Below are positions 1-54,841 of a stretch of DNA of 54,841 bases, one piece after another (within the stretch, counting starts at the first letter, position 1; the number at the start of each line of letters is the position of its first letter). The notes under the pieces were generated by a model. The model did not search any database. It was not told the origin of the DNA and saw nothing but the letters and a program-made list of their open reading frames with translations. A program made the position numbers and the translations under genes. The DNA lies in IMG/VR virus record IMGVR_UViG_3300021085_000040, positions 1 through 54,841 of that record; one strand, given 5' to 3'. This DNA comes from a virus.

Positions 1-104
1 TTATTTAGATGTTTTAGCGTCAATTTAGGTCTACGAGTATCATCCTCGTCCCATTTATTGAAGTTATCATCTTGTTCGTTTTGTGCTAATTCATTAAATC
101 GCAT
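1..104 (-). CDS. Partial gene downstream of portal; gp67-type prohead core candidate
   Basis: Only the first 34 codons are present; the gene runs off the left edge. The N-terminus starts MRFNELAQ and is strongly charged (WDEDDTRRPK). The ATG at 104 lies inside the end of the portal gene (11-nt overlap), which suggests translational coupling. In T4 the gene after portal gene 20 is 67, a small charged prohead core protein, so position and composition suggest a gp67-type protein. This is inference from order and charge only; I do not recognise a diagnostic motif. Confidence 0.55.
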   Translation of the reverse strand, partial: MRFNELAQNEQDDNFNKWDEDDTRRPKLTLKHLN

Positions 105-1767
105 CGTCTGGTACTCCTGTGTCTCCACCTAGATCGGCATCGCCACCGTCTGTTGGTAGATCATCTAATCCTTCGTCACCGGCATTCTCTGCTCCTACAT
201 CTGTAGGTTCAAAACTATCTACGTCTGAGCCTCTTAGACCCATTCCGCCTAAGTCACCTGTTGCCGATCCTGCTGGCTTGTTACCAGCTTGATTTTCTTC
301 TTTCCACATTCTTTCATTCTCAACCATTTCTTCTTCGTTAAGTCCCAAGTATCTTTGAAGTATAAATCTCTTAGATAAGTATGGAACTGCTTCAATAGAA
401 CTGAATAGGTTTGCCTTTTGAGCATCAATTTCAATGTTTCTATATTGTGAGAAACTTTGTGGTTCAGTAAATGATAAATTAAATAAACTAGCACTAACAT
501 CTAGTCCTCTGTGCTTACAGAATAATTTAAACTCGTGGTCTAATGTTTGTTGTAGTGTTAGTTGTAATCTTTCACAATACTTTGCAAAACGGAATTCTTG
601 GATCATTGCAGTACCAATACGTCCGTCATTAAACGCCGCTATACCGTCTTCACTTCCAGTTGGAAGGTACGATGTTGGTACACGAAGTCCACGCATTAAC
701 TTGTTATTAAAGTACTTTAAATCATCAATCTCACCAAGGTTTTCACCGCCTGGTAATACTTCAACTTTAGATCCACGTCCTTCTGCTGTTTGGGCAAAGA
801 AGTAATCTTCCATAATTGATAATGGGTTATATGAAGCGTCAACAACTTTTGTACCACCACCACTCATATTTGGAATACGTGTTTGGTGTACTTCGTTTTT
901 AACTCTTTCCACAAAGCCCATTGCCTTGTGTGCTGGCATGTTACCAACATCAATATAAAATACTCTACGTTCTGGTGCACGTTGTACACGATAGATAATA
1001 ATACTGTCTTCTAATAATTCTTTTTGTTTATATACTTTAAATACTGGTTCTAGTATACTGTCACCAAATGGCCAGTTACTGTTCATTCCATCACTTAAAC
1101 TAACATGTACTATATGTTTTGAATCTACTGCAAACTCTGAATTTTGTCCGCCTGATGAATTTGGTGTTACAATTCCTGCATTTCCTTTGCCAACTGTATA
1201 ACCTGTTGTTGGATTTACCGCAGTTGCATCAGAATGTTTTTTAGTATCAGTTGCAACCATGTCTTGTAAATTAAGTGCAATATTTTTAATAATGTACTGA
1301 TCAATTTCTCTGCCTTCGCTTTCGTTAACAATAGCTTTGGCAACATCGCCTGGTTGAACAAATATAAGTTTATATGTTTCTGGATCTCTAATAAAAAACT
1401 GATCACCGTATTTGATACATGATCTAAACATAGTAAATATTCTACGTTCGAGATTATTAATATTAACCCATTGTCTTAGTGTGGTTTCTAATGCAGTTAC
1501 TTCCGAATCTGTTGGAGTTGTTTTATAGTTGATTTCAAAAGGCAAACTTGATTCTGGATCTACTTGTGTACTAAATTCTGCAATAGTATCTAATGCCGCA
1601 TTAATTTCACTGTCTTGATCCATTTGATCATACTGTGTATAACGCTCAATACGATTCGGTTGGCCCGAATATACTTCTGGTAACCAACTTTGCCAGCGGT
1701 TTGTTTTAGCATTACCACTGCTACTGCCAGATGGGTCGTATTTTGTAAAGTGTTTTTTCCAACTCAT
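94..1767 (-). CDS. 20: Portal vertex protein gp20
   Basis: 557 residues, close to T4 gp20 (524). The portal forms the dodecameric ring at the unique capsid vertex through which DNA is packaged and to which the tail joins. The N-terminal WQSWLPEVYSG, the SEINAALDTIAEF segment, the core RVQRAPERRVFYIDVGNMP and the MEDYFF segment are the conserved landmarks of T4-type portals. The C-terminal tail is acidic, rich in G and D and probably disordered. A late promoter lies 24 nt upstream (1792-1799) with a short leader carrying AAAGG before the ATG. The stop overlaps the next gene to the left, as in the T4 20-67 order. Confidence 0.95.
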   Translation of the reverse strand: MSWKKHFTKYDPSGSSSGNAKTNRWQSWLPEVYSGQPNRIERYTQYDQMDQDSEINAALDTIAEFSTQVDPESSLPFEINYKTTPTDSEVTALETTLRQWVNINNLERRIFTMFRSCIKYGDQFFIRDPETYKLIFVQPGDVAKAIVNESEGREIDQYIIKNIALNLQDMVATDTKKHSDATAVNPTTGYTVGKGNAGIVTPNSSGGQNSEFAVDSKHIVHVSLSDGMNSNWPFGDSILEPVFKVYKQKELLEDSIIIYRVQRAPERRVFYIDVGNMPAHKAMGFVERVKNEVHQTRIPNMSGGGTKVVDASYNPLSIMEDYFFAQTAEGRGSKVEVLPGGENLGEIDDLKYFNNKLMRGLRVPTSYLPTGSEDGIAAFNDGRIGTAMIQEFRFAKYCERLQLTLQQTLDHEFKLFCKHRGLDVSASLFNLSFTEPQSFSQYRNIEIDAQKANLFSSIEAVPYLSKRFILQRYLGLNEEEMVENERMWKEENQAGNKPAGSATGDLGGMGLRGSDVDSFEPTDVGAENAGDEGLDDLPTDGGDADLGGDTGVPDDAI

Positions 1768-1791
1768 AATGTGTGCCTTTTATTGTATTTG

Positions 1792-1799
1792 TATTTATC
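1792..1799 (-). promoter_or_regulatory. T4-type late promoter for gp20
   Basis: Minus strand reads GATAAATA, matching the gp55-dependent late promoter (T4 consensus TATAAATA). Counting -13 to -6 as in T4 puts the start near 1786, giving a leader of about 19 nt with an AAAGG element before the gp20 ATG. Confidence 0.75.
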
Positions 1800-1805
1800 C
1801 ATCTC

Positions 1806-3953
1806 TTATTGATGTAATCCTGCCGCTAAGTTATATTGATCATTCATATCATTTCTATTTTCTATTAATGCTCTATCTTCATGTACTTTTATTTGTTTTT
1901 GAATTGCATCATATTCTAATTGGCTATTCTTCATCATTGCAGAAATCAAATCAGGTCTACCTGCAGCCATTTTATTACTAATTGTACGCTCTTTCATAAG
2001 TTCTGTCAACCTATCTTTTAGTTCAGGTAACGTAAGTTCGGCTATTTCTGCTAATACTAATTGATTTGAGCCCGAATCTGGCGTTATTGTTTCAGTGGCA
2101 CTTGCATTTTCTGGTGATACAGATGAATTTTCTGCATCGTCATCATTTGTTTGATGATATTGTTTAGCCCAGCTATCAAGAAAGCTACGTGACATATCAT
2201 TTGTATTTTCTTTATACTCGTCTGTGGTATTAATGTCGTTTATTTCAACTGATTGTGCAGAATTTTCTGCTGCGTCAATACTGCCTTCATTGGATGTTGT
2301 TTCTGGGTTTTCTTGTCTATAGTCTTTAAATAGATCAGCAAAGAAACCTGCACCACTGGCTAGCATTTCTGTTGTAAGTTTTAATTTATCAGCTAGGGTC
2401 TGCATATCCAGTGTAATAAACTCTTGTGCAGTTAAAAATGCTTTTGACATATTATTCATTGCAACTGTTGCCGTGCCTGATTCAGCATAGAGTTCTTTTA
2501 GTCTTGCTGATTCTTCTTCCAGTTCTACTCCGTCTAGTCCTGCCATATTTTTCATAATTAAAATAATAGTATCTTGAAAGTCTTGAGCTCCGCCTAATAA
2601 TGTTCCAGTGGCTGCGGATGCGGCCAACTTATCTAAGTCTGCTGATTTAAGAATATCAAAAATCATAGTAGCTGAAATTTCTCCATTAGATGCTTCTGCT
2701 TCTCTAACTGCGTTATTAATATCATCTAGCATATTTGGTGCAATTGCTTCAATTAGTGCTATTGCGTTTTCATCAATACCTGCCAATACTTGTGTAATAT
2801 TAAAATTACTCATATCTCCAGAAAACTGAGATGTTGCTCTAGCAAGTGCTAATTGTATATTGTCTACTAAATTTGAAGGACCAATACCTTGAAACAATGA
2901 TAATTGTTTAGTTAAATCTCCTACAACGGCAGCTGTATCTTCCATTCCTCGGTCTTCTAACGTTGATAAACCTGCTGCTAAATTTACATCACTTAATGCA
3001 GATAGCATTTTATTCATAGCTTCACTTCTACTTAAGGCTGTTAGGTTTGCTACTGCGCCTGCTTCCATTACTAGATTTTGAAAACTAGATTCTAACTCTT
3101 CGCCACCGTTTGCTAGTTTTCTATCTAATGAACCAGTTAAACGTTGAACTTCTATATACCCTGCATATGTGTTTAATAATTCTTTATTTGTTAATCCCAA
3201 GTCTCCTAGCTCGTCTACGCTCAGTTCTACTCTCTTAAATAATTTCATCATTGTTTGAGAACCTTTTGATACATCTCCGCCTAGGCCTACCATTGTTCCG
3301 CCAAAGTTAGCAACTGTTTCTGAAAAGGTTTTATATGTTAGTCCTGATTGAAAAGCATCTGTATACAACTCATTAAATGCATCAGCAGTGTCAAAAACAA
3401 CTGCACCACTGTCTATCATACTTTTTTGTACTTCTGCAAATTGTTCAAACTTGGCTGCATTCCAACCTGCCCATGCTAAACCAATATCCACTGCAACGTT
3501 GGCCATTTGCTTTCCTGTGGTCTTCATAAAGTGTTTAAATGGACCATCTAGTTCTGAAGCTGCTGCAGTTAATTTACCATCGGTTCCTTTTAATTTGTTT
3601 ACTACTGTTTCTGTTACTTTTACTAAGCTGGTTAATGGCTTTTCTGAATCACCAAAAAATCCTGCGGTATCTCTTACTGCTTGAGCACCTTTTAATAATA
3701 AACTTGTTCTTGCTTTACCTTCTTTTTGATTTACGTCTGCATTGTTTATTCCAATTTGTGTATTTGTTTTAACTGCGTCAATTATCTCATCATCTAGATC
3801 TTTATTCTTTGTTACTGTGCTCATTAACTTGCCAGTAAGTTTTACAGCATTAGCTGACTGATTGGCTAATGCTGATAATGTGGATTCACTAGCCCAAGCA
3901 GGAATTTCAAGTGTATCTTCACCTACTGGTATATTATATTTTTTATCTGCCAT
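1806..3953 (-). CDS. Tape-measure-like tail protein, paralogue 2
   Basis: 715 residues, largely alpha-helical and alanine-rich, with hydrophobic stretches (for example GAGFFADLF) and an acidic, probably disordered region around residues 555-640. It is paralogous to the gene just upstream: both have an N-terminal WASE-x-T motif, a GAVV segment near residue 180 and a MNNMxxAFxxAQE motif in the second half. Length, composition and paralogy fit a tail tape measure or internal tail protein; T4 uses gp29 (590 aa) in this role. The start ATG overlaps the upstream stop (TAATG), so the pair should be co-translated. Assignment as tape measure is inference; no enzymatic motif is visible. Confidence 0.6.
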   Translation of the reverse strand: MADKKYNIPVGEDTLEIPAWASESTLSALANQSANAVKLTGKLMSTVTKNKDLDDEIIDAVKTNTQIGINNADVNQKEGKARTSLLLKGAQAVRDTAGFFGDSEKPLTSLVKVTETVVNKLKGTDGKLTAAASELDGPFKHFMKTTGKQMANVAVDIGLAWAGWNAAKFEQFAEVQKSMIDSGAVVFDTADAFNELYTDAFQSGLTYKTFSETVANFGGTMVGLGGDVSKGSQTMMKLFKRVELSVDELGDLGLTNKELLNTYAGYIEVQRLTGSLDRKLANGGEELESSFQNLVMEAGAVANLTALSRSEAMNKMLSALSDVNLAAGLSTLEDRGMEDTAAVVGDLTKQLSLFQGIGPSNLVDNIQLALARATSQFSGDMSNFNITQVLAGIDENAIALIEAIAPNMLDDINNAVREAEASNGEISATMIFDILKSADLDKLAASAATGTLLGGAQDFQDTIILIMKNMAGLDGVELEEESARLKELYAESGTATVAMNNMSKAFLTAQEFITLDMQTLADKLKLTTEMLASGAGFFADLFKDYRQENPETTSNEGSIDAAENSAQSVEINDINTTDEYKENTNDMSRSFLDSWAKQYHQTNDDDAENSSVSPENASATETITPDSGSNQLVLAEIAELTLPELKDRLTELMKERTISNKMAAGRPDLISAMMKNSQLEYDAIQKQIKVHEDRALIENRNDMNDQYNLAAGLHQ

Positions 3954-5986
3954 TAAAATGCTCCTTCTGTTCGCCAGTTGCTAGTAAATGAATTACTACC
4001 GGGTGCTTGTGCTTTATAATCATTATCTTTTTCTTGTAGTCTAATTAGATACTCCCTCGAGTCCCTTAATCTATCTTCTAACATCAGATACTGTGTTTCT
4101 ATTGCTGATATTTGATCTTCAGTCATAAACTCTGTCTGTCCTTCAATTATTTCGCCTGCATCATTTTTCCAATTTGGATTTTCAAATTTGTCACGTCTAA
4201 TAAATTCACCGTCTTCATTCTCAAGAAGGTTGCCTTCGTCGTCGATCTCATAAAGTAGACCTCTGTTGCCTTCGATTTCTGATGCTAAAGTATCTATGTG
4301 TTCGTTTACACGAGTTATTGCGTTAGTTATATTATATTCGTTGACTTCGGCTAATCGCTTTTGGATGTTTTCTTCCTTCATCTCTGCAACGCCTTCTTCC
4401 CATCGTTCTTCGTTTCCAAATGCTCTACTAATTGCACTACCAAAATTCATAACACCATCTGACAGCACACTAAATCCATGTCCCATTGCAGAAAATCCAG
4501 GTGTTAATAATTCTTGTGCATTTTGAAATGCAATTGCCATATTATTCATTACTTCAATGCTGGCATCTGATTGATCGGCATAATTAGCAAAGAAATCAGT
4601 ACTTAATGTATCTAAGTCTGCTCTTAAAAATTCCGTACCACCTGCAGCAGTTTTGGCTGTAGAAATGAGATCATTGTATTTCTGAAGTTGAGGATCGTTT
4701 CCTGTTACTACCATCTCTGAATTTTTTAAAAGCCTAAATATTTCTCTGTACGCTTCAATTGTTTCTTGTTCGTTTTTAAATTGCCCTGTACCTAATTTTT
4801 CTACAAAGCTAATTATTTCTGCTGATGCTCCTGGAGTTGATTGTAAAGTCTTTATCCATTCTTCACTAATATTATTTGCTGCAGAATCGTCATATGAAAT
4901 ATCACCTACAAATCCTGCTATCATTTCTTCCATAAACATTGCAAAGTCTGATCCCATAAGTGCTTCATTCATTACTCTAACAGTACCCACTGCGTCATTG
5001 ATATTTGCCTCTGCAGCCTCGCCGTATGTTTCTTTAATATGTTCTGCATTTTGTATCATTGCTACTCTTATATCAACATTTTGTCTTGCTTCGTCTCTGA
5101 GTCTAAGTGCTTCTTCTCTTTGCATGCCAAATGCATTAGCAGTAAACAACGCAACATTGTTTGCTGTTCTATACGATTCAATTACTCGTTTTTTAGTCTT
5201 GTCATTCATAGCAGTAATCTCGCCCAACTCATACAACGTTTGTATTTCTTGTCCAATAAATCTTGTTTGGTCTTGTATACCCATTCCAAAATCTCTAAAA
5301 GTTTTATCAGAATCAATTTCTTTTGCAAATTCGGCCATCCTTAATGCACCTGCAAAAGCACTACCTTCGGCTTGTGTAATAAATGATTTTGTTTCAGACA
5401 TTACATCTTCAAAATCTTTTAAGCCCATTCCTAAATCACGAGTTGCATATCTTAAATTACTCCAATGATCTATGTCAGAAACTACTGCACCAAATTCAAT
5501 TAGTTTTCGTGCTTGCTTTTCTTGTTCTGTTAATAATTTTGCGAATGTTACACCAAGTCCTGTTGCAACTACAAGAGGAGTACCGGCATGCCTAGCTACT
5601 CCTTTTACTATTGCGGCAAATTTACCCATACCAAAGCCCATATTAGATACACCAATACCTGCATTTGCTAATAATTTAGCTGCTTCGTGAGATATTTCTG
5701 CTACTGCATTGGCTGGGTTAGCATCTGCTATAATCCTTGTTAATGCTCCTTGCCCAATTACCAATGTTTTTAATGTCGCTGTTCCGGCTTTGCTGGCTTT
5801 TCTTTTACCTGTCTTAGTTTCGCGAGCCATTTCTTTTATAGCTGCTGCGTCTTTTTTACTTAAAACGGCCGCAACGGTACCCATATGAATATTTTGTTCT
5901 TGCATATTACCATTTACTTTTTGCATTGTATCCTCGGATGCCCAAGGGTACATGTTATAAATGGCGTTGATTATATCTTGATTCAT
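3953..5986 (-). CDS. Tape-measure-like tail protein, paralogue 1
   Basis: 677 residues, helical and alanine-rich, with a small-residue hydrophobic stretch around residues 95-165. It shares WASEDT near the N-terminus, GAVVSD and MNNMAIAFQNAQELL with the next gene, so the two are diverged duplicates. The family behaves like a tail tape measure or hub-associated internal tail protein. It is divergently arranged with gp26, whose family acts in baseplate hub assembly, and the two late promoters sit back to back between them. A late promoter (CATAAATA, 6043-6050) and an AGGA element lie upstream of the ATG. Which of the two paralogues sets tail length cannot be told from sequence alone. Confidence 0.6.
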   Translation of the reverse strand: MNQDIINAIYNMYPWASEDTMQKVNGNMQEQNIHMGTVAAVLSKKDAAAIKEMARETKTGKRKASKAGTATLKTLVIGQGALTRIIADANPANAVAEISHEAAKLLANAGIGVSNMGFGMGKFAAIVKGVARHAGTPLVVATGLGVTFAKLLTEQEKQARKLIEFGAVVSDIDHWSNLRYATRDLGMGLKDFEDVMSETKSFITQAEGSAFAGALRMAEFAKEIDSDKTFRDFGMGIQDQTRFIGQEIQTLYELGEITAMNDKTKKRVIESYRTANNVALFTANAFGMQREEALRLRDEARQNVDIRVAMIQNAEHIKETYGEAAEANINDAVGTVRVMNEALMGSDFAMFMEEMIAGFVGDISYDDSAANNISEEWIKTLQSTPGASAEIISFVEKLGTGQFKNEQETIEAYREIFRLLKNSEMVVTGNDPQLQKYNDLISTAKTAAGGTEFLRADLDTLSTDFFANYADQSDASIEVMNNMAIAFQNAQELLTPGFSAMGHGFSVLSDGVMNFGSAISRAFGNEERWEEGVAEMKEENIQKRLAEVNEYNITNAITRVNEHIDTLASEIEGNRGLLYEIDDEGNLLENEDGEFIRRDKFENPNWKNDAGEIIEGQTEFMTEDQISAIETQYLMLEDRLRDSREYLIRLQEKDNDYKAQAPGSNSFTSNWRTEGAF

Positions 5987-6016
5987 GCTATTCCTATTAT
6001 ATGGTATTTTAATTCA

Positions 6017-6024
6017 GATAAATA
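6017..6024 (+). promoter_or_regulatory. T4-type late promoter for gp26
   Basis: GATAAATA on the plus strand; expected start near 6030 and a leader of about 59 nt with GGAG before the gp26 ATG. It is paired with an opposing promoter at 6043-6050, forming a divergent late control region. Confidence 0.7.
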
Positions 6025-6042
6025 CTATTGTACATATACTAC

Positions 6043-6050
6043 TATTTATG
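6043..6050 (-). promoter_or_regulatory. T4-type late promoter for the tape-measure-like pair
   Basis: Minus strand reads CATAAATA. The expected start near 6037 gives a leader of about 51 nt to the ATG at 5986. Confidence 0.7.
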
Positions 6051-6088
6051 GAAATCATAATGTAAGTATATAATTGGAGACGTAAAAT

Positions 6089-6919
6089 ATGACAAACCCA
6101 TTAATTCAAGCATATAGAAAACCTGCTTTGTACATTCCATTACCAAGTAAAGGTGAGTTTTATAAAACAAAACCTAAACTTAGTATAGATGGCGAGCTGG
6201 CAATATATGCCATGACAGCAAGGGATGAGCTTATAACTAAAACACCAGATGCTCTGTTTAACGGAGAAGCTACAATAAGTGTGATTAAAAGTTGTTGCCC
6301 TGACATTGATGAACCAAAAACAATGCCAGTAAGCGATCTACTTGTAATCTTAGTAGGGATTAGACAAGCAAGCTATGGTAAAAATATTGACATGGATGTT
6401 AAATGTCCAAAATGTGATTTTGATAATCAACTATCACTGGACGCAAACATTATGTTAGCAAAGGCTAAACCAAACCCAGTCGAAAGAAGTGTTACATTGC
6501 CTAGTGAATTTAAAATTGTATGTAATCCATACACGCTAGAAGATAGAACTATGCTCCAGATTCAACAAATTAAACAAAATAAAATGATACAAGGATTAGC
6601 AAGTGATAAACTTGATGATACTATGCGTCAAGAATTGTTTGGAAAAACATTTGTTGAAATTGCAGAACTTACAGTCAGTTTAATTACTAACAGTATTGTA
6701 AGTGTTCAGGGTAAAGAAACAGATTTAATCGAAGACAAAGAAATGATTCGCGAGTGGTTACAAAGTATCACTAAGTCAGATTATGAAGCAATTAGAACTA
6801 AGGTAGAACAATTAAGTGAAAGCGGATTAGAAACCGAATTTACTGCTAACTGCCAAAGTTGTAGTCATAGTTGGAAAACTGGTGTAGACTTGGACATCGC
6901 AAATTTTTTCGGGGGCTGA
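6089..6919 (+). CDS. 26: Baseplate hub assembly protein gp26
   Basis: 276 residues. It starts MTNPLIQAYRKPALYIPLPS and carries two CxxC pairs (C106/C109 in CPKC and C255/C258 in CQSC) that could form a zinc-ribbon-like site; this is the T4 gp26 family of baseplate hub proteins. The gene ends in codons AAT TTT TTC GGG GGC TGA, embedded in a slippery stretch followed by a stem-loop (see the separate frameshift feature), so a second, longer product is expected. GGAG precedes the ATG. Being next to the tape-measure-like genes and having a -1 extension fits a tail assembly chaperone role, which is inference by analogy with lambda gpG/gpGT. Confidence 0.85.
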   Translation: MTNPLIQAYRKPALYIPLPSKGEFYKTKPKLSIDGELAIYAMTARDELITKTPDALFNGEATISVIKSCCPDIDEPKTMPVSDLLVILVGIRQASYGKNIDMDVKCPKCDFDNQLSLDANIMLAKAKPNPVERSVTLPSEFKIVCNPYTLEDRTMLQIQQIKQNKMIQGLASDKLDDTMRQELFGKTFVEIAELTVSLITNSIVSVQGKETDLIEDKEMIREWLQSITKSDYEAIRTKVEQLSESGLETEFTANCQSCSHSWKTGVDLDIANFFGG

Positions 6920-7143
6920 TAGCTTCTCGTCAGCCCGAAGAAATCGTAGCATTAATAGAACGTTATAACAACAACCTAAAAGCTATAGAAGGAAGTTACC
7001 TTGACATAGTAATTCGTAGTGACGGTGCAGTCAGTTATCAAGACATTATGACTATGCCTGTTGATGCTATTAAGTTGTTAGTGGAACGTATGAATGCTAG
7101 GGTTGAGGATCTTAACAAAGCCAGAAAAGGCAGTAGACGTTAA
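6871..7143 (+). CDS. -1 frame extension of gp26 (gp51-position ORF), probably expressed by frameshift
   Basis: This frame is open from 6871 to the TAA at 7141-7143 and encodes a helical segment (QPEEIVALIERYNNN ... VERMNARVEDLNKARKG). It has no ATG until about 44 codons after the gp26 stop and no ribosome binding site, so independent initiation would need a poor TTG at 6871. Slippage at 6901-6907 would instead give a 351-residue fusion of gp26 residues 1-273 with 78 residues of this frame. T4-like genomes carry the hub assembly gene 51 next to gene 26, so this may be the gp51 equivalent. The identity is tentative; the reading frame is convincing. Confidence 0.7.
   Translation: MENWCRLGHRKFFRGLIASRQPEEIVALIERYNNNLKAIEGSYLDIVIRSDGAVSYQDIMTMPVDAIKLLVERMNARVEDLNKARKGSRR
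6901..6936 (+). promoter_or_regulatory. Predicted -1 programmed ribosomal frameshift signal
   Basis: Read in the gp26 frame, A_AAT_TTT (6901-6907) is a canonical X_XXY_YYZ slippery heptamer, and T_TTT_TTC (6904-6910) overlaps it. Five bases after the first heptamer, GGGCTGA (6913-6919) pairs perfectly with TCAGCCC (6930-6936) to give a 7-bp stem with a 10-nt loop. The loop bases CTTC (6923-6926) could also pair with GAAG (6937-6940), giving a small pseudoknot. The zero-frame stop TGA lies in the stem. Slippage by -1 enters the downstream ORF. Confidence 0.75.
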
Positions 7144-7583
7144 TGACCCATTATTAGTTTGTAATACTCTTCGGGCCAACTATTATAATATTTAGTATTA
7201 TCGTGTAAGTGTTTACGCTTTTCTAACAGATCATCTGCACGTTGAATAAAAACACAATCAGTAAAATTCTTAACAAAATGACCACTTTGTCTTGTACTAG
7301 TAAAGTATAATAAATGTGGATTCTTTTTTCTATACTCCTCGCAAATTTTTTCTATAGGAGTAATATCATCAATATCACCTAACCAAACAATTCCCATTTG
7401 GAATGTTTTGTAATCAAAGTTATCCATTACTGTGATATCTGTTCTGCCATCGAGAAATTGTAATGCTCTTTTAATTCTGGCACTTTTTGCATATGGACAT
7501 ACAGGATATCCATCATCTTTTAGGGGTTCAACTTGCTGTTCAGCAAACTGTAAAAATTTAGTCTGAAATTCGTCCAACGTCAT
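7140..7583 (-). CDS. Conserved-looking hypothetical protein
   Basis: 147 residues, not recognised. It contains a VCPYAKSARIKRALQFLDG segment after a short helical N-terminus, then alternating beta/alpha character (TVMDNF, GIVWLGDI) and an aromatic C-terminus. Two cysteines only (the CPY cysteine and one near FTDCVF). It is convergent with the gp26/-1-frame pair, their stop codons overlapping by 4 nt. Upstream lie a late promoter (7723-7730) and, further off, a sigma70-type promoter (8231-8259), so it may be read both early and late, behind a long untranslated region. Confidence 0.75.
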   Translation of the reverse strand: MTLDEFQTKFLQFAEQQVEPLKDDGYPVCPYAKSARIKRALQFLDGRTDITVMDNFDYKTFQMGIVWLGDIDDITPIEKICEEYRKKNPHLLYFTSTRQSGHFVKNFTDCVFIQRADDLLEKRKHLHDNTKYYNSWPEEYYKLIMGH

Positions 7584-8224
7584 AATATGGTTTATTTGCT
7601 TTCATGTAATTGATGTCTACGACATCATCAGTTTCACAAAGCTAACGCTTTGTTCACTGTTTATGCTTACGCTTCTTAATGTTAGTTAATTGTAATTTAA
7701 AGTAAACATTATGTCTTACTGCTATTTATGTGATTGTAAGATGGTTACTTGGCAAGATATTTTATTCACACTTAGCCTACTACGGGCCAAGTGTAAAATG
7801 AGTTCTTGGCATAGAACAGCACCCACAACACCATAGTAAACCTAGTTTAACACCTAGGAAGGGCGGTTATGCTGTACCCTTATTACATACTGCTTTATTA
7901 ACGCAGAAACATCCGGAGCCATGGTATCGACTTTTGGACTATCCTCAAGTTACGAGCGTTCGTAGAGCTTGATCATTTTGATTTGTCAAATCAGTGTATT
8001 GACATTTGTAGGCACACCAGTATCCAGTCACGTGAATGCGTAACCTCAAGGTGAGTCGACCATCGCCGACCAAACGGAGCCTTGTTGCCTTTATTAGTTT
8101 TTGTTAGCCTGAGTGTGTTTTAAACTTGCCGGTAATTGCTTGACTTTATGTCGATGTGAGTTTTTATATTAGTAATTATCTGATGCTTTAATTATTTGCT
8201 TCAAATAAAGTTAAAACGCTAATT
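7584..8224 (-). ncRNA. Gene-free, structured region with its own promoter; candidate non-coding RNA or long leader
   Basis: No credible ORF is present on either strand over about 640 nt. The core is GC-raised: two 60-nt lines I counted (7861-7920 and 8041-8100) hold 28 and 29 G+C, against 14 in a coding line at 9241-9300. It has many local inverted repeats: TACGA/TCGTA inside TCAAG/CTTGA (about 7949-7976), TGTCAA/TTGACA, CCTAG/CTAGG, ACAGCA/TGCTGT and ACACTT/AAGTGT. A consensus sigma70-type promoter on the minus strand (8231-8259) would start transcription near 8224. The strand is inferred from that promoter. The RNA class is unknown; I could not fit tmRNA, tRNA or a group I intron. Confidence 0.5.
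7723..7730 (-). promoter_or_regulatory. T4-type late promoter inside the gene-free region
   Basis: Minus strand reads CATAAATA; the expected start is near 7717, about 134 nt before the ATG at 7583. It would let the hypothetical gene be transcribed late without most of the upstream RNA. Confidence 0.6.
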
Positions 8225-8230
8225 CTTGTT

Positions 8231-8259
8231 ATAATAACAAAAAAGTTATACGTTGTCAA
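8231..8259 (-). promoter_or_regulatory. Sigma70-type promoter (TTGACA-17-TATTAT)
   Basis: On the minus strand TTGACA (8254-8259) is followed by a 17-bp spacer and TATTAT (8231-8236). The -35 box overlaps the last codons of the GIY-YIG gene. It points into the gene-free 7584-8224 region, so its main product is either a free RNA or a long leader to the gene at 7140-7583. Confidence 0.7.
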
Positions 8260-8708
8260 CCTTTTTTCAAATGTTCTGTAAGAATTTTTGAACTTCCTAC
8301 TCTTACATTTATTATTCCGTTGTAGTACTCATCTGTTTCAAGTACTCTACGGTCAAATTGTTCTTTTGCTTCCATATAACTTAGTACACCTCTGCTAGGA
8401 CAATAATGTAATATTTCTCTAGTAAAGTTTTCTGCACCAAATGTTAGTACATCTGCATTTAAATGATCTGAAGAACCCCAATAGTCTCTCCAGTCACTTT
8501 CTTTTGTGCCACGTCTTTTGTTTTTCTTTCCTTTAAGAGGTGGCTTTGTAGTTTTAAATTTTGCTAGTTTCTTACCAATATACTTTTTATTATTAGTAAG
8601 ATTTGTAATTAGATAAACAAATCCTTCGCAGTCAGCAGGAAGCTCGTTTACAACTTCTTTGTTGTAAGTCCACGGGCATTTATCACTGCTCTTCTTTGAT
8701 CCACTCAT
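8256..8708 (-). CDS. GIY-YIG-type endonuclease-like protein
   Basis: 150 residues. The motif pair GFVYLITNLT and KKYIGKK is the GIY-YIG nuclease signature with Y-L-I replacing the first tripeptide, followed by a basic stretch (KGKKNKRRG) and a W-RDYWGSS segment typical of phage Seg-like proteins. Such proteins are free-standing homing endonucleases or repair-type nucleases. The gene is last in the gp55-47-46 operon and starts inside the preceding 55-aa gene (26-nt overlap), so it is integrated into that operon rather than inserted with its own signals. No separate DNA-binding domain is visible, so the target and function remain uncertain. Confidence 0.75.
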   Translation of the reverse strand: MSGSKKSSDKCPWTYNKEVVNELPADCEGFVYLITNLTNNKKYIGKKLAKFKTTKPPLKGKKNKRRGTKESDWRDYWGSSDHLNADVLTFGAENFTREILHYCPSRGVLSYMEAKEQFDRRVLETDEYYNGIINVRVGSSKILTEHLKKG

Positions 8709-8850
8709 GTACTGCTTTCCTAATTAACTCTATTGTATCTATACCTAACTCTTGTTCGTTTATTGTTTCTGGTGCATGCAATAATACAATACTTGCATCT
8801 ACTATTTCTAGTTCGGGTTGAAATTCTTCTTTGGCTATATGGTTATGCAT
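8683..8850 (-). CDS. Small acidic protein between gp46 and the GIY-YIG gene
   Basis: 55 residues starting MHNHIAKEEFQPELE, acidic, with a hydrophobic SIVLLHAP segment and a helical C-terminus (DTIELIRKAVHEWIKEEQ). The ATG overlaps the gp46 stop by 8 nt and the stop lies 26 nt inside the next gene, exactly the packing expected of a real operon member. No function is recognised. T4 carries small genes between 46 and 45, but I see no homology that would let me name it. Confidence 0.65.
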   Translation of the reverse strand: MHNHIAKEEFQPELEIVDASIVLLHAPETINEQELGIDTIELIRKAVHEWIKEEQ

Positions 8851-10618
8851 CAATAACTTCTATTTCGGTATTAAATGTAGTGAAGCCATTTTCTTTAGTG
8901 ACTTGCAACACACTTTGTACACGACCTACAAGTTCATCACGGTGTGAAATAAGTAAAATATTCTTTTCTCTGTCACGTTCCATTTTCTTTAATACGCCCA
9001 ATGCACTTTCAACACCAATTGTGTCCATACCACTATCAACTAATTCATCTATACAAACAAAGTTAATAGGATGATTCATACTTTCAAATACATCACGAAA
9101 ACTCCAACTTAGTCCAAGTATTAATCTATTACGTTCACCTCTTGACAAGTTATCAAAATCTAAGTCTTGTCCAAGTTGTGTAATTGTTACAGTTAAGTCA
9201 CTTTGGAATTGTACTTCGTGTGGTAAGCCCAAACGTGTAATATAGTATTCTAATCTTTGATTTAAGAACTGTAAGTTTTGCTCAATAATCTTTTTACGAA
9301 TAAAACTATCTTTGTTTGTAAGTAGTTTCAATAAAAAGTCTTGATGCTCTCTTAGTTCTTCTAATCTATTTACTTCTGCCCAATTTACTTCTTGTAGGCC
9401 AGTTTCTTTTAGACTGTCAATTTGTTCTATGTATGGATTAGTTTCTTCTTTAGCATTGCTTAACGCAGTTTGTAACTTATCCATTTTGCTTTGATGTTTG
9501 TATGCTTCTTGTAATGTGTTATACTCTGTGCGTGGTGCAGTACCTAACTCTCCTAAGTCTGCAATTGCAGTATTGTATTCTGTAATCAATTGATTATCAT
9601 CGTCAATGTGTTTTTGACTTTCATCTACAAGTTCTGTTTTTTGTATTACAATTTTATCATGTTGTTCGTCGTGTATTTCTTGTCCACACGCATAACATTT
9701 GTGTTCTAATGTTGAATCTAGATCAGTTTGTGCTTTAGTTAAACGTTTGTTCTCACGCTCAATGCTACTTGTTAGTCTGGCAATCTCAGCAGTTAATGTA
9801 TCTATTTGATTCTTTTTTTCGTTAAATTTTGTAAATTCTTCGTGTGCTTGTATTTCAATATCAATGTCGATATGTTCTAGTGCAGCCAGTTCGCTAGTGC
9901 TTTCTTGTATGCGTTCTTGTAATTGTGTAGTCCAAGTTTTTTGTCTACGCTCTAAATCTTTAATGCTATTGCCAATACGTTCGTTAGCATCTTCTATGCC
10001 TTTGATTCTAAATGTTTCTTCTGTAATTCTGTCTTTAGTACCTTTAAGTAATTCTTTTAGTATGTCTGCCTTCTCACTAAGTTTAGTAATACCCAACAAC
10101 TGCTCAATCATTTCACGCTGATCATTTGCTCGCATACTTAAAAATGGATCAGTGTAAGTGTTTAATGCAACAATATGTTTAAACATTGTATGACTCATAC
10201 CAAGTAGTTGTTCAATTACATGTTGACTTTGTCTACCTTCGCCTTGCATCTCATCTGTTATGCCTTCGTTGTTGTCTACATCGTTGATTAGATATTTAAA
10301 TATATTAGGTTTACGTCCACGCTCAATTCTATATGGTGTACCATTTACTTCAAAGTCAACAGTAACCATCATATTTTTATTATTAGTTTTGTTAACTAGA
10401 TTATCTTTTTTAATATTATAAAGTGCGGCACCATATAATGCATAACTGAGTGCGTTAACAATAGTAGTTTTACCTGTACCATTACGTGAGCCATCGCCAC
10501 CCAAGTCCAAGTTGTTACCCAACACAAGTGTTAAGCCTGCGTTGTCAAAGTGAACTGCCTGTGTGACATTGCCCACACTCATAAAATTCTTTACGGTGAT
10601 ATTTTTAATTGTTAGCAT
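8843..10618 (-). CDS. 46: Recombination nuclease ATPase subunit gp46 (Rad50/SbcC type)
   Basis: 591 residues (T4 gp46 is 560). The Walker A motif GTGKTT lies at residues 47-52, long coiled coils flank a zinc-hook CxxC (C308/C311, CYACGQE), and the Walker B FVCIDEL with signature LSRGERN lies near the C-terminus. With gp47 it forms the Mre11/Rad50-like complex that resects DNA ends for recombination-dependent replication and helps degrade host DNA. The gene follows gp47 after 2 nt. It is in an early operon led by a sigma70-type promoter upstream of gp55. All ATPase motifs look intact. Confidence 0.96.
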   Translation of the reverse strand: MLTIKNITVKNFMSVGNVTQAVHFDNAGLTLVLGNNLDLGGDGSRNGTGKTTIVNALSYALYGAALYNIKKDNLVNKTNNKNMMVTVDFEVNGTPYRIERGRKPNIFKYLINDVDNNEGITDEMQGEGRQSQHVIEQLLGMSHTMFKHIVALNTYTDPFLSMRANDQREMIEQLLGITKLSEKADILKELLKGTKDRITEETFRIKGIEDANERIGNSIKDLERRQKTWTTQLQERIQESTSELAALEHIDIDIEIQAHEEFTKFNEKKNQIDTLTAEIARLTSSIERENKRLTKAQTDLDSTLEHKCYACGQEIHDEQHDKIVIQKTELVDESQKHIDDDNQLITEYNTAIADLGELGTAPRTEYNTLQEAYKHQSKMDKLQTALSNAKEETNPYIEQIDSLKETGLQEVNWAEVNRLEELREHQDFLLKLLTNKDSFIRKKIIEQNLQFLNQRLEYYITRLGLPHEVQFQSDLTVTITQLGQDLDFDNLSRGERNRLILGLSWSFRDVFESMNHPINFVCIDELVDSGMDTIGVESALGVLKKMERDREKNILLISHRDELVGRVQSVLQVTKENGFTTFNTEIEVIDA

Positions 10619-10620
10619 GT

Positions 10621-11643
10621 TTAAGTTGTTAGTCCTGTATAAATGTCTACTAGTATTTGTTTCTTAATAGTATCGCTTTGTACTGATTCAAGCTGCGATA
10701 ATACAATAGTGTCTACATTTTCTACTTGAATGTCTACACCTTTATTCCAGTCTTGTGTGTGTTCTTCTTTTTTACTTGGCATAAGATTAATCTCACGCAA
10801 GTCATATTGTTTAGCAAATGTTTCTTTAATAAAGTTTGCTTCTTCGTATGTAATACCAACATCCAAACTAACACGAGCATGTGTTTTATTACCCAAGTAT
10901 TTGTCTGGATTATCAATTAGTTTACTTAATGTCAGTGTTCGATACTTTGGTGCATCTGGCCATGCCAAATATTCAATAGTACCATCCCAATCTAAAAATG
11001 TACAACCTCTGTCATCGTCCCATGCATCAGCATAGTTATGTGGGAAACAGTTTCCTGGGTAAATTACATTACCACGTTTTTGTCTTTTGTGAAAGTGTCC
11101 ACTAAACACCATTTCGGGTTTTGCTAAGTCTTCTGCTTTTAATCCACCATGGTCTGGCATTTGTACAAGAGCATTCATATAAAATTGTGGTAACTCAAAG
11201 TGACCAAACATAAATTTACATTCAACTTCTTTTAGTTTCTTCCACTCGTCATCACATAGCCAAGGAATAAATGCAACACCATCTTCAATAAACATGTCTT
11301 TGTTTATCATACGCAATTTAGGAAAATCTTCAATCATTGATAAACTGTGTATCTCACGCTTTTCTCTATAATATAGATCGTGATTACCAGTAATCATAAT
11401 AACTTCATCAAAGCTATCATTTAGTCTGCGTAAATTACTTGTGGTATAGTTTAGGGTACTAACATTAATACTTGCACGATTGTGATGCCAATCACCTAAG
11501 AAGAAACATTTTTTAATGCCTCGCTTATGTGCTTCGTCAATCATCCATATAATAAAATCTTCACAATCCTGATTGTGATATCTACTGTTATTCTTCATGC
11601 CGAAGTGTATATCAGTAAAAATTACTGCCTTATCAAAAAACAT
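10621..11643 (-). CDS. 47: Recombination nuclease subunit gp47 (Mre11/SbcD type)
   Basis: 340 residues, the same size as T4 gp47. Metallophosphoesterase motifs are in order: D11-x-H13 (FTDIHFG), GD at 50-51 (FLGDWHH), GNHD at 86-89, then GHFE and the closing GHFHKRQ. It supplies the Mn-dependent nuclease partner of gp46. It starts immediately after the gp55 stop and ends 2 nt before gp46, so all three are one transcription unit. The C-terminal part is the gp46-binding region by analogy with Mre11. Confidence 0.96.
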   Translation of the reverse strand: MFFDKAVIFTDIHFGMKNNSRYHNQDCEDFIIWMIDEAHKRGIKKCFFLGDWHHNRASINVSTLNYTTSNLRRLNDSFDEVIMITGNHDLYYREKREIHSLSMIEDFPKLRMINKDMFIEDGVAFIPWLCDDEWKKLKEVECKFMFGHFELPQFYMNALVQMPDHGGLKAEDLAKPEMVFSGHFHKRQKRGNVIYPGNCFPHNYADAWDDDRGCTFLDWDGTIEYLAWPDAPKYRTLTLSKLIDNPDKYLGNKTHARVSLDVGITYEEANFIKETFAKQYDLREINLMPSKKEEHTQDWNKGVDIQVENVDTIVLSQLESVQSDTIKKQILVDIYTGLTT

Positions 11644-12561
11644 TTATTCTCCAGTTTCTTCAGTATCTAAATCTGATGTATCATAAGTCGTTACTTTTAA
11701 TGTAGGGTTGTTTAATTTTTTCTGTGCTTCATTTCTAATATGAGCTTCCCACTCTGCATTAAATGTTCGTGTGCTACTTGGATTTAATCCTTCTTCTTCT
11801 AGTAAATCGTCTCTAATATTTTGACTACGTTTTTCTAAATTTAAAACTCTTGTAAAACTATTGTTAATTGCCGCAGTATAATATGCAAATGGATTCTGTG
11901 ATTTAAGTTCATTAAACTGTAATCCAATTTGTGCTAGTTGCAATAATGCTTGTCCACGCATCTCGTCTACATATGTGTAACCTCTCCAGTTACCACGCAT
12001 GCTATAACGTTCGCATAGTTTAATATACATTTTTGCTAACATGTCCGTTGTTTGTCCATGATGAACATTAAAATGTCCATTATCTTTACCACCGTCCCAA
12101 TGACTACGTGCTACTTCTGTCCAATCACCCTCAATTACAGCATAGTGCTTAAAAGGAGGAAAGTTACATTTGGAATGTAAGTCAGCTTCTGTTTTTGGTT
12201 TGTTTTTTCTATTTTCTTCTGGAATATGGTCAAATGTCATTACCCTTACTACAATGTCATCATCATTAATAGTTTCAACATCAACGGCAAAATCAGCAGC
12301 TCTTGGCTTAGTTTTTTTACCTGTTAATCCTTGTTCCCATCGAGCTACTTCTGCCTGATGTGCTATTTTTTGTAGTCTTGTTGCACGGTTTTGTTTTGCC
12401 TCTGCAACTGCTTCAGGGGTAATCTCATCAAATCCAGTTACGATCAAATCGTAATGCGTATAGTTTTCGTCTCTACTCCAACAATACGTCATTTTACTGT
12501 TATGTATTTCTCTTAACAAATCTTTGTTTGTTAAGTAAAAATTCTTCTTTGGTTTATTCAT
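11644..12561 (-). CDS. 55: Late-transcription sigma factor gp55
   Basis: 305 residues, longer than T4 gp55 (185). The C-terminal half has the sigma region 2-like block: IKLCERYSMRGNWRGYTYVDEM, then QLAQIGLQFNELKSQNPFAYYT and NSFTRVLNLEKR, as in gp55 proteins that direct host RNA polymerase to TATAAATA-type late promoters. The N-terminal ~150 residues are a basic extension absent from T4. The gene leads the early 55-47-46 operon from a TTGACA-18-TATAAT promoter, consistent with making the late sigma before the late promoters found in this window can fire. Confidence 0.92.
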   Translation of the reverse strand: MNKPKKNFYLTNKDLLREIHNSKMTYCWSRDENYTHYDLIVTGFDEITPEAVAEAKQNRATRLQKIAHQAEVARWEQGLTGKKTKPRAADFAVDVETINDDDIVVRVMTFDHIPEENRKNKPKTEADLHSKCNFPPFKHYAVIEGDWTEVARSHWDGGKDNGHFNVHHGQTTDMLAKMYIKLCERYSMRGNWRGYTYVDEMRGQALLQLAQIGLQFNELKSQNPFAYYTAAINNSFTRVLNLEKRSQNIRDDLLEEEGLNPSSTRTFNAEWEAHIRNEAQKKLNNPTLKVTTYDTSDLDTEETGE

Positions 12562-12589
12562 ATTTGAGATTTTCCTTTATGTAGTTAGT

Positions 12590-12619
12590 ATTATACGGCA
12601 TAAGTTGTGGTAGTGTCAA
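12590..12619 (-). promoter_or_regulatory. Sigma70-type early promoter for gp55-gp47-gp46
   Basis: Minus strand TTGACA (12614-12619), 18-bp spacer, TATAAT (12590-12595), both boxes perfect. A start near 12583 gives a short leader with AAAGGA before the gp55 ATG at 12561. Confidence 0.85.
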
Positions 12620-12635
12620 CCGGTTTTTTTAATTT

Positions 12636-12643
12636 GATAAATA
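12636..12643 (+). promoter_or_regulatory. T4-type late promoter for the nucleotidyltransferase and tail operon
   Basis: GATAAATA; the start expected near 12649 leaves a 15-nt leader with CGGAG ahead of the ATG at 12664. It probably drives the long plus-strand tail block. Confidence 0.75.
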
Positions 12644-12663
12644 CTACGAACGGAGAAGTAATT

Positions 12664-13275
12664 ATGTTAATTGAACATGTTTTAAAAGAGGGAGTTGACA
12701 ACATAGCTGTATTTTACGGCGGTCGTTTCCAACCTATGCACCAAGGACATCACGATGTTTATAAACATCTGGTTCAAAAGTTTGGTGCGGATAATGTATT
12801 TATCGCCACAACATTTAGTCAAAAAGCAGTCAAGGCCCATTCGCAGGGCGACTACAGTAGCGATCCTTTTACATTTGATGAAAAGGCAAGCATTATGAGT
12901 AAGATGTTTAATATACCAGGAGATAAAATTATCAAAACAAATCCATACAGACCAGATATGGATGCTGCTGGTAGAGACCCAAATACTACTGCACAAATAC
13001 TTGTATACGGTGAAAAAGATGCAAATAGACTTGCTACAGGTGGTGAAGGGTTCTTACATAAGTTACCAAATGATATGAATGAATTAATTCCAACTGCACA
13101 AGAAAGAGGTTACGTATACGTAGCACCTCTTATGCAAGGTGGAATGAGTGCAAGCGACTTTCGTGCAACTATGTCAAGCGAAGGCGAAGAAGAAGCTAAA
13201 AAACAAGCATTTACTAAGTTTTTTGGCAAATACAATGAACAGATTTTTAAATTCATAGAAGAGAGGTTAACATAA
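12664..13275 (+). CDS. Cytidylyltransferase/NMNAT-like nucleotidyltransferase
   Basis: 203 residues from the ATG at 12664. The GGRFQPMHQGHHD segment (residues 19-31) is the nucleotidyltransferase T/HxGH motif, and MSASDFRATMS near the C-terminus is the ISGTxLR-like second motif. The family transfers a nucleotidyl group onto a phosphate-containing substrate (NMN or cytidylyl acceptors); T4-like marine phages often carry one. I prefer 12664 over a GTG at 12607 because the late promoter and the CGGAG site lie between them. It overlaps the next gene by one base (TAATG), so it is co-translated with baseplate genes, which is odd for a metabolic enzyme. Confidence 0.85.
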   Translation: MLIEHVLKEGVDNIAVFYGGRFQPMHQGHHDVYKHLVQKFGADNVFIATTFSQKAVKAHSQGDYSSDPFTFDEKASIMSKMFNIPGDKIIKTNPYRPDMDAAGRDPNTTAQILVYGEKDANRLATGGEGFLHKLPNDMNELIPTAQERGYVYVAPLMQGGMSASDFRATMSSEGEEEAKKQAFTKFFGKYNEQIFKFIEERLT

Positions 13276-13892
13276 TGGCAGGCGTAACAAATAAAGCAAA
13301 ATTAGTATTAAAAGAAAAAGGTAAACCTTTTTTTACATTTGGATTACTTAACCCCTTAACACAAGATGGTGGTGTAGTGTTTCCACTAACGCCAACTATT
13401 CAAATGTCTCACAGTGCAAACTATGGAACATATGATGTAGCTGGTTCAATTTATCAACAGAATTACTACATGAATACACCAAACCCTCCAATGTCAGTAA
13501 CTGCATTATTTCCTGCTAACACAGAAGAAGAAGCAAGATACGCCGCTGCTGCTATACATTTTTTTAGAGTTTGTACAAAATCAGACTTTGGATCACAAGC
13601 AGGACCAACTGCAGGTACTCCACCACCAATACTAAAATTTAGTGCATATGGTAGTGTACATGCAACTAATATTCCAGTTGTGATTAGAAACTTTACATAT
13701 ACATTACCAGAAGACACAGATTATGTGGAGTTTGAACAGAACGGCGAAATGCATTCAGTACCTACACTATCATTGTTATCGGTTGAATTAGTTCCACAAC
13801 TTCCACCAAAAGCAGTTAAAGATAATTTTAACATACGAACTTTTGCAAGTGGAACTTTAATGAAGGGTGGCAACTCGGGAGGATTTATTTAA
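13275..13892 (+). CDS. Baseplate/tail-tube-associated structural protein (gp48/gp54-like candidate)
   Basis: 205 residues. It has a beta-rich layout with PLTPTIQMSHSANYGTYDV, then a helix (NTEEEARYAAAAIHFFRV) and further strands ending in a QNGEMHSVPTLSL segment, the arrangement of tail-tube-like proteins that cap the baseplate and start the tube. In T4 these roles belong to gp48 and gp54. It starts TAATG on the nucleotidyltransferase stop and is itself followed by gp53 with a one-base overlap. The structural role is supported by context; the exact T4 number is not certain. Confidence 0.6.
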   Translation: MAGVTNKAKLVLKEKGKPFFTFGLLNPLTQDGGVVFPLTPTIQMSHSANYGTYDVAGSIYQQNYYMNTPNPPMSVTALFPANTEEEARYAAAAIHFFRVCTKSDFGSQAGPTAGTPPPILKFSAYGSVHATNIPVVIRNFTYTLPEDTDYVEFEQNGEMHSVPTLSLLSVELVPQLPPKAVKDNFNIRTFASGTLMKGGNSGGFI

Positions 13893-14176
13893 TGGCAACA
13901 TACAGAACAGATAGTTTATACAGAGATACAAAAATTACTAACAATCAATATTTAGATGAGCTTACTATTGATAATATTGATGTAAAAAATACAACAACTA
14001 AAACTATGACATTAAACGAAAAATATGATGAAAAACCTGATTTGTTAGCATATGATTTATATGGTAACGCAAAACTATGGTGGGTGTTTGCAATATTTAA
14101 TCAAGACGAATTAGCTGATCCAATTTTAGATTTTAAAGCAGGGTTAAAAATTAAAGTTCCTGCAAGGTTCTCATAA
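13892..14176 (+). CDS. 53: Baseplate wedge protein gp53
   Basis: 94 residues. The DLLAYDLYGNAKLWWVFAI segment followed by ADPILDFKAGLKIKVP is the gp53-type wedge signature (YG-x-LWW then DP and a G-x-L/I-x-V-P ending, similar to a LysM repeat). gp53 links neighbouring wedges into the hexagonal baseplate. Shorter than T4 gp53 (196 aa), which fits the compact marine versions. It overlaps its upstream neighbour by one base (TAATG). Confidence 0.85.
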   Translation: MATYRTDSLYRDTKITNNQYLDELTIDNIDVKNTTTKTMTLNEKYDEKPDLLAYDLYGNAKLWWVFAIFNQDELADPILDFKAGLKIKVPARFS

Positions 14177-14177
14177 C

Positions 14178-16586
14178 ATGTCAAGTAACGGCACACTTGC
14201 GGATAGAAACAACAATCCAGGAAACATTAGAACAAGCGGAGACAACTGGCAAGGCAGCAGTGGCGAGAATGGTGGCTTTGTTAATTTTACTAATGCCGAG
14301 TACGGTGTACGAGCAGTTGCAAAGAATTTATACACAAGTCAAGAAAAACATGGAAATAATTCAGTAGCAGCCATTATTAGTCGTTGGGCACCACCAGGTG
14401 AAAATCCCACAGATGCATACATAAGCAAAGTAGCAAAAGATTTGGGTGTCGGTGCATATGATGACTTAGGCAGTTTACGAGATAATCCACAACTAACCGC
14501 AGACCTAATAACGTCAATGGCAGATATGGAAGGTGCTAGTACAGGACCTAATGGAAAATTCACCGACGAAGTTGTTGTACAAGGTGTTGCTATGGCAAAT
14601 GGTACACCTGCATCAGAGATTACATTTGCAGAACAGCCTACAGATTTTGATGACAGTCAATATGGATATGAGCAAGCATCGGGAGTTGACCAACTCTATG
14701 CAGAAAATGTAGAAGTAGCAGATGTTCAAAGAACAATAGACTTAGCCCAGTTAGATAGTACAGTTACACCAAATTGGTTAAGCACAGTAGATAGTCCAAC
14801 ATACAGATGGACATTATATCTTGTAAACAATAAAATTTGGGATAATCCAAATTTAATTGGCAACGACGATGCCGCATTAAATAATTCCCAAGCATTTATT
14901 ATTGCTAAACAAGGTGCTGAAAGTGAATTCAGTGTAGATAACTTTTTATCTCTTGCAAGAATCACGCCAGGTCAGCGACATGGTAATACTACACCGGGTG
15001 TAATTCAATTTGATTTATTTGAAAGTTTAGGATTTACATTCATGGACAAAGTGTTAACTGCTGGTAAGTCTCTCGGCAAGCCTGCTAATCTATACTCACA
15101 AAACTTTATATTAAAATTAGAATTTTTAGGAAGAGATCCAGTTACTTCCGGAAGTGTTCCTTTTCCTGGTGTATTTTTATACCCAGTTAAGTTTAATCAA
15201 ATTAGAAGTCAAACTGGACCAGAAGGAACAAGATATAATATTATTGCATGGTCAAATCTTAAACATGCACAAACAGAATCAGTTACACATACAGATGTAA
15301 CCGTAGAAAATTTTACAACAATACAAGAATATGCTTCGTCAGTAGAAACCTCAATTAACCAATCCGAAATTGATGCTATGTCTGCCGAAGCAAAACAAAT
15401 GAGCTTAATACCACCAAGGCAAATTAAAATATTATTTGATCCTAACAGTGCATTAGCACAACCAAGAGACGATGATAGAAAAATAGACGGCAACCATTTG
15501 AGAAATTTTAACTTGGCTGTTAAAGCATGGGCAGGAACAACTGACACTGCAAGCAGTAATAGAACAGGAGCTAATCCACATGATGCTGATACAAATGTCA
15601 TTACAATTGAACGAGAAACTGGAATAGGACCAAAACTAGCACAAGACATAAAAAACAATTGCCCAGCATGGGATGAATGGGTATTAGAGGCAACAAAGTA
15701 TGGATACACACCAAATATAGTAGTTGATCCTGTAATATCATATCCCGAGATAAAACAAAATCACCAATTGTATGGAAATGTAGAACCAGTATTAATTACA
15801 TATATTATTAAAATTAATATGAATAGAACAACCTTTCCTGGTAGTATTTCTGAAGGAAATGAAAATTTAGTTGATTCGGAATATCAAGTAAACAGATTTA
15901 AAACACTAGCAATTGAAAAAAGCTATTCTTATCTCTACACAGGAGTAAATACAGAAGTAATAAACTTTCAATTAGATGTACAAAATTTATTCTTTGTAAT
16001 AGATCAACCAGGATCAGGAACATTTGTAGCAGGCAGAACCTCAGAAGGTAAACAACAGTTTTCACCTGCTGAAATATCTGATTCATTATTTTTATCAGAT
16101 ATAAAACAATCATCAGTTGAACTAGGATATTTTAATCCAGTGCTTGGTGGTGTTGCAAAAGCAGACTCAGGACCAGAAGCACAGGTAAATGAATATACAT
16201 ACAATACAAATTCAGCAATAGCACGTAGATTACAAGATATGGCTAAAAGAGAATATGACTCATTGAATTTTACTATGGAAATTAAAGGTGACCCACATTG
16301 GATGGGTAACATGCAAGCAACTATTTTAGGTAAGTTAGAAACACCAGATTATTCAGTACAAGATGGACTAATAACATTCTTACAGTTTAATCCCAATGCT
16401 GACAAATTATTACAAGAACAAGTCAAGGGAGAAATAGACCCAATAAGTACAGGAGTATACAAATTAACCAGTGTAGAAAGTAGATTTCAAAATGGTCGAT
16501 TTACACAACAATTAAATGGTATTAAAGATGTTAATTCAAATACAGCTTTACTACTTCCAAAAATAATAGAACTATCAGGAGAATAA
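14178..16586 (+). CDS. Large baseplate hub protein with N-terminal lysin-like domain
   Basis: 802 residues. Residues 8-100 carry a RNNNPGNIR motif (10-18) followed by WQG, GFVNF, YGVRAV, SRWAPPGEN and YISKV, the pattern of the NNPGNIR virion lysin/transglycosylase-like domain. The remainder is beta-rich and ends in GVYKLTSVESRFQNGRFTQQL, as in gp27/gpD-type hub proteins. In T4 the tail lysozyme is an insertion in gp5; here the neighbouring gp5 lacks it. So this gene probably supplies both the hub torus and the cell-wall-cutting activity. The gp27 relationship is inference from the C-terminus and gene order. Confidence 0.7.
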   Translation: MSSNGTLADRNNNPGNIRTSGDNWQGSSGENGGFVNFTNAEYGVRAVAKNLYTSQEKHGNNSVAAIISRWAPPGENPTDAYISKVAKDLGVGAYDDLGSLRDNPQLTADLITSMADMEGASTGPNGKFTDEVVVQGVAMANGTPASEITFAEQPTDFDDSQYGYEQASGVDQLYAENVEVADVQRTIDLAQLDSTVTPNWLSTVDSPTYRWTLYLVNNKIWDNPNLIGNDDAALNNSQAFIIAKQGAESEFSVDNFLSLARITPGQRHGNTTPGVIQFDLFESLGFTFMDKVLTAGKSLGKPANLYSQNFILKLEFLGRDPVTSGSVPFPGVFLYPVKFNQIRSQTGPEGTRYNIIAWSNLKHAQTESVTHTDVTVENFTTIQEYASSVETSINQSEIDAMSAEAKQMSLIPPRQIKILFDPNSALAQPRDDDRKIDGNHLRNFNLAVKAWAGTTDTASSNRTGANPHDADTNVITIERETGIGPKLAQDIKNNCPAWDEWVLEATKYGYTPNIVVDPVISYPEIKQNHQLYGNVEPVLITYIIKINMNRTTFPGSISEGNENLVDSEYQVNRFKTLAIEKSYSYLYTGVNTEVINFQLDVQNLFFVIDQPGSGTFVAGRTSEGKQQFSPAEISDSLFLSDIKQSSVELGYFNPVLGGVAKADSGPEAQVNEYTYNTNSAIARRLQDMAKREYDSLNFTMEIKGDPHWMGNMQATILGKLETPDYSVQDGLITFLQFNPNADKLLQEQVKGEIDPISTGVYKLTSVESRFQNGRFTQQLNGIKDVNSNTALLLPKIIELSGE

Positions 16587-16587
16587 T

Positions 16588-17793
16588 ATGGCATTAATGA
16601 AACACGACGGTGTACACGTTTCGAGACGAGGAACACAACATAACCAATCGAGTATTAACACACTCAGTGGAATATATGTTGGCGAAGTAATAGACAATAC
16701 TGATAGTTTATACACAGGTAGAATAACTGTACGCATATCTGAATTTGGTTCAAAAGATTCAACAAGAGTATGTTTATTGGCTACACCATATGGTGGGCAC
16801 ACAAAAATACAAGACAGTGGAGATGATGAAACAAAAGAAGCACAAGCACCAACAAGTTATGGATTGTGGCCACAACCGCCAGAAGTAGGAACAAATGTTG
16901 TTATAGCATACACTGGTAGTATCGAACAAGGTATTGTAATGGGGTCGTTAATTGCAAAAGATAGAAATGCAATGATGGGTGGTAGAGCAAGTGGACAAGT
17001 ATATACAGATGACGGCACTTCTTGTGGACCAGCAGTAGAAAAAAATGCAAAGGATACAAACGATGCTGATACTAAACCAGTAGATGAGTATTTTCAATCA
17101 GTGTTAAATCAGCAAGGTCTAAGTTTAGATTATGTTAGAGGACACAGTCAAAGTAGTGCTAGGAGAGAGTCGCCAAGTAAGGTATTTGGTATTACAACAC
17201 GTCAAGGACATGTACTTACATTAGATGACGGCGATAGTAACAATTCTAGTAACAATATTAGATTGCGAACTAAAAGTGGTGCCCAACTTTTAATGGATGA
17301 CAGTAATGGTTTTGTTTTTATTACAAACCAGTCAGGCGATGCTTGGATCGAAATGGACTTTGCAGGTCACATAGATGTTTATAGTAAAGCAGGTATCAGT
17401 ATGCACACTGAAGGTGATTATAACGTACATGCCAAAGGCAGTATTAACATGCAAGCAGAAATAGGTGTAAACATAAAAAGCACAGGCGGTGATGGAATAA
17501 AATTAGAAACAACACAAGGTGCAATTGATGTATATAGTGCATTAGATATGAACTTGCAATCAGCTACTAATTATAATTTACTAGTAGAAGGTAATCAAGT
17601 TATTACTGGTACACAAATAGATATGAACCCATCAAAAGAAGCAGCGCCGGCAACAAAAACTCCAATACAAAATCAAATATCAAACACTAACATAAAAACA
17701 AGTACTGCAAGTAGAGTACCAGAAAAACATCCGTGGCAAGGAGTAAGCGGCGTAGAAGAAACATTTACATCAGGTAAAGGAAATATTTTATAA
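16588..17793 (+). CDS. 5: Baseplate hub spike protein gp5 (no lysozyme domain)
   Basis: 401 residues. An N-terminal OB-fold region (GIYVGEVIDNTDSLYTGRI ... PPEVGTNVVIAYTGSIEQG) is followed by a VgrG/gp5-type repeat region with alternating hydrophobic residues (HIDVYSKAGISMHTEGDYN and following) that forms the membrane-piercing beta-helix. T4 gp5 (575 aa) has a lysozyme domain between these two parts; here there is none, and a lysin-like domain sits on the gene upstream instead. Spacing to both neighbours is minimal (1 nt upstream; TAATG downstream). Confidence 0.9.
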   Translation: MALMKHDGVHVSRRGTQHNQSSINTLSGIYVGEVIDNTDSLYTGRITVRISEFGSKDSTRVCLLATPYGGHTKIQDSGDDETKEAQAPTSYGLWPQPPEVGTNVVIAYTGSIEQGIVMGSLIAKDRNAMMGGRASGQVYTDDGTSCGPAVEKNAKDTNDADTKPVDEYFQSVLNQQGLSLDYVRGHSQSSARRESPSKVFGITTRQGHVLTLDDGDSNNSSNNIRLRTKSGAQLLMDDSNGFVFITNQSGDAWIEMDFAGHIDVYSKAGISMHTEGDYNVHAKGSINMQAEIGVNIKSTGGDGIKLETTQGAIDVYSALDMNLQSATNYNLLVEGNQVITGTQIDMNPSKEAAPATKTPIQNQISNTNIKTSTASRVPEKHPWQGVSGVEETFTSGKGNIL

Positions 17794-18500
17794 TGCCAAG
17801 TTTTAATTTACAATCAACAGTTGATAGTAAAAATCTTATAGATTATAGTTTGTTTACTGTAATTGATAGCGATGCAGTGAATACTCTTATACCCTTGTCT
17901 GAACTTGAAGCAAGCGATAAATTAATTAATGCTAAAATAAGAAGCATTAAATGGATTGGGTACAATAAAAATTCAGTTATTGGATATAAAAGAACTGTAG
18001 GATTAAACGGCAATGGCTTAACAGAAGCTGAAGCATATACAATTTGGATAGAAGAATTCAAAGACAAAGAAAGAGCGTTTAAAAAACAATTTCCATTAAC
18101 TTCGTTAACACAAACACAATATGATGCTATGTTAAGTTTGTATGCAGACACAGGAACATTTTCACGTGTAGGCAAAGCAACAAGACAATTTGAAATATTT
18201 GATTTTGTCACAGATAAAAAATGGGATTATGTAGCAACTGCATTAACACTAAGTGGTGCCGACAGACTTAACCGACAAGTAGATGCAAAAATATTAATGC
18301 TTGGAGATTACGGAACATACAGAGATAGAAGTTACATTAAAGAAGATGGCATACAAGAACTTTTAAAAGAATACATTACTAACCAAATGAATGACGAACA
18401 AAGAAGTCAAGCAGAATATGTTTATTATGCAGAAACAAAAAGATTCTTGCCAAACATGACTGAGAGTAGAAAAAGGCTTTTAGCAAAACAACTCAGTTAA
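17793..18500 (+). CDS. Lysozyme-like (GH24-fold) baseplate-region protein
   Basis: 235 residues. The block IGYKRTVGLNGNGLTEAEAYTIW followed by LTQTQYDAMLSLYADTG resembles phage lysozymes (Q-xx-DALxSxxxNxG) and has the spacing of that fold, but I cannot point to the E-x8-D/C-x5-T catalytic set, so it may be an inactive relative used structurally. It begins one base inside the gp5 stop and is the last gene before an HNH insertion. A simple structural protein is an alternative. Confidence 0.55.
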   Translation: MPSFNLQSTVDSKNLIDYSLFTVIDSDAVNTLIPLSELEASDKLINAKIRSIKWIGYNKNSVIGYKRTVGLNGNGLTEAEAYTIWIEEFKDKERAFKKQFPLTSLTQTQYDAMLSLYADTGTFSRVGKATRQFEIFDFVTDKKWDYVATALTLSGADRLNRQVDAKILMLGDYGTYRDRSYIKEDGIQELLKEYITNQMNDEQRSQAEYVYYAETKRFLPNMTESRKRLLAKQLS

Positions 18501-18504
18501 CTCA

Positions 18505-18533
18505 TTACAAAATAATTTAAATACTATTATAAT
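18505..18533 (+). promoter_or_regulatory. Possible sigma70-type promoter before the HNH gene
   Basis: TTACAA (18505-18510), 17-bp spacer, TATAAT (18528-18533). A weak late-like TTTAAATA (18516-18523) lies in the spacer. The start expected near 18540 is only 9 nt from the TTG start codon, so the upstream AAGGAAA may not be included in this transcript. Confidence 0.45.
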
Positions 18534-18548
18534 GCAAGGAAAATAAAC

Positions 18549-19103
18549 TTGAATAAAAGCGTTTTACTACTTAATGCTGATGGGCAACCATTATCACAAA
18601 TGCCACTTAGCACAGTCAGTTGGCAAGATGCAATTAAGGCCATGTGGTCGGAAAAAGTACACGTAATTAAAAATTATGATGATGAGTTTCTCCGGTCACC
18701 AACAGTAACTATTCCATACCCAAGCATTATTATGCTTAACACTTATCACAAGCAACCCTCCAAAGCAAAATTCACTCGTAGAAATTTATATGTCAGAGAC
18801 AAATACTGTTGCCAATACTGTGGCGACAGGTTTGTTTACAATGACTTAACAATTGATCATGTTATTCCAAAGTCAAAAGGTGGAAGACTAACATGGGAAA
18901 ACAGTGTTACTGCTTGTGGTCCATGCAATGTAAAGAAAGGCGATAGCTTATATCCTTTACCTATGCAACGACCAACACACCCTTCGTGGTACCAAATAAA
19001 CTATGCTTACCAGCATCATACACTAATAATACCCGATGCAGCTTGGCAAAAGTACATACATTGGCAAGAAGATAAGCTAATTATAGAACCATTATCTACT
19101 TAG
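18549..19103 (+). CDS. HNH endonuclease
   Basis: 184 residues from a TTG start with AAGGAAA upstream. The HNH core is complete: CQYCG (C88, C91), IDHVIPKSKGG (D103, H104), WENSVTAC with N118, and CGPCN (C123, C126). The N-terminal half (LLLNADGQPL, SWQDAIKAMWSEKVHVI) matches the class of HNH proteins common in bacteria and their phages. It sits between baseplate genes, with its own promoter-like sequence and a late promoter immediately after it, the usual picture of a free-standing homing or mobile endonuclease gene. Confidence 0.9.
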   Translation: MNKSVLLLNADGQPLSQMPLSTVSWQDAIKAMWSEKVHVIKNYDDEFLRSPTVTIPYPSIIMLNTYHKQPSKAKFTRRNLYVRDKYCCQYCGDRFVYNDLTIDHVIPKSKGGRLTWENSVTACGPCNVKKGDSLYPLPMQRPTHPSWYQINYAYQHHTLIIPDAAWQKYIHWQEDKLIIEPLST

Positions 19104-19114
19104 TTAATCTTTTG

Positions 19115-19122
19115 CATAAATA
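19115..19122 (+). promoter_or_regulatory. T4-type late promoter giving a leaderless gp25 mRNA
   Basis: CATAAATA; counting T4 spacing (-13 to -6), +1 falls at 19128, exactly the A of the gp25 ATG. No Shine-Dalgarno sequence lies between promoter and ATG. Confidence 0.7.
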
Positions 19123-19127
19123 GTTGT

Positions 19128-19511
19128 ATGAGCAATATATTTGGATATACAACAATTAACGAATCTTACACAAGTAAAAATCTGAGTGGCTTAGAATTAG
19201 CCAAACAGGATCTAATAAACCATTTTCATATACGTAAAGGAGAGAAATGGACAGACCCTACGTTTGGGTGTGACTTGCCTCTTTATATATTTGAACCACT
19301 AGATCAATCAACTCAAGACGATATTAATCAAGAAGTTTATAGGGTAATAAGTTACGATCCTAGATTTCAAATAGTTGACACAAATATAAGAGTCGTGCAA
19401 GAAGCACACTCAGTAACAGTTAATGTAAAATTAAATTACTTACCAACAACAACTGCAACCGACTTGCAGATCAAATTCGATAGAGAATTTATAGAAAACG
19501 CAGAGTTTTAA
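19128..19511 (+). CDS. 25: Baseplate wedge protein gp25
   Basis: 127 residues (T4 gp25 is 132). The GxxLPLYIFEPLDQSTQDDI segment preceded by IRKGEKWTDPTFGC is the gp25/GPW family signature (R-KGE-x-W-P-FG). gp25 joins the gp6-gp7 heterotrimer of the wedge and helps nucleate the sheath. The ATG has no ribosome binding site and coincides with the predicted late transcription start. Two bases separate it from gp6. Confidence 0.93.
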   Translation: MSNIFGYTTINESYTSKNLSGLELAKQDLINHFHIRKGEKWTDPTFGCDLPLYIFEPLDQSTQDDINQEVYRVISYDPRFQIVDTNIRVVQEAHSVTVNVKLNYLPTTTATDLQIKFDREFIENAEF

Positions 19512-19513
19512 TT

Positions 19514-22500
19514 ATGGCACAAAAATCAAGACAAAATAAACTTTTTGCGGCAGAAGACTTTACAGTAATCTACGAATCATATGTTAATGCAAACTTTCAA
19601 GCATTTGACTTTGATACTATTAGAACTGCAATGGTTGACTATGTACGCAATAATTATCCAGAAAATTACAATGACTGGATAGAATCAGCTGAATTTGTAT
19701 CACTACTAGATGTAGTTGCACAGTTTGGACACAACTTAGCATATCGAGTAGATATGAATGCTAGGAATAATTTTTTAAGTACAGCACAAAAACAAGAGTC
19801 AATTTACAAGTTAGCAGAGTTTTTAGGATATCAGCCAAGACGCAATGTGCCAGCGTACGGTGAACTAAAAGTAGTAAGTGTTAAAACAAACGAAAATATT
19901 ATTGGAAGTGATGGAACAAGTTTAGGCGGGCGAGATATTAAATATGAAATCTCAAACAATATTAATAACTTAGATGATTTCATTACAGTACTGAACTCTG
20001 TATTACAAAATAGTAATCGTTATGGTAGTCCAAAAAAGTCAGTAGTAATTAATAATATCAAAACAGATTTTTATGATCTTAATAATACACCCAATCAAAT
20101 TAAATTTGATGCACAAGGATCAGTATTAGGATCATCTGCACCCTTTAATATTATAAGCAGTAACTATGATAACGACACAAGAAACTTTACAGAAAAATAT
20201 CCAGATCCAGTAGGAAGTTTTGGAATATATTATAAAGATGATGGAAAAGGAATAACCAGTGTTAATACTGGATTTTTCCTTGGCATTAAGCAAGGATCAT
20301 TGCAGTTTCAAGACTTTAATATAGATACTCCTATTGACAGTATGTCTTTGGATGTTAATGTTAAAAATATAAACAACTCAGACATATGGGTACAAAATGT
20401 TAATAGTACAGGTAATGTTGTTAAACAATGGACCAAAGTTAAAGATGTTAATAGTAATGTAATTTATAATAATTTAACAACAGGTGAACGTGACATATTC
20501 AGCGTTAAAACAAGAAAAGATAATCAGATATCAGTTTTGTTTCCTGATAGTACATTTGGTAATGTTCCAAAAGATACTATTAGAATATGGTATAGAACAA
20601 GTGTAAACAATACATATATTTTAAGACCAGACGATTTTCAATCTAAAAAAATACAAATAAACTATACTGGTACTGACGGTAATATTTATGTAGCATCATT
20701 TTTAGTGCAACTTAAACAATCAATTTCTACTGCTAGTTCAAATGAAAGTTTAGACGAGATAAGAGAAAATGCTCCAAAGAATTATGCTAGTCAAGATAGA
20801 ATGATTACTGCATCAGACTACAACACAATGCTAGGAAACACAAATGGTGGAATATTAAAAATCAAAAGTGTCAATCGAACATTTAGTGGACACAGTAGAT
20901 ATTCTAAATTTATTGACCCAACCGGAACATACAGTAATTTATACTTAACAGGAAATGATGCGTCATTGCAATCAACTAATGACATACAACAAATGTCTGC
21001 AGCATCAACAGAAAATGCTAATCAAATATTTGAAAAATATTTAAAGAATATATTAGACAATGACGAATTTGTAAATTTATATTATACAAGATACAGAAAA
21101 CATTTTGTAGCACTAGCAGTTGCAGCCGACCACTTTGATGGTGTAGTTAATTCGGGTAGTGGATTTTCTACAAACACAACTGAAACAGTACAATCTGCAT
21201 CTACATACACTTGGAACACAGATAGTACTACTGCAAGTAACATTTTAAATGGCTACTTCACAGATTCTACAAATACCAGAAAAAGAGTAGGTACTACTGT
21301 AAGTGATTATACACAATACATTACACCTGGTGCATTAATTAAATTTAAGCATGTAACAACAGATGATACTCCAGTAACTACATACAAATGGGCCAAAGTT
21401 ATTAGTGTTGCAGGACATGGATTAGGCATAGAAGGTACAGGAAGTAATGCAGGACAACCAACTGGTAAGAAGGCAGATGGCACAGGCGCTATTGTATTAG
21501 ACACTAACATAAAAGCTTCTAGTACTATTGAAATTATATATCCTGCTTTATCTAAAAAATTCTCTGTAAGAGAACAAGAACTAATTACAGATATGTTAGA
21601 AGCAAAAAGATCATTTAATTTAAAATATATTCCAGAAAATAAATCATGGAGAGTTGATTTCCAATCCGAAGATATAAACTATGCTAATAGCACACCAGCT
21701 AATTATCCACCAGACTTTAATACAAAAGATGCAAGTTGGGTTATTTGGGTAGAATATACAGACACAAATTATGATATATATTTGAGAACTCTAGGATTTA
21801 AATTTGCAAGCAACACAGTACATTTGGGTAATATTAAAAACGAACTAGAAATAGGAACGTATACTAAAAAAGCAAAACGAGATATTATTACTATGCTAGG
21901 CGCTGATGGAACAAATATAACTACTACTGGAACTTTTTATGTATATGGATATAATAATTATATAGATTCAGATGATTACAGATTAACATTAATTGATACT
22001 AATGCAGACAGTAGACCAGATAATCCAGATACATTTAGAGATGTAGTAGGTGCCGGGAACACAGAACTACCTAATCCAGCAAACTTTCAATGGGAGCATA
22101 TTGCTACAGATAACCAAGCAGTGGATCCAAGTTTTACAAATATTATTGATGTATTTGCATTATCAAAATCGTATGATACAGAATATAAAAATTATTTAAA
22201 TGATATAACATTAAGCGAACCAATTCCACCTTCTAGTTATCAATTAGGAACACAGTTTTCTAGTGTTCAAGATAAAAAAGCAATAAGTGATACAATAGTT
22301 TATAAGCCAGTTAAATATAAACCATTGTTTGGAACACACGCAGAACCACAACTTAGAGCAAGGTTTAGAATAATTAAATTGTTTGGCTCTAACATCACCG
22401 ACAGTGATTTAAAAACAAAAACAGTATCAGCTATAAACAGTTTCTTTGATTCAAGTAATTGGGACTTTGGTGAAACATTTTATTTTACAGAGTTGGCTGC

Positions 22501-22690
22501 ATATGTACACAAAGAACTAGCAGGCATTCTAAGTAGTTTTGTTATTGTACCACAAGGTGCAGGAAGTGTATTTGGAGATATGTTTGAATATACACCAAAC
22601 ACAGATGAACTTATTATACCAGATGTGAATGTAGATGATATTGATATTATTGAAAACATTACAGACGCAAATATTAAAGCAGGAAGTTAA
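19514..22690 (+). CDS. 6: Baseplate wedge protein gp6
   Basis: 1058 residues, longer than T4 gp6 (660). The N-terminal block DTIRTAMVDYVRNNYPENYNDW and SLLDVVAQFGHNLAYRVDMNARNNFL, then EFLGYQPRRNVPAYGEL, is the conserved gp6 start; the NYASQDRMITASDYNTML segment near residue 425 is the baseplate-J-like core. gp6 dimers make the inner ring of the baseplate. The extra length is mostly beta-rich insertions in the second half, as in other marine T4-like phages. Confidence 0.93.
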   Translation: MAQKSRQNKLFAAEDFTVIYESYVNANFQAFDFDTIRTAMVDYVRNNYPENYNDWIESAEFVSLLDVVAQFGHNLAYRVDMNARNNFLSTAQKQESIYKLAEFLGYQPRRNVPAYGELKVVSVKTNENIIGSDGTSLGGRDIKYEISNNINNLDDFITVLNSVLQNSNRYGSPKKSVVINNIKTDFYDLNNTPNQIKFDAQGSVLGSSAPFNIISSNYDNDTRNFTEKYPDPVGSFGIYYKDDGKGITSVNTGFFLGIKQGSLQFQDFNIDTPIDSMSLDVNVKNINNSDIWVQNVNSTGNVVKQWTKVKDVNSNVIYNNLTTGERDIFSVKTRKDNQISVLFPDSTFGNVPKDTIRIWYRTSVNNTYILRPDDFQSKKIQINYTGTDGNIYVASFLVQLKQSISTASSNESLDEIRENAPKNYASQDRMITASDYNTMLGNTNGGILKIKSVNRTFSGHSRYSKFIDPTGTYSNLYLTGNDASLQSTNDIQQMSAASTENANQIFEKYLKNILDNDEFVNLYYTRYRKHFVALAVAADHFDGVVNSGSGFSTNTTETVQSASTYTWNTDSTTASNILNGYFTDSTNTRKRVGTTVSDYTQYITPGALIKFKHVTTDDTPVTTYKWAKVISVAGHGLGIEGTGSNAGQPTGKKADGTGAIVLDTNIKASSTIEIIYPALSKKFSVREQELITDMLEAKRSFNLKYIPENKSWRVDFQSEDINYANSTPANYPPDFNTKDASWVIWVEYTDTNYDIYLRTLGFKFASNTVHLGNIKNELEIGTYTKKAKRDIITMLGADGTNITTTGTFYVYGYNNYIDSDDYRLTLIDTNADSRPDNPDTFRDVVGAGNTELPNPANFQWEHIATDNQAVDPSFTNIIDVFALSKSYDTEYKNYLNDITLSEPIPPSSYQLGTQFSSVQDKKAISDTIVYKPVKYKPLFGTHAEPQLRARFRIIKLFGSNITDSDLKTKTVSAINSFFDSSNWDFGETFYFTELAAYVHKELAGILSSFVIVPQGAGSVFGDMFEYTPNTDELIIPDVNVDDIDIIENITDANIKAGS

Positions 22691-22692
22691 TA

Positions 22693-25600
22693 ATGGCTAA
22701 GAAAAAAGCAGGACAACAAAAAGTCAACAATGTAAAATCTAGTAATTTTTTACCTAGTATTTTTCAAACAGAACTTAATAAAAGTTGGCTAGATAGTACA
22801 CTAGATCAAATGGTTTCTAAAGGACCGCTTGATAATATAGATGGCTATATAGGTAGTAAGCACGGTAACATAGCAAAAGCCAATGATGTGTATATTGAGT
22901 CACAGGATTCTAAAACACAATTAACTCCTGCACTTGTATCATATGATAAACAAAAACAATTAACTAATTCGATTGCGTTTGATGATATTGCTAATTCTAT
23001 AAACACAAACTTTGCTACATACAATTACAATTCAGCATATTCATCTGATAGATATACATTTAACCCACCAATTGATATTGACAAATTTGTTAACCATACC
23101 AACTATCGTTGGGTACCGGAGTTACCGGTATACGAAAGTATATGGACAGGTACTAGTAAAAACCCAATAACAGATATACAAACTAATGGCATCTCAACAC
23201 TAACAGATGATAACAATACATTTACAGTTGAAAACCAAATGCTTATTAAGTTTACTGGGTCAGGTTGGGATGCAAGTGTTTTAAATAAAACATATATCGT
23301 AGCAGGCTCAGTAGGTGAACACAAGTTGTATGAATATTTAGATGCAAGTGGAAACAGAGTATACAATAATACAGTAAGTCATTCAGAAGATGCAGATGGT
23401 GGATGGTGGAATGGAATATTACACACTGTAGAATTAAACACTAGCTATAGTGGCTATCAAGCAAGTTCTGTTGAATCTCCACAACAACTAGTAGACCACT
23501 ACAATGATGATCTTACTTCTTTAAAACTGCCGTATTTTAGTGGATTTACATTTCTTAACTACAAACCAGAATCTAACAACACACAACTTATTAAAAACAC
23601 TCTTGTAAAATTTACAGGAAGTTGGACACATACAGGTATAACAAACAATACTGATATATTTTCGCTAACAATTGATGCTACTACAGGAGATGTATCCATT
23701 GCGGCTGCAACTGCTGACGAGATAGCATCAGCAAATACAACACTATCACCAGACAATAATTTAATGTACAACGAAGGATTTCCAGTAGATCCACAAAGAG
23801 ATTATATTGTAATTGCAAAAGAAGATTCCGGACAAACTGCATGGAGTAGAGCCAACCATTGGGTTAACATCAGTACAATTAAAAAACTACAAGAACTGAT
23901 ACCTACATACGATTTTACAGAAGTTAAAAACATTAAAAGAAAAGCACAACGACCTATTATAGAATATAATGCAGAACTACACTTATGGGACACGCAAACA
24001 AAAACAAAAATTAATCAATATCCTTTGTATAAATTCTTTAACACAGAAGGTGAATCACTTGAAGGTGGATGTAATAAATCATTTACAGGTGAGAAGATTT
24101 TTGGTTATAAAGAAGGAACAGGTACTAACGATACTGAACTAGGGTTTCCATTAAGTTATAAGGACACACCAAAGGGCGCCGAGTATGAATTTGAAAACTT
24201 TATTTTAACACACGAATATTATACTAATCATTCTAATGCAGAATATTCAAAGGCAACGTATTCAAAGGAGCAACTAGGATACAACTTCTTTAAACAAAAT
24301 AATGTGTTAAAAACTATTTACACACCAGCTGGTATTCCAGCAGGTGCTTGGTCAACTGCACAATATAAAGTAGATACAACTGATGCCGCATTAGAAATTC
24401 CATATGGATCTGATAATTTTAAATTAAATGAAACATTCTTTTTACATAAAATAGATAATAACATTTCTATTAGTGTTGCATACAGCAACGGCACTACTAA
24501 TACAATGCATACTGGTAATGCGGAATTATATACAGTATGTGAAAGTGAAACAATTGAATTTAATAACTTAACTGATATAACATCAACAGAAATAAAAGTA
24601 ATTTCAAACGGAGTAGACATTGAATCAACTTCTATACCCGAAATTACATTTACAAGAACTAGTGATAAAATAACTTTAGTAACAAGTGGGTCAAGTAATG
24701 GTAAGCAATTTAATGTAGTACATGACGATGGTTCTACAGTAACAGTATTACAATCATTTATTATTGATACTGAATGCAATAAATCATTTTACAAAATTCA
24801 ACTTAATGGTGCAAACATTGATCCATCAAAAGTAACTATTAACGCAACAACTATTTCAATAGACGAAAGCATACTTGCATTAGATGACTTAGTGGACTTT
24901 AGTTGGAGAAGCAATGATTTAACAAACGAAACAACTGATATAAGTTTACCTGATGTACATGTTCATAACTCAAGTAACTCAGTAATTAAAACATTTACAA
25001 TGAGCGAAACAATTAATCATTGGACAGATAAATTAAACTCTATGCCAGGATTTGATATTACCCTCGCTGATAATAATTATGCTAGTATACCTCATACTAC
25101 ACAGTATGGTGGAACAATCTTTGTACATGAGAATAATACTACAATGCATGACATTAATTATTCTAACAAAAAAGCAACAATTACTGGAGCATTAGTAGAA
25201 CAAGGAAAAGAATTTAATGCATTTAGAACAAGAGTAAGTTCACAAGCAAGACGATTATTTACATTGGGTACTTCAAGTGTACAACAATTAACAGATGATG
25301 CAATTACTGAAATCATTAGAAACAAACAAAAAAATACATTGTATAATACATCTAATATGCTATACGGTGAGCTATCTAACAAACAACAATTTAGTTTAGA
25401 AGGCGCTATATCTACTTTGCCAAAAACATTTAAAACAAGATTTACATTTAACGGTGATACTAATATTAGAGATCATGTATATGTTTACTTAACAGAAAAC
25501 AATGGAAGTGACAAACAAATTAGAAGACTTCTTCTAAAAGATAGAGATTATAGATTCTTAAGTAACACAGTAGAAATACTTATTGACTATGCAGCCTTAG

Positions 25601-28600
25601 ACAGTAATCTAACAGAACCTAAATTAGAAGTTTATCATATTAAGATGGACGAAGCAAGTTTTGTTCCGCCTAGTATGGTAAAACTTGGATTAGCATATGG
25701 TGTAGAACCACAAGTAAACAACGGCATATTATATACACACGATGGTAAAGAAATTAGTGTTACTGATGAAACTAGTTTAATAGACTTAGACTCTACAACA
25801 TTTGATCCTGTAAACGCAGTAGTATACGAAATGGAAAAACGTATATATGCAGGACTTGTTAAAGAAGATTATATGTACAGTGATGAGAAAAAAGGAAGAA
25901 ATAAATTTAATTCTCCAGTTGAGTACTTGCCAACAGAACATGTAAACACGTGGTTTAAATTAAATGATTTAAATAACTATTTAGAAAAATATTATTACAA
26001 GTGGGCTAGACTCAACAATATTACAAGTCTAAACACAGATAACTATTATGATGCTGCAGATCCATTTACTTGGAACTACAGTACATTATCAATTGGTAGT
26101 GAATCAATGCCAGGACATTGGAAGGGTGCATACACACATATATTTGGTACAGCTACTCCTCACTTAACTCCTTGGCACATGCTAGGACATGCATTTAAAC
26201 CAACATGGTGGGACACACATTACAGTTGGACAGACGCAACTAAACGTACTGCATTAATTAACGCATTAACAAACGGTATAGTTTCAAATCCAAGCACTAA
26301 TACCATACAAGTTTTACGCAACGCAAGATACACATGGGACTGGAGAGATGTTCCAACAGGCAATTGTCCAGTTAAAACCGACGGTACACTGGAAGACCCA
26401 GATACAGTTTTAGGAACTCCATCAAACGTTGATAAAGAACAAGACTTTGTGTTTGGTGATTGGGGTCCTGTAGAAGCACAATGGAGAGTTAGTGCAGAAG
26501 GTCAAGCAGTATTATTAGATGCAGTATTAAAATTAAATCCTGCAAAAGCATGGACAGACTTTTTCCAACCAGGTGCAATAGACAGTTATAAATCTGTTAT
26601 TAAAAATATAAATCATTATACACAAGATTTAATTAATACTAAAGATTTTAAAATTCCAGGAAAAATATATGAGAGTAGTATTTACAGTTTAAAACTTAAA
26701 ACAACTTCTCAATCTAATTTAGAAAAAGATGGATACTTTAATATTATAGATGATGATCAAAGTACGTTTGCTAGAGCAAGATATGTACTCAATGATATTA
26801 GTCTAGCATCCGGTTCAACTGATAGTATTAGTTTAATTGAAAGAGGATTAAACTTTACCGGGTATCCGATTGTTTCATATGCTGGTTCTGATTCAGTAAC
26901 AAATTCTATAAACGTTGATATTAAACTTAAACAAATTCCATTTACAGCAAATGGAATAGCACAAGCACAATATAATTATTTAATTAGAAATAGTATTGAT
27001 GTTAACTTAGAAGATTTATATACAAAACTAGAAACAAAATTACAAGCAAAAGTTAACGGCTTCACTAATAAACATTTATTAAATTTATCATCAGAAACTA
27101 GTACAGTAGGAGACCTTACACTAGGAGCAGAAGACTTTAATGTTAGTATGTACGAAGGTTCATTAAATGAACTAGTTACTGCAAGTTCTGTGCTTGTAAC
27201 AAAAACAGTTCTTGGATATAAAGTTGAAGGGTTTAATAACAATACAAGAGAGTTTAAATTTTATGAACCAAACATAGATAACCCAACAGATTACATAACA
27301 AAAGATATTAATGGACAAGCACTAAGACGATATAATAAATTTGTAACAGTGCCTAGTATAGCAGAGTATGATACACAATTTAGCAAAACACAAGACATGT
27401 ATAATTTTGTAAGAGGCTACTGGAAGTGGATGGAAGTTCAAGGATATACTCCTCAAAATGACAGTGATGTTGCATCTACTGATTTTATTAATTGGGCAGT
27501 AACAGCAGAAGTAAATGATTCTACTATTTTACATCTGGGACAATTAATACAATACAAACCAGCAACGGGTCATGTATATGAGTTTAATACATTAGAGTAC
27601 AACAGTAATGATATTCTGTCAACAGATCATACTAGAATAGATAACAGCAAATTAGGTATCAAGCGTATCGATGGAATAGTTTCAATTGAAACAAAGGATA
27701 GCGAATTTATAGGAAGCACTACTAGTGCTGTGTTAAACTACGAACATATTATTATATTAGAAAATAAAACAAAATTAGGAGTAACTATTTACGATGATAT
27801 TAAATCTAATAGTTTACAAAGACTTGTACTAACTGGACAAAGAACACTAAACTGGACTGGAGAGAAAAAAGCACCTGGTTATTTAATAGTTAATGATAGT
27901 ATTGTACAGAACTTTGATAGTGCAGTACAAAGTGTTGATAACATATACAGAACAGACGTAGATGAATTTAATTTATCTTTTTCTAAATCAAAAGATTTAA
28001 CAATTGGAAATATAGAAGGACAAATGCTAGATGGATTAGGCATTAATAAAAATGTACTTACAAATTATTATCAAGGTATGATAAAAGAAAAAGGCACAAA
28101 AGGTGCAATAGAACATGTAGGTAAAAGCAACATACTCCACAAAGCAGAAACAACAGTTTCAACATACGAACAATATATGTTTAGGCAAACATATTTAGGT
28201 AATAACGACTTTGAGGCAGCACTTGAAATAGAATTAAAATCAAGTGATATTAACTCATCGCCGCAAGTAATAACATTAGATTCAACTTCAACCGCATCTA
28301 ATGTTATTAAAATAACTGACGATAGAGTTGTTAATTCAACAGGAACATCTCCTCTCATTACATTTGAAGAAGTAGAATATGATGATGCAAATTTAGATAT
28401 ACTTACTGGTGGTGAAGCACTTGTTACTGAAACAGATTATCAAGTATTAAGTTCAAACGAAATAAGTTCTGTATTTGACAGTACGGCCGATTATGCAACT
28501 ATTCCAACTTGGAGTCCTACTGTAAGTTACAAAAAAGGCGATCAAGTTCGATTCCGTGGACATCTGTGGAAATGTAAAGTTAACTTTACTGGATTAGATG

Positions 28601-31600
28601 TTGTATCACCTACTATAGAAGCAACTACTCCATTAGCAACAGACCAAAATATACTTACATATGGAACAGTGGCAAGCATTGACGGTACAGTAACTACTAT
28701 TCAAAGAACTAGAGAAGTTTATAACGACATTGTTGCAACTGGCTCAAGTTTCACTCCATTCTTAGAAAGCGAAACACTTGAAATAGGATATCTAGCAAAC
28801 ATGACTCCTATTACATTTTCAAAACAAGAAAGTATACCAACAGTAGTTGGACCAGCAGCTATAAAAGGCGAAGCAGGCCCTATTAGTTTTAATGATGTTA
28901 CTGGCAAAGCTATTACTATTAATATTAGAAACACAGCTTCTAATGGAACAATTACAGACAACAATACAGTAGTTAACTTTGATACAACACCACTAAATGT
29001 AGTTGAAAACTTTACTGGCGATGGAATTGAAACACAATTTACTATAGCACAAATATTGTCTAGTAGTACTTACGCAGTAGATAGTATAACAATTAACGGT
29101 AACTTAGCAACTGCAATAACTGACTATAATGTAGCTTCGCAAGTTATTACGTTTACATCTCCACCAGCAAATGCTTCTGCTATTATTGTAACATTAGTAC
29201 ACATTCCAAACCAAATGAGTGCGGAAGATATTAAAGACCATATTAATAATGCCGGTATAACAAACCTAACTGCATCGCTTGAAACAGCTGGTACTGTTGA
29301 AGTATTGCAATTAAGTTATCAAGATACTGACATAGGAAATCAATTAGTATTAGAAGCAGGCTCAACTAATAATGATTTAGGATTTATAACAACCCCTACT
29401 CCAAATCAACAAATAGTTGCTTCTCAACTAATACAAGGTGTTATTACTCCAACTAACTTAACTGTTGAAGAAGTAAGAGATCAAATCAATGCTACGGCAA
29501 ATCTTGCCGCACAAATAACAGCATCTGTGTCTGGTGGTAACATTGTATTAACTGATACAGATGGTAGTGTTAACTTAGCAATATCAGGTACTGCTAGAAC
29601 AAAATTAGGACTGGAAACATCTTACTCAACTGGTACATCAACAGAGAATCGTTCAGCGACTTATGCCGAAGCAGTTGCAGATATACAAGCAACACTTACT
29701 GCTCAAAGCATATCAGGTGTTAATGTTGTACTTGTTGGTAACGCAATTAAATTTGAATCAACTAACTCAAGTTTAAACTTAGGCGATACTGATTTTAATT
29801 CTCAAACAGGATTACAAACAGGTATTATATATGCTTCTGAAGGTGATGTTGATAACGATTGGGATACTGAACATTACGCATATTTTGATCCAATAGTAGA
29901 TGACCCAGCATTATACAATATATTAATAGCAGATGACAGTGACTTTGAAATTGAAAGTTTTGGAGATGTGGTTACTAAATTCTGGGGATGGAATGTTCTT
30001 CAAGTAACACAAAGACGAATATGGAAATATCCAGGGCAATGGGAAGATTCAAATTTATATAGTTTACCAAGTGCTAGTAAAAATGCAGCGACAGTGGCTG
30101 CAGGTGGCACGGCTACTACATGTGGCATATGTGCAGGACTATCAAGCAAAGATGGTAATGATGCTGAGATAACAACTAACCTACCACATCAGCTCAATGT
30201 AGGAGATTATGTGCAACTATTAAACACAGACACTACTCCAACTATTGATGGTATACACAAAGTAACAAAAATTGATCCAAATGATGCTTACGTATTTTAC
30301 ATTGATGAATTTATTGAAAAGTGTGGTAATGCACAGTCTATTATGCCGCTAGTAACTACTAGATTTAAAAACAAAGATCAAAGAGGAGATACTGCATCAA
30401 CTACAGTATTTGGTGCAGAAGATTCTAGGCGTTGGAATATTCCAGTAGGTGCTCTTACTTTTGTTAACAACGTCGATGGTGTAAGAGGAACATTTGTTGA
30501 GAAGAAAACAGCAACTAGCCCAACATATGAGTTTGTTAGAACTAACACTACAAGACCTACTAATAAAGACATAGACAGTGTAATAATTTACAATCAAAAA
30601 ACTAACCAATCAAAAGTACAATTAGAAGTATGGGACCCAATGAGAAAGATTATTCCTGGCATTGCACAAAGAAACTTAGACTATATTAATTTTTCTGATA
30701 ATGCAATTTATAGTACTTCAACAGACGAAAGTCATTTAACAGATGAAGATAATGCATGGGGCTCAGAACAACTTGGTACTAGATGGTGGGATACAAGCAG
30801 AGCAAGATATTATGATTACGATCAAGGTGGCTTAAGAGTAGCAGGGTCGTGGGGTTACTTATACCCAGGAGCCGAAATTGCAGTATGGGAATGGATTAAG
30901 TCAAATGTAGCACCAGATGATTATGCTAAAGCAGTAACTGAATCAAAAGAAATGTTTGGCACAGTTGCAACCGGAGAAGCATATTTTATATATGACAGTG
31001 TTGCAAAAGAAAATGTTTACTACTATACAACAGAAAAAGAATACAATAGTGACACAGGAAATTATAATGATGTATATTATTTCTGGGTTAAAAATAAAAC
31101 AACCACAACTGATACAAGAACATTATCAGCATTTGATGTAGCTAATATAATTGAAAATCCATCAGCAAATGGTATCAGTTGGTTTGCAGTAACAAATAAC
31201 AATTCATTTATTGTTAGTAACATTAATTATTATCTAGAAGATGAAAATACTGTATTACAAATTAACAAAGCAGGCAATAAATTTAACTCACACAACGAGT
31301 GGACAATGATTGCTAAAGATAAAGATTTAATTCCAGAATATTATTTTAATTCAATGAAGCATAGCTTCTCTGGTGTAAATTCAGCAACAGGTGACGCTAT
31401 TCCATATTCTACATTACATAGATTTAATCGCTATGGCAATGATATGGATATTGGACAAACATGGTTTAATGATTTATCGGGTGCTAGAAGAAATGCAGTT
31501 GTAACACTTAATGAAATATTTAAAAACATTAATCTAAATGATGTATATAAAAATACATGGGATAAAACATTTATAGCTAATAAATTTCCTACTCTATTAT

Positions 31601-32943
31601 GGGAGTGGATAGACTATAAATTAGAAACATACAACAGTACATATAATCATACAAAAACAATCACAGCCTATTCAGATTTAAATACCATAGACAGAGATTT
31701 TCATTCAGTGGTTAAATTAATTATGTTTGACGAAGTAGACGAACTTGATAGAAGTGAGACGTATGCTTACAATAATGAAAACAAAGTTTGGGAGTTAGTA
31801 CTTAAAAAGAACAACACAATTAAATTAGACGAAGGGTTGTTATCAGCAACAGGTGGCTGGGATAAAAATGCATGGGATTCCACACCTTGGGATTTTGCAG
31901 ACATTTCTAGTTATTGGCTAACATTATTAGATGCACTACGAGATGATATATTTGTTGGATATTACAAAGATAAAATGAACACTTTCTTCTTTAGTGTTAT
32001 TCATTACATACTAAGTTCGTTTAATCAAACAAACTGGATTAGAAAAACAACTTATATTAAATTAGAATTTACTGGTCCACTTAAAACTGATGTTAGAAAA
32101 TATACGAAAAACAAAATCAATAATGTGCTTGGGTACATACAAGAAGTTAAACCTTTCCATACTAAGTCAAGTACAGTACTTGCAAGCCATACTAACATAG
32201 ACGAAGTAGGACTAACTGTTACGGAAACTCCACAAACAGTTATAAGCATTAAGCCATCTGCATACGATGGCGTGTTTGGTAACGATAGATATTCAGGTGG
32301 CATCTTTGCTACTGACCATTCTAGTACAGACATATACGCAGGTGGCGACTTTACTACTGACCATTCTAGTACAGACATATACAGCGGACCAGACTTCACA
32401 GAAGCAGAACTGTTTAACTACACAGTAGATGGTCATAATAGAAACAGTTTAGTAGAAGTTAAGCCATTAGAATTATTAAGAATTAACGTACAAACAAATG
32501 CGTCAGGTAGCACACATGCTAATGATTCATTAACGTTTGCACACATACAAGACTACAGTGGATATGTAAATGCATATGCACTAACGGAATCAAAAGAAAC
32601 AACATTAACATCACCGCTTACTTTAACAGACACAACTATAAGTGTAGCAAGCACAACTGCATTTAGCAGTGTTGGTATTGCATACATAAAAGGTGAGTTA
32701 ATAGAATATAGTGTAGTAGATGCTACAACATTAGGAATTACAAAACGTGAACTAGCAGGAACATTTAAAGTTCTTGCAAGTACTGGAGACTCAATAGTAG
32801 ATGTAACAAATTCAAAACTTACATTTGCAAATGAAGACCCAAGTCATTATCAGTACAACACGTTAAGTGATACAATTTTAAACAGCCCAGGCTCAACACA
32901 AGCACAAGAGTTGCAATCATTAGGCAAGGGTATAGAGTTATAA
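22693..32943 (+). CDS. Giant baseplate wedge/tail structural protein (gp7 position)
   Basis: 3416 residues in one uninterrupted frame of 10.2 kb, starting 2 nt after gp6, the place of T4 gene 7 (1032 aa). The N-terminus has FLPSIFQTELNKSWLDSTLDQM and VNHTNYRWVPELPVY. Near residue 1939 a WSPTVSYKKGDQVRFRGHLWKC segment resembles a CBM5/12-type carbohydrate-binding module. Around residues 2175-2380 there are three diverged repeats, and near 3201-3230 two 15-residue repeats. The central region has many W and Y-rich stretches. The likely role is a wedge arm that also carries adhesin modules. The gp7 identity rests on order and the N-terminus only. Confidence 0.75.
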   Translation: MAKKKAGQQKVNNVKSSNFLPSIFQTELNKSWLDSTLDQMVSKGPLDNIDGYIGSKHGNIAKANDVYIESQDSKTQLTPALVSYDKQKQLTNSIAFDDIANSINTNFATYNYNSAYSSDRYTFNPPIDIDKFVNHTNYRWVPELPVYESIWTGTSKNPITDIQTNGISTLTDDNNTFTVENQMLIKFTGSGWDASVLNKTYIVAGSVGEHKLYEYLDASGNRVYNNTVSHSEDADGGWWNGILHTVELNTSYSGYQASSVESPQQLVDHYNDDLTSLKLPYFSGFTFLNYKPESNNTQLIKNTLVKFTGSWTHTGITNNTDIFSLTIDATTGDVSIAAATADEIASANTTLSPDNNLMYNEGFPVDPQRDYIVIAKEDSGQTAWSRANHWVNISTIKKLQELIPTYDFTEVKNIKRKAQRPIIEYNAELHLWDTQTKTKINQYPLYKFFNTEGESLEGGCNKSFTGEKIFGYKEGTGTNDTELGFPLSYKDTPKGAEYEFENFILTHEYYTNHSNAEYSKATYSKEQLGYNFFKQNNVLKTIYTPAGIPAGAWSTAQYKVDTTDAALEIPYGSDNFKLNETFFLHKIDNNISISVAYSNGTTNTMHTGNAELYTVCESETIEFNNLTDITSTEIKVISNGVDIESTSIPEITFTRTSDKITLVTSGSSNGKQFNVVHDDGSTVTVLQSFIIDTECNKSFYKIQLNGANIDPSKVTINATTISIDESILALDDLVDFSWRSNDLTNETTDISLPDVHVHNSSNSVIKTFTMSETINHWTDKLNSMPGFDITLADNNYASIPHTTQYGGTIFVHENNTTMHDINYSNKKATITGALVEQGKEFNAFRTRVSSQARRLFTLGTSSVQQLTDDAITEIIRNKQKNTLYNTSNMLYGELSNKQQFSLEGAISTLPKTFKTRFTFNGDTNIRDHVYVYLTENNGSDKQIRRLLLKDRDYRFLSNTVEILIDYAALDSNLTEPKLEVYHIKMDEASFVPPSMVKLGLAYGVEPQVNNGILYTHDGKEISVTDETSLIDLDSTTFDPVNAVVYEMEKRIYAGLVKEDYMYSDEKKGRNKFNSPVEYLPTEHVNTWFKLNDLNNYLEKYYYKWARLNNITSLNTDNYYDAADPFTWNYSTLSIGSESMPGHWKGAYTHIFGTATPHLTPWHMLGHAFKPTWWDTHYSWTDATKRTALINALTNGIVSNPSTNTIQVLRNARYTWDWRDVPTGNCPVKTDGTLEDPDTVLGTPSNVDKEQDFVFGDWGPVEAQWRVSAEGQAVLLDAVLKLNPAKAWTDFFQPGAIDSYKSVIKNINHYTQDLINTKDFKIPGKIYESSIYSLKLKTTSQSNLEKDGYFNIIDDDQSTFARARYVLNDISLASGSTDSISLIERGLNFTGYPIVSYAGSDSVTNSINVDIKLKQIPFTANGIAQAQYNYLIRNSIDVNLEDLYTKLETKLQAKVNGFTNKHLLNLSSETSTVGDLTLGAEDFNVSMYEGSLNELVTASSVLVTKTVLGYKVEGFNNNTREFKFYEPNIDNPTDYITKDINGQALRRYNKFVTVPSIAEYDTQFSKTQDMYNFVRGYWKWMEVQGYTPQNDSDVASTDFINWAVTAEVNDSTILHLGQLIQYKPATGHVYEFNTLEYNSNDILSTDHTRIDNSKLGIKRIDGIVSIETKDSEFIGSTTSAVLNYEHIIILENKTKLGVTIYDDIKSNSLQRLVLTGQRTLNWTGEKKAPGYLIVNDSIVQNFDSAVQSVDNIYRTDVDEFNLSFSKSKDLTIGNIEGQMLDGLGINKNVLTNYYQGMIKEKGTKGAIEHVGKSNILHKAETTVSTYEQYMFRQTYLGNNDFEAALEIELKSSDINSSPQVITLDSTSTASNVIKITDDRVVNSTGTSPLITFEEVEYDDANLDILTGGEALVTETDYQVLSSNEISSVFDSTADYATIPTWSPTVSYKKGDQVRFRGHLWKCKVNFTGLDVVSPTIEATTPLATDQNILTYGTVASIDGTVTTIQRTREVYNDIVATGSSFTPFLESETLEIGYLANMTPITFSKQESIPTVVGPAAIKGEAGPISFNDVTGKAITINIRNTASNGTITDNNTVVNFDTTPLNVVENFTGDGIETQFTIAQILSSSTYAVDSITINGNLATAITDYNVASQVITFTSPPANASAIIVTLVHIPNQMSAEDIKDHINNAGITNLTASLETAGTVEVLQLSYQDTDIGNQLVLEAGSTNNDLGFITTPTPNQQIVASQLIQGVITPTNLTVEEVRDQINATANLAAQITASVSGGNIVLTDTDGSVNLAISGTARTKLGLETSYSTGTSTENRSATYAEAVADIQATLTAQSISGVNVVLVGNAIKFESTNSSLNLGDTDFNSQTGLQTGIIYASEGDVDNDWDTEHYAYFDPIVDDPALYNILIADDSDFEIESFGDVVTKFWGWNVLQVTQRRIWKYPGQWEDSNLYSLPSASKNAATVAAGGTATTCGICAGLSSKDGNDAEITTNLPHQLNVGDYVQLLNTDTTPTIDGIHKVTKIDPNDAYVFYIDEFIEKCGNAQSIMPLVTTRFKNKDQRGDTASTTVFGAEDSRRWNIPVGALTFVNNVDGVRGTFVEKKTATSPTYEFVRTNTTRPTNKDIDSVIIYNQKTNQSKVQLEVWDPMRKIIPGIAQRNLDYINFSDNAIYSTSTDESHLTDEDNAWGSEQLGTRWWDTSRARYYDYDQGGLRVAGSWGYLYPGAEIAVWEWIKSNVAPDDYAKAVTESKEMFGTVATGEAYFIYDSVAKENVYYYTTEKEYNSDTGNYNDVYYFWVKNKTTTTDTRTLSAFDVANIIENPSANGISWFAVTNNNSFIVSNINYYLEDENTVLQINKAGNKFNSHNEWTMIAKDKDLIPEYYFNSMKHSFSGVNSATGDAIPYSTLHRFNRYGNDMDIGQTWFNDLSGARRNAVVTLNEIFKNINLNDVYKNTWDKTFIANKFPTLLWEWIDYKLETYNSTYNHTKTITAYSDLNTIDRDFHSVVKLIMFDEVDELDRSETYAYNNENKVWELVLKKNNTIKLDEGLLSATGGWDKNAWDSTPWDFADISSYWLTLLDALRDDIFVGYYKDKMNTFFFSVIHYILSSFNQTNWIRKTTYIKLEFTGPLKTDVRKYTKNKINNVLGYIQEVKPFHTKSSTVLASHTNIDEVGLTVTETPQTVISIKPSAYDGVFGNDRYSGGIFATDHSSTDIYAGGDFTTDHSSTDIYSGPDFTEAELFNYTVDGHNRNSLVEVKPLELLRINVQTNASGSTHANDSLTFAHIQDYSGYVNAYALTESKETTLTSPLTLTDTTISVASTTAFSSVGIAYIKGELIEYSVVDATTLGITKRELAGTFKVLASTGDSIVDVTNSKLTFANEDPSHYQYNTLSDTILNSPGSTQAQELQSLGKGIEL
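29215..29835 (+). repeat. Three diverged ~70-residue repeats inside the giant protein
   Basis: The encoded segments starting SAEDIKDHINNAG, TVEEVRDQINATA and YAEAVADIQATLT each continue with a hydrophobic strand (LTASLE, ITASVSGG, GVNVVL) and a Gly-Leu ending (DLGFIT, KLGLET, TGLQTG). They look like duplicated beta/alpha modules, diverged at DNA level. Confidence 0.6.
32296..32385 (+). repeat. 45-bp tandem repeat, two copies
   Basis: Two in-frame copies begin with GGTGGC at 32296 and 32341 and share an exact core ACTGACCATTCTAGTACAGA plus CATATAC. They encode GGIFATDHSSTDIYA and GGDFTTDHSSTDIYS, followed by a partial third unit (GPDFTEAE). Near-identity at DNA level implies recent duplication. 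Confidence 0.85.
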
Positions 32944-32960
32944 TACTATTTAACGAATTG

Positions 32961-32968
32961 CATAAATA
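32961..32968 (+). promoter_or_regulatory. T4-type late promoter for the fibre/structural genes
   Basis: CATAAATA; expected start near 32974 leaves a 14-nt leader with AAGGA before the ATG at 32988. Confidence 0.75.
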
Positions 32969-32987
32969 GTGTATAAGGAATAGGAAT

Positions 32988-33584
32988 ATGAAAACATTAA
33001 ACGAAAACTCAAATGTTAAAGTAGAAGGACACGTTGTAATCACAGATGTTGATTCAGGCGAAGTTTTACTTGACAAATATAACGCAATTAACTTTCAGAA
33101 CTTTGCATATGCGGTAGCACAAGCAATGAGTGGAGGAACTACATATGCTATAAGCAAACTAGCTTTTGGCTTTGGTGGTACTACAATTGACGTTAATGGA
33201 AATATAACATACAAAGATGCAAGAGTATCTGGCGAAGTAGTGGACGGACTATATAGTCCAAGTCCAGCAACAATAGGTGACGATCCGGCAGTAAGTCCAT
33301 TGCAAAAAGCAGTAACTACATTTACTGTTAATAATGCAGCCAATCAACCATACACGGATTTAGAGTGTAAGGTTATATTAGATTACGACGAACCAGACCC
33401 ATCGGGACCAACTACAGACAATGCATCAGATTTTGATGATGCTGATAGTTTTGTATTTGACGAAATTGCATTAATGTCTAGTGCAGATACTTACTTGACA
33501 CATTTAATATTCCATCCTATTCAAAAAAGTAATAACAGAAAATTAGAGATATTATATACTCTAAGAATTAGAGCAGGAGTATAA
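32988..33584 (+). CDS. Virion structural protein, small, after the giant wedge protein
   Basis: 198 residues, beta-rich, acidic. It has VEGHVVITDVDSGEVLLDKYNAINFQNFA at the N-terminus, a pattern I associate with small tail/baseplate proteins of marine T4-like phages, and ends in strands KLEILYTLRIRAGV. Preceded by its own late promoter, and ending 1 nt before the fibre gene, it probably decorates the baseplate or connects fibres. Precise role unknown. Confidence 0.65.
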   Translation: MKTLNENSNVKVEGHVVITDVDSGEVLLDKYNAINFQNFAYAVAQAMSGGTTYAISKLAFGFGGTTIDVNGNITYKDARVSGEVVDGLYSPSPATIGDDPAVSPLQKAVTTFTVNNAANQPYTDLECKVILDYDEPDPSGPTTDNASDFDDADSFVFDEIALMSSADTYLTHLIFHPIQKSNNRKLEILYTLRIRAGV

Positions 33585-33585
33585 T

Positions 33586-34527
33586 ATGGCATCAGGATAT
33601 ACAATTAGCAAACACGGTGTAACAGGCACTAACAATGGCGGAAGTTTTAATATTGCTGATGAAACTGTAAACACATTAGATACTAGTTTAAGTTTAGTGG
33701 GCAAGTATCATGTTGGATACGGTGCCGACATTGCACAAAATCAGGTCAGCTTATTAGAAAACTTTGCAAGTGACAATGAGCCAAGTAATCCAATAGAAGG
33801 ACAGCTTTGGTGGAAACCAGTAGACACACAATTGTTTGTACGAAGCAATGGTGCGTGGATTGGCATAGATATGTCTGATCGAATAATTTCAGTGAAAGAT
33901 ACATTAGGTGCATATCATACAGTAATTTTATCTACAGTAAATTCAGTACCAGTTTCACTTACAAGTACAGAGACAGACTGGGTTATTCATGTAGATCAGA
34001 CAGACATTGAACCTCACTTTAGAGATAATGGTTTAGTAGGAACACCAGGTTCAGCAACTATTAAAGCAGGTATTAATTTAAACACAGACAGTACAAAAGC
34101 AATGAAGTTTCACGGAACTGCAACTACGGCACAATACGCTGACGTGGCAGAGCTTTATACTTCAGATGAAGAATATGCTCCAGGTACTGTTATAACAAAT
34201 AATGCTGATGACTCACAAGAAGTTACACAAACAGTTAACTCCTTAGACAGTAAAGTAATTGGTGTAGTAACAACAGACCCTGCATTATTAATGAATAGTA
34301 CTTTAGATGGAACTACTGTTGGTGTAGCACTATTAGGTAGAACTCCATGTAAAGTTATCGGAACAATCAATAAAGGTGATAGAATTATCAGCAGTAGTGT
34401 TCCAGGACACGGCCAATCTGAAAAGAATGTAAGCGAATATACATATCAGCATGTTATTGGCAGAGCGGTTGAGTCTAAAACATCTACAGGCGAAGGAACC
34501 GTTGAAGTAATAGTTGGAGTAAAGTAA
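33586..34527 (+). CDS. Tail fibre-like protein
   Basis: 313 residues. The N-terminal half holds NEPSNPIEGQLWWKP and RSNGAWI, typical of phage fibre repeats that display a quantity then a G-x-LWW turn. The C-terminal part has TAQYADVAELY followed by EYAPGTVI, the conserved C-terminal fibre motif found in many marine myovirus fibres. It likely contributes to host recognition. Adjacent genes start and end within a base of it. Confidence 0.75.
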   Translation: MASGYTISKHGVTGTNNGGSFNIADETVNTLDTSLSLVGKYHVGYGADIAQNQVSLLENFASDNEPSNPIEGQLWWKPVDTQLFVRSNGAWIGIDMSDRIISVKDTLGAYHTVILSTVNSVPVSLTSTETDWVIHVDQTDIEPHFRDNGLVGTPGSATIKAGINLNTDSTKAMKFHGTATTAQYADVAELYTSDEEYAPGTVITNNADDSQEVTQTVNSLDSKVIGVVTTDPALLMNSTLDGTTVGVALLGRTPCKVIGTINKGDRIISSSVPGHGQSEKNVSEYTYQHVIGRAVESKTSTGEGTVEVIVGVK

Positions 34528-35853
34528 ATGCTGCCTAAGCCTATTTCGGTCACAGCAATAGATTTAATAGAAGCCCAAGATCTGAATGATCTTGTTGCCT
34601 TTTATAATGAGCTTTGGAATGACCCTAGTACTGGCCCTTTTACATATGCAACACACAATGATGCAGTAGGTCCCAATCATGATGGAACTACACACAATGA
34701 TCCACTTAATTTAGATAGAAGATACGGCTGGGGACAATCCGCAGCAACAATTAATCCCACACCAATAGCATCAACTTCTTTAAATAATTATAATGGTACA
34801 GTGGTTACACTCAATGACATTAATCAAATTACTGCTCAAATAAACGCAGGTGGATATCACAAAGAAGACAATCCAATTATTGGCGGACTAATAGCACTCA
34901 CGGGTGCAGATACACTTTCGGTGGGAGACAAAATTCCAACTTCATTATACAACAGTGTATGCACACTTGCAGACAATTTGTTTACAGATCAATATAAAAC
35001 AGACTGGCTTAATCTAAATCCAACCGAAGTTACATCAGTTAATACTTCTAGTTGGACAGCCGACTTAGAGGTAGTTCATAAATTTGTATTCACAGACTAC
35101 AACGAAGCTAGACACTTTTTTAATAGTGGTGGAGAGTTTACATTAGAATTAAGTATGGCAAATGGCGGCAACTCATATAACCAAGTATGGCAAAATATAT
35201 TTGATCAATTTGATAGTATTAGAATTGGTGCTGAAACTTGTAGAGTTGTTCACGACTCCGGCGCTGATAACGGTGAAACACAATATGATGTAATATCCAC
35301 TAGTGGAGTTAACAAAGGATTCTACACTGGACTAATATATTCATCTACTCCAGAGTTTAATACTATACTTGATGCAGGTGTTTTTAGATATGCAAGCGGT
35401 GGCGACTATGCTTATGCTTATGCTTATGCCTATGCTCATGTATATGAGTATAGTGAGTATAACAGCAGAAGAATTAGAATACAAATAAAAGCAGATGAAG
35501 TAGGTGGAACATTTAATATATACGTTAAAGTTATATTAATTGAAGATGTTGATGATTTATCTCCTATTACACAAAATATTACATTAACATCTGGATACGC
35601 ACAACCTAGTACAGTACCAGATATTGCTGACTTAGTAGGTGTACCATACGCTACAGTAGGATCAACTTTATACCAATTTATAGAAAGAGCAGCTCCTATT
35701 GTCGAAGAATGGTACGTAGATGACTCTAATCCAAGTGTACTAGGATGGCAATCTGTAGATGTTACATCACCACAGCAACTAGAAGATTGGATAGACGGCT
35801 CAACAAACTGGACATACAGTGGATCTGGCACCATATTCAACAAGAACTCATAA
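34528..35853 (+). CDS. Structural/fibre protein with a Tyr-Ala repeat
   Basis: 441 residues. The N-terminus (VTAIDLIEAQDLNDLVAFYNELW) and THNDAVGPNHDGTTHNDPLN look like a fibre-attachment region; the middle (GGEFTLELSMANGGNSYNQVW) is beta-rich and like phage structural proteins. Residues near 293-312 are a YAYAYAYAYA tract followed by HVYEYSEY, encoded by a hexamer repeat. No known enzymatic motif. It closes the late tail block before the accessory cassette. Confidence 0.65.
   Translation: MLPKPISVTAIDLIEAQDLNDLVAFYNELWNDPSTGPFTYATHNDAVGPNHDGTTHNDPLNLDRRYGWGQSAATINPTPIASTSLNNYNGTVVTLNDINQITAQINAGGYHKEDNPIIGGLIALTGADTLSVGDKIPTSLYNSVCTLADNLFTDQYKTDWLNLNPTEVTSVNTSSWTADLEVVHKFVFTDYNEARHFFNSGGEFTLELSMANGGNSYNQVWQNIFDQFDSIRIGAETCRVVHDSGADNGETQYDVISTSGVNKGFYTGLIYSSTPEFNTILDAGVFRYASGGDYAYAYAYAYAHVYEYSEYNSRRIRIQIKADEVGGTFNIYVKVILIEDVDDLSPITQNITLTSGYAQPSTVPDIADLVGVPYATVGSTLYQFIERAAPIVEEWYVDDSNPSVLGWQSVDVTSPQQLEDWIDGSTNWTYSGSGTIFNKNS
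35407..35436 (+). repeat. TATGCT hexamer repeat, about five copies
   Basis: TATGCT repeated in frame (one copy ends GCC) encodes (Tyr-Ala)5. Copy-number change would keep the reading frame, so length variation would be tolerated. Confidence 0.85.
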
Positions 35854-35860
35854 ATTCCTA

Positions 35861-35889
35861 TTGACAATCAAGACTAAATAGTGTATTAT
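35861..35889 (+). promoter_or_regulatory. Sigma70-type promoter heading the accessory cassette
   Basis: TTGACA (35861-35866), 17-bp spacer, TATTAT (35884-35889). Start expected near 35896; AAGGAG then lies 6 nt before the ATG at 35916. A late-like ACTAAATA (35873-35880) lies in the spacer, so late expression is also possible. Confidence 0.75.
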
Positions 35890-35915
35890 ATACATACATA
35901 ATGAAGGAGTATTCT

Positions 35916-36263
35916 ATGGACGAAAGACTCGAGAAGGCATTAGACTTTAGTAACTATGCTTTAACGATTAACAATCAAAAGAGAAATATCAGGAACAGAG
36001 TAGCACAACTACAAATTGTACATCACTTAGGTGGTGTGTTTATTGCTAATCACGAAACAATTGCTTTTGTAAAAACATTAATAGATCTAAAACACAAAAG
36101 TTCTGTTGTTATTGATAGTAAAAATAATCCTATTACAGTAAAAAGTTTAAAAGAATTACTAGAAAAATTAGTAGATGCATATACAAGTGCTACTACAGAA
36201 TTTGATGTTGAAAATGAAAAGATAAAAAAATCACGCAACATTAAAAAAATAATGGATTGGTAA
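35916..36263 (+). CDS. Small helical hypothetical protein, first gene of the accessory cassette
   Basis: 115 residues starting MDERLEKALDFSNYAL. I choose 35916 over the in-frame ATG at 35901 because AAGGAG lies 6 nt before it and nothing resembling a binding site precedes 35901. The protein is helical and charged, ending in a lysine-rich segment (KIKKSRNIKKIMDW). No function is recognised. Its stop overlaps the next ATG (TAATG). Confidence 0.75.
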   Translation: MDERLEKALDFSNYALTINNQKRNIRNRVAQLQIVHHLGGVFIANHETIAFVKTLIDLKHKSSVVIDSKNNPITVKSLKELLEKLVDAYTSATTEFDVENEKIKKSRNIKKIMDW

Positions 36264-37156
36264 TGCTAGAAGTTCAAGCACAAAAAGGCGTATGCTTCTT
36301 TGCTTACAATAATGATCAATTAGATTATGTAAAGATGGCAATTGTTGCCGCTAGATATGTTAAGAAGAATTTAAAACTTCCAGTGTGTTTAATCACTGAC
36401 GAAGGAAGTGAAAGCTGGCTTGAAGAAAGTCATCCTAAAAAACTTATTAAAGAAACATTTGATTATATTATAATTACTAACGACGAAATGAAAGACAACC
36501 GCAGGCGACACTATGATAGTCCATGGACACAGTTTGCTGCACAGTTTAGTAACAGTAACAAACATAAAATATTTCAATACAGCCCATTTGAGCAAACACT
36601 ATTACTAGATATAGATTATATAGTAAAAACAGATACGTTATTAAAATACTTTGATAATGACTATCCTGTGTGTATGTTTGATAGAGCTACGACACTTAGA
36701 AACGAATTGCCTGCTTTACAAGAAAGATTTTTATATGATGCAGGAATTAAAATGTGGTGGAGTACAGTTATATACTTTGACCGCAGTGACTTTAGTAAAA
36801 TGTTTTTTGATGGATGGGCTCATGTAGCTGAGAACTATGATTTCTATCAGTACTTGTATAACTTTCCAAGTAAATTATTCCGTACAGATTATTGTGTAAG
36901 TATTGCAATACATATACTAGCTGGTATGCAAGATGAACAATCATTAATAGGAAACTTTGATAACACTGCATTAGTAAACATGAGTCAGAAGGATGATATC
37001 ATTGAAGCTAAAAATGATAACGAATGGATAATGCTTTCACATGATCAGAAAGAGGTATGGAAAAATATTTTAGTTAACACAAGCAATCAAGACATACATG
37101 TTATGAATAAGCGAGCATTTGATAGAGTTATACCAGATTTAATGGAGACGCTATGA
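36263..37156 (+). CDS. Glycosyltransferase-like protein (GT-A, DxD)
   Basis: 297 residues from the ATG at 36263. The N-terminal GVCFFAYNN strand, LPVCLITDEGSE and TLLLDIDYIV with a D116-x-D118 motif form the nucleotide-sugar and metal-binding layout of GT-A glycosyltransferases, and DYCVSIAIHI later fits an acceptor-side helix. It would transfer a sugar from a nucleotide-sugar donor; the acceptor is unknown. It is the first of several such genes in the cassette, overlaps the next gene by an ATGA, and has no membrane segment, so it should be cytoplasmic. Confidence 0.75.
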   Translation: MLEVQAQKGVCFFAYNNDQLDYVKMAIVAARYVKKNLKLPVCLITDEGSESWLEESHPKKLIKETFDYIIITNDEMKDNRRRHYDSPWTQFAAQFSNSNKHKIFQYSPFEQTLLLDIDYIVKTDTLLKYFDNDYPVCMFDRATTLRNELPALQERFLYDAGIKMWWSTVIYFDRSDFSKMFFDGWAHVAENYDFYQYLYNFPSKLFRTDYCVSIAIHILAGMQDEQSLIGNFDNTALVNMSQKDDIIEAKNDNEWIMLSHDQKEVWKNILVNTSNQDIHVMNKRAFDRVIPDLMETL

Positions 37157-38004
37157 ATAAAGAAAACCGAGGATATGTAATATTAGCAATGCAAGACTTT
37201 GAGTATGAGCAAGCAACTGCACTTGCATATAGTATTAAACTACATAACAAAGACGCCAGTGTTACACTAGTGACTAATTATGTTGATCGTATACCAAAAC
37301 ATTTTGAAGAAGTATTTGACTACTTAGTAGACATGCCTTATGGATCAAGCGACATTACTAGAGTAAATGATTGGCAACTGTATTGGTCAACACCATACGT
37401 TCATAATATTGTTATTGACTGTGCAAGCCTTGTAAAAGAAAACCACGACAGTATATGGGAATACCTAGAAGATCATTATGACATTTACTTTTTTAATCAG
37501 TGCGATAACTTTAGAGGAATGCCTTTAAAAAATAAAACATTTGAATTACTAAAAGAAGAATACAAACTTAATCCAGTATACTCTCATATGTTTTATTTTA
37601 AGCACGATGCAGAAACATCACTTGCGTTTTTTAAACTAGCAGATGTGTTTATGCGAAACTGGAGAGATGTGTTTAATCATTATTTTTCTAAAGCACATAC
37701 TCCATCTTCATATGATAGTAATATTATGTACAGTTTACTAAACACAATAGTATTATTTGAATATCCTTCATTGCATGAAAATATTATAAACACAATTAAT
37801 ATGCCTGGTACATTAGCATCTGGTAATATTGGACAATGGAACAAATGGACAGATAGATTAAATGTATGGAATAGTGAACATGCAAAAGTTAAAATTCAAA
37901 ACTATGCAGTTGCTACTAATCTATATTATGGAGAACAAGAGTTTTTAACAGAAGATATTTTTAATGGACACCGAGATACTTACAGAGCAACAGCAAAGCG
38001 TTGA
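37153..38004 (+). CDS. Glycosyltransferase-like protein lacking the DxD motif
   Basis: 283 residues. It follows the same plan as the preceding gene (GYVILAMQDFEYEQATALAYSIKLHN, then VTLVTNYVDRIP and HNIVIDCASLVKEN), but the DxD position reads DCA, so metal-dependent activity may be lost. It may be a partner subunit or a diverged duplicate. It starts with an ATGA overlap and its end overlaps the next gene by 41 nt. Confidence 0.65.
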   Translation: MNKENRGYVILAMQDFEYEQATALAYSIKLHNKDASVTLVTNYVDRIPKHFEEVFDYLVDMPYGSSDITRVNDWQLYWSTPYVHNIVIDCASLVKENHDSIWEYLEDHYDIYFFNQCDNFRGMPLKNKTFELLKEEYKLNPVYSHMFYFKHDAETSLAFFKLADVFMRNWRDVFNHYFSKAHTPSSYDSNIMYSLLNTIVLFEYPSLHENIINTINMPGTLASGNIGQWNKWTDRLNVWNSEHAKVKIQNYAVATNLYYGEQEFLTEDIFNGHRDTYRATAKR

Positions 38005-38941
38005 TCGTACTTACTTTATAGTATTCGATACTAATGGTAAGATACGTAAGATCAATAGCTCACCCGGCGAGCTAAAAGATGAAAGTTTAACTCAGATTGA
38101 AACTACTAATCCTATTTGTAAACAACTTATAAAAGGTAATGCTAGTTTAAAGAAGTATGGAGTTATATGGGATATTGTTAACGAAAAGTGGGAAATTGAT
38201 AGAACTGATACTAGGTTAACATTAAAAACAATAGCCACTAGTAAAATTGTACAATTTGATCATAACATAGATAAAAAGTCTGCAGAAATATTTGTTTCTA
38301 TATACACAAGTGATAATACAGTAGTAGTGTATGCAAACAAAAATAGAATTAAAGGCATGAAAAATTTAACTGATATACAAGAAATATCAACAAATAAAAC
38401 AGATATACTAGATATATTTCTTACAAAGAAAAACGATCCAGACTATTTACTTGCAATACTTAAATTAGATCCACTTACATTGTTTGTAAAAGGATCACAA
38501 GTAATAAATCTTGACACTAATATTATTGAGCATGTTGATTGGAATAACATGAGCATGTATACAAAACCAATATTTAATAATTATGGTTGTACTTTGATTG
38601 GGCAAAAATATAAAGAGGCAGGAGACGTAGCAAATACAGTTCTCCAATCACAAAATGCCCAAGATAAAGACATCATAAATATTAACGTAGTAGATAATGT
38701 ACTATACGCAAAGAGCCATTTGGCCAGTGATAGAGATCATTATTTTGAAGATTATCGTTATCTAAAAGTTCTTGTTTGCGACAACAGTCCAGATAAGTTA
38801 GCAGGAGCATTTGAATTACCAGTTGATGTTCTACTAAGTAATGAAAACTATAATACCAAAATAGACTTTAAATGGCCAAAGAAACCGTTGTTATTATATA
38901 AGAATAATTACATAACAATTCGTATAAAGGAGATTACATGA
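37964..38941 (+). CDS. Hypothetical protein of the accessory cassette
   Basis: 325 residues, not recognised. It starts MDTEILTEQQQSVDRTYFIVFD and is beta-rich with repeated short strands (IVQFDHNIDKK, AEIFVSIYT, VVYANKNRIKG). The 41-nt overlap with the preceding gene and the ATGA overlap with the next one mark it as an operon member. Composition resembles virion structural proteins more than enzymes, so it may be the modified substrate or a virion component; this is inference. Confidence 0.7.
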   Translation: MDTEILTEQQQSVDRTYFIVFDTNGKIRKINSSPGELKDESLTQIETTNPICKQLIKGNASLKKYGVIWDIVNEKWEIDRTDTRLTLKTIATSKIVQFDHNIDKKSAEIFVSIYTSDNTVVVYANKNRIKGMKNLTDIQEISTNKTDILDIFLTKKNDPDYLLAILKLDPLTLFVKGSQVINLDTNIIEHVDWNNMSMYTKPIFNNYGCTLIGQKYKEAGDVANTVLQSQNAQDKDIININVVDNVLYAKSHLASDRDHYFEDYRYLKVLVCDNSPDKLAGAFELPVDVLLSNENYNTKIDFKWPKKPLLLYKNNYITIRIKEIT

Positions 38942-39699
38942 ATACATTAGATCCAGTTGTTTGGGAGAACCGAAGAACAACAAGACTGTTTTCAGAAGAA
39001 AACAAAACAATACCCGATGAAGATTTAAAATACCTAGCAACAGTAATTAACAATATTCCTAGTCAATGTAGTATTAAATCTCATTTTTGGCTATACTTAG
39101 GGCAAAGCGAAGAAGATATGAATATTCGCAAATGGATGGCTGACAATATTTATTGGACGCCAGATGATACAGATGAATCTGCAAATCCAAAAAGAGAAAC
39201 TATGCTTGGTATTATACAAGCACCTGCTATTCTAACGTGTGTTAGAACTAGTAGTCCGTGGGCTAATCCAGAAACAGGAAAGACTAAAGACGATCACGAA
39301 CAGTTAGCAGACAGAAGTGAAGGATTTTTTGCAGGAGCAATTTTAGCCACATTATTAAATATGGGTTATAAAGTTGCAACATTTGGATGTACTGCCGGAG
39401 CATCTGCTCTTGGAAGACAAAACAAACTGGCTATCTATGATGAATATACTAGAATAATAAAAGAAAAGCACGGCAACGAATTACAAGAAATGATTGATAA
39501 GTTTCCAGGACCGTCAGGTAATTGGAAAGATATTTCATTCTTTCCTGGCGTTACGCAATGCTTTGGAGCAGAATCAACAGACGAAACAGTAGCATGGAAT
39601 GGAAAATATGATACATGGACTGAACCAAATGGCAAAGAATATAATTTTGTAAACGGAATAAAAACTAGAACACCAGTAGATACCTGTGTTGGATTTTAA
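38938..39699 (+). CDS. Nitroreductase-like flavoprotein
   Basis: 253 residues. ENRRTTRLFSEE (residues 10-21) is the R-x-S/T-x-R-x-F start of nitroreductase-family FMN enzymes, and the GFFAGAILATLLNMGYKVATFGC block matches their second conserved region. The family reduces nitro groups, quinones or enones with NAD(P)H, and related members act in tailoring pathways. AAAGGAG precedes the ATGA-overlapping start. In a cassette with radical SAM proteins it could provide a redox step; substrate unknown. Confidence 0.7.
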   Translation: MNTLDPVVWENRRTTRLFSEENKTIPDEDLKYLATVINNIPSQCSIKSHFWLYLGQSEEDMNIRKWMADNIYWTPDDTDESANPKRETMLGIIQAPAILTCVRTSSPWANPETGKTKDDHEQLADRSEGFFAGAILATLLNMGYKVATFGCTAGASALGRQNKLAIYDEYTRIIKEKHGNELQEMIDKFPGPSGNWKDISFFPGVTQCFGAESTDETVAWNGKYDTWTEPNGKEYNFVNGIKTRTPVDTCVGF

Positions 39700-39713
39700 G
39701 GAGAGGAGATATT

Positions 39714-40700
39714 ATGAGCAGTATGCAAAGCATAAACGAATTTGATATAGTGTTTATCAGCTATGATGAACCTAATGCAGATGAAAACTATAATGATTTA
39801 ATTAATAAGGCACCCTGGGCCAAGCGAAGCCACGGAGTGTTTGGAAGTGATGCGGCGCACAAAGCTGCTGCAGACTTGGCAGAAACAGATAGGTTTATTA
39901 CTATTGATGCAGACAACATAGTCAGAGAAGAGTTCTTTGGTGTTGAAGTAGACATGAGTAAAATTAGAAGTACAGATGTTATCAGTTGGGCAGGAAAGAA
40001 TACAGTAAACGGATTAGTGTACGGCAACGGTGGAATCAAATGTTGGCCCAAACCAGTAGTGTACGGAATGGAAACACATGAGAATGCACCAGCAGGAGAT
40101 AAGCGAGCTCAAGTTGACTTTTGTTGGAACATTAACTATGTGCAAATGAATAACATATATTGTGATGTAATGAACAATGCTAGTCCACTACAGGCTTGGC
40201 GTGCAGGTTTTCGTGAAGGAGTTAAGATGGGATTGGTTGGCGGTGACGTTATTGATCCATTAAAACTAAAAGAAAAAGTACATGACAAGAATTATAAAAG
40301 ACTACTTACATGGATGAGTGTAGGTGATGATACTGAAAATGGACTATGGGCAATTTATGGATCAAGACTTGGATGTCATATGACAAACATTACTAGAGGA
40401 AATTGGGATTGGAAAAATGTTAGAGACTTTGATTATCTAAGTAATATGTTCCTCAAAGAAGTATTACCAAACTTTGAACAGTCTTCTGATCAACTATGTC
40501 CACGTACTGGAATGAAATGGAACTATAATACGCTACAAGAAGAAAGCGACAGACTTGGTTATGAATTACGCAAAGAACTAGATTTAGAAATTGCCGACTT
40601 AGGCAAAGAAGGTTCACGCTTCTTTAAAGAAGTTTATATTAACCCAAGCCGTATGGGAGCACAAATCAGGGAAGACCAGGTAGAAGATACACTAGAATGA
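39714..40700 (+). CDS. Glycosyltransferase-like protein (DAD motif)
   Basis: 328 residues. DIVFISYDEPNADENY (11-26), AHK (48-50) and FITIDADN with D65-A66-D67 form a GT-A-like N-terminal domain seen in marine T4-like phages. The C-terminal half is helical and W-rich (NWDWKNVRDFDYLSNMFLKEVLP). The strongest ribosome binding site of the cassette (GGAGAGGAG) precedes it, so it may be translated more than its neighbours. Overlaps the first radical SAM gene by ATGA. Confidence 0.7.
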   Translation: MSSMQSINEFDIVFISYDEPNADENYNDLINKAPWAKRSHGVFGSDAAHKAAADLAETDRFITIDADNIVREEFFGVEVDMSKIRSTDVISWAGKNTVNGLVYGNGGIKCWPKPVVYGMETHENAPAGDKRAQVDFCWNINYVQMNNIYCDVMNNASPLQAWRAGFREGVKMGLVGGDVIDPLKLKEKVHDKNYKRLLTWMSVGDDTENGLWAIYGSRLGCHMTNITRGNWDWKNVRDFDYLSNMFLKEVLPNFEQSSDQLCPRTGMKWNYNTLQEESDRLGYELRKELDLEIADLGKEGSRFFKEVYINPSRMGAQIREDQVEDTLE

Positions 40701-42271
40701 AAAAAGTAGATGACATGAATTGGGACCTTAATCACGAAGGCAACATAAAAACCAATCATGCAAATTTTAAAAATGTTAAAGAACTACTTGATAGTAAAGG
40801 ACCTGGGTTCTGTTTGGCTAAATGGAATCAAGTTACAATGCATTTGGGTACGGGTGTTACACACAGTTGTCATCACCCAGCCGTACATAAAATTCCACTA
40901 GAAGAACTTAAAGACAATCCAAGTGCATTACATAATACAAAATTTAAAAAAGAACAACGTAAGACAATGCTTAACGGCGGCAGGCCAAAGGAATGTGATT
41001 ATTGTTGGCGAATAGAAGATAATAACACAGGCGAGTTTAGTGATAGAGTATTTAAAAGTTTAGAACCTTGGGCATTAAAACATAATGATATAATCAAAGA
41101 TATGGACGGCGATGAAAATGTATTGCCTACATATATTGAGGTTAGTTTCAGTAACGTATGTAATATGAAGTGTACTTACTGTGGGCCAGAGGCTAGTAGC
41201 AAGTGGTACGAAGATATAAAACAAAATGGTCCAATAAAATTATTGGAAGGTACAGATGATGAGTATTGGGCACAAGGTTGGCAACAAGACTTAGAAGTAT
41301 TTAAGAATAGAGAATACAATCCATATGTAGAAGCATTTTGGGAATGGTGGCCCGAGCTTAGTAAAAACTTAAAAGTGTTCCGTATAACAGGTGGCGAGCC
41401 TTTAATGAGCAAAGACACATTTAAAGTATTAGAAGACCTAATTGAAAACCCAAGACCTGATCTTGAGATTAGTATTAATACTAATTTAAGTGTACCAGAT
41501 AAACTTTGGAATAAGTTTATTGGTTTAGCAATACAACTTAAAGATAGTAACAACATTAAAAATCTAACAGTATATACAAGTGTTGAAGGTTGGGGTGAAA
41601 GAGCCGAGTATGCTCGTACAGGATTAAACTTTGAATTATTTTTACAGAGGTATGAACAATTAATTAGCATGGGTAACATACGTGCAGTATTAATGTCCAC
41701 TTATAATATGTTTAGTATAACAAGTTTTACTCGTTTACTAGAATGGCAATATGATTTAAGATTAAAATATAATAAAAATCCAGTAGTGCTTAATTATGCA
41801 GAGACAGGATTTAGAAGTCCTGGCCATAGATTACCTGAGACAGATATAAATTGGAAACAAGAACTTGCTACAGTATGTATTGATGTTCCGTACCTAAGAC
41901 ACCCAACCTTTTTAGATTGTCGTAATAGTACACACCAATTAGCAGAAGAATATATGTTAGCATCTTTAGACTATATGGCTAGTAGAACTACATATCCAGG
42001 TTGGACAGTACACAAAGGCTTTGAGCAAAACGAGATAGATAAGTTTAAACGTATTGTATTTCATAGACTATACTTTAACAAAAAGAACAGTGATGGGACA
42101 CCCGACTATCATAACAGACGAGATTTAGATTTGAATAGATCTCAATTTTATGAGTTTATACAAAAAATAGATCAAAGAAACAACACAGACTTTCTATCTA
42201 CGTTTCCCGAAATGCAAGAATTCTATAACGAATGCGGCGAAGCAAGAGATAGGATTCTAAATGGAAGATAG
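40697..42271 (+). CDS. Radical SAM protein 1 with N-terminal auxiliary cluster motif
   Basis: 524 residues. The radical SAM CxxxCxxC is C155-x3-C159-x2-C162 (CNMKCTYC) followed by FRITGGEPL for SAM binding. An N-terminal module has C39, C58, C100 and C103 with the spacing FC..., GxxxxxC and ECDYCW, resembling a twitch/SPASM-like extra Fe-S site placed before the core. Such enzymes modify peptides or sugars by radical chemistry. It starts with an ATGA overlap and ends overlapping radical SAM 2 by 11 nt. The substrate is unknown. Confidence 0.88.
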   Translation: MKKVDDMNWDLNHEGNIKTNHANFKNVKELLDSKGPGFCLAKWNQVTMHLGTGVTHSCHHPAVHKIPLEELKDNPSALHNTKFKKEQRKTMLNGGRPKECDYCWRIEDNNTGEFSDRVFKSLEPWALKHNDIIKDMDGDENVLPTYIEVSFSNVCNMKCTYCGPEASSKWYEDIKQNGPIKLLEGTDDEYWAQGWQQDLEVFKNREYNPYVEAFWEWWPELSKNLKVFRITGGEPLMSKDTFKVLEDLIENPRPDLEISINTNLSVPDKLWNKFIGLAIQLKDSNNIKNLTVYTSVEGWGERAEYARTGLNFELFLQRYEQLISMGNIRAVLMSTYNMFSITSFTRLLEWQYDLRLKYNKNPVVLNYAETGFRSPGHRLPETDINWKQELATVCIDVPYLRHPTFLDCRNSTHQLAEEYMLASLDYMASRTTYPGWTVHKGFEQNEIDKFKRIVFHRLYFNKKNSDGTPDYHNRRDLDLNRSQFYEFIQKIDQRNNTDFLSTFPEMQEFYNECGEARDRILNGR

Positions 42272-43580
42272 AGAATTACTTGAGAAACTTAACAAAGTTG
42301 GCAAAGGTTTTTGTGCAGCTAAATGGTATAACAGTACTATATGGTTAAGTAATGGCAGAACTAGTAGCTGTCATCATCCTCCTGCACATAGCATTAATCC
42401 AGATGACGTTATAAAAAATCCTAGTGCATTACACAATACAGAATATAAAAAGTCGGTACGTAAAGAAATGCTTAATGGTGAACGTCCTGCTGAGTGTGGT
42501 TATTGTTGGAAAGTAGAAGATGCGGCTCCTAATGCAGTTAGTGATAGAGTATACAAGAGTAACATATACACACCAAGTGATATATCAAAGTTAGCCAAAC
42601 AATCACCTGACATTGATGTTAACCCTAAAACACTAGAGATAAGTTTTGATAATGTATGTGACTACCAGTGTACATATTGTAATGCAGAGTTTAGTACAAC
42701 ATGGAATGCGGATATAAATCGCAACGGTGGATATGATTTAAGTACTAACGGTGGTGCTACATATAATCAACCTTATGAGTTTGATACTAACATAGTTAAA
42801 AATCCCACAGTGTACACTGATGCTTTTCAGCGTTGGTATGATAGTGGACTTAAAGATGACTTAACTGAACTACGCATTACTGGAGGCGAACCAACTATGA
42901 GTCCGAGCTTCTGGCGTTTTATTAATAACATAGACAATGCAAACTATCAATTTAGTGTTAACACTAACTTGGGTATGCGAACCGATGTTATGGATAAACT
43001 AATAGCGGCCAGTCATAAGTTTAAAAGATTTGATTTATATACTAGTGTAGAAAGTTCTCCTAGTATAGCTGAATTTGTACGTACTGGATTTAAATGGGAT
43101 ACATGGACTAATAACTTAGATCATTTTATAAGAGAAGGCAAGTACACAAGCATTAACATTATGATGACTATTAGTTGTCTTAGTCTGCCTGGAGTAGTTG
43201 GATTCTTAGAAGAGTATAAAAGTTTAAAAAAATATTATCCTAATGTGCATATGACTATCAGTGCAAACATATTACGCTTTCCTAGTTTTCAATCCATAAC
43301 TGTACTAAGTAACGAATTAAAAAAACATTATCATAGTGAATTAACCGAGTGGCTAAATACAAACGATAATGTTCTTGCAGACTTTGAAATACAACATTTA
43401 AATCGTTTATTGGATTATCTACACAATGTTGATATTAGTTACGAAGATACAGACACATTAAAAAGTAAACACAGTGACTTACATAAATTTGTCACACAGT
43501 ATGCAGATCGCCGGGGTGTAGACATCCATAGTATATACCATAAGGAATTTGTCAATTGGTTCAACAAATTAAAAAAATAA
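42261..43580 (+). CDS. Radical SAM protein 2, paralogue of the preceding one
   Basis: 439 residues. It repeats the plan of its neighbour: N-terminal C18, C37, C79 and C82 (FCAAKW, SSCHHP, ECGYCW), then CDYQCTYC at 133-140 and LRITGGEPTMS. The shared SxxCHHP and ALHNTxxKKxxRKxMLNGxRPxEC blocks show the two arose by duplication, yet the C-terminal thirds differ, suggesting different substrates or a heteromeric pair. It overlaps the SGNH gene by 25 nt. Confidence 0.88.
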   Translation: MEDRELLEKLNKVGKGFCAAKWYNSTIWLSNGRTSSCHHPPAHSINPDDVIKNPSALHNTEYKKSVRKEMLNGERPAECGYCWKVEDAAPNAVSDRVYKSNIYTPSDISKLAKQSPDIDVNPKTLEISFDNVCDYQCTYCNAEFSTTWNADINRNGGYDLSTNGGATYNQPYEFDTNIVKNPTVYTDAFQRWYDSGLKDDLTELRITGGEPTMSPSFWRFINNIDNANYQFSVNTNLGMRTDVMDKLIAASHKFKRFDLYTSVESSPSIAEFVRTGFKWDTWTNNLDHFIREGKYTSINIMMTISCLSLPGVVGFLEEYKSLKKYYPNVHMTISANILRFPSFQSITVLSNELKKHYHSELTEWLNTNDNVLADFEIQHLNRLLDYLHNVDISYEDTDTLKSKHSDLHKFVTQYADRRGVDIHSIYHKEFVNWFNKLKK

Positions 43581-44461
43581 TATCGTTTGGAGATAGTTTT
43601 GCAGCAGGCGACGAACTACTACAAGATGATCACCGAGACGAAATAGAAAAAATCATTAATAGTACTAGTGATATAATAAGACACGGCCATGGTGGTTACT
43701 TTGGAAAATTATCTCCAGGTAAAAAATGTAAGCCAGAGAAATTTATAGAATTAACAGAGTCTGTAACTAAGTATATAGAACAACAGTACGACACACCCAA
43801 GCAAATTAGAGATTTACAATTTAGTCATACATACGCTAGTATACTTGGTACTACATTAAATGTACCAGTAATAAACTATGCTCGTGGTGGTAATAGCCCT
43901 GTGGGTATATACAACAATATAATGCGAAGCAAAGTTGATCTAGACAAACATACACTAGTGTTAATAGGCAGTACATTTCTTGGACGACATACTCAAATGG
44001 ATACTGATAAGCATCGTCAGAGTGATATTATCGAACGTCATGTATATGAATATAAAACATTATTACCACGTTGGCAAGGCAAAGAGAATAATGATTACTT
44101 GCGTTATCGTGAACTAGAAGTACAATACGGTGACGACACTTACTTTAGGTATATACAATACCTAGCACTACAACGTAGTTTACAATTGTATTTGTCTAAC
44201 ATACCGCATGTGTTTTTAGATAACTCAAACCACAAGAATATTTCTACCAGCCTGTTTAAGTTAGATGAAACTAAACAAAGCGATGTAGACTATGTATTAT
44301 CTGAACTACAAGATATATACCAATGTAACAATATGAAAAGTAGTGCTACTGCTATGGAACAATTAGATATACCACATAGTCAATACTTTGGACACTTTAG
44401 TCGTGCAGTACATAAACACTATGCAGACACTATAAAAAATTATCTAGGACTAACAACATGA
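43556..44461 (+). CDS. SGNH/GDSL-hydrolase-like protein
   Basis: 301 residues from a TTG start that has AAGGA 9 nt upstream; no ATG is available before the conserved block. IISFGDSFAAGDE gives the block I GDS serine (S14), INYARGGNS matches block II with Gly, and HFSRAVHKHYAD near the C-terminus could supply the block V histidine. The family removes acetyl or acyl groups from sugars and lipids. In this cassette it may trim an O-acetyl group; the substrate is inference. Confidence 0.65.
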   Translation: MVQQIKKIISFGDSFAAGDELLQDDHRDEIEKIINSTSDIIRHGHGGYFGKLSPGKKCKPEKFIELTESVTKYIEQQYDTPKQIRDLQFSHTYASILGTTLNVPVINYARGGNSPVGIYNNIMRSKVDLDKHTLVLIGSTFLGRHTQMDTDKHRQSDIIERHVYEYKTLLPRWQGKENNDYLRYRELEVQYGDDTYFRYIQYLALQRSLQLYLSNIPHVFLDNSNHKNISTSLFKLDETKQSDVDYVLSELQDIYQCNNMKSSATAMEQLDIPHSQYFGHFSRAVHKHYADTIKNYLGLTT

Positions 44462-46182
44462 GTTATGATTGGGAGTATTTAAACAGTACAGAAGCTGAGC
44501 CAATGTATGTGGGCATAAGTCAACATGTCGAACGTATTAAAAGCAAGACTGTACTTGATATAGGTTGTGGTTATACACGTTGGCTAGAAACATACACGGG
44601 CTCTGCAAAAGTAACTGGAGTTGACAATAACATAGACGCTATTGAATACTGTCGTCAAACGTATTCGGGAGAATTTATTTTAGAAGATGCATGGGATTTA
44701 CAAGTAACCGGACAATACGATACAATAGTATTAGGTGGGTTATTATATTACATGAAAGGAGATACTACTCCATTAGACTATGTTGAATCTTTAATTGAAA
44801 GGTACAATCCACGACACATAGTAATACAAGAACCATTTCCCAGCATATCACATAAGAGTCCTGACTTTATACCATTACTAGATCGTTATGCGTGGAGAGC
44901 CGAATGGTTTGATTTAGATATACGTATGGGACAACGCATAGTGTTAACACTTGACGTAGATCGTGTACGTCCTGAACGTCTTATTAAAAAACAGTCTACT
45001 AATTTACAAAGTACACTCAATACTGATATTTTACAATATGGAGTATACACTGCTAACACAGAAAAAATAAATGACAAAATAGACGGCAGGGTATTACCAA
45101 GCGAACCTGCTAGGCTTAATTATGCAAGCGTGTGTGCAGGATTCAAAAGTTTATACAAAGCATGCATAGACTATACGCCAGGTAAACACATGACGTTTGC
45201 TTGGTTTGATATATCGCCAACAGCAGTATTATATAAAATGTATCAAGACTTAATGAGAAGTAGACATGCAAATATAAGTTGGGACGAACAATTAAATATA
45301 TATCGTAAAGACTATGATAGTCGTATGATAGAATTAAGAGATCAAACAGAAAGCATAGATGCTACAGTAGATAAACAATTAGTAGAGTTAGGTATAACAA
45401 AAGATGATTGGAATAATTGGTTGTTGGAATATGCTAAAAGCAATAAACATTATGTTAAGTGTGACATAGTAAACAACCTGAAGTATGCACGTCAGCATAT
45501 ACCAGCTAACAGTTGGTTGTGGTACAGTAATGTATTTGATTGGCATCAGTTTACATTTCCTGATAAAAGTAAACGTGCATGGATAAAATATATGAGTCAT
45601 AACAATGTACACTTAGTTGGAAAAACAATACCTACAAAGGTTGAACAACACATAGCAGATTATATATCATCTGGTACAAGTGCAGAGGGCTATCCAGGAT
45701 TTCTAGAACACACAGTCAATCGTGTGTGGTTAGCATGCGGATTAACTGACATAGATCAAGAAAGTTTAATTATAAAAAGTAATGATTACGGATTAACATT
45801 TAGAAACGATGATGTAAAGATAAAAGTTTTTACAGGGTATCCTGCAATAATGGCAGCAGACAATTATAATCGTTGCAAACATTTAATACCTGGAACACAT
45901 TCAGAACACACAGTAGATGGCATACGTATAGAAACATACAGTATTATAGTAGGAGATACATTAGACAACGTAGATCCAGAAGTATATAAACCTTGTATGC
46001 CAGAACTAATAGATCGTTTATGCAAGGACATACCTGCTCCAACTTATCCATTTGATATAAGTGAATACAACATGGTATATACCAAAGACGGTCGTATAGA
46101 AATTATTGATTGGGATTATTGTATAACAGGATCAATAGATGACTTAACGCAACGTATAGAGAAGTTGGGAGTAACATCGTGA
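44458..46182 (+). CDS. SAM methyltransferase fused to a long C-terminal region with kinase-like ending
   Basis: 574 residues. Residues 30-160 are a class I methyltransferase: VLDIGCGYTRW (32-42), VTGVDNN (motif II acid) and YDTIVLGGLLYYM. The remaining 400 residues are unrelated to it: a helical block, a WLWYSNVFDWHQF segment, and a C-terminal YNMVYTKDGRIEIIDWDYC that recalls the D-x-D loop of choline/aminoglycoside kinases (IIDWxY). This looks like a fusion of two or three activities. ATGA overlap at the start and GTGA at the end. Confidence 0.7.
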   Translation: MSYDWEYLNSTEAEPMYVGISQHVERIKSKTVLDIGCGYTRWLETYTGSAKVTGVDNNIDAIEYCRQTYSGEFILEDAWDLQVTGQYDTIVLGGLLYYMKGDTTPLDYVESLIERYNPRHIVIQEPFPSISHKSPDFIPLLDRYAWRAEWFDLDIRMGQRIVLTLDVDRVRPERLIKKQSTNLQSTLNTDILQYGVYTANTEKINDKIDGRVLPSEPARLNYASVCAGFKSLYKACIDYTPGKHMTFAWFDISPTAVLYKMYQDLMRSRHANISWDEQLNIYRKDYDSRMIELRDQTESIDATVDKQLVELGITKDDWNNWLLEYAKSNKHYVKCDIVNNLKYARQHIPANSWLWYSNVFDWHQFTFPDKSKRAWIKYMSHNNVHLVGKTIPTKVEQHIADYISSGTSAEGYPGFLEHTVNRVWLACGLTDIDQESLIIKSNDYGLTFRNDDVKIKVFTGYPAIMAADNYNRCKHLIPGTHSEHTVDGIRIETYSIIVGDTLDNVDPEVYKPCMPELIDRLCKDIPAPTYPFDISEYNMVYTKDGRIEIIDWDYCITGSIDDLTQRIEKLGVTS

Positions 46183-46778
46183 ACGCACATCAACACATAG
46201 CAGATCGTATACAAAAAACTGAACTAGATACTCGTGGTGGTTATCCTTGGATGACTGTAACAGATTTTTTACCTGCAGACTTGTATGAGAATATAAGAAT
46301 TAATCAAGACTGTCAGCAACTATTAAATGCACACGATGATCCAAATATAGTAAAAGCATTGTACAATAAGTTCAGTGACTATCCTATACGTCAAGATAAT
46401 ATACAAAGTATATATGCATTTTGGCAAAGCACAGGTGCTGGTTATAGTTTAAAGCCACATGAAGATAGTTGGCCGCGTGTGTTTACTATAGTGTATTACT
46501 TTCCAGATGATGATACTTATCCTGAGGCAGGCACTGCCATATATGAAGTGGACGAAGATAAACGTACATACAACACAGTAGCTACATCACCATACTTGCC
46601 AAACACTGCAACTATAATTGCTCCTGATACTGGACGCACTTGGCACGGAGTAGATCTTATACAACGTCAAGTAAGTAGACAAAGTGCAGTGTTAGTATTC
46701 AGTGCAGAAGAATGGACACCAGCTCAATTACATTATGCTGATTGGAAATCTGGAAGGACAGTTAACTATGCAAGGTAA
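46179..46778 (+). CDS. 2OG-Fe(II) oxygenase
   Basis: 199 residues from a GTG start overlapping the upstream stop. The iron-binding triad is visible as H94-x-D96 (KPHEDSW) and H156 (RTWHGV), with R167 as the likely 2-oxoglutarate contact, in the prolyl-4-hydroxylase-like order. These enzymes hydroxylate proteins or small molecules and are frequent in marine T4-like phages. A hydroxylation step would suit a tailoring pathway for a polymer; the substrate is not shown. Confidence 0.82.
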   Translation: MNAHQHIADRIQKTELDTRGGYPWMTVTDFLPADLYENIRINQDCQQLLNAHDDPNIVKALYNKFSDYPIRQDNIQSIYAFWQSTGAGYSLKPHEDSWPRVFTIVYYFPDDDTYPEAGTAIYEVDEDKRTYNTVATSPYLPNTATIIAPDTGRTWHGVDLIQRQVSRQSAVLVFSAEEWTPAQLHYADWKSGRTVNYAR

Positions 46779-47262
46779 CTATCAAAAATATAATATACTA
46801 GGCGAGAGCTATGACTTGTTAACCATTGGCGATTGGAAACGTGTAGTAGTTGTAAGTGATTTAAATAATTATCATCTTAACGCTGACTATGTAAAAAATG
46901 TTAAACTGTCTGATGAGGTTATCAATAGTTTAATGACAAACAACCACGAGTATAATATATGGTGTACTGTTGACTATTGGCAACCACCTTTTAATCCTTG
47001 GCAACCTTGGCCAAATAATTTATATATTCATAATAGCATAGAAAGATTTGATAGTACAACATTATCTAAAGATATTCCTAACAGTAATTTAATTAGCACA
47101 CACTTAGATAGAGATCCTATACGTGCTGACAATCAAGGCGATGGTAGTATTGGATTTGGCTTTGCTGGCGGAGATATCTTTTACGGGTATGGCAATTTAG
47201 ATAAGTCTGGGTTTGTTCAAGACTTTAGTGGAGCCGGAAGAGGAAGTGTGTATGTTAGATAA
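46768..47262 (+). CDS. Hypothetical protein, Trp/Pro-rich centre
   Basis: 164 residues from the ATG at 46768, chosen because GGAAGGA lies 10 nt upstream and the ATG is 11 nt inside the oxygenase gene, in keeping with the cassette style. It has NYHLNADYVKNVKLSDEV, then WCTVDYWQPPFNPWQPWP and NNLYIH, and a glycine-rich C-terminus (GFGFAGGDIFYGYGN). Not recognised. The aromatic-proline stretch suggests a binding or structural role. Confidence 0.65.
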   Translation: MQGNYQKYNILGESYDLLTIGDWKRVVVVSDLNNYHLNADYVKNVKLSDEVINSLMTNNHEYNIWCTVDYWQPPFNPWQPWPNNLYIHNSIERFDSTTLSKDIPNSNLISTHLDRDPIRADNQGDGSIGFGFAGGDIFYGYGNLDKSGFVQDFSGAGRGSVYVR

Positions 47263-47941
47263 ACTATTAGTAATAAGCAATGCACGTATGGGTAGTACAT
47301 ATGTATACAATACATTTCGTGAGTTTGATTCACGTAGCAAAGACACAACAGAAAATCATTTATTAACTAATGAACCATTTGACAAAAACGACTTTGATAC
47401 TGTATACAAATATACAAAGGAACAACCTAACATTGTAAGTAAAATACATGCACGTCATATTCAATCGCTAGGAAAAGACTTTAAAAAATACTTTGATTTA
47501 TTTGATAAAACTTTATTATTGTTACGCAAAGACTTGTTTGCATCAGCTACTAGTCTTTCAATTAGCGTAGCAAAAGAACAATGGGGCGTACATTATCCCA
47601 TCAACGATAATGTTATTAAATTAGATTTAGATCAATTACAAAAACATATTAGACAACAATGGCAAGACATTAGATATTTAAGAAGCATAGCTCGTGATTA
47701 TAATATTAATCACAGCATATGGTTAGAAGATTATCCTACTGATATTAGTTTGTGGCATATATTTAATAACAAAGAAACTATGCCTAATACTGGGCTAAGT
47801 TTCCCTACATATAAAAGTCCACAGAAGTCAAGCACAATAAGTAATTACGATTATTGTTACGAATTATACCTTAGTGTAATTCAAGACTTAGCACCAATAC
47901 ATGGATTAACTATAGAAAATAATTTAATTAAGGAACTATAA
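47252..47941 (+). CDS. Sulfotransferase-like protein 1
   Basis: 229 residues from the ATG at 47252 (AGAGGAAG 6-13 nt upstream). LVISNARMGSTYVYN (6-20) resembles the PAPS-binding loop of sulfotransferases (R-x-G-S-T), and LLLLRKDLFASATSLSISVA resembles the 3'-phosphate-binding RxDxxxxxxS helix. Such proteins transfer sulfate from PAPS to sugars or other acceptors; no PAPS-making gene is in the window, so the host would supply it. It overlaps both neighbours. Confidence 0.65.
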   Translation: MLDKLLVISNARMGSTYVYNTFREFDSRSKDTTENHLLTNEPFDKNDFDTVYKYTKEQPNIVSKIHARHIQSLGKDFKKYFDLFDKTLLLLRKDLFASATSLSISVAKEQWGVHYPINDNVIKLDLDQLQKHIRQQWQDIRYLRSIARDYNINHSIWLEDYPTDISLWHIFNNKETMPNTGLSFPTYKSPQKSSTISNYDYCYELYLSVIQDLAPIHGLTIENNLIKEL

Positions 47942-48612
47942 TGAGAATTAGATTAATAACAATGCCACGTACAAAAGCTACATACTTAATGAAAGCATTA
48001 ATATCAGCTAACAATCCATCGCAATTAGATATTAACAGTGACTTATACAATGAACCATATAACAACGATAGGCCCAATCCAATCGCAGCCACTGAATGGA
48101 TGAAGTCTGATACTAACGCAGTGATTAAACATCACATACGACATTTGGTTGCCAACGATGTATATAACAGTAAACAGGCTTTCCAACAAGAATGCGAATT
48201 AGATTGGCTTACAGTTGTTTTACTAAGACGTGATTTATTTGCTGCGGCTACTAGTTATGCACGTAGTAGAATAAGTAACGAGTGGCATAGTTATACTAAC
48301 GAGAGTGTTTATATACCTCCTGAGTTTTTTAATAAATGTTTAATAGCTTTATGGGGTAGTGTAACACATATAAAGAACAATGTTAATAACTTAACGTATG
48401 ATAAAATAATATACAGTGATGACTTTACTGGTAATCCATCAAACGATATAAAAGAAATAATACCCAACTATTCTAAAGAAATATATACTGACAGTAAACC
48501 AAGACCAGAAAATACTATAACCAACATCAACGAGTTACGAGAGTATTCTCAACAAATAACATTACCGGACAATGGTGTTATGATAGATAAAGATTTAATT
48601 ATTACAATATAA
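47941..48612 (+). CDS. Sulfotransferase-like protein 2, paralogue of the preceding one
   Basis: 223 residues. LITMPRTKATYLMKALI at the N-terminus and VVLLRRDLFAAATSYARSRI at the equivalent place show the same fold and a common origin with its neighbour (both share RxDLFAxATS). The phosphate loop is R-T-K-A-T rather than R-M-G-S-T, so PAPS binding could be altered. Starts with TAATG. The 3' end overlaps the convergent minus-strand gene by 11 nt. Confidence 0.6.
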   Translation: MRIRLITMPRTKATYLMKALISANNPSQLDINSDLYNEPYNNDRPNPIAATEWMKSDTNAVIKHHIRHLVANDVYNSKQAFQQECELDWLTVVLLRRDLFAAATSYARSRISNEWHSYTNESVYIPPEFFNKCLIALWGSVTHIKNNVNNLTYDKIIYSDDFTGNPSNDIKEIIPNYSKEIYTDSKPRPENTITNINELREYSQQITLPDNGVMIDKDLIITI

Positions 48613-49507
48613 TCTTTTTTTCGTTAACAAATGTATTTTGAATTTTAAGATAATCATTATAGTTCAATGCATTTAAAGTTAAATCAGCATACGGTCGAAC
48701 TATAGTAGATCCAATTTTAAGATGAGGCAACATAGTTGTACCGTTGCGTCTTAACACTGCTCCCAAATTCATATGTATGTGTCTTAGTGATCCGCCTGAT
48801 AATACTTTATCTAATCTATTTTTATTAGGGTGTACACTGTGAATCATTTTTAAATATTCAGCAGCCATCAAGTCCATAGCAATACTGCTACCCCATAACA
48901 TATAATCATGAACAGAATCTGAAAAGGGACTATGAGTCAATCCCCATGCCTGTGTATTAGTAACCATCCAGTTGTTACAAGAATTTGCTATAGGATCTCT
49001 GTCTTGTGGTTGTCCATATGTTAGTTTGTTTACACGATCGACTATGCGATTTACCCATGTTCCATTGTCTCCTCGATAATGTGACCTAGGGTTTGGTATT
49101 ACATCATAACGAGTTAACACTACAACATCATAATTAAAATTATTCTGAGCTTCGTGATTTTGTTTAAGCATAATAGCGTCTGCCATACTTTTCTCAGTCC
49201 TGCCTCCCCAGCTATGTAACTTGACAGTATCACTGTCCAATATTTCCACTGCACAAGGATTTAGCATGCTTAACTTATTCAGTAAAGTGTTACGTTCTTG
49301 GTTAACTAAGTCTACTTTCTCATTAGTAGTTCGGTATTCTTCAAATGTTCTAGAGCTACAAAAGAAATCTACTTGTATTGATTTACTAGTAAAATGATCT
49401 TTTAGATACGGCAACACATAGTCGCCTGTTCTATATAATCCATATAAGCATACGGCTACACGCTTTACACCTTTTGGATATAGTAGAACGTTGTCAGGAT
49501 AGTCCAT
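48602..49507 (-). CDS. Glycosyltransferase-like protein on the opposite strand
   Basis: 301 residues from the ATG at 49507 (MDYPDNVLLYPKG), chosen over an ATG 24 nt further up because it overlaps the upstream stop as TAATG. VAVCLYGLYRTGDYVLPYLKDHF at the N-terminus, VDFFCSSR, then YDVVVLTRYDVIPN are the core of a phage/virus family of glycosyltransferase-like proteins. No clear DxD. It is convergent with the sulfotransferase genes and read with the gene upstream of it from a late promoter. Confidence 0.6.
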   Translation of the reverse strand: MDYPDNVLLYPKGVKRVAVCLYGLYRTGDYVLPYLKDHFTSKSIQVDFFCSSRTFEEYRTTNEKVDLVNQERNTLLNKLSMLNPCAVEILDSDTVKLHSWGGRTEKSMADAIMLKQNHEAQNNFNYDVVVLTRYDVIPNPRSHYRGDNGTWVNRIVDRVNKLTYGQPQDRDPIANSCNNWMVTNTQAWGLTHSPFSDSVHDYMLWGSSIAMDLMAAEYLKMIHSVHPNKNRLDKVLSGGSLRHIHMNLGAVLRRNGTTMLPHLKIGSTIVRPYADLTLNALNYNDYLKIQNTFVNEKKIIL

Positions 49508-49983
49508 TACGTTAACTCCAAACTTATACAACGTATATTTAAATTAAACAATAGCACATGGAATATATTAGTTAATGAGTTTGCTAGATCATCTTTGGAT
49601 AATGTATGATAAAAATGCATACTATCGTGTAATGATTTCCATTGCAAATTAACTTTATTAAACACATTCCAATTACAGAAGTAATGATCGTAGTGCATAT
49701 TTTTATTAGGAAAGTATATTACATCATAAGCAGTATCATATATAGTGCATTGTTCTATATCAAATATTGTATTACCCATAACAAATACAACACTATCTTC
49801 GTCACTACATCCACGCATGCCATGATCATTGTACATATTCATGCTGTGTTGCCAGCGTGAACGGAATACAGAAATCATTTCTCTGTAGTCGGCGTTTGGG
49901 TTATGTGGATAGTTGCTTCTATAGAGATTTAAATTATCACTATGAGTTAGTGTTTTGTTATCAAGTCGGCTTATAAATTGCAT
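49507..49983 (-). CDS. Hypothetical protein with leaderless start
   Basis: 158 residues, beginning MQFISRLDNKTLTHSDNLNL. It has TIYDTAYDVIYFPNKNMHYDHYFCNWNVFNKV in the centre; rich in aromatic and His/Asn residues. Not recognised. The late promoter TATAAATA on the minus strand (49989-49996) puts +1 exactly on its ATG, so it would be made from a leaderless message. It is coupled to the glycosyltransferase-like gene by TAATG. Confidence 0.65.
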   Translation of the reverse strand: MQFISRLDNKTLTHSDNLNLYRSNYPHNPNADYREMISVFRSRWQHSMNMYNDHGMRGCSDEDSVVFVMGNTIFDIEQCTIYDTAYDVIYFPNKNMHYDHYFCNWNVFNKVNLQWKSLHDSMHFYHTLSKDDLANSLTNIFHVLLFNLNIRCISLELT

Positions 49984-49988
49984 GCTAC

Positions 49989-50004
49989 TATTTATATATA
50001 AATA
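49989..50004. promoter_or_regulatory. Palindromic divergent late promoter pair
   Basis: TATTTATATATAAATA is a perfect 16-bp palindrome containing TATAAATA on each strand. T4 spacing predicts +1 at 49983 (minus) and 50010 (plus), the first bases of the two ATG codons, so each message would lack a leader. Confidence 0.8.
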
Positions 50005-50009
50005 TAAGT

Positions 50010-50600
50010 ATGTTAATTATTTTTGATTTCGATGGAACACTTGCGAACTGTAAAGAGTTACATCAAATTGCATTTCGTAATGCAGTACAAGAACTTTGTC
50101 CTAATGCAGATTTTAAAAACGAAGACGTAGAAGGTAGACCAACTAGAGAGAAGATACGTATACTACACACAATGGGTTATGAGTTTAACGGAGATAAGTT
50201 AAACGATATTAAACAAGCATACACGCAAAAGCATTTAGAAGAATATATAAAGTATAATAAAGATTTATTACACACAATGCTAAAGTTAAAAGAAAGATAT
50301 AAACTATGTGTAGCCAGTAATGCCACAGAATTATTTGTACTTAGAAGTTTAAATATTATGCAAATGTATAAAGAAACAGGAAAGCAAGTGTTTGCTAAAA
50401 TTAATACTGCTACTGACTTTCCTGCTAAACCAGATACTACTACGTTTATAGATTGTATGAGATGGACAAACAGTACACCAGAAGATACTATTATATTTGA
50501 AGATAGTGAAGTTGGAATACAATGTGCTTTAAGCACAGGTGCTAGAGTTATCAGAGTAACAGATGTGAATCACACTATAGAGGAAATGAAAAAACTATGA
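50010..50600 (+). CDS. HAD-superfamily phosphatase
   Basis: 196 residues. IIFDFDGT gives the D6-x-D8 catalytic motif, CVASNAT motif II, FPAKPDTT motif III lysine, and IIFEDSEVG motif IV, with a helical cap between residues 15 and 90: the phosphoglycolate-phosphatase-like subfamily I layout. It would remove a phosphate from a sugar or similar small molecule. Its ATG coincides with a predicted late start and has no ribosome binding site. ATGA overlap with the nucleotidyltransferase suggests joint action on one substrate. Confidence 0.85.
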   Translation: MLIIFDFDGTLANCKELHQIAFRNAVQELCPNADFKNEDVEGRPTREKIRILHTMGYEFNGDKLNDIKQAYTQKHLEEYIKYNKDLLHTMLKLKERYKLCVASNATELFVLRSLNIMQMYKETGKQVFAKINTATDFPAKPDTTTFIDCMRWTNSTPEDTIIFEDSEVGIQCALSTGARVIRVTDVNHTIEEMKKL

Positions 50601-51313
50601 AATTAATTATGCCAATGGCAGGACAAGGAAGTCGCTTTGACGAAGTGGGTTATGATTTACCCAAGCCAATGATACCAGTAGGAGATGTTCCTATGTTTGT
50701 ACACGTAGAACGTTGTATAGGTTTGGAGTTTGATGAACGTATATTTATTGTACGCAAAGAACATGATCTTAGATCAAGAGTTCTCGAATGGTATCCTAAC
50801 GCACACATAATTGAGTTAGACTACTTGACAGAAGGTACTGCATGTACTATACTAACAGCAAGAGAACACTATGAAGATGGTAGCAGTATATTTGTTAGCA
50901 ACTGTGATCAACACATTGAATGGGATGTAGAGCATGCAGAAAGTATTATGAACAATCCCTATAACAGTGGAATGATTCCAAACTTTTACTGCGACGATGG
51001 ATCAAAGAAATGGAGTTATGCAATGGTAGATGATAGACAAAACATCAAACGTGTAGCTGAAAAAGATCCCATAAGCAATTGGGCAACTGTAGGTTACTAC
51101 TGGTGGAGAGACGGAACTCAGTTTATTGAAAGTGCTGATCGTATGATACAAGCCAATGACAGAGTTAATAACGAATTTTATACATGTCCAACTTATAACT
51201 ACACAGTGCAACTAGAAGGAATTGGTAACATCAAACACATGGAAGTAGACGCTATGCAAGGTCTAGGAACTCCAGAAGATTTAAAAGAATATGAACAACA
51301 GTACTCATCTTGA
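50597..51313 (+). CDS. Sugar-phosphate nucleotidyltransferase
   Basis: 238 residues. MPMAGQGSRFDEVGYDLPKPMIPV has the GxGxR loop (9-13) and catalytic-type K23-P24 of NDP-sugar pyrophosphorylases; IFVSNCDQHI supplies the metal-binding D104, and VAEKDPISNWATVGYYWW the sugar-binding region. It should activate a sugar (or similar) phosphate with an NTP to make a donor for the cassette's glycosyltransferases. Starts by ATGA overlap with the HAD gene. Confidence 0.85.
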   Translation: MKLIMPMAGQGSRFDEVGYDLPKPMIPVGDVPMFVHVERCIGLEFDERIFIVRKEHDLRSRVLEWYPNAHIIELDYLTEGTACTILTAREHYEDGSSIFVSNCDQHIEWDVEHAESIMNNPYNSGMIPNFYCDDGSKKWSYAMVDDRQNIKRVAEKDPISNWATVGYYWWRDGTQFIESADRMIQANDRVNNEFYTCPTYNYTVQLEGIGNIKHMEVDAMQGLGTPEDLKEYEQQYSS

Positions 51314-52526
51314 GAAATTAAAACTACCTAGTTCGTTTTGTTTTGCTCCATACACTAATTTAGATTTGGATCAAGATGGAACATGGCTTCCGTGTTTTAG
51401 AAGTGAAGAAGCACAAGGAAGCTGGAAAGAATATGATATTACAGAGACTTTTAATTCAAGCAACATTCAAAAAGTTAGAACAGATTTGTGGAAGGGCAAG
51501 TGGCCAAAGAACTGTGAACAATGCCAAGCACGTGAACAAGAAGGTATTAAAAGTACAAGACAAGAATACAACGAACATCTATTAGAACTTGCAGACAACT
51601 TAGACTTTGTAAAAGATATTAAAAAAGCACCACAGTATAGTGGAATAGAAAACATTCATACATTGGAAATACGCCCACATAACTTGTGTAACCTAGCATG
51701 TGGACATTGTGATCCACACAGTTCAAGTAGATGGGTTAAAATTAAATCAAATGAAACAAAGGATCAAGACTTTACAAAACATTTAATTGACAATCCCGAG
51801 TACTTAAAAAAGTTTTATACAAAAGCAGGTAACCTAAAGACTGTACATTTTACAGGAGGCGAGCCTTTGATTTATGCATCCTCTCACAAAGAATGGCTAA
51901 ACGGAATACAAAACAAACACAACATAGAACTTAGATATCATTCTAATCTTAATCATAATCAACTAAGCACATATCAACACAAATGGGATAAGTTTAAACA
52001 CGTAAAGTTTTTTGCAAGCATTGATACAAGTCAACGTTACTATGAGTTTTTTAGATTTGGTAGCAAATGGGATAGAGTAGATTATAATATTGATTATTTG
52101 TTAAAACAAAAGCACGAAGTAGTAGGTACTATTACAGTAAACTTCTTTACAATGCTTGATCTTGTGGGTCTTGTAAAGTACTTGGTAGCAAAGAATTTAC
52201 AGATTCATGTAGCATTTGTAGACGCACCGGGCTCTTTGAATATAGCATACATGAGCAATGAACAAAAGAATAAAGCAATAGAACAAATTGCACAAGCAAA
52301 ATTAGAAATAAACTACAAAGAAGAATGGAAAGAACAACGAGGACATATTGCATTAGATAAGATTACTGAATTTATCAAAGGTACATGGGAAGTAGATAAA
52401 GAAAAAACCAGAGGCGACTTAACATGGTGCAGTGATAAACAACATCCAAAGCAACTTGCTAAGTTAGATTACTTGGATAAGACTTATCAGAAACATGGAT
52501 TCAAGTCTAGTTGGACTGAATTATAA
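51291..52526 (+). CDS. Radical SAM protein 3 with N-terminal auxiliary cluster motif
   Basis: 411 residues. The core CxxxCxxC is C133-x3-C137-x2-C140 (CNLACGHC), followed by HFTGGEPL. N-terminal cysteines C17, C35, C75 and C78 repeat the spacing of the other two radical SAM proteins (FCFAPY, DGTWLPC, CEQC). It overlaps the nucleotidyltransferase by 23 nt. It is more diverged than the other two and lies in a separate late unit with the HAD and nucleotidyltransferase genes, so it may act on a different substrate. Confidence 0.87.
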   Translation: MNNSTHLEKLKLPSSFCFAPYTNLDLDQDGTWLPCFRSEEAQGSWKEYDITETFNSSNIQKVRTDLWKGKWPKNCEQCQAREQEGIKSTRQEYNEHLLELADNLDFVKDIKKAPQYSGIENIHTLEIRPHNLCNLACGHCDPHSSSRWVKIKSNETKDQDFTKHLIDNPEYLKKFYTKAGNLKTVHFTGGEPLIYASSHKEWLNGIQNKHNIELRYHSNLNHNQLSTYQHKWDKFKHVKFFASIDTSQRYYEFFRFGSKWDRVDYNIDYLLKQKHEVVGTITVNFFTMLDLVGLVKYLVAKNLQIHVAFVDAPGSLNIAYMSNEQKNKAIEQIAQAKLEINYKEEWKEQRGHIALDKITEFIKGTWEVDKEKTRGDLTWCSDKQHPKQLAKLDYLDKTYQKHGFKSSWTEL

Positions 52527-52532
52527 CAGTTA

Positions 52533-52540
52533 GATAAATA
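52533..52540 (+). promoter_or_regulatory. T4-type late promoter for the GDPD-like gene
   Basis: GATAAATA; the expected start near 52546 gives a 15-nt leader with AGGA before the ATG at 52561. Confidence 0.7.
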
Positions 52541-52560
52541 TTTTAAACAGGACTTTTACA

Positions 52561-53040
52561 ATGACACAATTTATAGCACACAGAGGAAACCTAACAGGAC
52601 CCGAACCCACATTCGAGAACCGTATAGAATACCTATTGCATGCTTATGATGTGTGTGGTGCAGTGGAAGTAGATATACAAACCCATCGTGGACAATTGTA
52701 TTTCGGACATGATGATCCACAACAACCGGTATCGCTTGAATTGATAATGCAAGACAATTGGTTTTGTCATGCAAAGGATCTAGAATCGTTAAGTAAACTA
52801 TTAGAATTGGGTGCTCATACATTTTGGCATCAACAAGATACAGTAACAATTACCAGTAGAGGATACATATGGTGTTACCCAGATGTGTATCTCATTGACA
52901 AACGTGCTATATGGTTAGACTTCGAAGACAAGTTTACTGACTTAGAACTAGTAGGTGGTTGGGGTTTATGCAGTGATAGATACCCAATGATAAGACCTGT
53001 ACGCAGTCCTAAGCCTCCTATTAGTCCGTATACTAATTAA
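52561..53040 (+). CDS. Short glycerophosphodiester phosphodiesterase-like protein
   Basis: 159 residues. FIAHRGN (H7, R8), AVEVDIQ (E36, D38) and LYFGHDDP (H50, D51) are the metal and catalytic residues of the GDPD family in their normal order. Family members are usually 230 residues or more; the second half of the barrel is short here, so the protein may be a minimal or altered version. The gene has its own late promoter. Its stop overlaps the convergent small membrane gene by 8 nt. Substrate (lipid or teichoic-acid-like diester) is unknown. Confidence 0.75.
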   Translation: MTQFIAHRGNLTGPEPTFENRIEYLLHAYDVCGAVEVDIQTHRGQLYFGHDDPQQPVSLELIMQDNWFCHAKDLESLSKLLELGAHTFWHQQDTVTITSRGYIWCYPDVYLIDKRAIWLDFEDKFTDLELVGGWGLCSDRYPMIRPVRSPKPPISPYTN

Positions 53041-53134
53041 TCAAGTATGCGTGTATTAATCCAATAACAATCAGTGGACTAACTACTATAGCAAACAGTA
53101 AGAGTTCTTGAACTTTTCTTTTATAATACTTCAT
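53033..53134 (-). CDS. Small membrane protein, 33 residues
   Basis: MKYYKRKVQELLLF followed by AIVVSPLIVIGLIHAYLIN: a positively charged start and one transmembrane helix. The ATG overlaps the upstream TGA as ATGA, which makes it the third gene of a coupled set. Function unknown. Confidence 0.6.
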   Translation of the reverse strand: MKYYKRKVQELLLFAIVVSPLIVIGLIHAYLIN

Positions 53135-53295
53135 TTAAATGGTCTTCGCTTTTCAAACCTATGTTGCTCGTTCATACGCACTTCATGTTTGTATACATAA
53201 CGCAACACGTATGCTCCTATGCTCAACGCAACTAGTGTGTATATAACTGGATAGTTGGCCCAAAGTTCGTCTCGGAACGCTATAATCCAACTCAT
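53131..53295 (-). CDS. Small membrane protein, 54 residues
   Basis: MSWIIAFRDELWANYPVIYTLVALSIGAYVLRYVYKHE: one transmembrane helix near residues 16-33 and a basic tail ending KRRPFK. The ATG overlaps the DUF2061 gene's stop by ATGA, and its stop overlaps the next small gene the same way. Function unknown. Confidence 0.65.
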   Translation of the reverse strand: MSWIIAFRDELWANYPVIYTLVALSIGAYVLRYVYKHEVRMNEQHRFEKRRPFK

Positions 53296-53501
53296 GACTT
53301 ATTCTTCAACCAACGCATGCCCTTTCCCCAGGCACGTTCATGTAAAAAATATACCACGAACTTTATAACTGCATCTATACTTGCGATGCTACCGGCGATA
53401 CTCATATTGCCTGTTAGTGCTAACGATATAACAAACGTTATCATAACGCTTAATATACGATAGCTGATGCTTTTGTACAAGTGTACATGTAATGCTCTCA
53501 T
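53292..53501 (-). CDS. DUF2061-like small membrane protein
   Basis: 69 residues. KSISYRILSVMITFVISLALTGNMSIAGSI and then IKFVVYFLHERAW is the DUF2061 pattern (K-S-I-S/T-W/Y-R ... TGN ... AG-SI ... YYLHERxW) with two transmembrane helices. DUF2061 proteins are of unknown function. GGAG lies 9 nt before the ATG. A sigma70-type promoter (53860-53888) lies about 360 nt upstream, behind a structured non-coding stretch. Confidence 0.82.
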   Translation of the reverse strand: MRALHVHLYKSISYRILSVMITFVISLALTGNMSIAGSIASIDAVIKFVVYFLHERAWGKGMRWLKNKS

Positions 53502-53504
53502 AAT

Positions 53505-53853
53505 CTATACTCCGTTTAGTGTATAGTCTTTCCTGAGGATTCACATATACTTGATGTTTCTTATACTGTATTTAAGGTAAAAAGGGTGTATATTAACACA
53601 TCATACTATGATTCGAAGCATCTTGGTGCTATAACCATACCTGTAGTGCAATATTGCTGAGGTAACTTCTCACTGTAATACACCTGTAAGCTCAGTGTAC
53701 TGTTACGTGCTGATAATGATTATTACAGTAACCAGCTATACTGCTTTCACGTATCTGCCCAAGTTATACGGTGCTGCATATATATCTGGGCATGTGTGTG
53801 CTTACTTAGAGTAAAGGGTACGGAGTTTGCTATGCTCCTTTATTACAGCCCAG
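53505..53853 (-). ncRNA. Structured non-coding leader or RNA upstream of the DUF2061 gene
   Basis: About 350 nt without a credible ORF. On the minus strand ACTGTAATA pairs exactly with TATTACAGT about 50 nt later, GCCCA with TGGGC, GGAG with CTCC and TGAG with CTCA, so the transcript should be folded. A sigma70-type promoter at its upstream end would make it either a free RNA or a long leader for the membrane genes. Class unknown. Confidence 0.4.
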
Positions 53854-53859
53854 TAGTAT

Positions 53860-53888
53860 AATATATAACACTTGGACCAAAGTGTCAA
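53860..53888 (-). promoter_or_regulatory. Sigma70-type promoter (TTGACA-17-TATATT)
   Basis: Minus strand TTGACA (53883-53888), 17-bp spacer, TATATT (53860-53865), directed toward the DUF2061 set. Confidence 0.7.
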
Positions 53889-53901
53889 CCTCAAAATACA
53901 G

Positions 53902-53929
53902 TTGACAAGCAACAATAACATGTTATAGT
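53902..53929 (+). promoter_or_regulatory. Sigma70-type promoter with extended -10
   Basis: TTGACA (53902-53907), 16-bp spacer, TATAGT (53924-53929) preceded by TGT. Divergent from the previous promoter, their -35 boxes 13 nt apart. The start expected near 53936 is within one base of the ATG at 53935. Confidence 0.7.
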
Positions 53930-53934
53930 GTGAT

Positions 53935-54045
53935 ATGAAACATCTAAATCAAATAGAGAAAAACGTATACGGCGTATACAGTATCAGTGTGTTTGGATTC
54001 GTTCTAGTAGCAATACTAAATGCTTTACAGAATACACTGTTATAA
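53935..54045 (+). CDS. Small membrane protein, 36 residues
   Basis: MKHLNQIEKNVYGVYSISVFGFVLVAILNALQNTLL: a polar start and one hydrophobic helix. It lies directly behind a good sigma70-type promoter with no room for a leader. Function unknown; early small membrane proteins are common in large phages. Confidence 0.55.
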   Translation: MKHLNQIEKNVYGVYSISVFGFVLVAILNALQNTLL

Positions 54046-54255
54046 AAAGAATAGCGTAGTGCGGCGTTGTGGTTGCGGTTGCGAGTGTACCAACCCTAGA
54101 CCCAGCGAAGCTCTGCGTTAAAAATTTTTTAGACCCTTACAACACACCCTAACAACACAATTGTACATAGTAGGTGCCACAATGAATTATGGTAGCATAT
54201 GTAGTCTGGATAATGCGGTAAATGGTTCTTAAATGACTGTATATAGTGTTGAAAT
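54046..54255. other. Non-coding stretch, GC-raised start with GTTGYG repeats
   Basis: No ORF of note. GTTGTG-GTTGCG-GTTGCG at 54066-54083 is a three-copy hexamer, followed by an A5T6 tract at 54120-54130. No clear terminator hairpin precedes the T run. Otherwise I see nothing here. Confidence 0.4.
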
Positions 54256-54660
54256 CTAACGGCCTAGTAGTGTATCCCAATACTGATCACGTGAGATATA
54301 ATCCTGAAATAATTGATCGTACCAGCGTGTGTATATGTACTCCGGATTTTGTATAGCGTCTACACCTACACTCTGAATGTGTTCACGCCACCCAAAAGAG
54401 CATAACACCGTCCACAGTTCTCTTGTATTCAATAAGCCCCAAGGATGCAGTAATTGAGGTAAAGCATAACCTAAATCCTCGCACACAAGATCATAACTGT
54501 TTGATTCATCTATACTAAATGAATGTACAGCCCAAGTTAGTGGTAGAGAACTTTGAATCAAACGCTCGTAGTCACTGATGTCTCTGTCGCCATATTCATT
54601 TAAATAACGCTTTGATATTATTAAATTGTGTATGCAATCGTGTCCGTGTATCCAGTTCAT
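54256..54660 (-). CDS. Hypothetical protein with leaderless late start
   Basis: 134 residues starting MNWIHGHDCIHNLIISKRYL; helical and aromatic, with LPLTWAVHSF and LHPWGLLNTRELWTVL segments and an acidic middle. Not recognised. The late promoter at 54666-54673 predicts +1 on its ATG; a sigma70-type promoter about 110 nt upstream gives a second route of expression. Confidence 0.65.
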   Translation of the reverse strand: MNWIHGHDCIHNLIISKRYLNEYGDRDISDYERLIQSSLPLTWAVHSFSIDESNSYDLVCEDLGYALPQLLHPWGLLNTRELWTVLCSFGWREHIQSVGVDAIQNPEYIYTRWYDQLFQDYISRDQYWDTLLGR

Positions 54661-54665
54661 AATAT

Positions 54666-54673
54666 TATTTATA
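54666..54673 (-). promoter_or_regulatory. T4-type late promoter giving a leaderless message
   Basis: Minus strand TATAAATA; expected +1 at 54660, the A of the ATG. Confidence 0.75.
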
Positions 54674-54767
54674 GAATAGCTTAGAGACGAACACCTTTTC
54701 CCTAGCAGTAAAAGACCAAAAAAATATATGCGTAAATTTTTTTATATACAAAATACCAAGACCCTTC

Positions 54768-54795
54768 TATATATGCTAAAAGGCAAAAGTGTCAA
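54768..54795 (-). promoter_or_regulatory. Sigma70-type promoter near the right edge
   Basis: Minus strand TTGACA (54790-54795), 16-bp spacer, TATATA (54768-54773); start near 54761, upstream of the gene at 54256-54660. Nothing else is visible between 54674 and 54841. Confidence 0.6.
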
Positions 54796-54841
54796 TACCC
54801 TGTATAACAATACACATAGTATAGACTATAGTAAGGACTAC

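Follow-up and report, generated by a model that had tools for sequence, protein, structure and literature searches.

The island at positions 35901-53040 of the window (the whole 54,841-nucleotide stretch of viral DNA that was analysed) consists of a conserved sugar-transfer block followed by exchangeable cargo; its 20 genes are real, but do not form one pathway. The recurring unit covers 35901-42271 only and comprises g01, g02, g03, g04 and g06, with or without an N-twitch radical SAM gene (Table 1). The co-occurring set is limited to these genes and F4, the gene directly upstream. Phage sugar islands are usually viewed as loose collections of auxiliary genes, whereas here one block is fixed. 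Since this block is fixed, adjoins one tail gene and has a putative promoter of its own, the question whether a host or a virion glycan is concerned becomes a small, testable one, involving five genes. Our preferred, still tentative reading is that of a receptor-matching module, in which an adhesin is combined with cytoplasmic enzymes that would remodel the host glycan used as receptor.

Table 1 Features of the island and its upstream flank
Feature	Position	Strand	Description
F4	34528..35853	+	441 aa, tail-side by neighbours, directly 5' of the block; has Tyr-Ala array
Array in F4	35407..35446	+	Tandem TATGCN repeat (TRF), encodes (YA)n
Putative promoter	35861..35889	+	Sigma70-type, TTGACA-17-TATTAT, exactly between F4 and g01
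g01	35901..36263	+	120-aa small protein
g02	36257..37156	+	GT8-type glycosyltransferase; conserved start at 36263
g03	37153..38004	+	GT8-type paralogue; profile match to glycogenin, E 1.7e-5
g04	37964..38941	+	Fast-evolving protein; usually sole ORF between g03 and g06
g05	38938..39699	+	Nitroreductase-like variable insert; Pfam E 0.009, below cut-off
g06	39714..40700	+	Conserved divergent GT-A-like enzyme
g07	40697..42271	+	N-twitch radical SAM enzyme 1; NF033640 311 bits
g08	42261..43580	+	N-twitch radical SAM enzyme 2; NF033640 278 bits
g09	43556..44461	+	SGNH-like hydrolase or acyltransferase; conserved GDSF and GGHYS-type motifs
g10	44458..46182	+	Methyltransferase fused to uncharacterised C-terminal part; Methyltransf_25 E 3.6e-8
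g11	46179..46778	+	2OG-Fe(II) oxygenase-like; Pfam E 0.0019, below cut-off
g12	46702..47262	+	Orphan, glycine-rich C-terminus
g13	47213..47941	+	P-loop-like protein, possible sulfotransferase; R-x-G-S-T motif only
g14	47941..48612	+	Paralogue of g13
g15	48602..49531	-	Family often in tandem pairs among relatives
g16	49507..49983	-	No recognised family
g17	50010..50600	+	HAD phosphatase-like; HAD_2 E 1.8e-23
g18	50597..51313	+	Sugar-phosphate nucleotidyltransferase; NTP_transferase E 1.4e-8; phrog_3980 E 1e-52
g19	51291..52526	+	N-twitch radical SAM enzyme 3; NF033640 251 bits; SPASM E 2e-6
g20	52561..53040	+	GDPD-like by motif; phrog_34507 (unknown function) E 2.8e-15

Eighteen of the 20 ORFs lie on the plus strand and two on the minus strand, and most junctions show overlaps or gaps of less than 50 nt. 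This agrees with the sequence-only reading, which had described about 20 mostly overlapping genes; the start it gave, 35916, is the conserved start of g01 (MDER, in an alignment of 25). The core gene order was found again in more than 100 fetched contigs, so the arrangement is more than chance. Among relatives found through g06 alone, g02/g03 are located upstream of g06 in 69 of 72 loci, and F4 is directly upstream of g01 in 61/66 g06-seeded loci. All relatives with a g06 identity of 45-99% and enough upstream sequence harbour g01 (100/100), and an N-twitch radical SAM gene is present with the core block in about 60-100% of relatives.

The cargo genes (g05 and g09-g20, except the radical SAM gene) are missing from most close relatives, which carry other sugar-type genes instead, and nearly all of them are lacking in more distant relatives. 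In the 16 nearest relatives whose downstream sequence extends over 6 kb or more, g10, g11, g12 and g16 were each found in none, g18 and g20 each in one, g17 in two and g09 in four; g05, counted over 20 near relatives, was found in one. A single 20-gene pathway is rejected on these co-occurrence counts: the complete toolkit proposed earlier did not survive the check in relatives. Its more general proposal, glycan tailoring, is upheld by a core with three glycosyltransferase-type proteins and by the replacement genes of the relatives, many of which encode sugar-nucleotide or sugar-decorating enzymes, including nucleotidyltransferase, epimerase, RmlC and UDP-glucose dehydrogenase.

The enzyme types named in that reading were confirmed in part. 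The HAD, sugar nucleotidyltransferase and methyltransferase domains passed Pfam cut-offs, the matches to nitroreductase and 2OG oxygenase stayed below threshold, and the SGNH assignment is based on conserved motifs. The sulfotransferase assignments of g13/g14 could not be confirmed: these proteins have a P-loop-like motif only and gave no Pfam match, no sulfotransferase profile match and nothing usable in a PDB-profile search. The same applies to GDPD for g20, for which only a PHROG of unknown function was matched, and to g15, described as glycosyltransferase-like, for which the PDB-profile search yielded nothing usable. Relatives of g20 often occur near those of g17/g18. Viral relatives of g10 were found at 3 loci, none of g12 among the relatives' loci and viral ORFs, and none of g16 by blastp at E<=0.01; the true start of g12 is likely later than the ORF start.

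F4 itself has no PHROG match and no database match. The adjoining gene at 33586-34527 matches tail-fibre PHROGs and a 3416-aa protein upstream of the island matches a virion structural PHROG; it is because of its neighbours only that F4 is called tail-side. In relatives the F4 array, where there is one, is of the (YG)n, (YGG)n or else the (YSG)n type, mostly at a relative position of 0.6-0.8. Such tyrosine-(Gly/Ala/Ser) arrays occur in 34 of 106 distinct F4 proteins, compared to 0/2372 other viral ORFs. In an unbiased DNA scan 89 of 115 (YGG)n arrays fell in F4, and the glycosyltransferase block followed 3' of all 54 F4 (YGG)n arrays having enough downstream DNA. (YGG)n is a far more specific marker than (YG)n, which was rejected as such: most of its matches are in ORFs other than F4, generally small ones, and the block accompanied 0/51 of these. 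A link between tyrosine arrays and radical SAM genes was also rejected (p = 0.56).

The site between F4 and g01 resembles a sigma70-type promoter. A promoter score of at least 11/12 was obtained before g01 in 40 of 80 relatives, and before the tail genes F7, F5 and F4 in 0-1. Its own promoter would make the block independent of transcription of the tail genes. The T4 late promoter TATAAATA was dropped as a marker; the window has only 3 such sites, and 88 F4-g01 gaps together have 6. The sequence-only reading mentioned neither this promoter nor the tyrosine arrays, nor the absence of membrane proteins described below.

The glycosyltransferase assignments differ in strength. The AlphaFold model of g02 (pLDDT 93) matches GlyE, UGGT, glycogenin and LgtC in Foldseek (E 6e-7 to 2e-5), and its DxD motif (D116/D118) is invariant; by predicted fold and motif, g02 fits GT8, sharing 10-14% identity with LgtC, GlyE and glycogenin. 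Unlike these enzymes, g03 has a degenerate DxD motif in this phage (DCA), in which the second Asp is lost. For g06 (model pLDDT 90.5) the top Foldseek matches are nearly all GT-A enzymes (E 2e-3), so that its GT-A-like assignment, by fold, is weaker than the GT8 assignment of g02; it has viral homologues at E 1e-13. The earlier glycosyltransferase calls for g02 and g03 are thus confirmed, and that for g06 more weakly. g04 proteins of relatives cluster near 200, 330 and 450 aa, and belong to one superfamily according to HHalign (99 sequences, joined by 14 more with a probability of 98.6% and by 4 with one of 96.9%); a PDB profile search with g04 gave nothing usable.

The three radical SAM genes reported earlier are certain. 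All three proteins exceed the curated cut-off of 170 bits of NF033640 (N_Twi_rSAM), a generic family name without an assigned reaction. g07 has the CX3CX2C motif and four N-terminal cysteines; in the family, C155, C159, C162, C39, C100 and C103 are invariant and C58 is at least 90% conserved (66 sequences). In relatives of this virus the number of N-twitch radical SAM genes reaches 16, and as many as 7 paralogues were seen near a single locus. In the family tree viral members are interleaved with mostly Bdellovibrionota members, and bacterial neighbourhoods are mixed: GT2, GDSL and epimerase genes occur, none being dominant. In viral loci a glycosyltransferase gene is located immediately 5' of the first radical SAM gene in 62 of 77 cases, in two different architectures. 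This gives these uncharacterised enzymes a consistent viral context, which points to sugar chemistry.

No strong hydrophobic segment was detected in 18 of the 20 cassette proteins, the two marginal ones lying inside radical SAM proteins. No cassette protein is convincingly membrane-spanning and the enzymes appear soluble, as judged from their sequences. Proteins with at least three hydrophobic segments were found in 0/91 recurring cargo families, compared to 21/232 bacterial neighbours.

In the receptor-matching reading, F4 would be a tail-tip adhesin with tyrosine-rich variable loops, and g01, the GT8 pair g02/g03, g04, the GT-A-like g06 and the following N-twitch radical SAM gene would form a separate unit transcribed from a host-type sigma70 promoter. 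The soluble enzymes may add sugars, and then modify them radically, on an LPS-core-like or lipid-linked acceptor glycan, which is assembled at the cytoplasmic face of the envelope and which the host then exports. With the receptor changed, the infected cell and its debris would be protected from attachment by sibling phages and by competitors. The swappable cargo (methyl-, acyl-, oxygenase, nucleotidyltransferase, further radical SAM) would suit this modification to whichever glycan the present host has. We infer the adhesin role of F4, the host glycan as acceptor and the purpose of the module. In favour of this reading, F4 and the block are inherited together, and g02/g03 belong to GT8, the family of the LPS-core enzyme LgtC. 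The separate promoter, the glycosyltransferase gene before radical SAM, the sugar-type cargo and the lack of membrane proteins are also counted for it, as are published analogues for which an altered host surface has been proposed (PMC7029224, PMC7824862). However, classical phage seroconversion is brought about by membrane proteins (GtrA/B, Oac, Wzy). GtrABC, Oac and Wzy are polytopic and act on lipid-linked O-antigen, and no proteins of this kind are predicted in the island, which speaks against this reading. A position next to a tail gene would be expected just as much if the virion were glycosylated.

The main rival is thus virion glycosylation, which we consider somewhat less likely than the host reading. 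The block would glycosylate F4, perhaps on its tyrosine arrays in the manner of glycogenin, or g04, and the radical SAM and other enzymes would tailor the glycan, so that the tail tip is shielded or tuned. The constant linkage to F4, the confinement of the arrays to F4, the glycogenin-like GT8 pair and the apparent solubility of all enzymes are in agreement with this. So is the glycosyltransferase of mycobacteriophage Che8, known from virion glycosylation, which is found among the g06 matches (E 9e-4), as a distant fold match only; the likeness is by fold alone, and in contrast to Che8 the island enzymes stand behind a tail gene under their own promoter. Against it speak this separation from the tail genes' promoter, the 72 of 106 distinct F4 proteins that lack an array while the block is still linked to F4, and a cargo diversity that seems above the needs of a virion glycan. 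Its most specific form, O-glycosylation of the F4 arrays by the GT8 pair and rebuilding of the glycan by the N-twitch radical SAM arrays, is improbable; if true, a virus would here perform radical chemistry on a glycan of its receptor-binding tail tip.

That the phage directs the synthesis of an entire surface polysaccharide of its own, replacing O-antigen or capsule, is very doubtful. The nucleotidyltransferase, epimerase, RmlC and UDP-glucose dehydrogenase among the cargo would suit it, but the reading is already weakened by the lack, in the cassette and recurring cargo, of a flippase, polymerase, exporter or lipid-carrier enzyme with membrane segments. We give equally little credence to a RiPP-like pathway, in which the N-twitch enzymes would mature a peptide or the F4 tyrosine arrays. 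These enzymes do show a likeness to SPASM/twitch peptide maturases, with scores below threshold, and their paralogues accumulate near one locus. However, a separate small precursor gene would not fit within g01-g20, where the widest gap of the plus-strand run is 47 nt, and the modified peptide considered earlier as a product lacks a precursor gene as well; radical SAM presence is unassociated with the arrays, and it is a glycosyltransferase gene that precedes radical SAM instead. DNA hypermodification by the glycosyltransferases and radical SAM enzymes is hardly credible: phages do glycosylate DNA, but no thymidylate-synthase-type gene, the family of the dNMP hydroxymethylase expected in such a pathway, was found in this virus's 121-kb contig (which may be incomplete) or in 5 of 9 other large contigs, and the island is linked to a tail gene.

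The closest precedents are the host recognition cluster of pelagimyophages and the sugar clusters of cyanophages. For the former, a change of the host surface has been proposed and, as far as the part of the source available goes, it is, like the island, hypervariable and situated amid structural genes, with tail fibres, radical SAM cassettes and glycosyltransferases of the GT8 type (PMC7029224). It sits between VrlC and gp14, and that part of the source describes for it no fixed F4-glycosyltransferase block with its own promoter and no tyrosine arrays (PMC7029224). For the cyanophage clusters (P-SSM2, S-SSM6a) superinfection exclusion has been proposed; like this kind of island they contain epimerases, nucleotidyltransferases, multiple glycosyltransferase families and carbamoyltransferases, whereas radical SAM enzymes are absent from the review (PMC7824862). 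New here are the tyrosine arrays of F4, the promoter-like site between F4 and g01, a cassette in which no protein convincingly spans the membrane, and the radical SAM multiplicity in relatives. A composition check of the DNA gave no indication of recent foreign origin, and g02, g06 and F4 had no match among 50,697 phage records. The virus is an uncultured aquatic jumbo-type phage: among the matches listed, which include no pelagimyophage, its portal is nearest to those of the jumbo phages Phosso, PA5oct and Atu_ph07 (50-55% identity).

The fixed unit of the island is F4-g01-g02-g03-g04-g06, F4 being the tail-side gene just before g01, often followed by a radical SAM gene; all other genes are swapped. 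The sequence-only reading had taken the region for one 17-kb tailoring cassette of about 20 genes. It holds 20 densely packed ORFs (g01-g20; 18 on the plus and 2 on the minus strand), located downstream of tail and baseplate genes. Loci were fetched in two sets, 80 from 273 relatives seeded by radical SAM genes and 80 further loci from at least 596 relatives seeded by g06 only; they are partly non-independent, some contigs being near-copies and a few common to both sets. In the g06 set, g02/g03 were found at most 4 kb upstream of g06 in 69 of 72 loci, and an N-twitch radical SAM gene at most 5 kb downstream in 31 of 54, 22 of these at most 30 nt away. Relatives with 45-55 % g06 identity harbour g01 (44/44), g02 (44/44) and g03 (42/44); the cargo genes g09-g18 and g20 were present in 0 of 32 such relatives. 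Usually one ORF separates g03 and g06; it belongs to a single superfamily whose members measure about 200, 330 or 450 aa. F4 is directly 5' of g01 in 61/66 loci. These counts and this adjacency define the unit. Cargo exchange is shown directly by locus L015, where g01, g02, g06, g17, g18 and g20 are 82-96 % identical to those of the window and the middle differs. Replacement genes in relatives code for RmlC, NAD epimerase, UDP-glucose dehydrogenase, carbamoyltransferase, GT7, GT2 and nucleotidyltransferase-kinase fusions. A single ORF in locus L067 suggests a g17-g18 fusion.

Features of the window and of related loci
Feature	Record	Position	Remark
Cytidylyltransferase-like gene	window	12607-13275	amid structural genes
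HNH endonuclease gene	window	18549-19103	inserted amid baseplate genes
3416-aa structural protein	window	22693-32943	virion structural PHROG match
45-bp tandem repeat	window	32294-32396	inside gene of 3416-aa protein
Gene beside F4	window	33586-34527	matches to tail-fibre PHROGs
F4	window	34528-35853	no PHROG match
TATGCN array encoding (YA)n	window	35407-35446	in F4
Island g01-g20	window	35901-53040	
g03	window	37153-38004	second Asp of DxD gone (DCA); likewise in some relatives
~1.2 kb without convincing ORF	window	53040-54255	3' of island; two divergent sigma70-like sites
Holo-ACP synthase-like ORF	L147 (close relative)	10984-11298	between g06 and radical SAM gene; read by eye
Single ORF	L067	10288-11688	matches g17 (HAD) and g18 (nucleotidyltransferase)
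Radical SAM-rich region	G007 (record of L005)	34894-77153	

The record itself is a virus contig, and the same genes occur at 100 % protein identity on a 121-kb IMG/VR contig. Among the matches listed, its portal is nearest to those of the jumbo phages Phosso, PA5oct and Atu_ph07 (50-55 % identity). Among 50,697 phage records, F4, g02 and g06 had no tblastn match and the radical SAM genes weak matches only.

The labels read from sequence alone for three radical SAM proteins, HAD, nucleotidyltransferase and methyltransferase all scored above curated cut-offs. Nitroreductase and 2OG oxygenase have sub-threshold profile matches, SGNH is assigned by motifs, and sulfotransferase, GDPD and the glycosyltransferase label at 48602 were not confirmed. 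The three radical SAM proteins are members of NF033640, whose CX3CX2C motif and four N-terminal cysteines are conserved (66 sequences). The predicted fold of g02 (pLDDT 93) matches GT8 enzymes, and the g03 profile matches glycogenin (E 1.7e-5); g03 is perhaps a non-catalytic partner of g02. Best PDB matches of the predicted g06 fold (pLDDT 90.5) are nearly all GT-A enzymes, and with E 2e-3 and TM ~0.3 the model carries the label no further than GT-A-like.

The F4-g01 gap is ~60 nt in relatives, and genes within the block g01-g06 overlap or almost do so. Sites of the form TTGACA-(16-18)-TATAAT, counted at 11/12 or better in 80 deduplicated relatives, precede g01 in 40/80 versus 0.6 expected, and the same scan gave 0 or 1 each for the tail genes F7, F5 and F4 and for g02 and g03. 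Given this enrichment, transcription of the block most likely begins at a start of its own. Within the window, one 12/12 site precedes minus-strand genes including SbcD/SbcC, a hint that an early class may be involved.

Y-(G/A/S) arrays, in which the spacing is two or three residues, were found in 34 of 106 distinct F4 proteins across loci, and in 0/2372 other viral and 0/769 bacterial ORFs. A (YGG)n scan of all viral contigs, blind to island genes, gave 115 loci, 89 within F4; the glycosyltransferase block lies downstream of all 54 F4 arrays with enough downstream DNA. (YG)n is a less specific marker, and such arrays also occur in other viral contigs that lack the block, where the ORFs carrying them are mostly small (L227-L346). 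A receptor-binding loop would be the simplest reading of the F4 array, which may also be a glycosylation site.

By hydropathy, none of the 20 island proteins is convincingly membrane-spanning, and two marginal hydrophobic segments are both inside radical SAM proteins. One hydrophobic segment occurs in 4/91 recurring cargo families and three or more in 0/91, compared to 79/232 and 21/232 bacterial neighbours. The acceptors left would therefore be cytoplasmic, either inner-leaflet glycolipids or virion proteins. As a receptor-matching module, the island would encode enzymes remodelling host glycan, a tentative reading, somewhat short of an even chance, drawn from tail-gene linkage, GT8 chemistry, soluble enzymes and the separate promoter. 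Host surface alteration has been proposed for similar phage islands (PMC7029224, PMC7824862). Virion glycosylation by the same enzymes, the main rival, is less likely than not; host-glycan remodelling fits somewhat better, with the promoter, an indirect argument, as main tie-breaker. The scarcity of membrane segments in island and recurring cargo argues against Gtr/Oac/Wzy-type seroconversion and against a self-contained polysaccharide pathway.

In the open-licence papers searched, radical SAM, jumbo phage and glycosyltransferase were nowhere found together. In 62/77 viral loci, which show two architectures, the first radical SAM gene has a glycosyltransferase gene (g06 or GT7) directly 5' of it. 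Large relatives have up to 16 family members above or near cut-off, most within a few tens of kb; the single viral contigs G007 and likewise G006, G008 and G009 each carry ~14-16 N-twitch radical SAM genes, most within ~40 kb. Viral and bacterial members interleave in the tree, whose well-supported branches require at least 13 switches, an approximate number from a quick tree with long branches. Misbinned phage may account for some of the MAG contigs: four carry the whole glycosyltransferase block. The bacterial relatives (L084-L146) are mostly Bdellovibrionota, a possible hint to the hosts of these phages, and have as many as 8 copies at a single locus (L112, L114).
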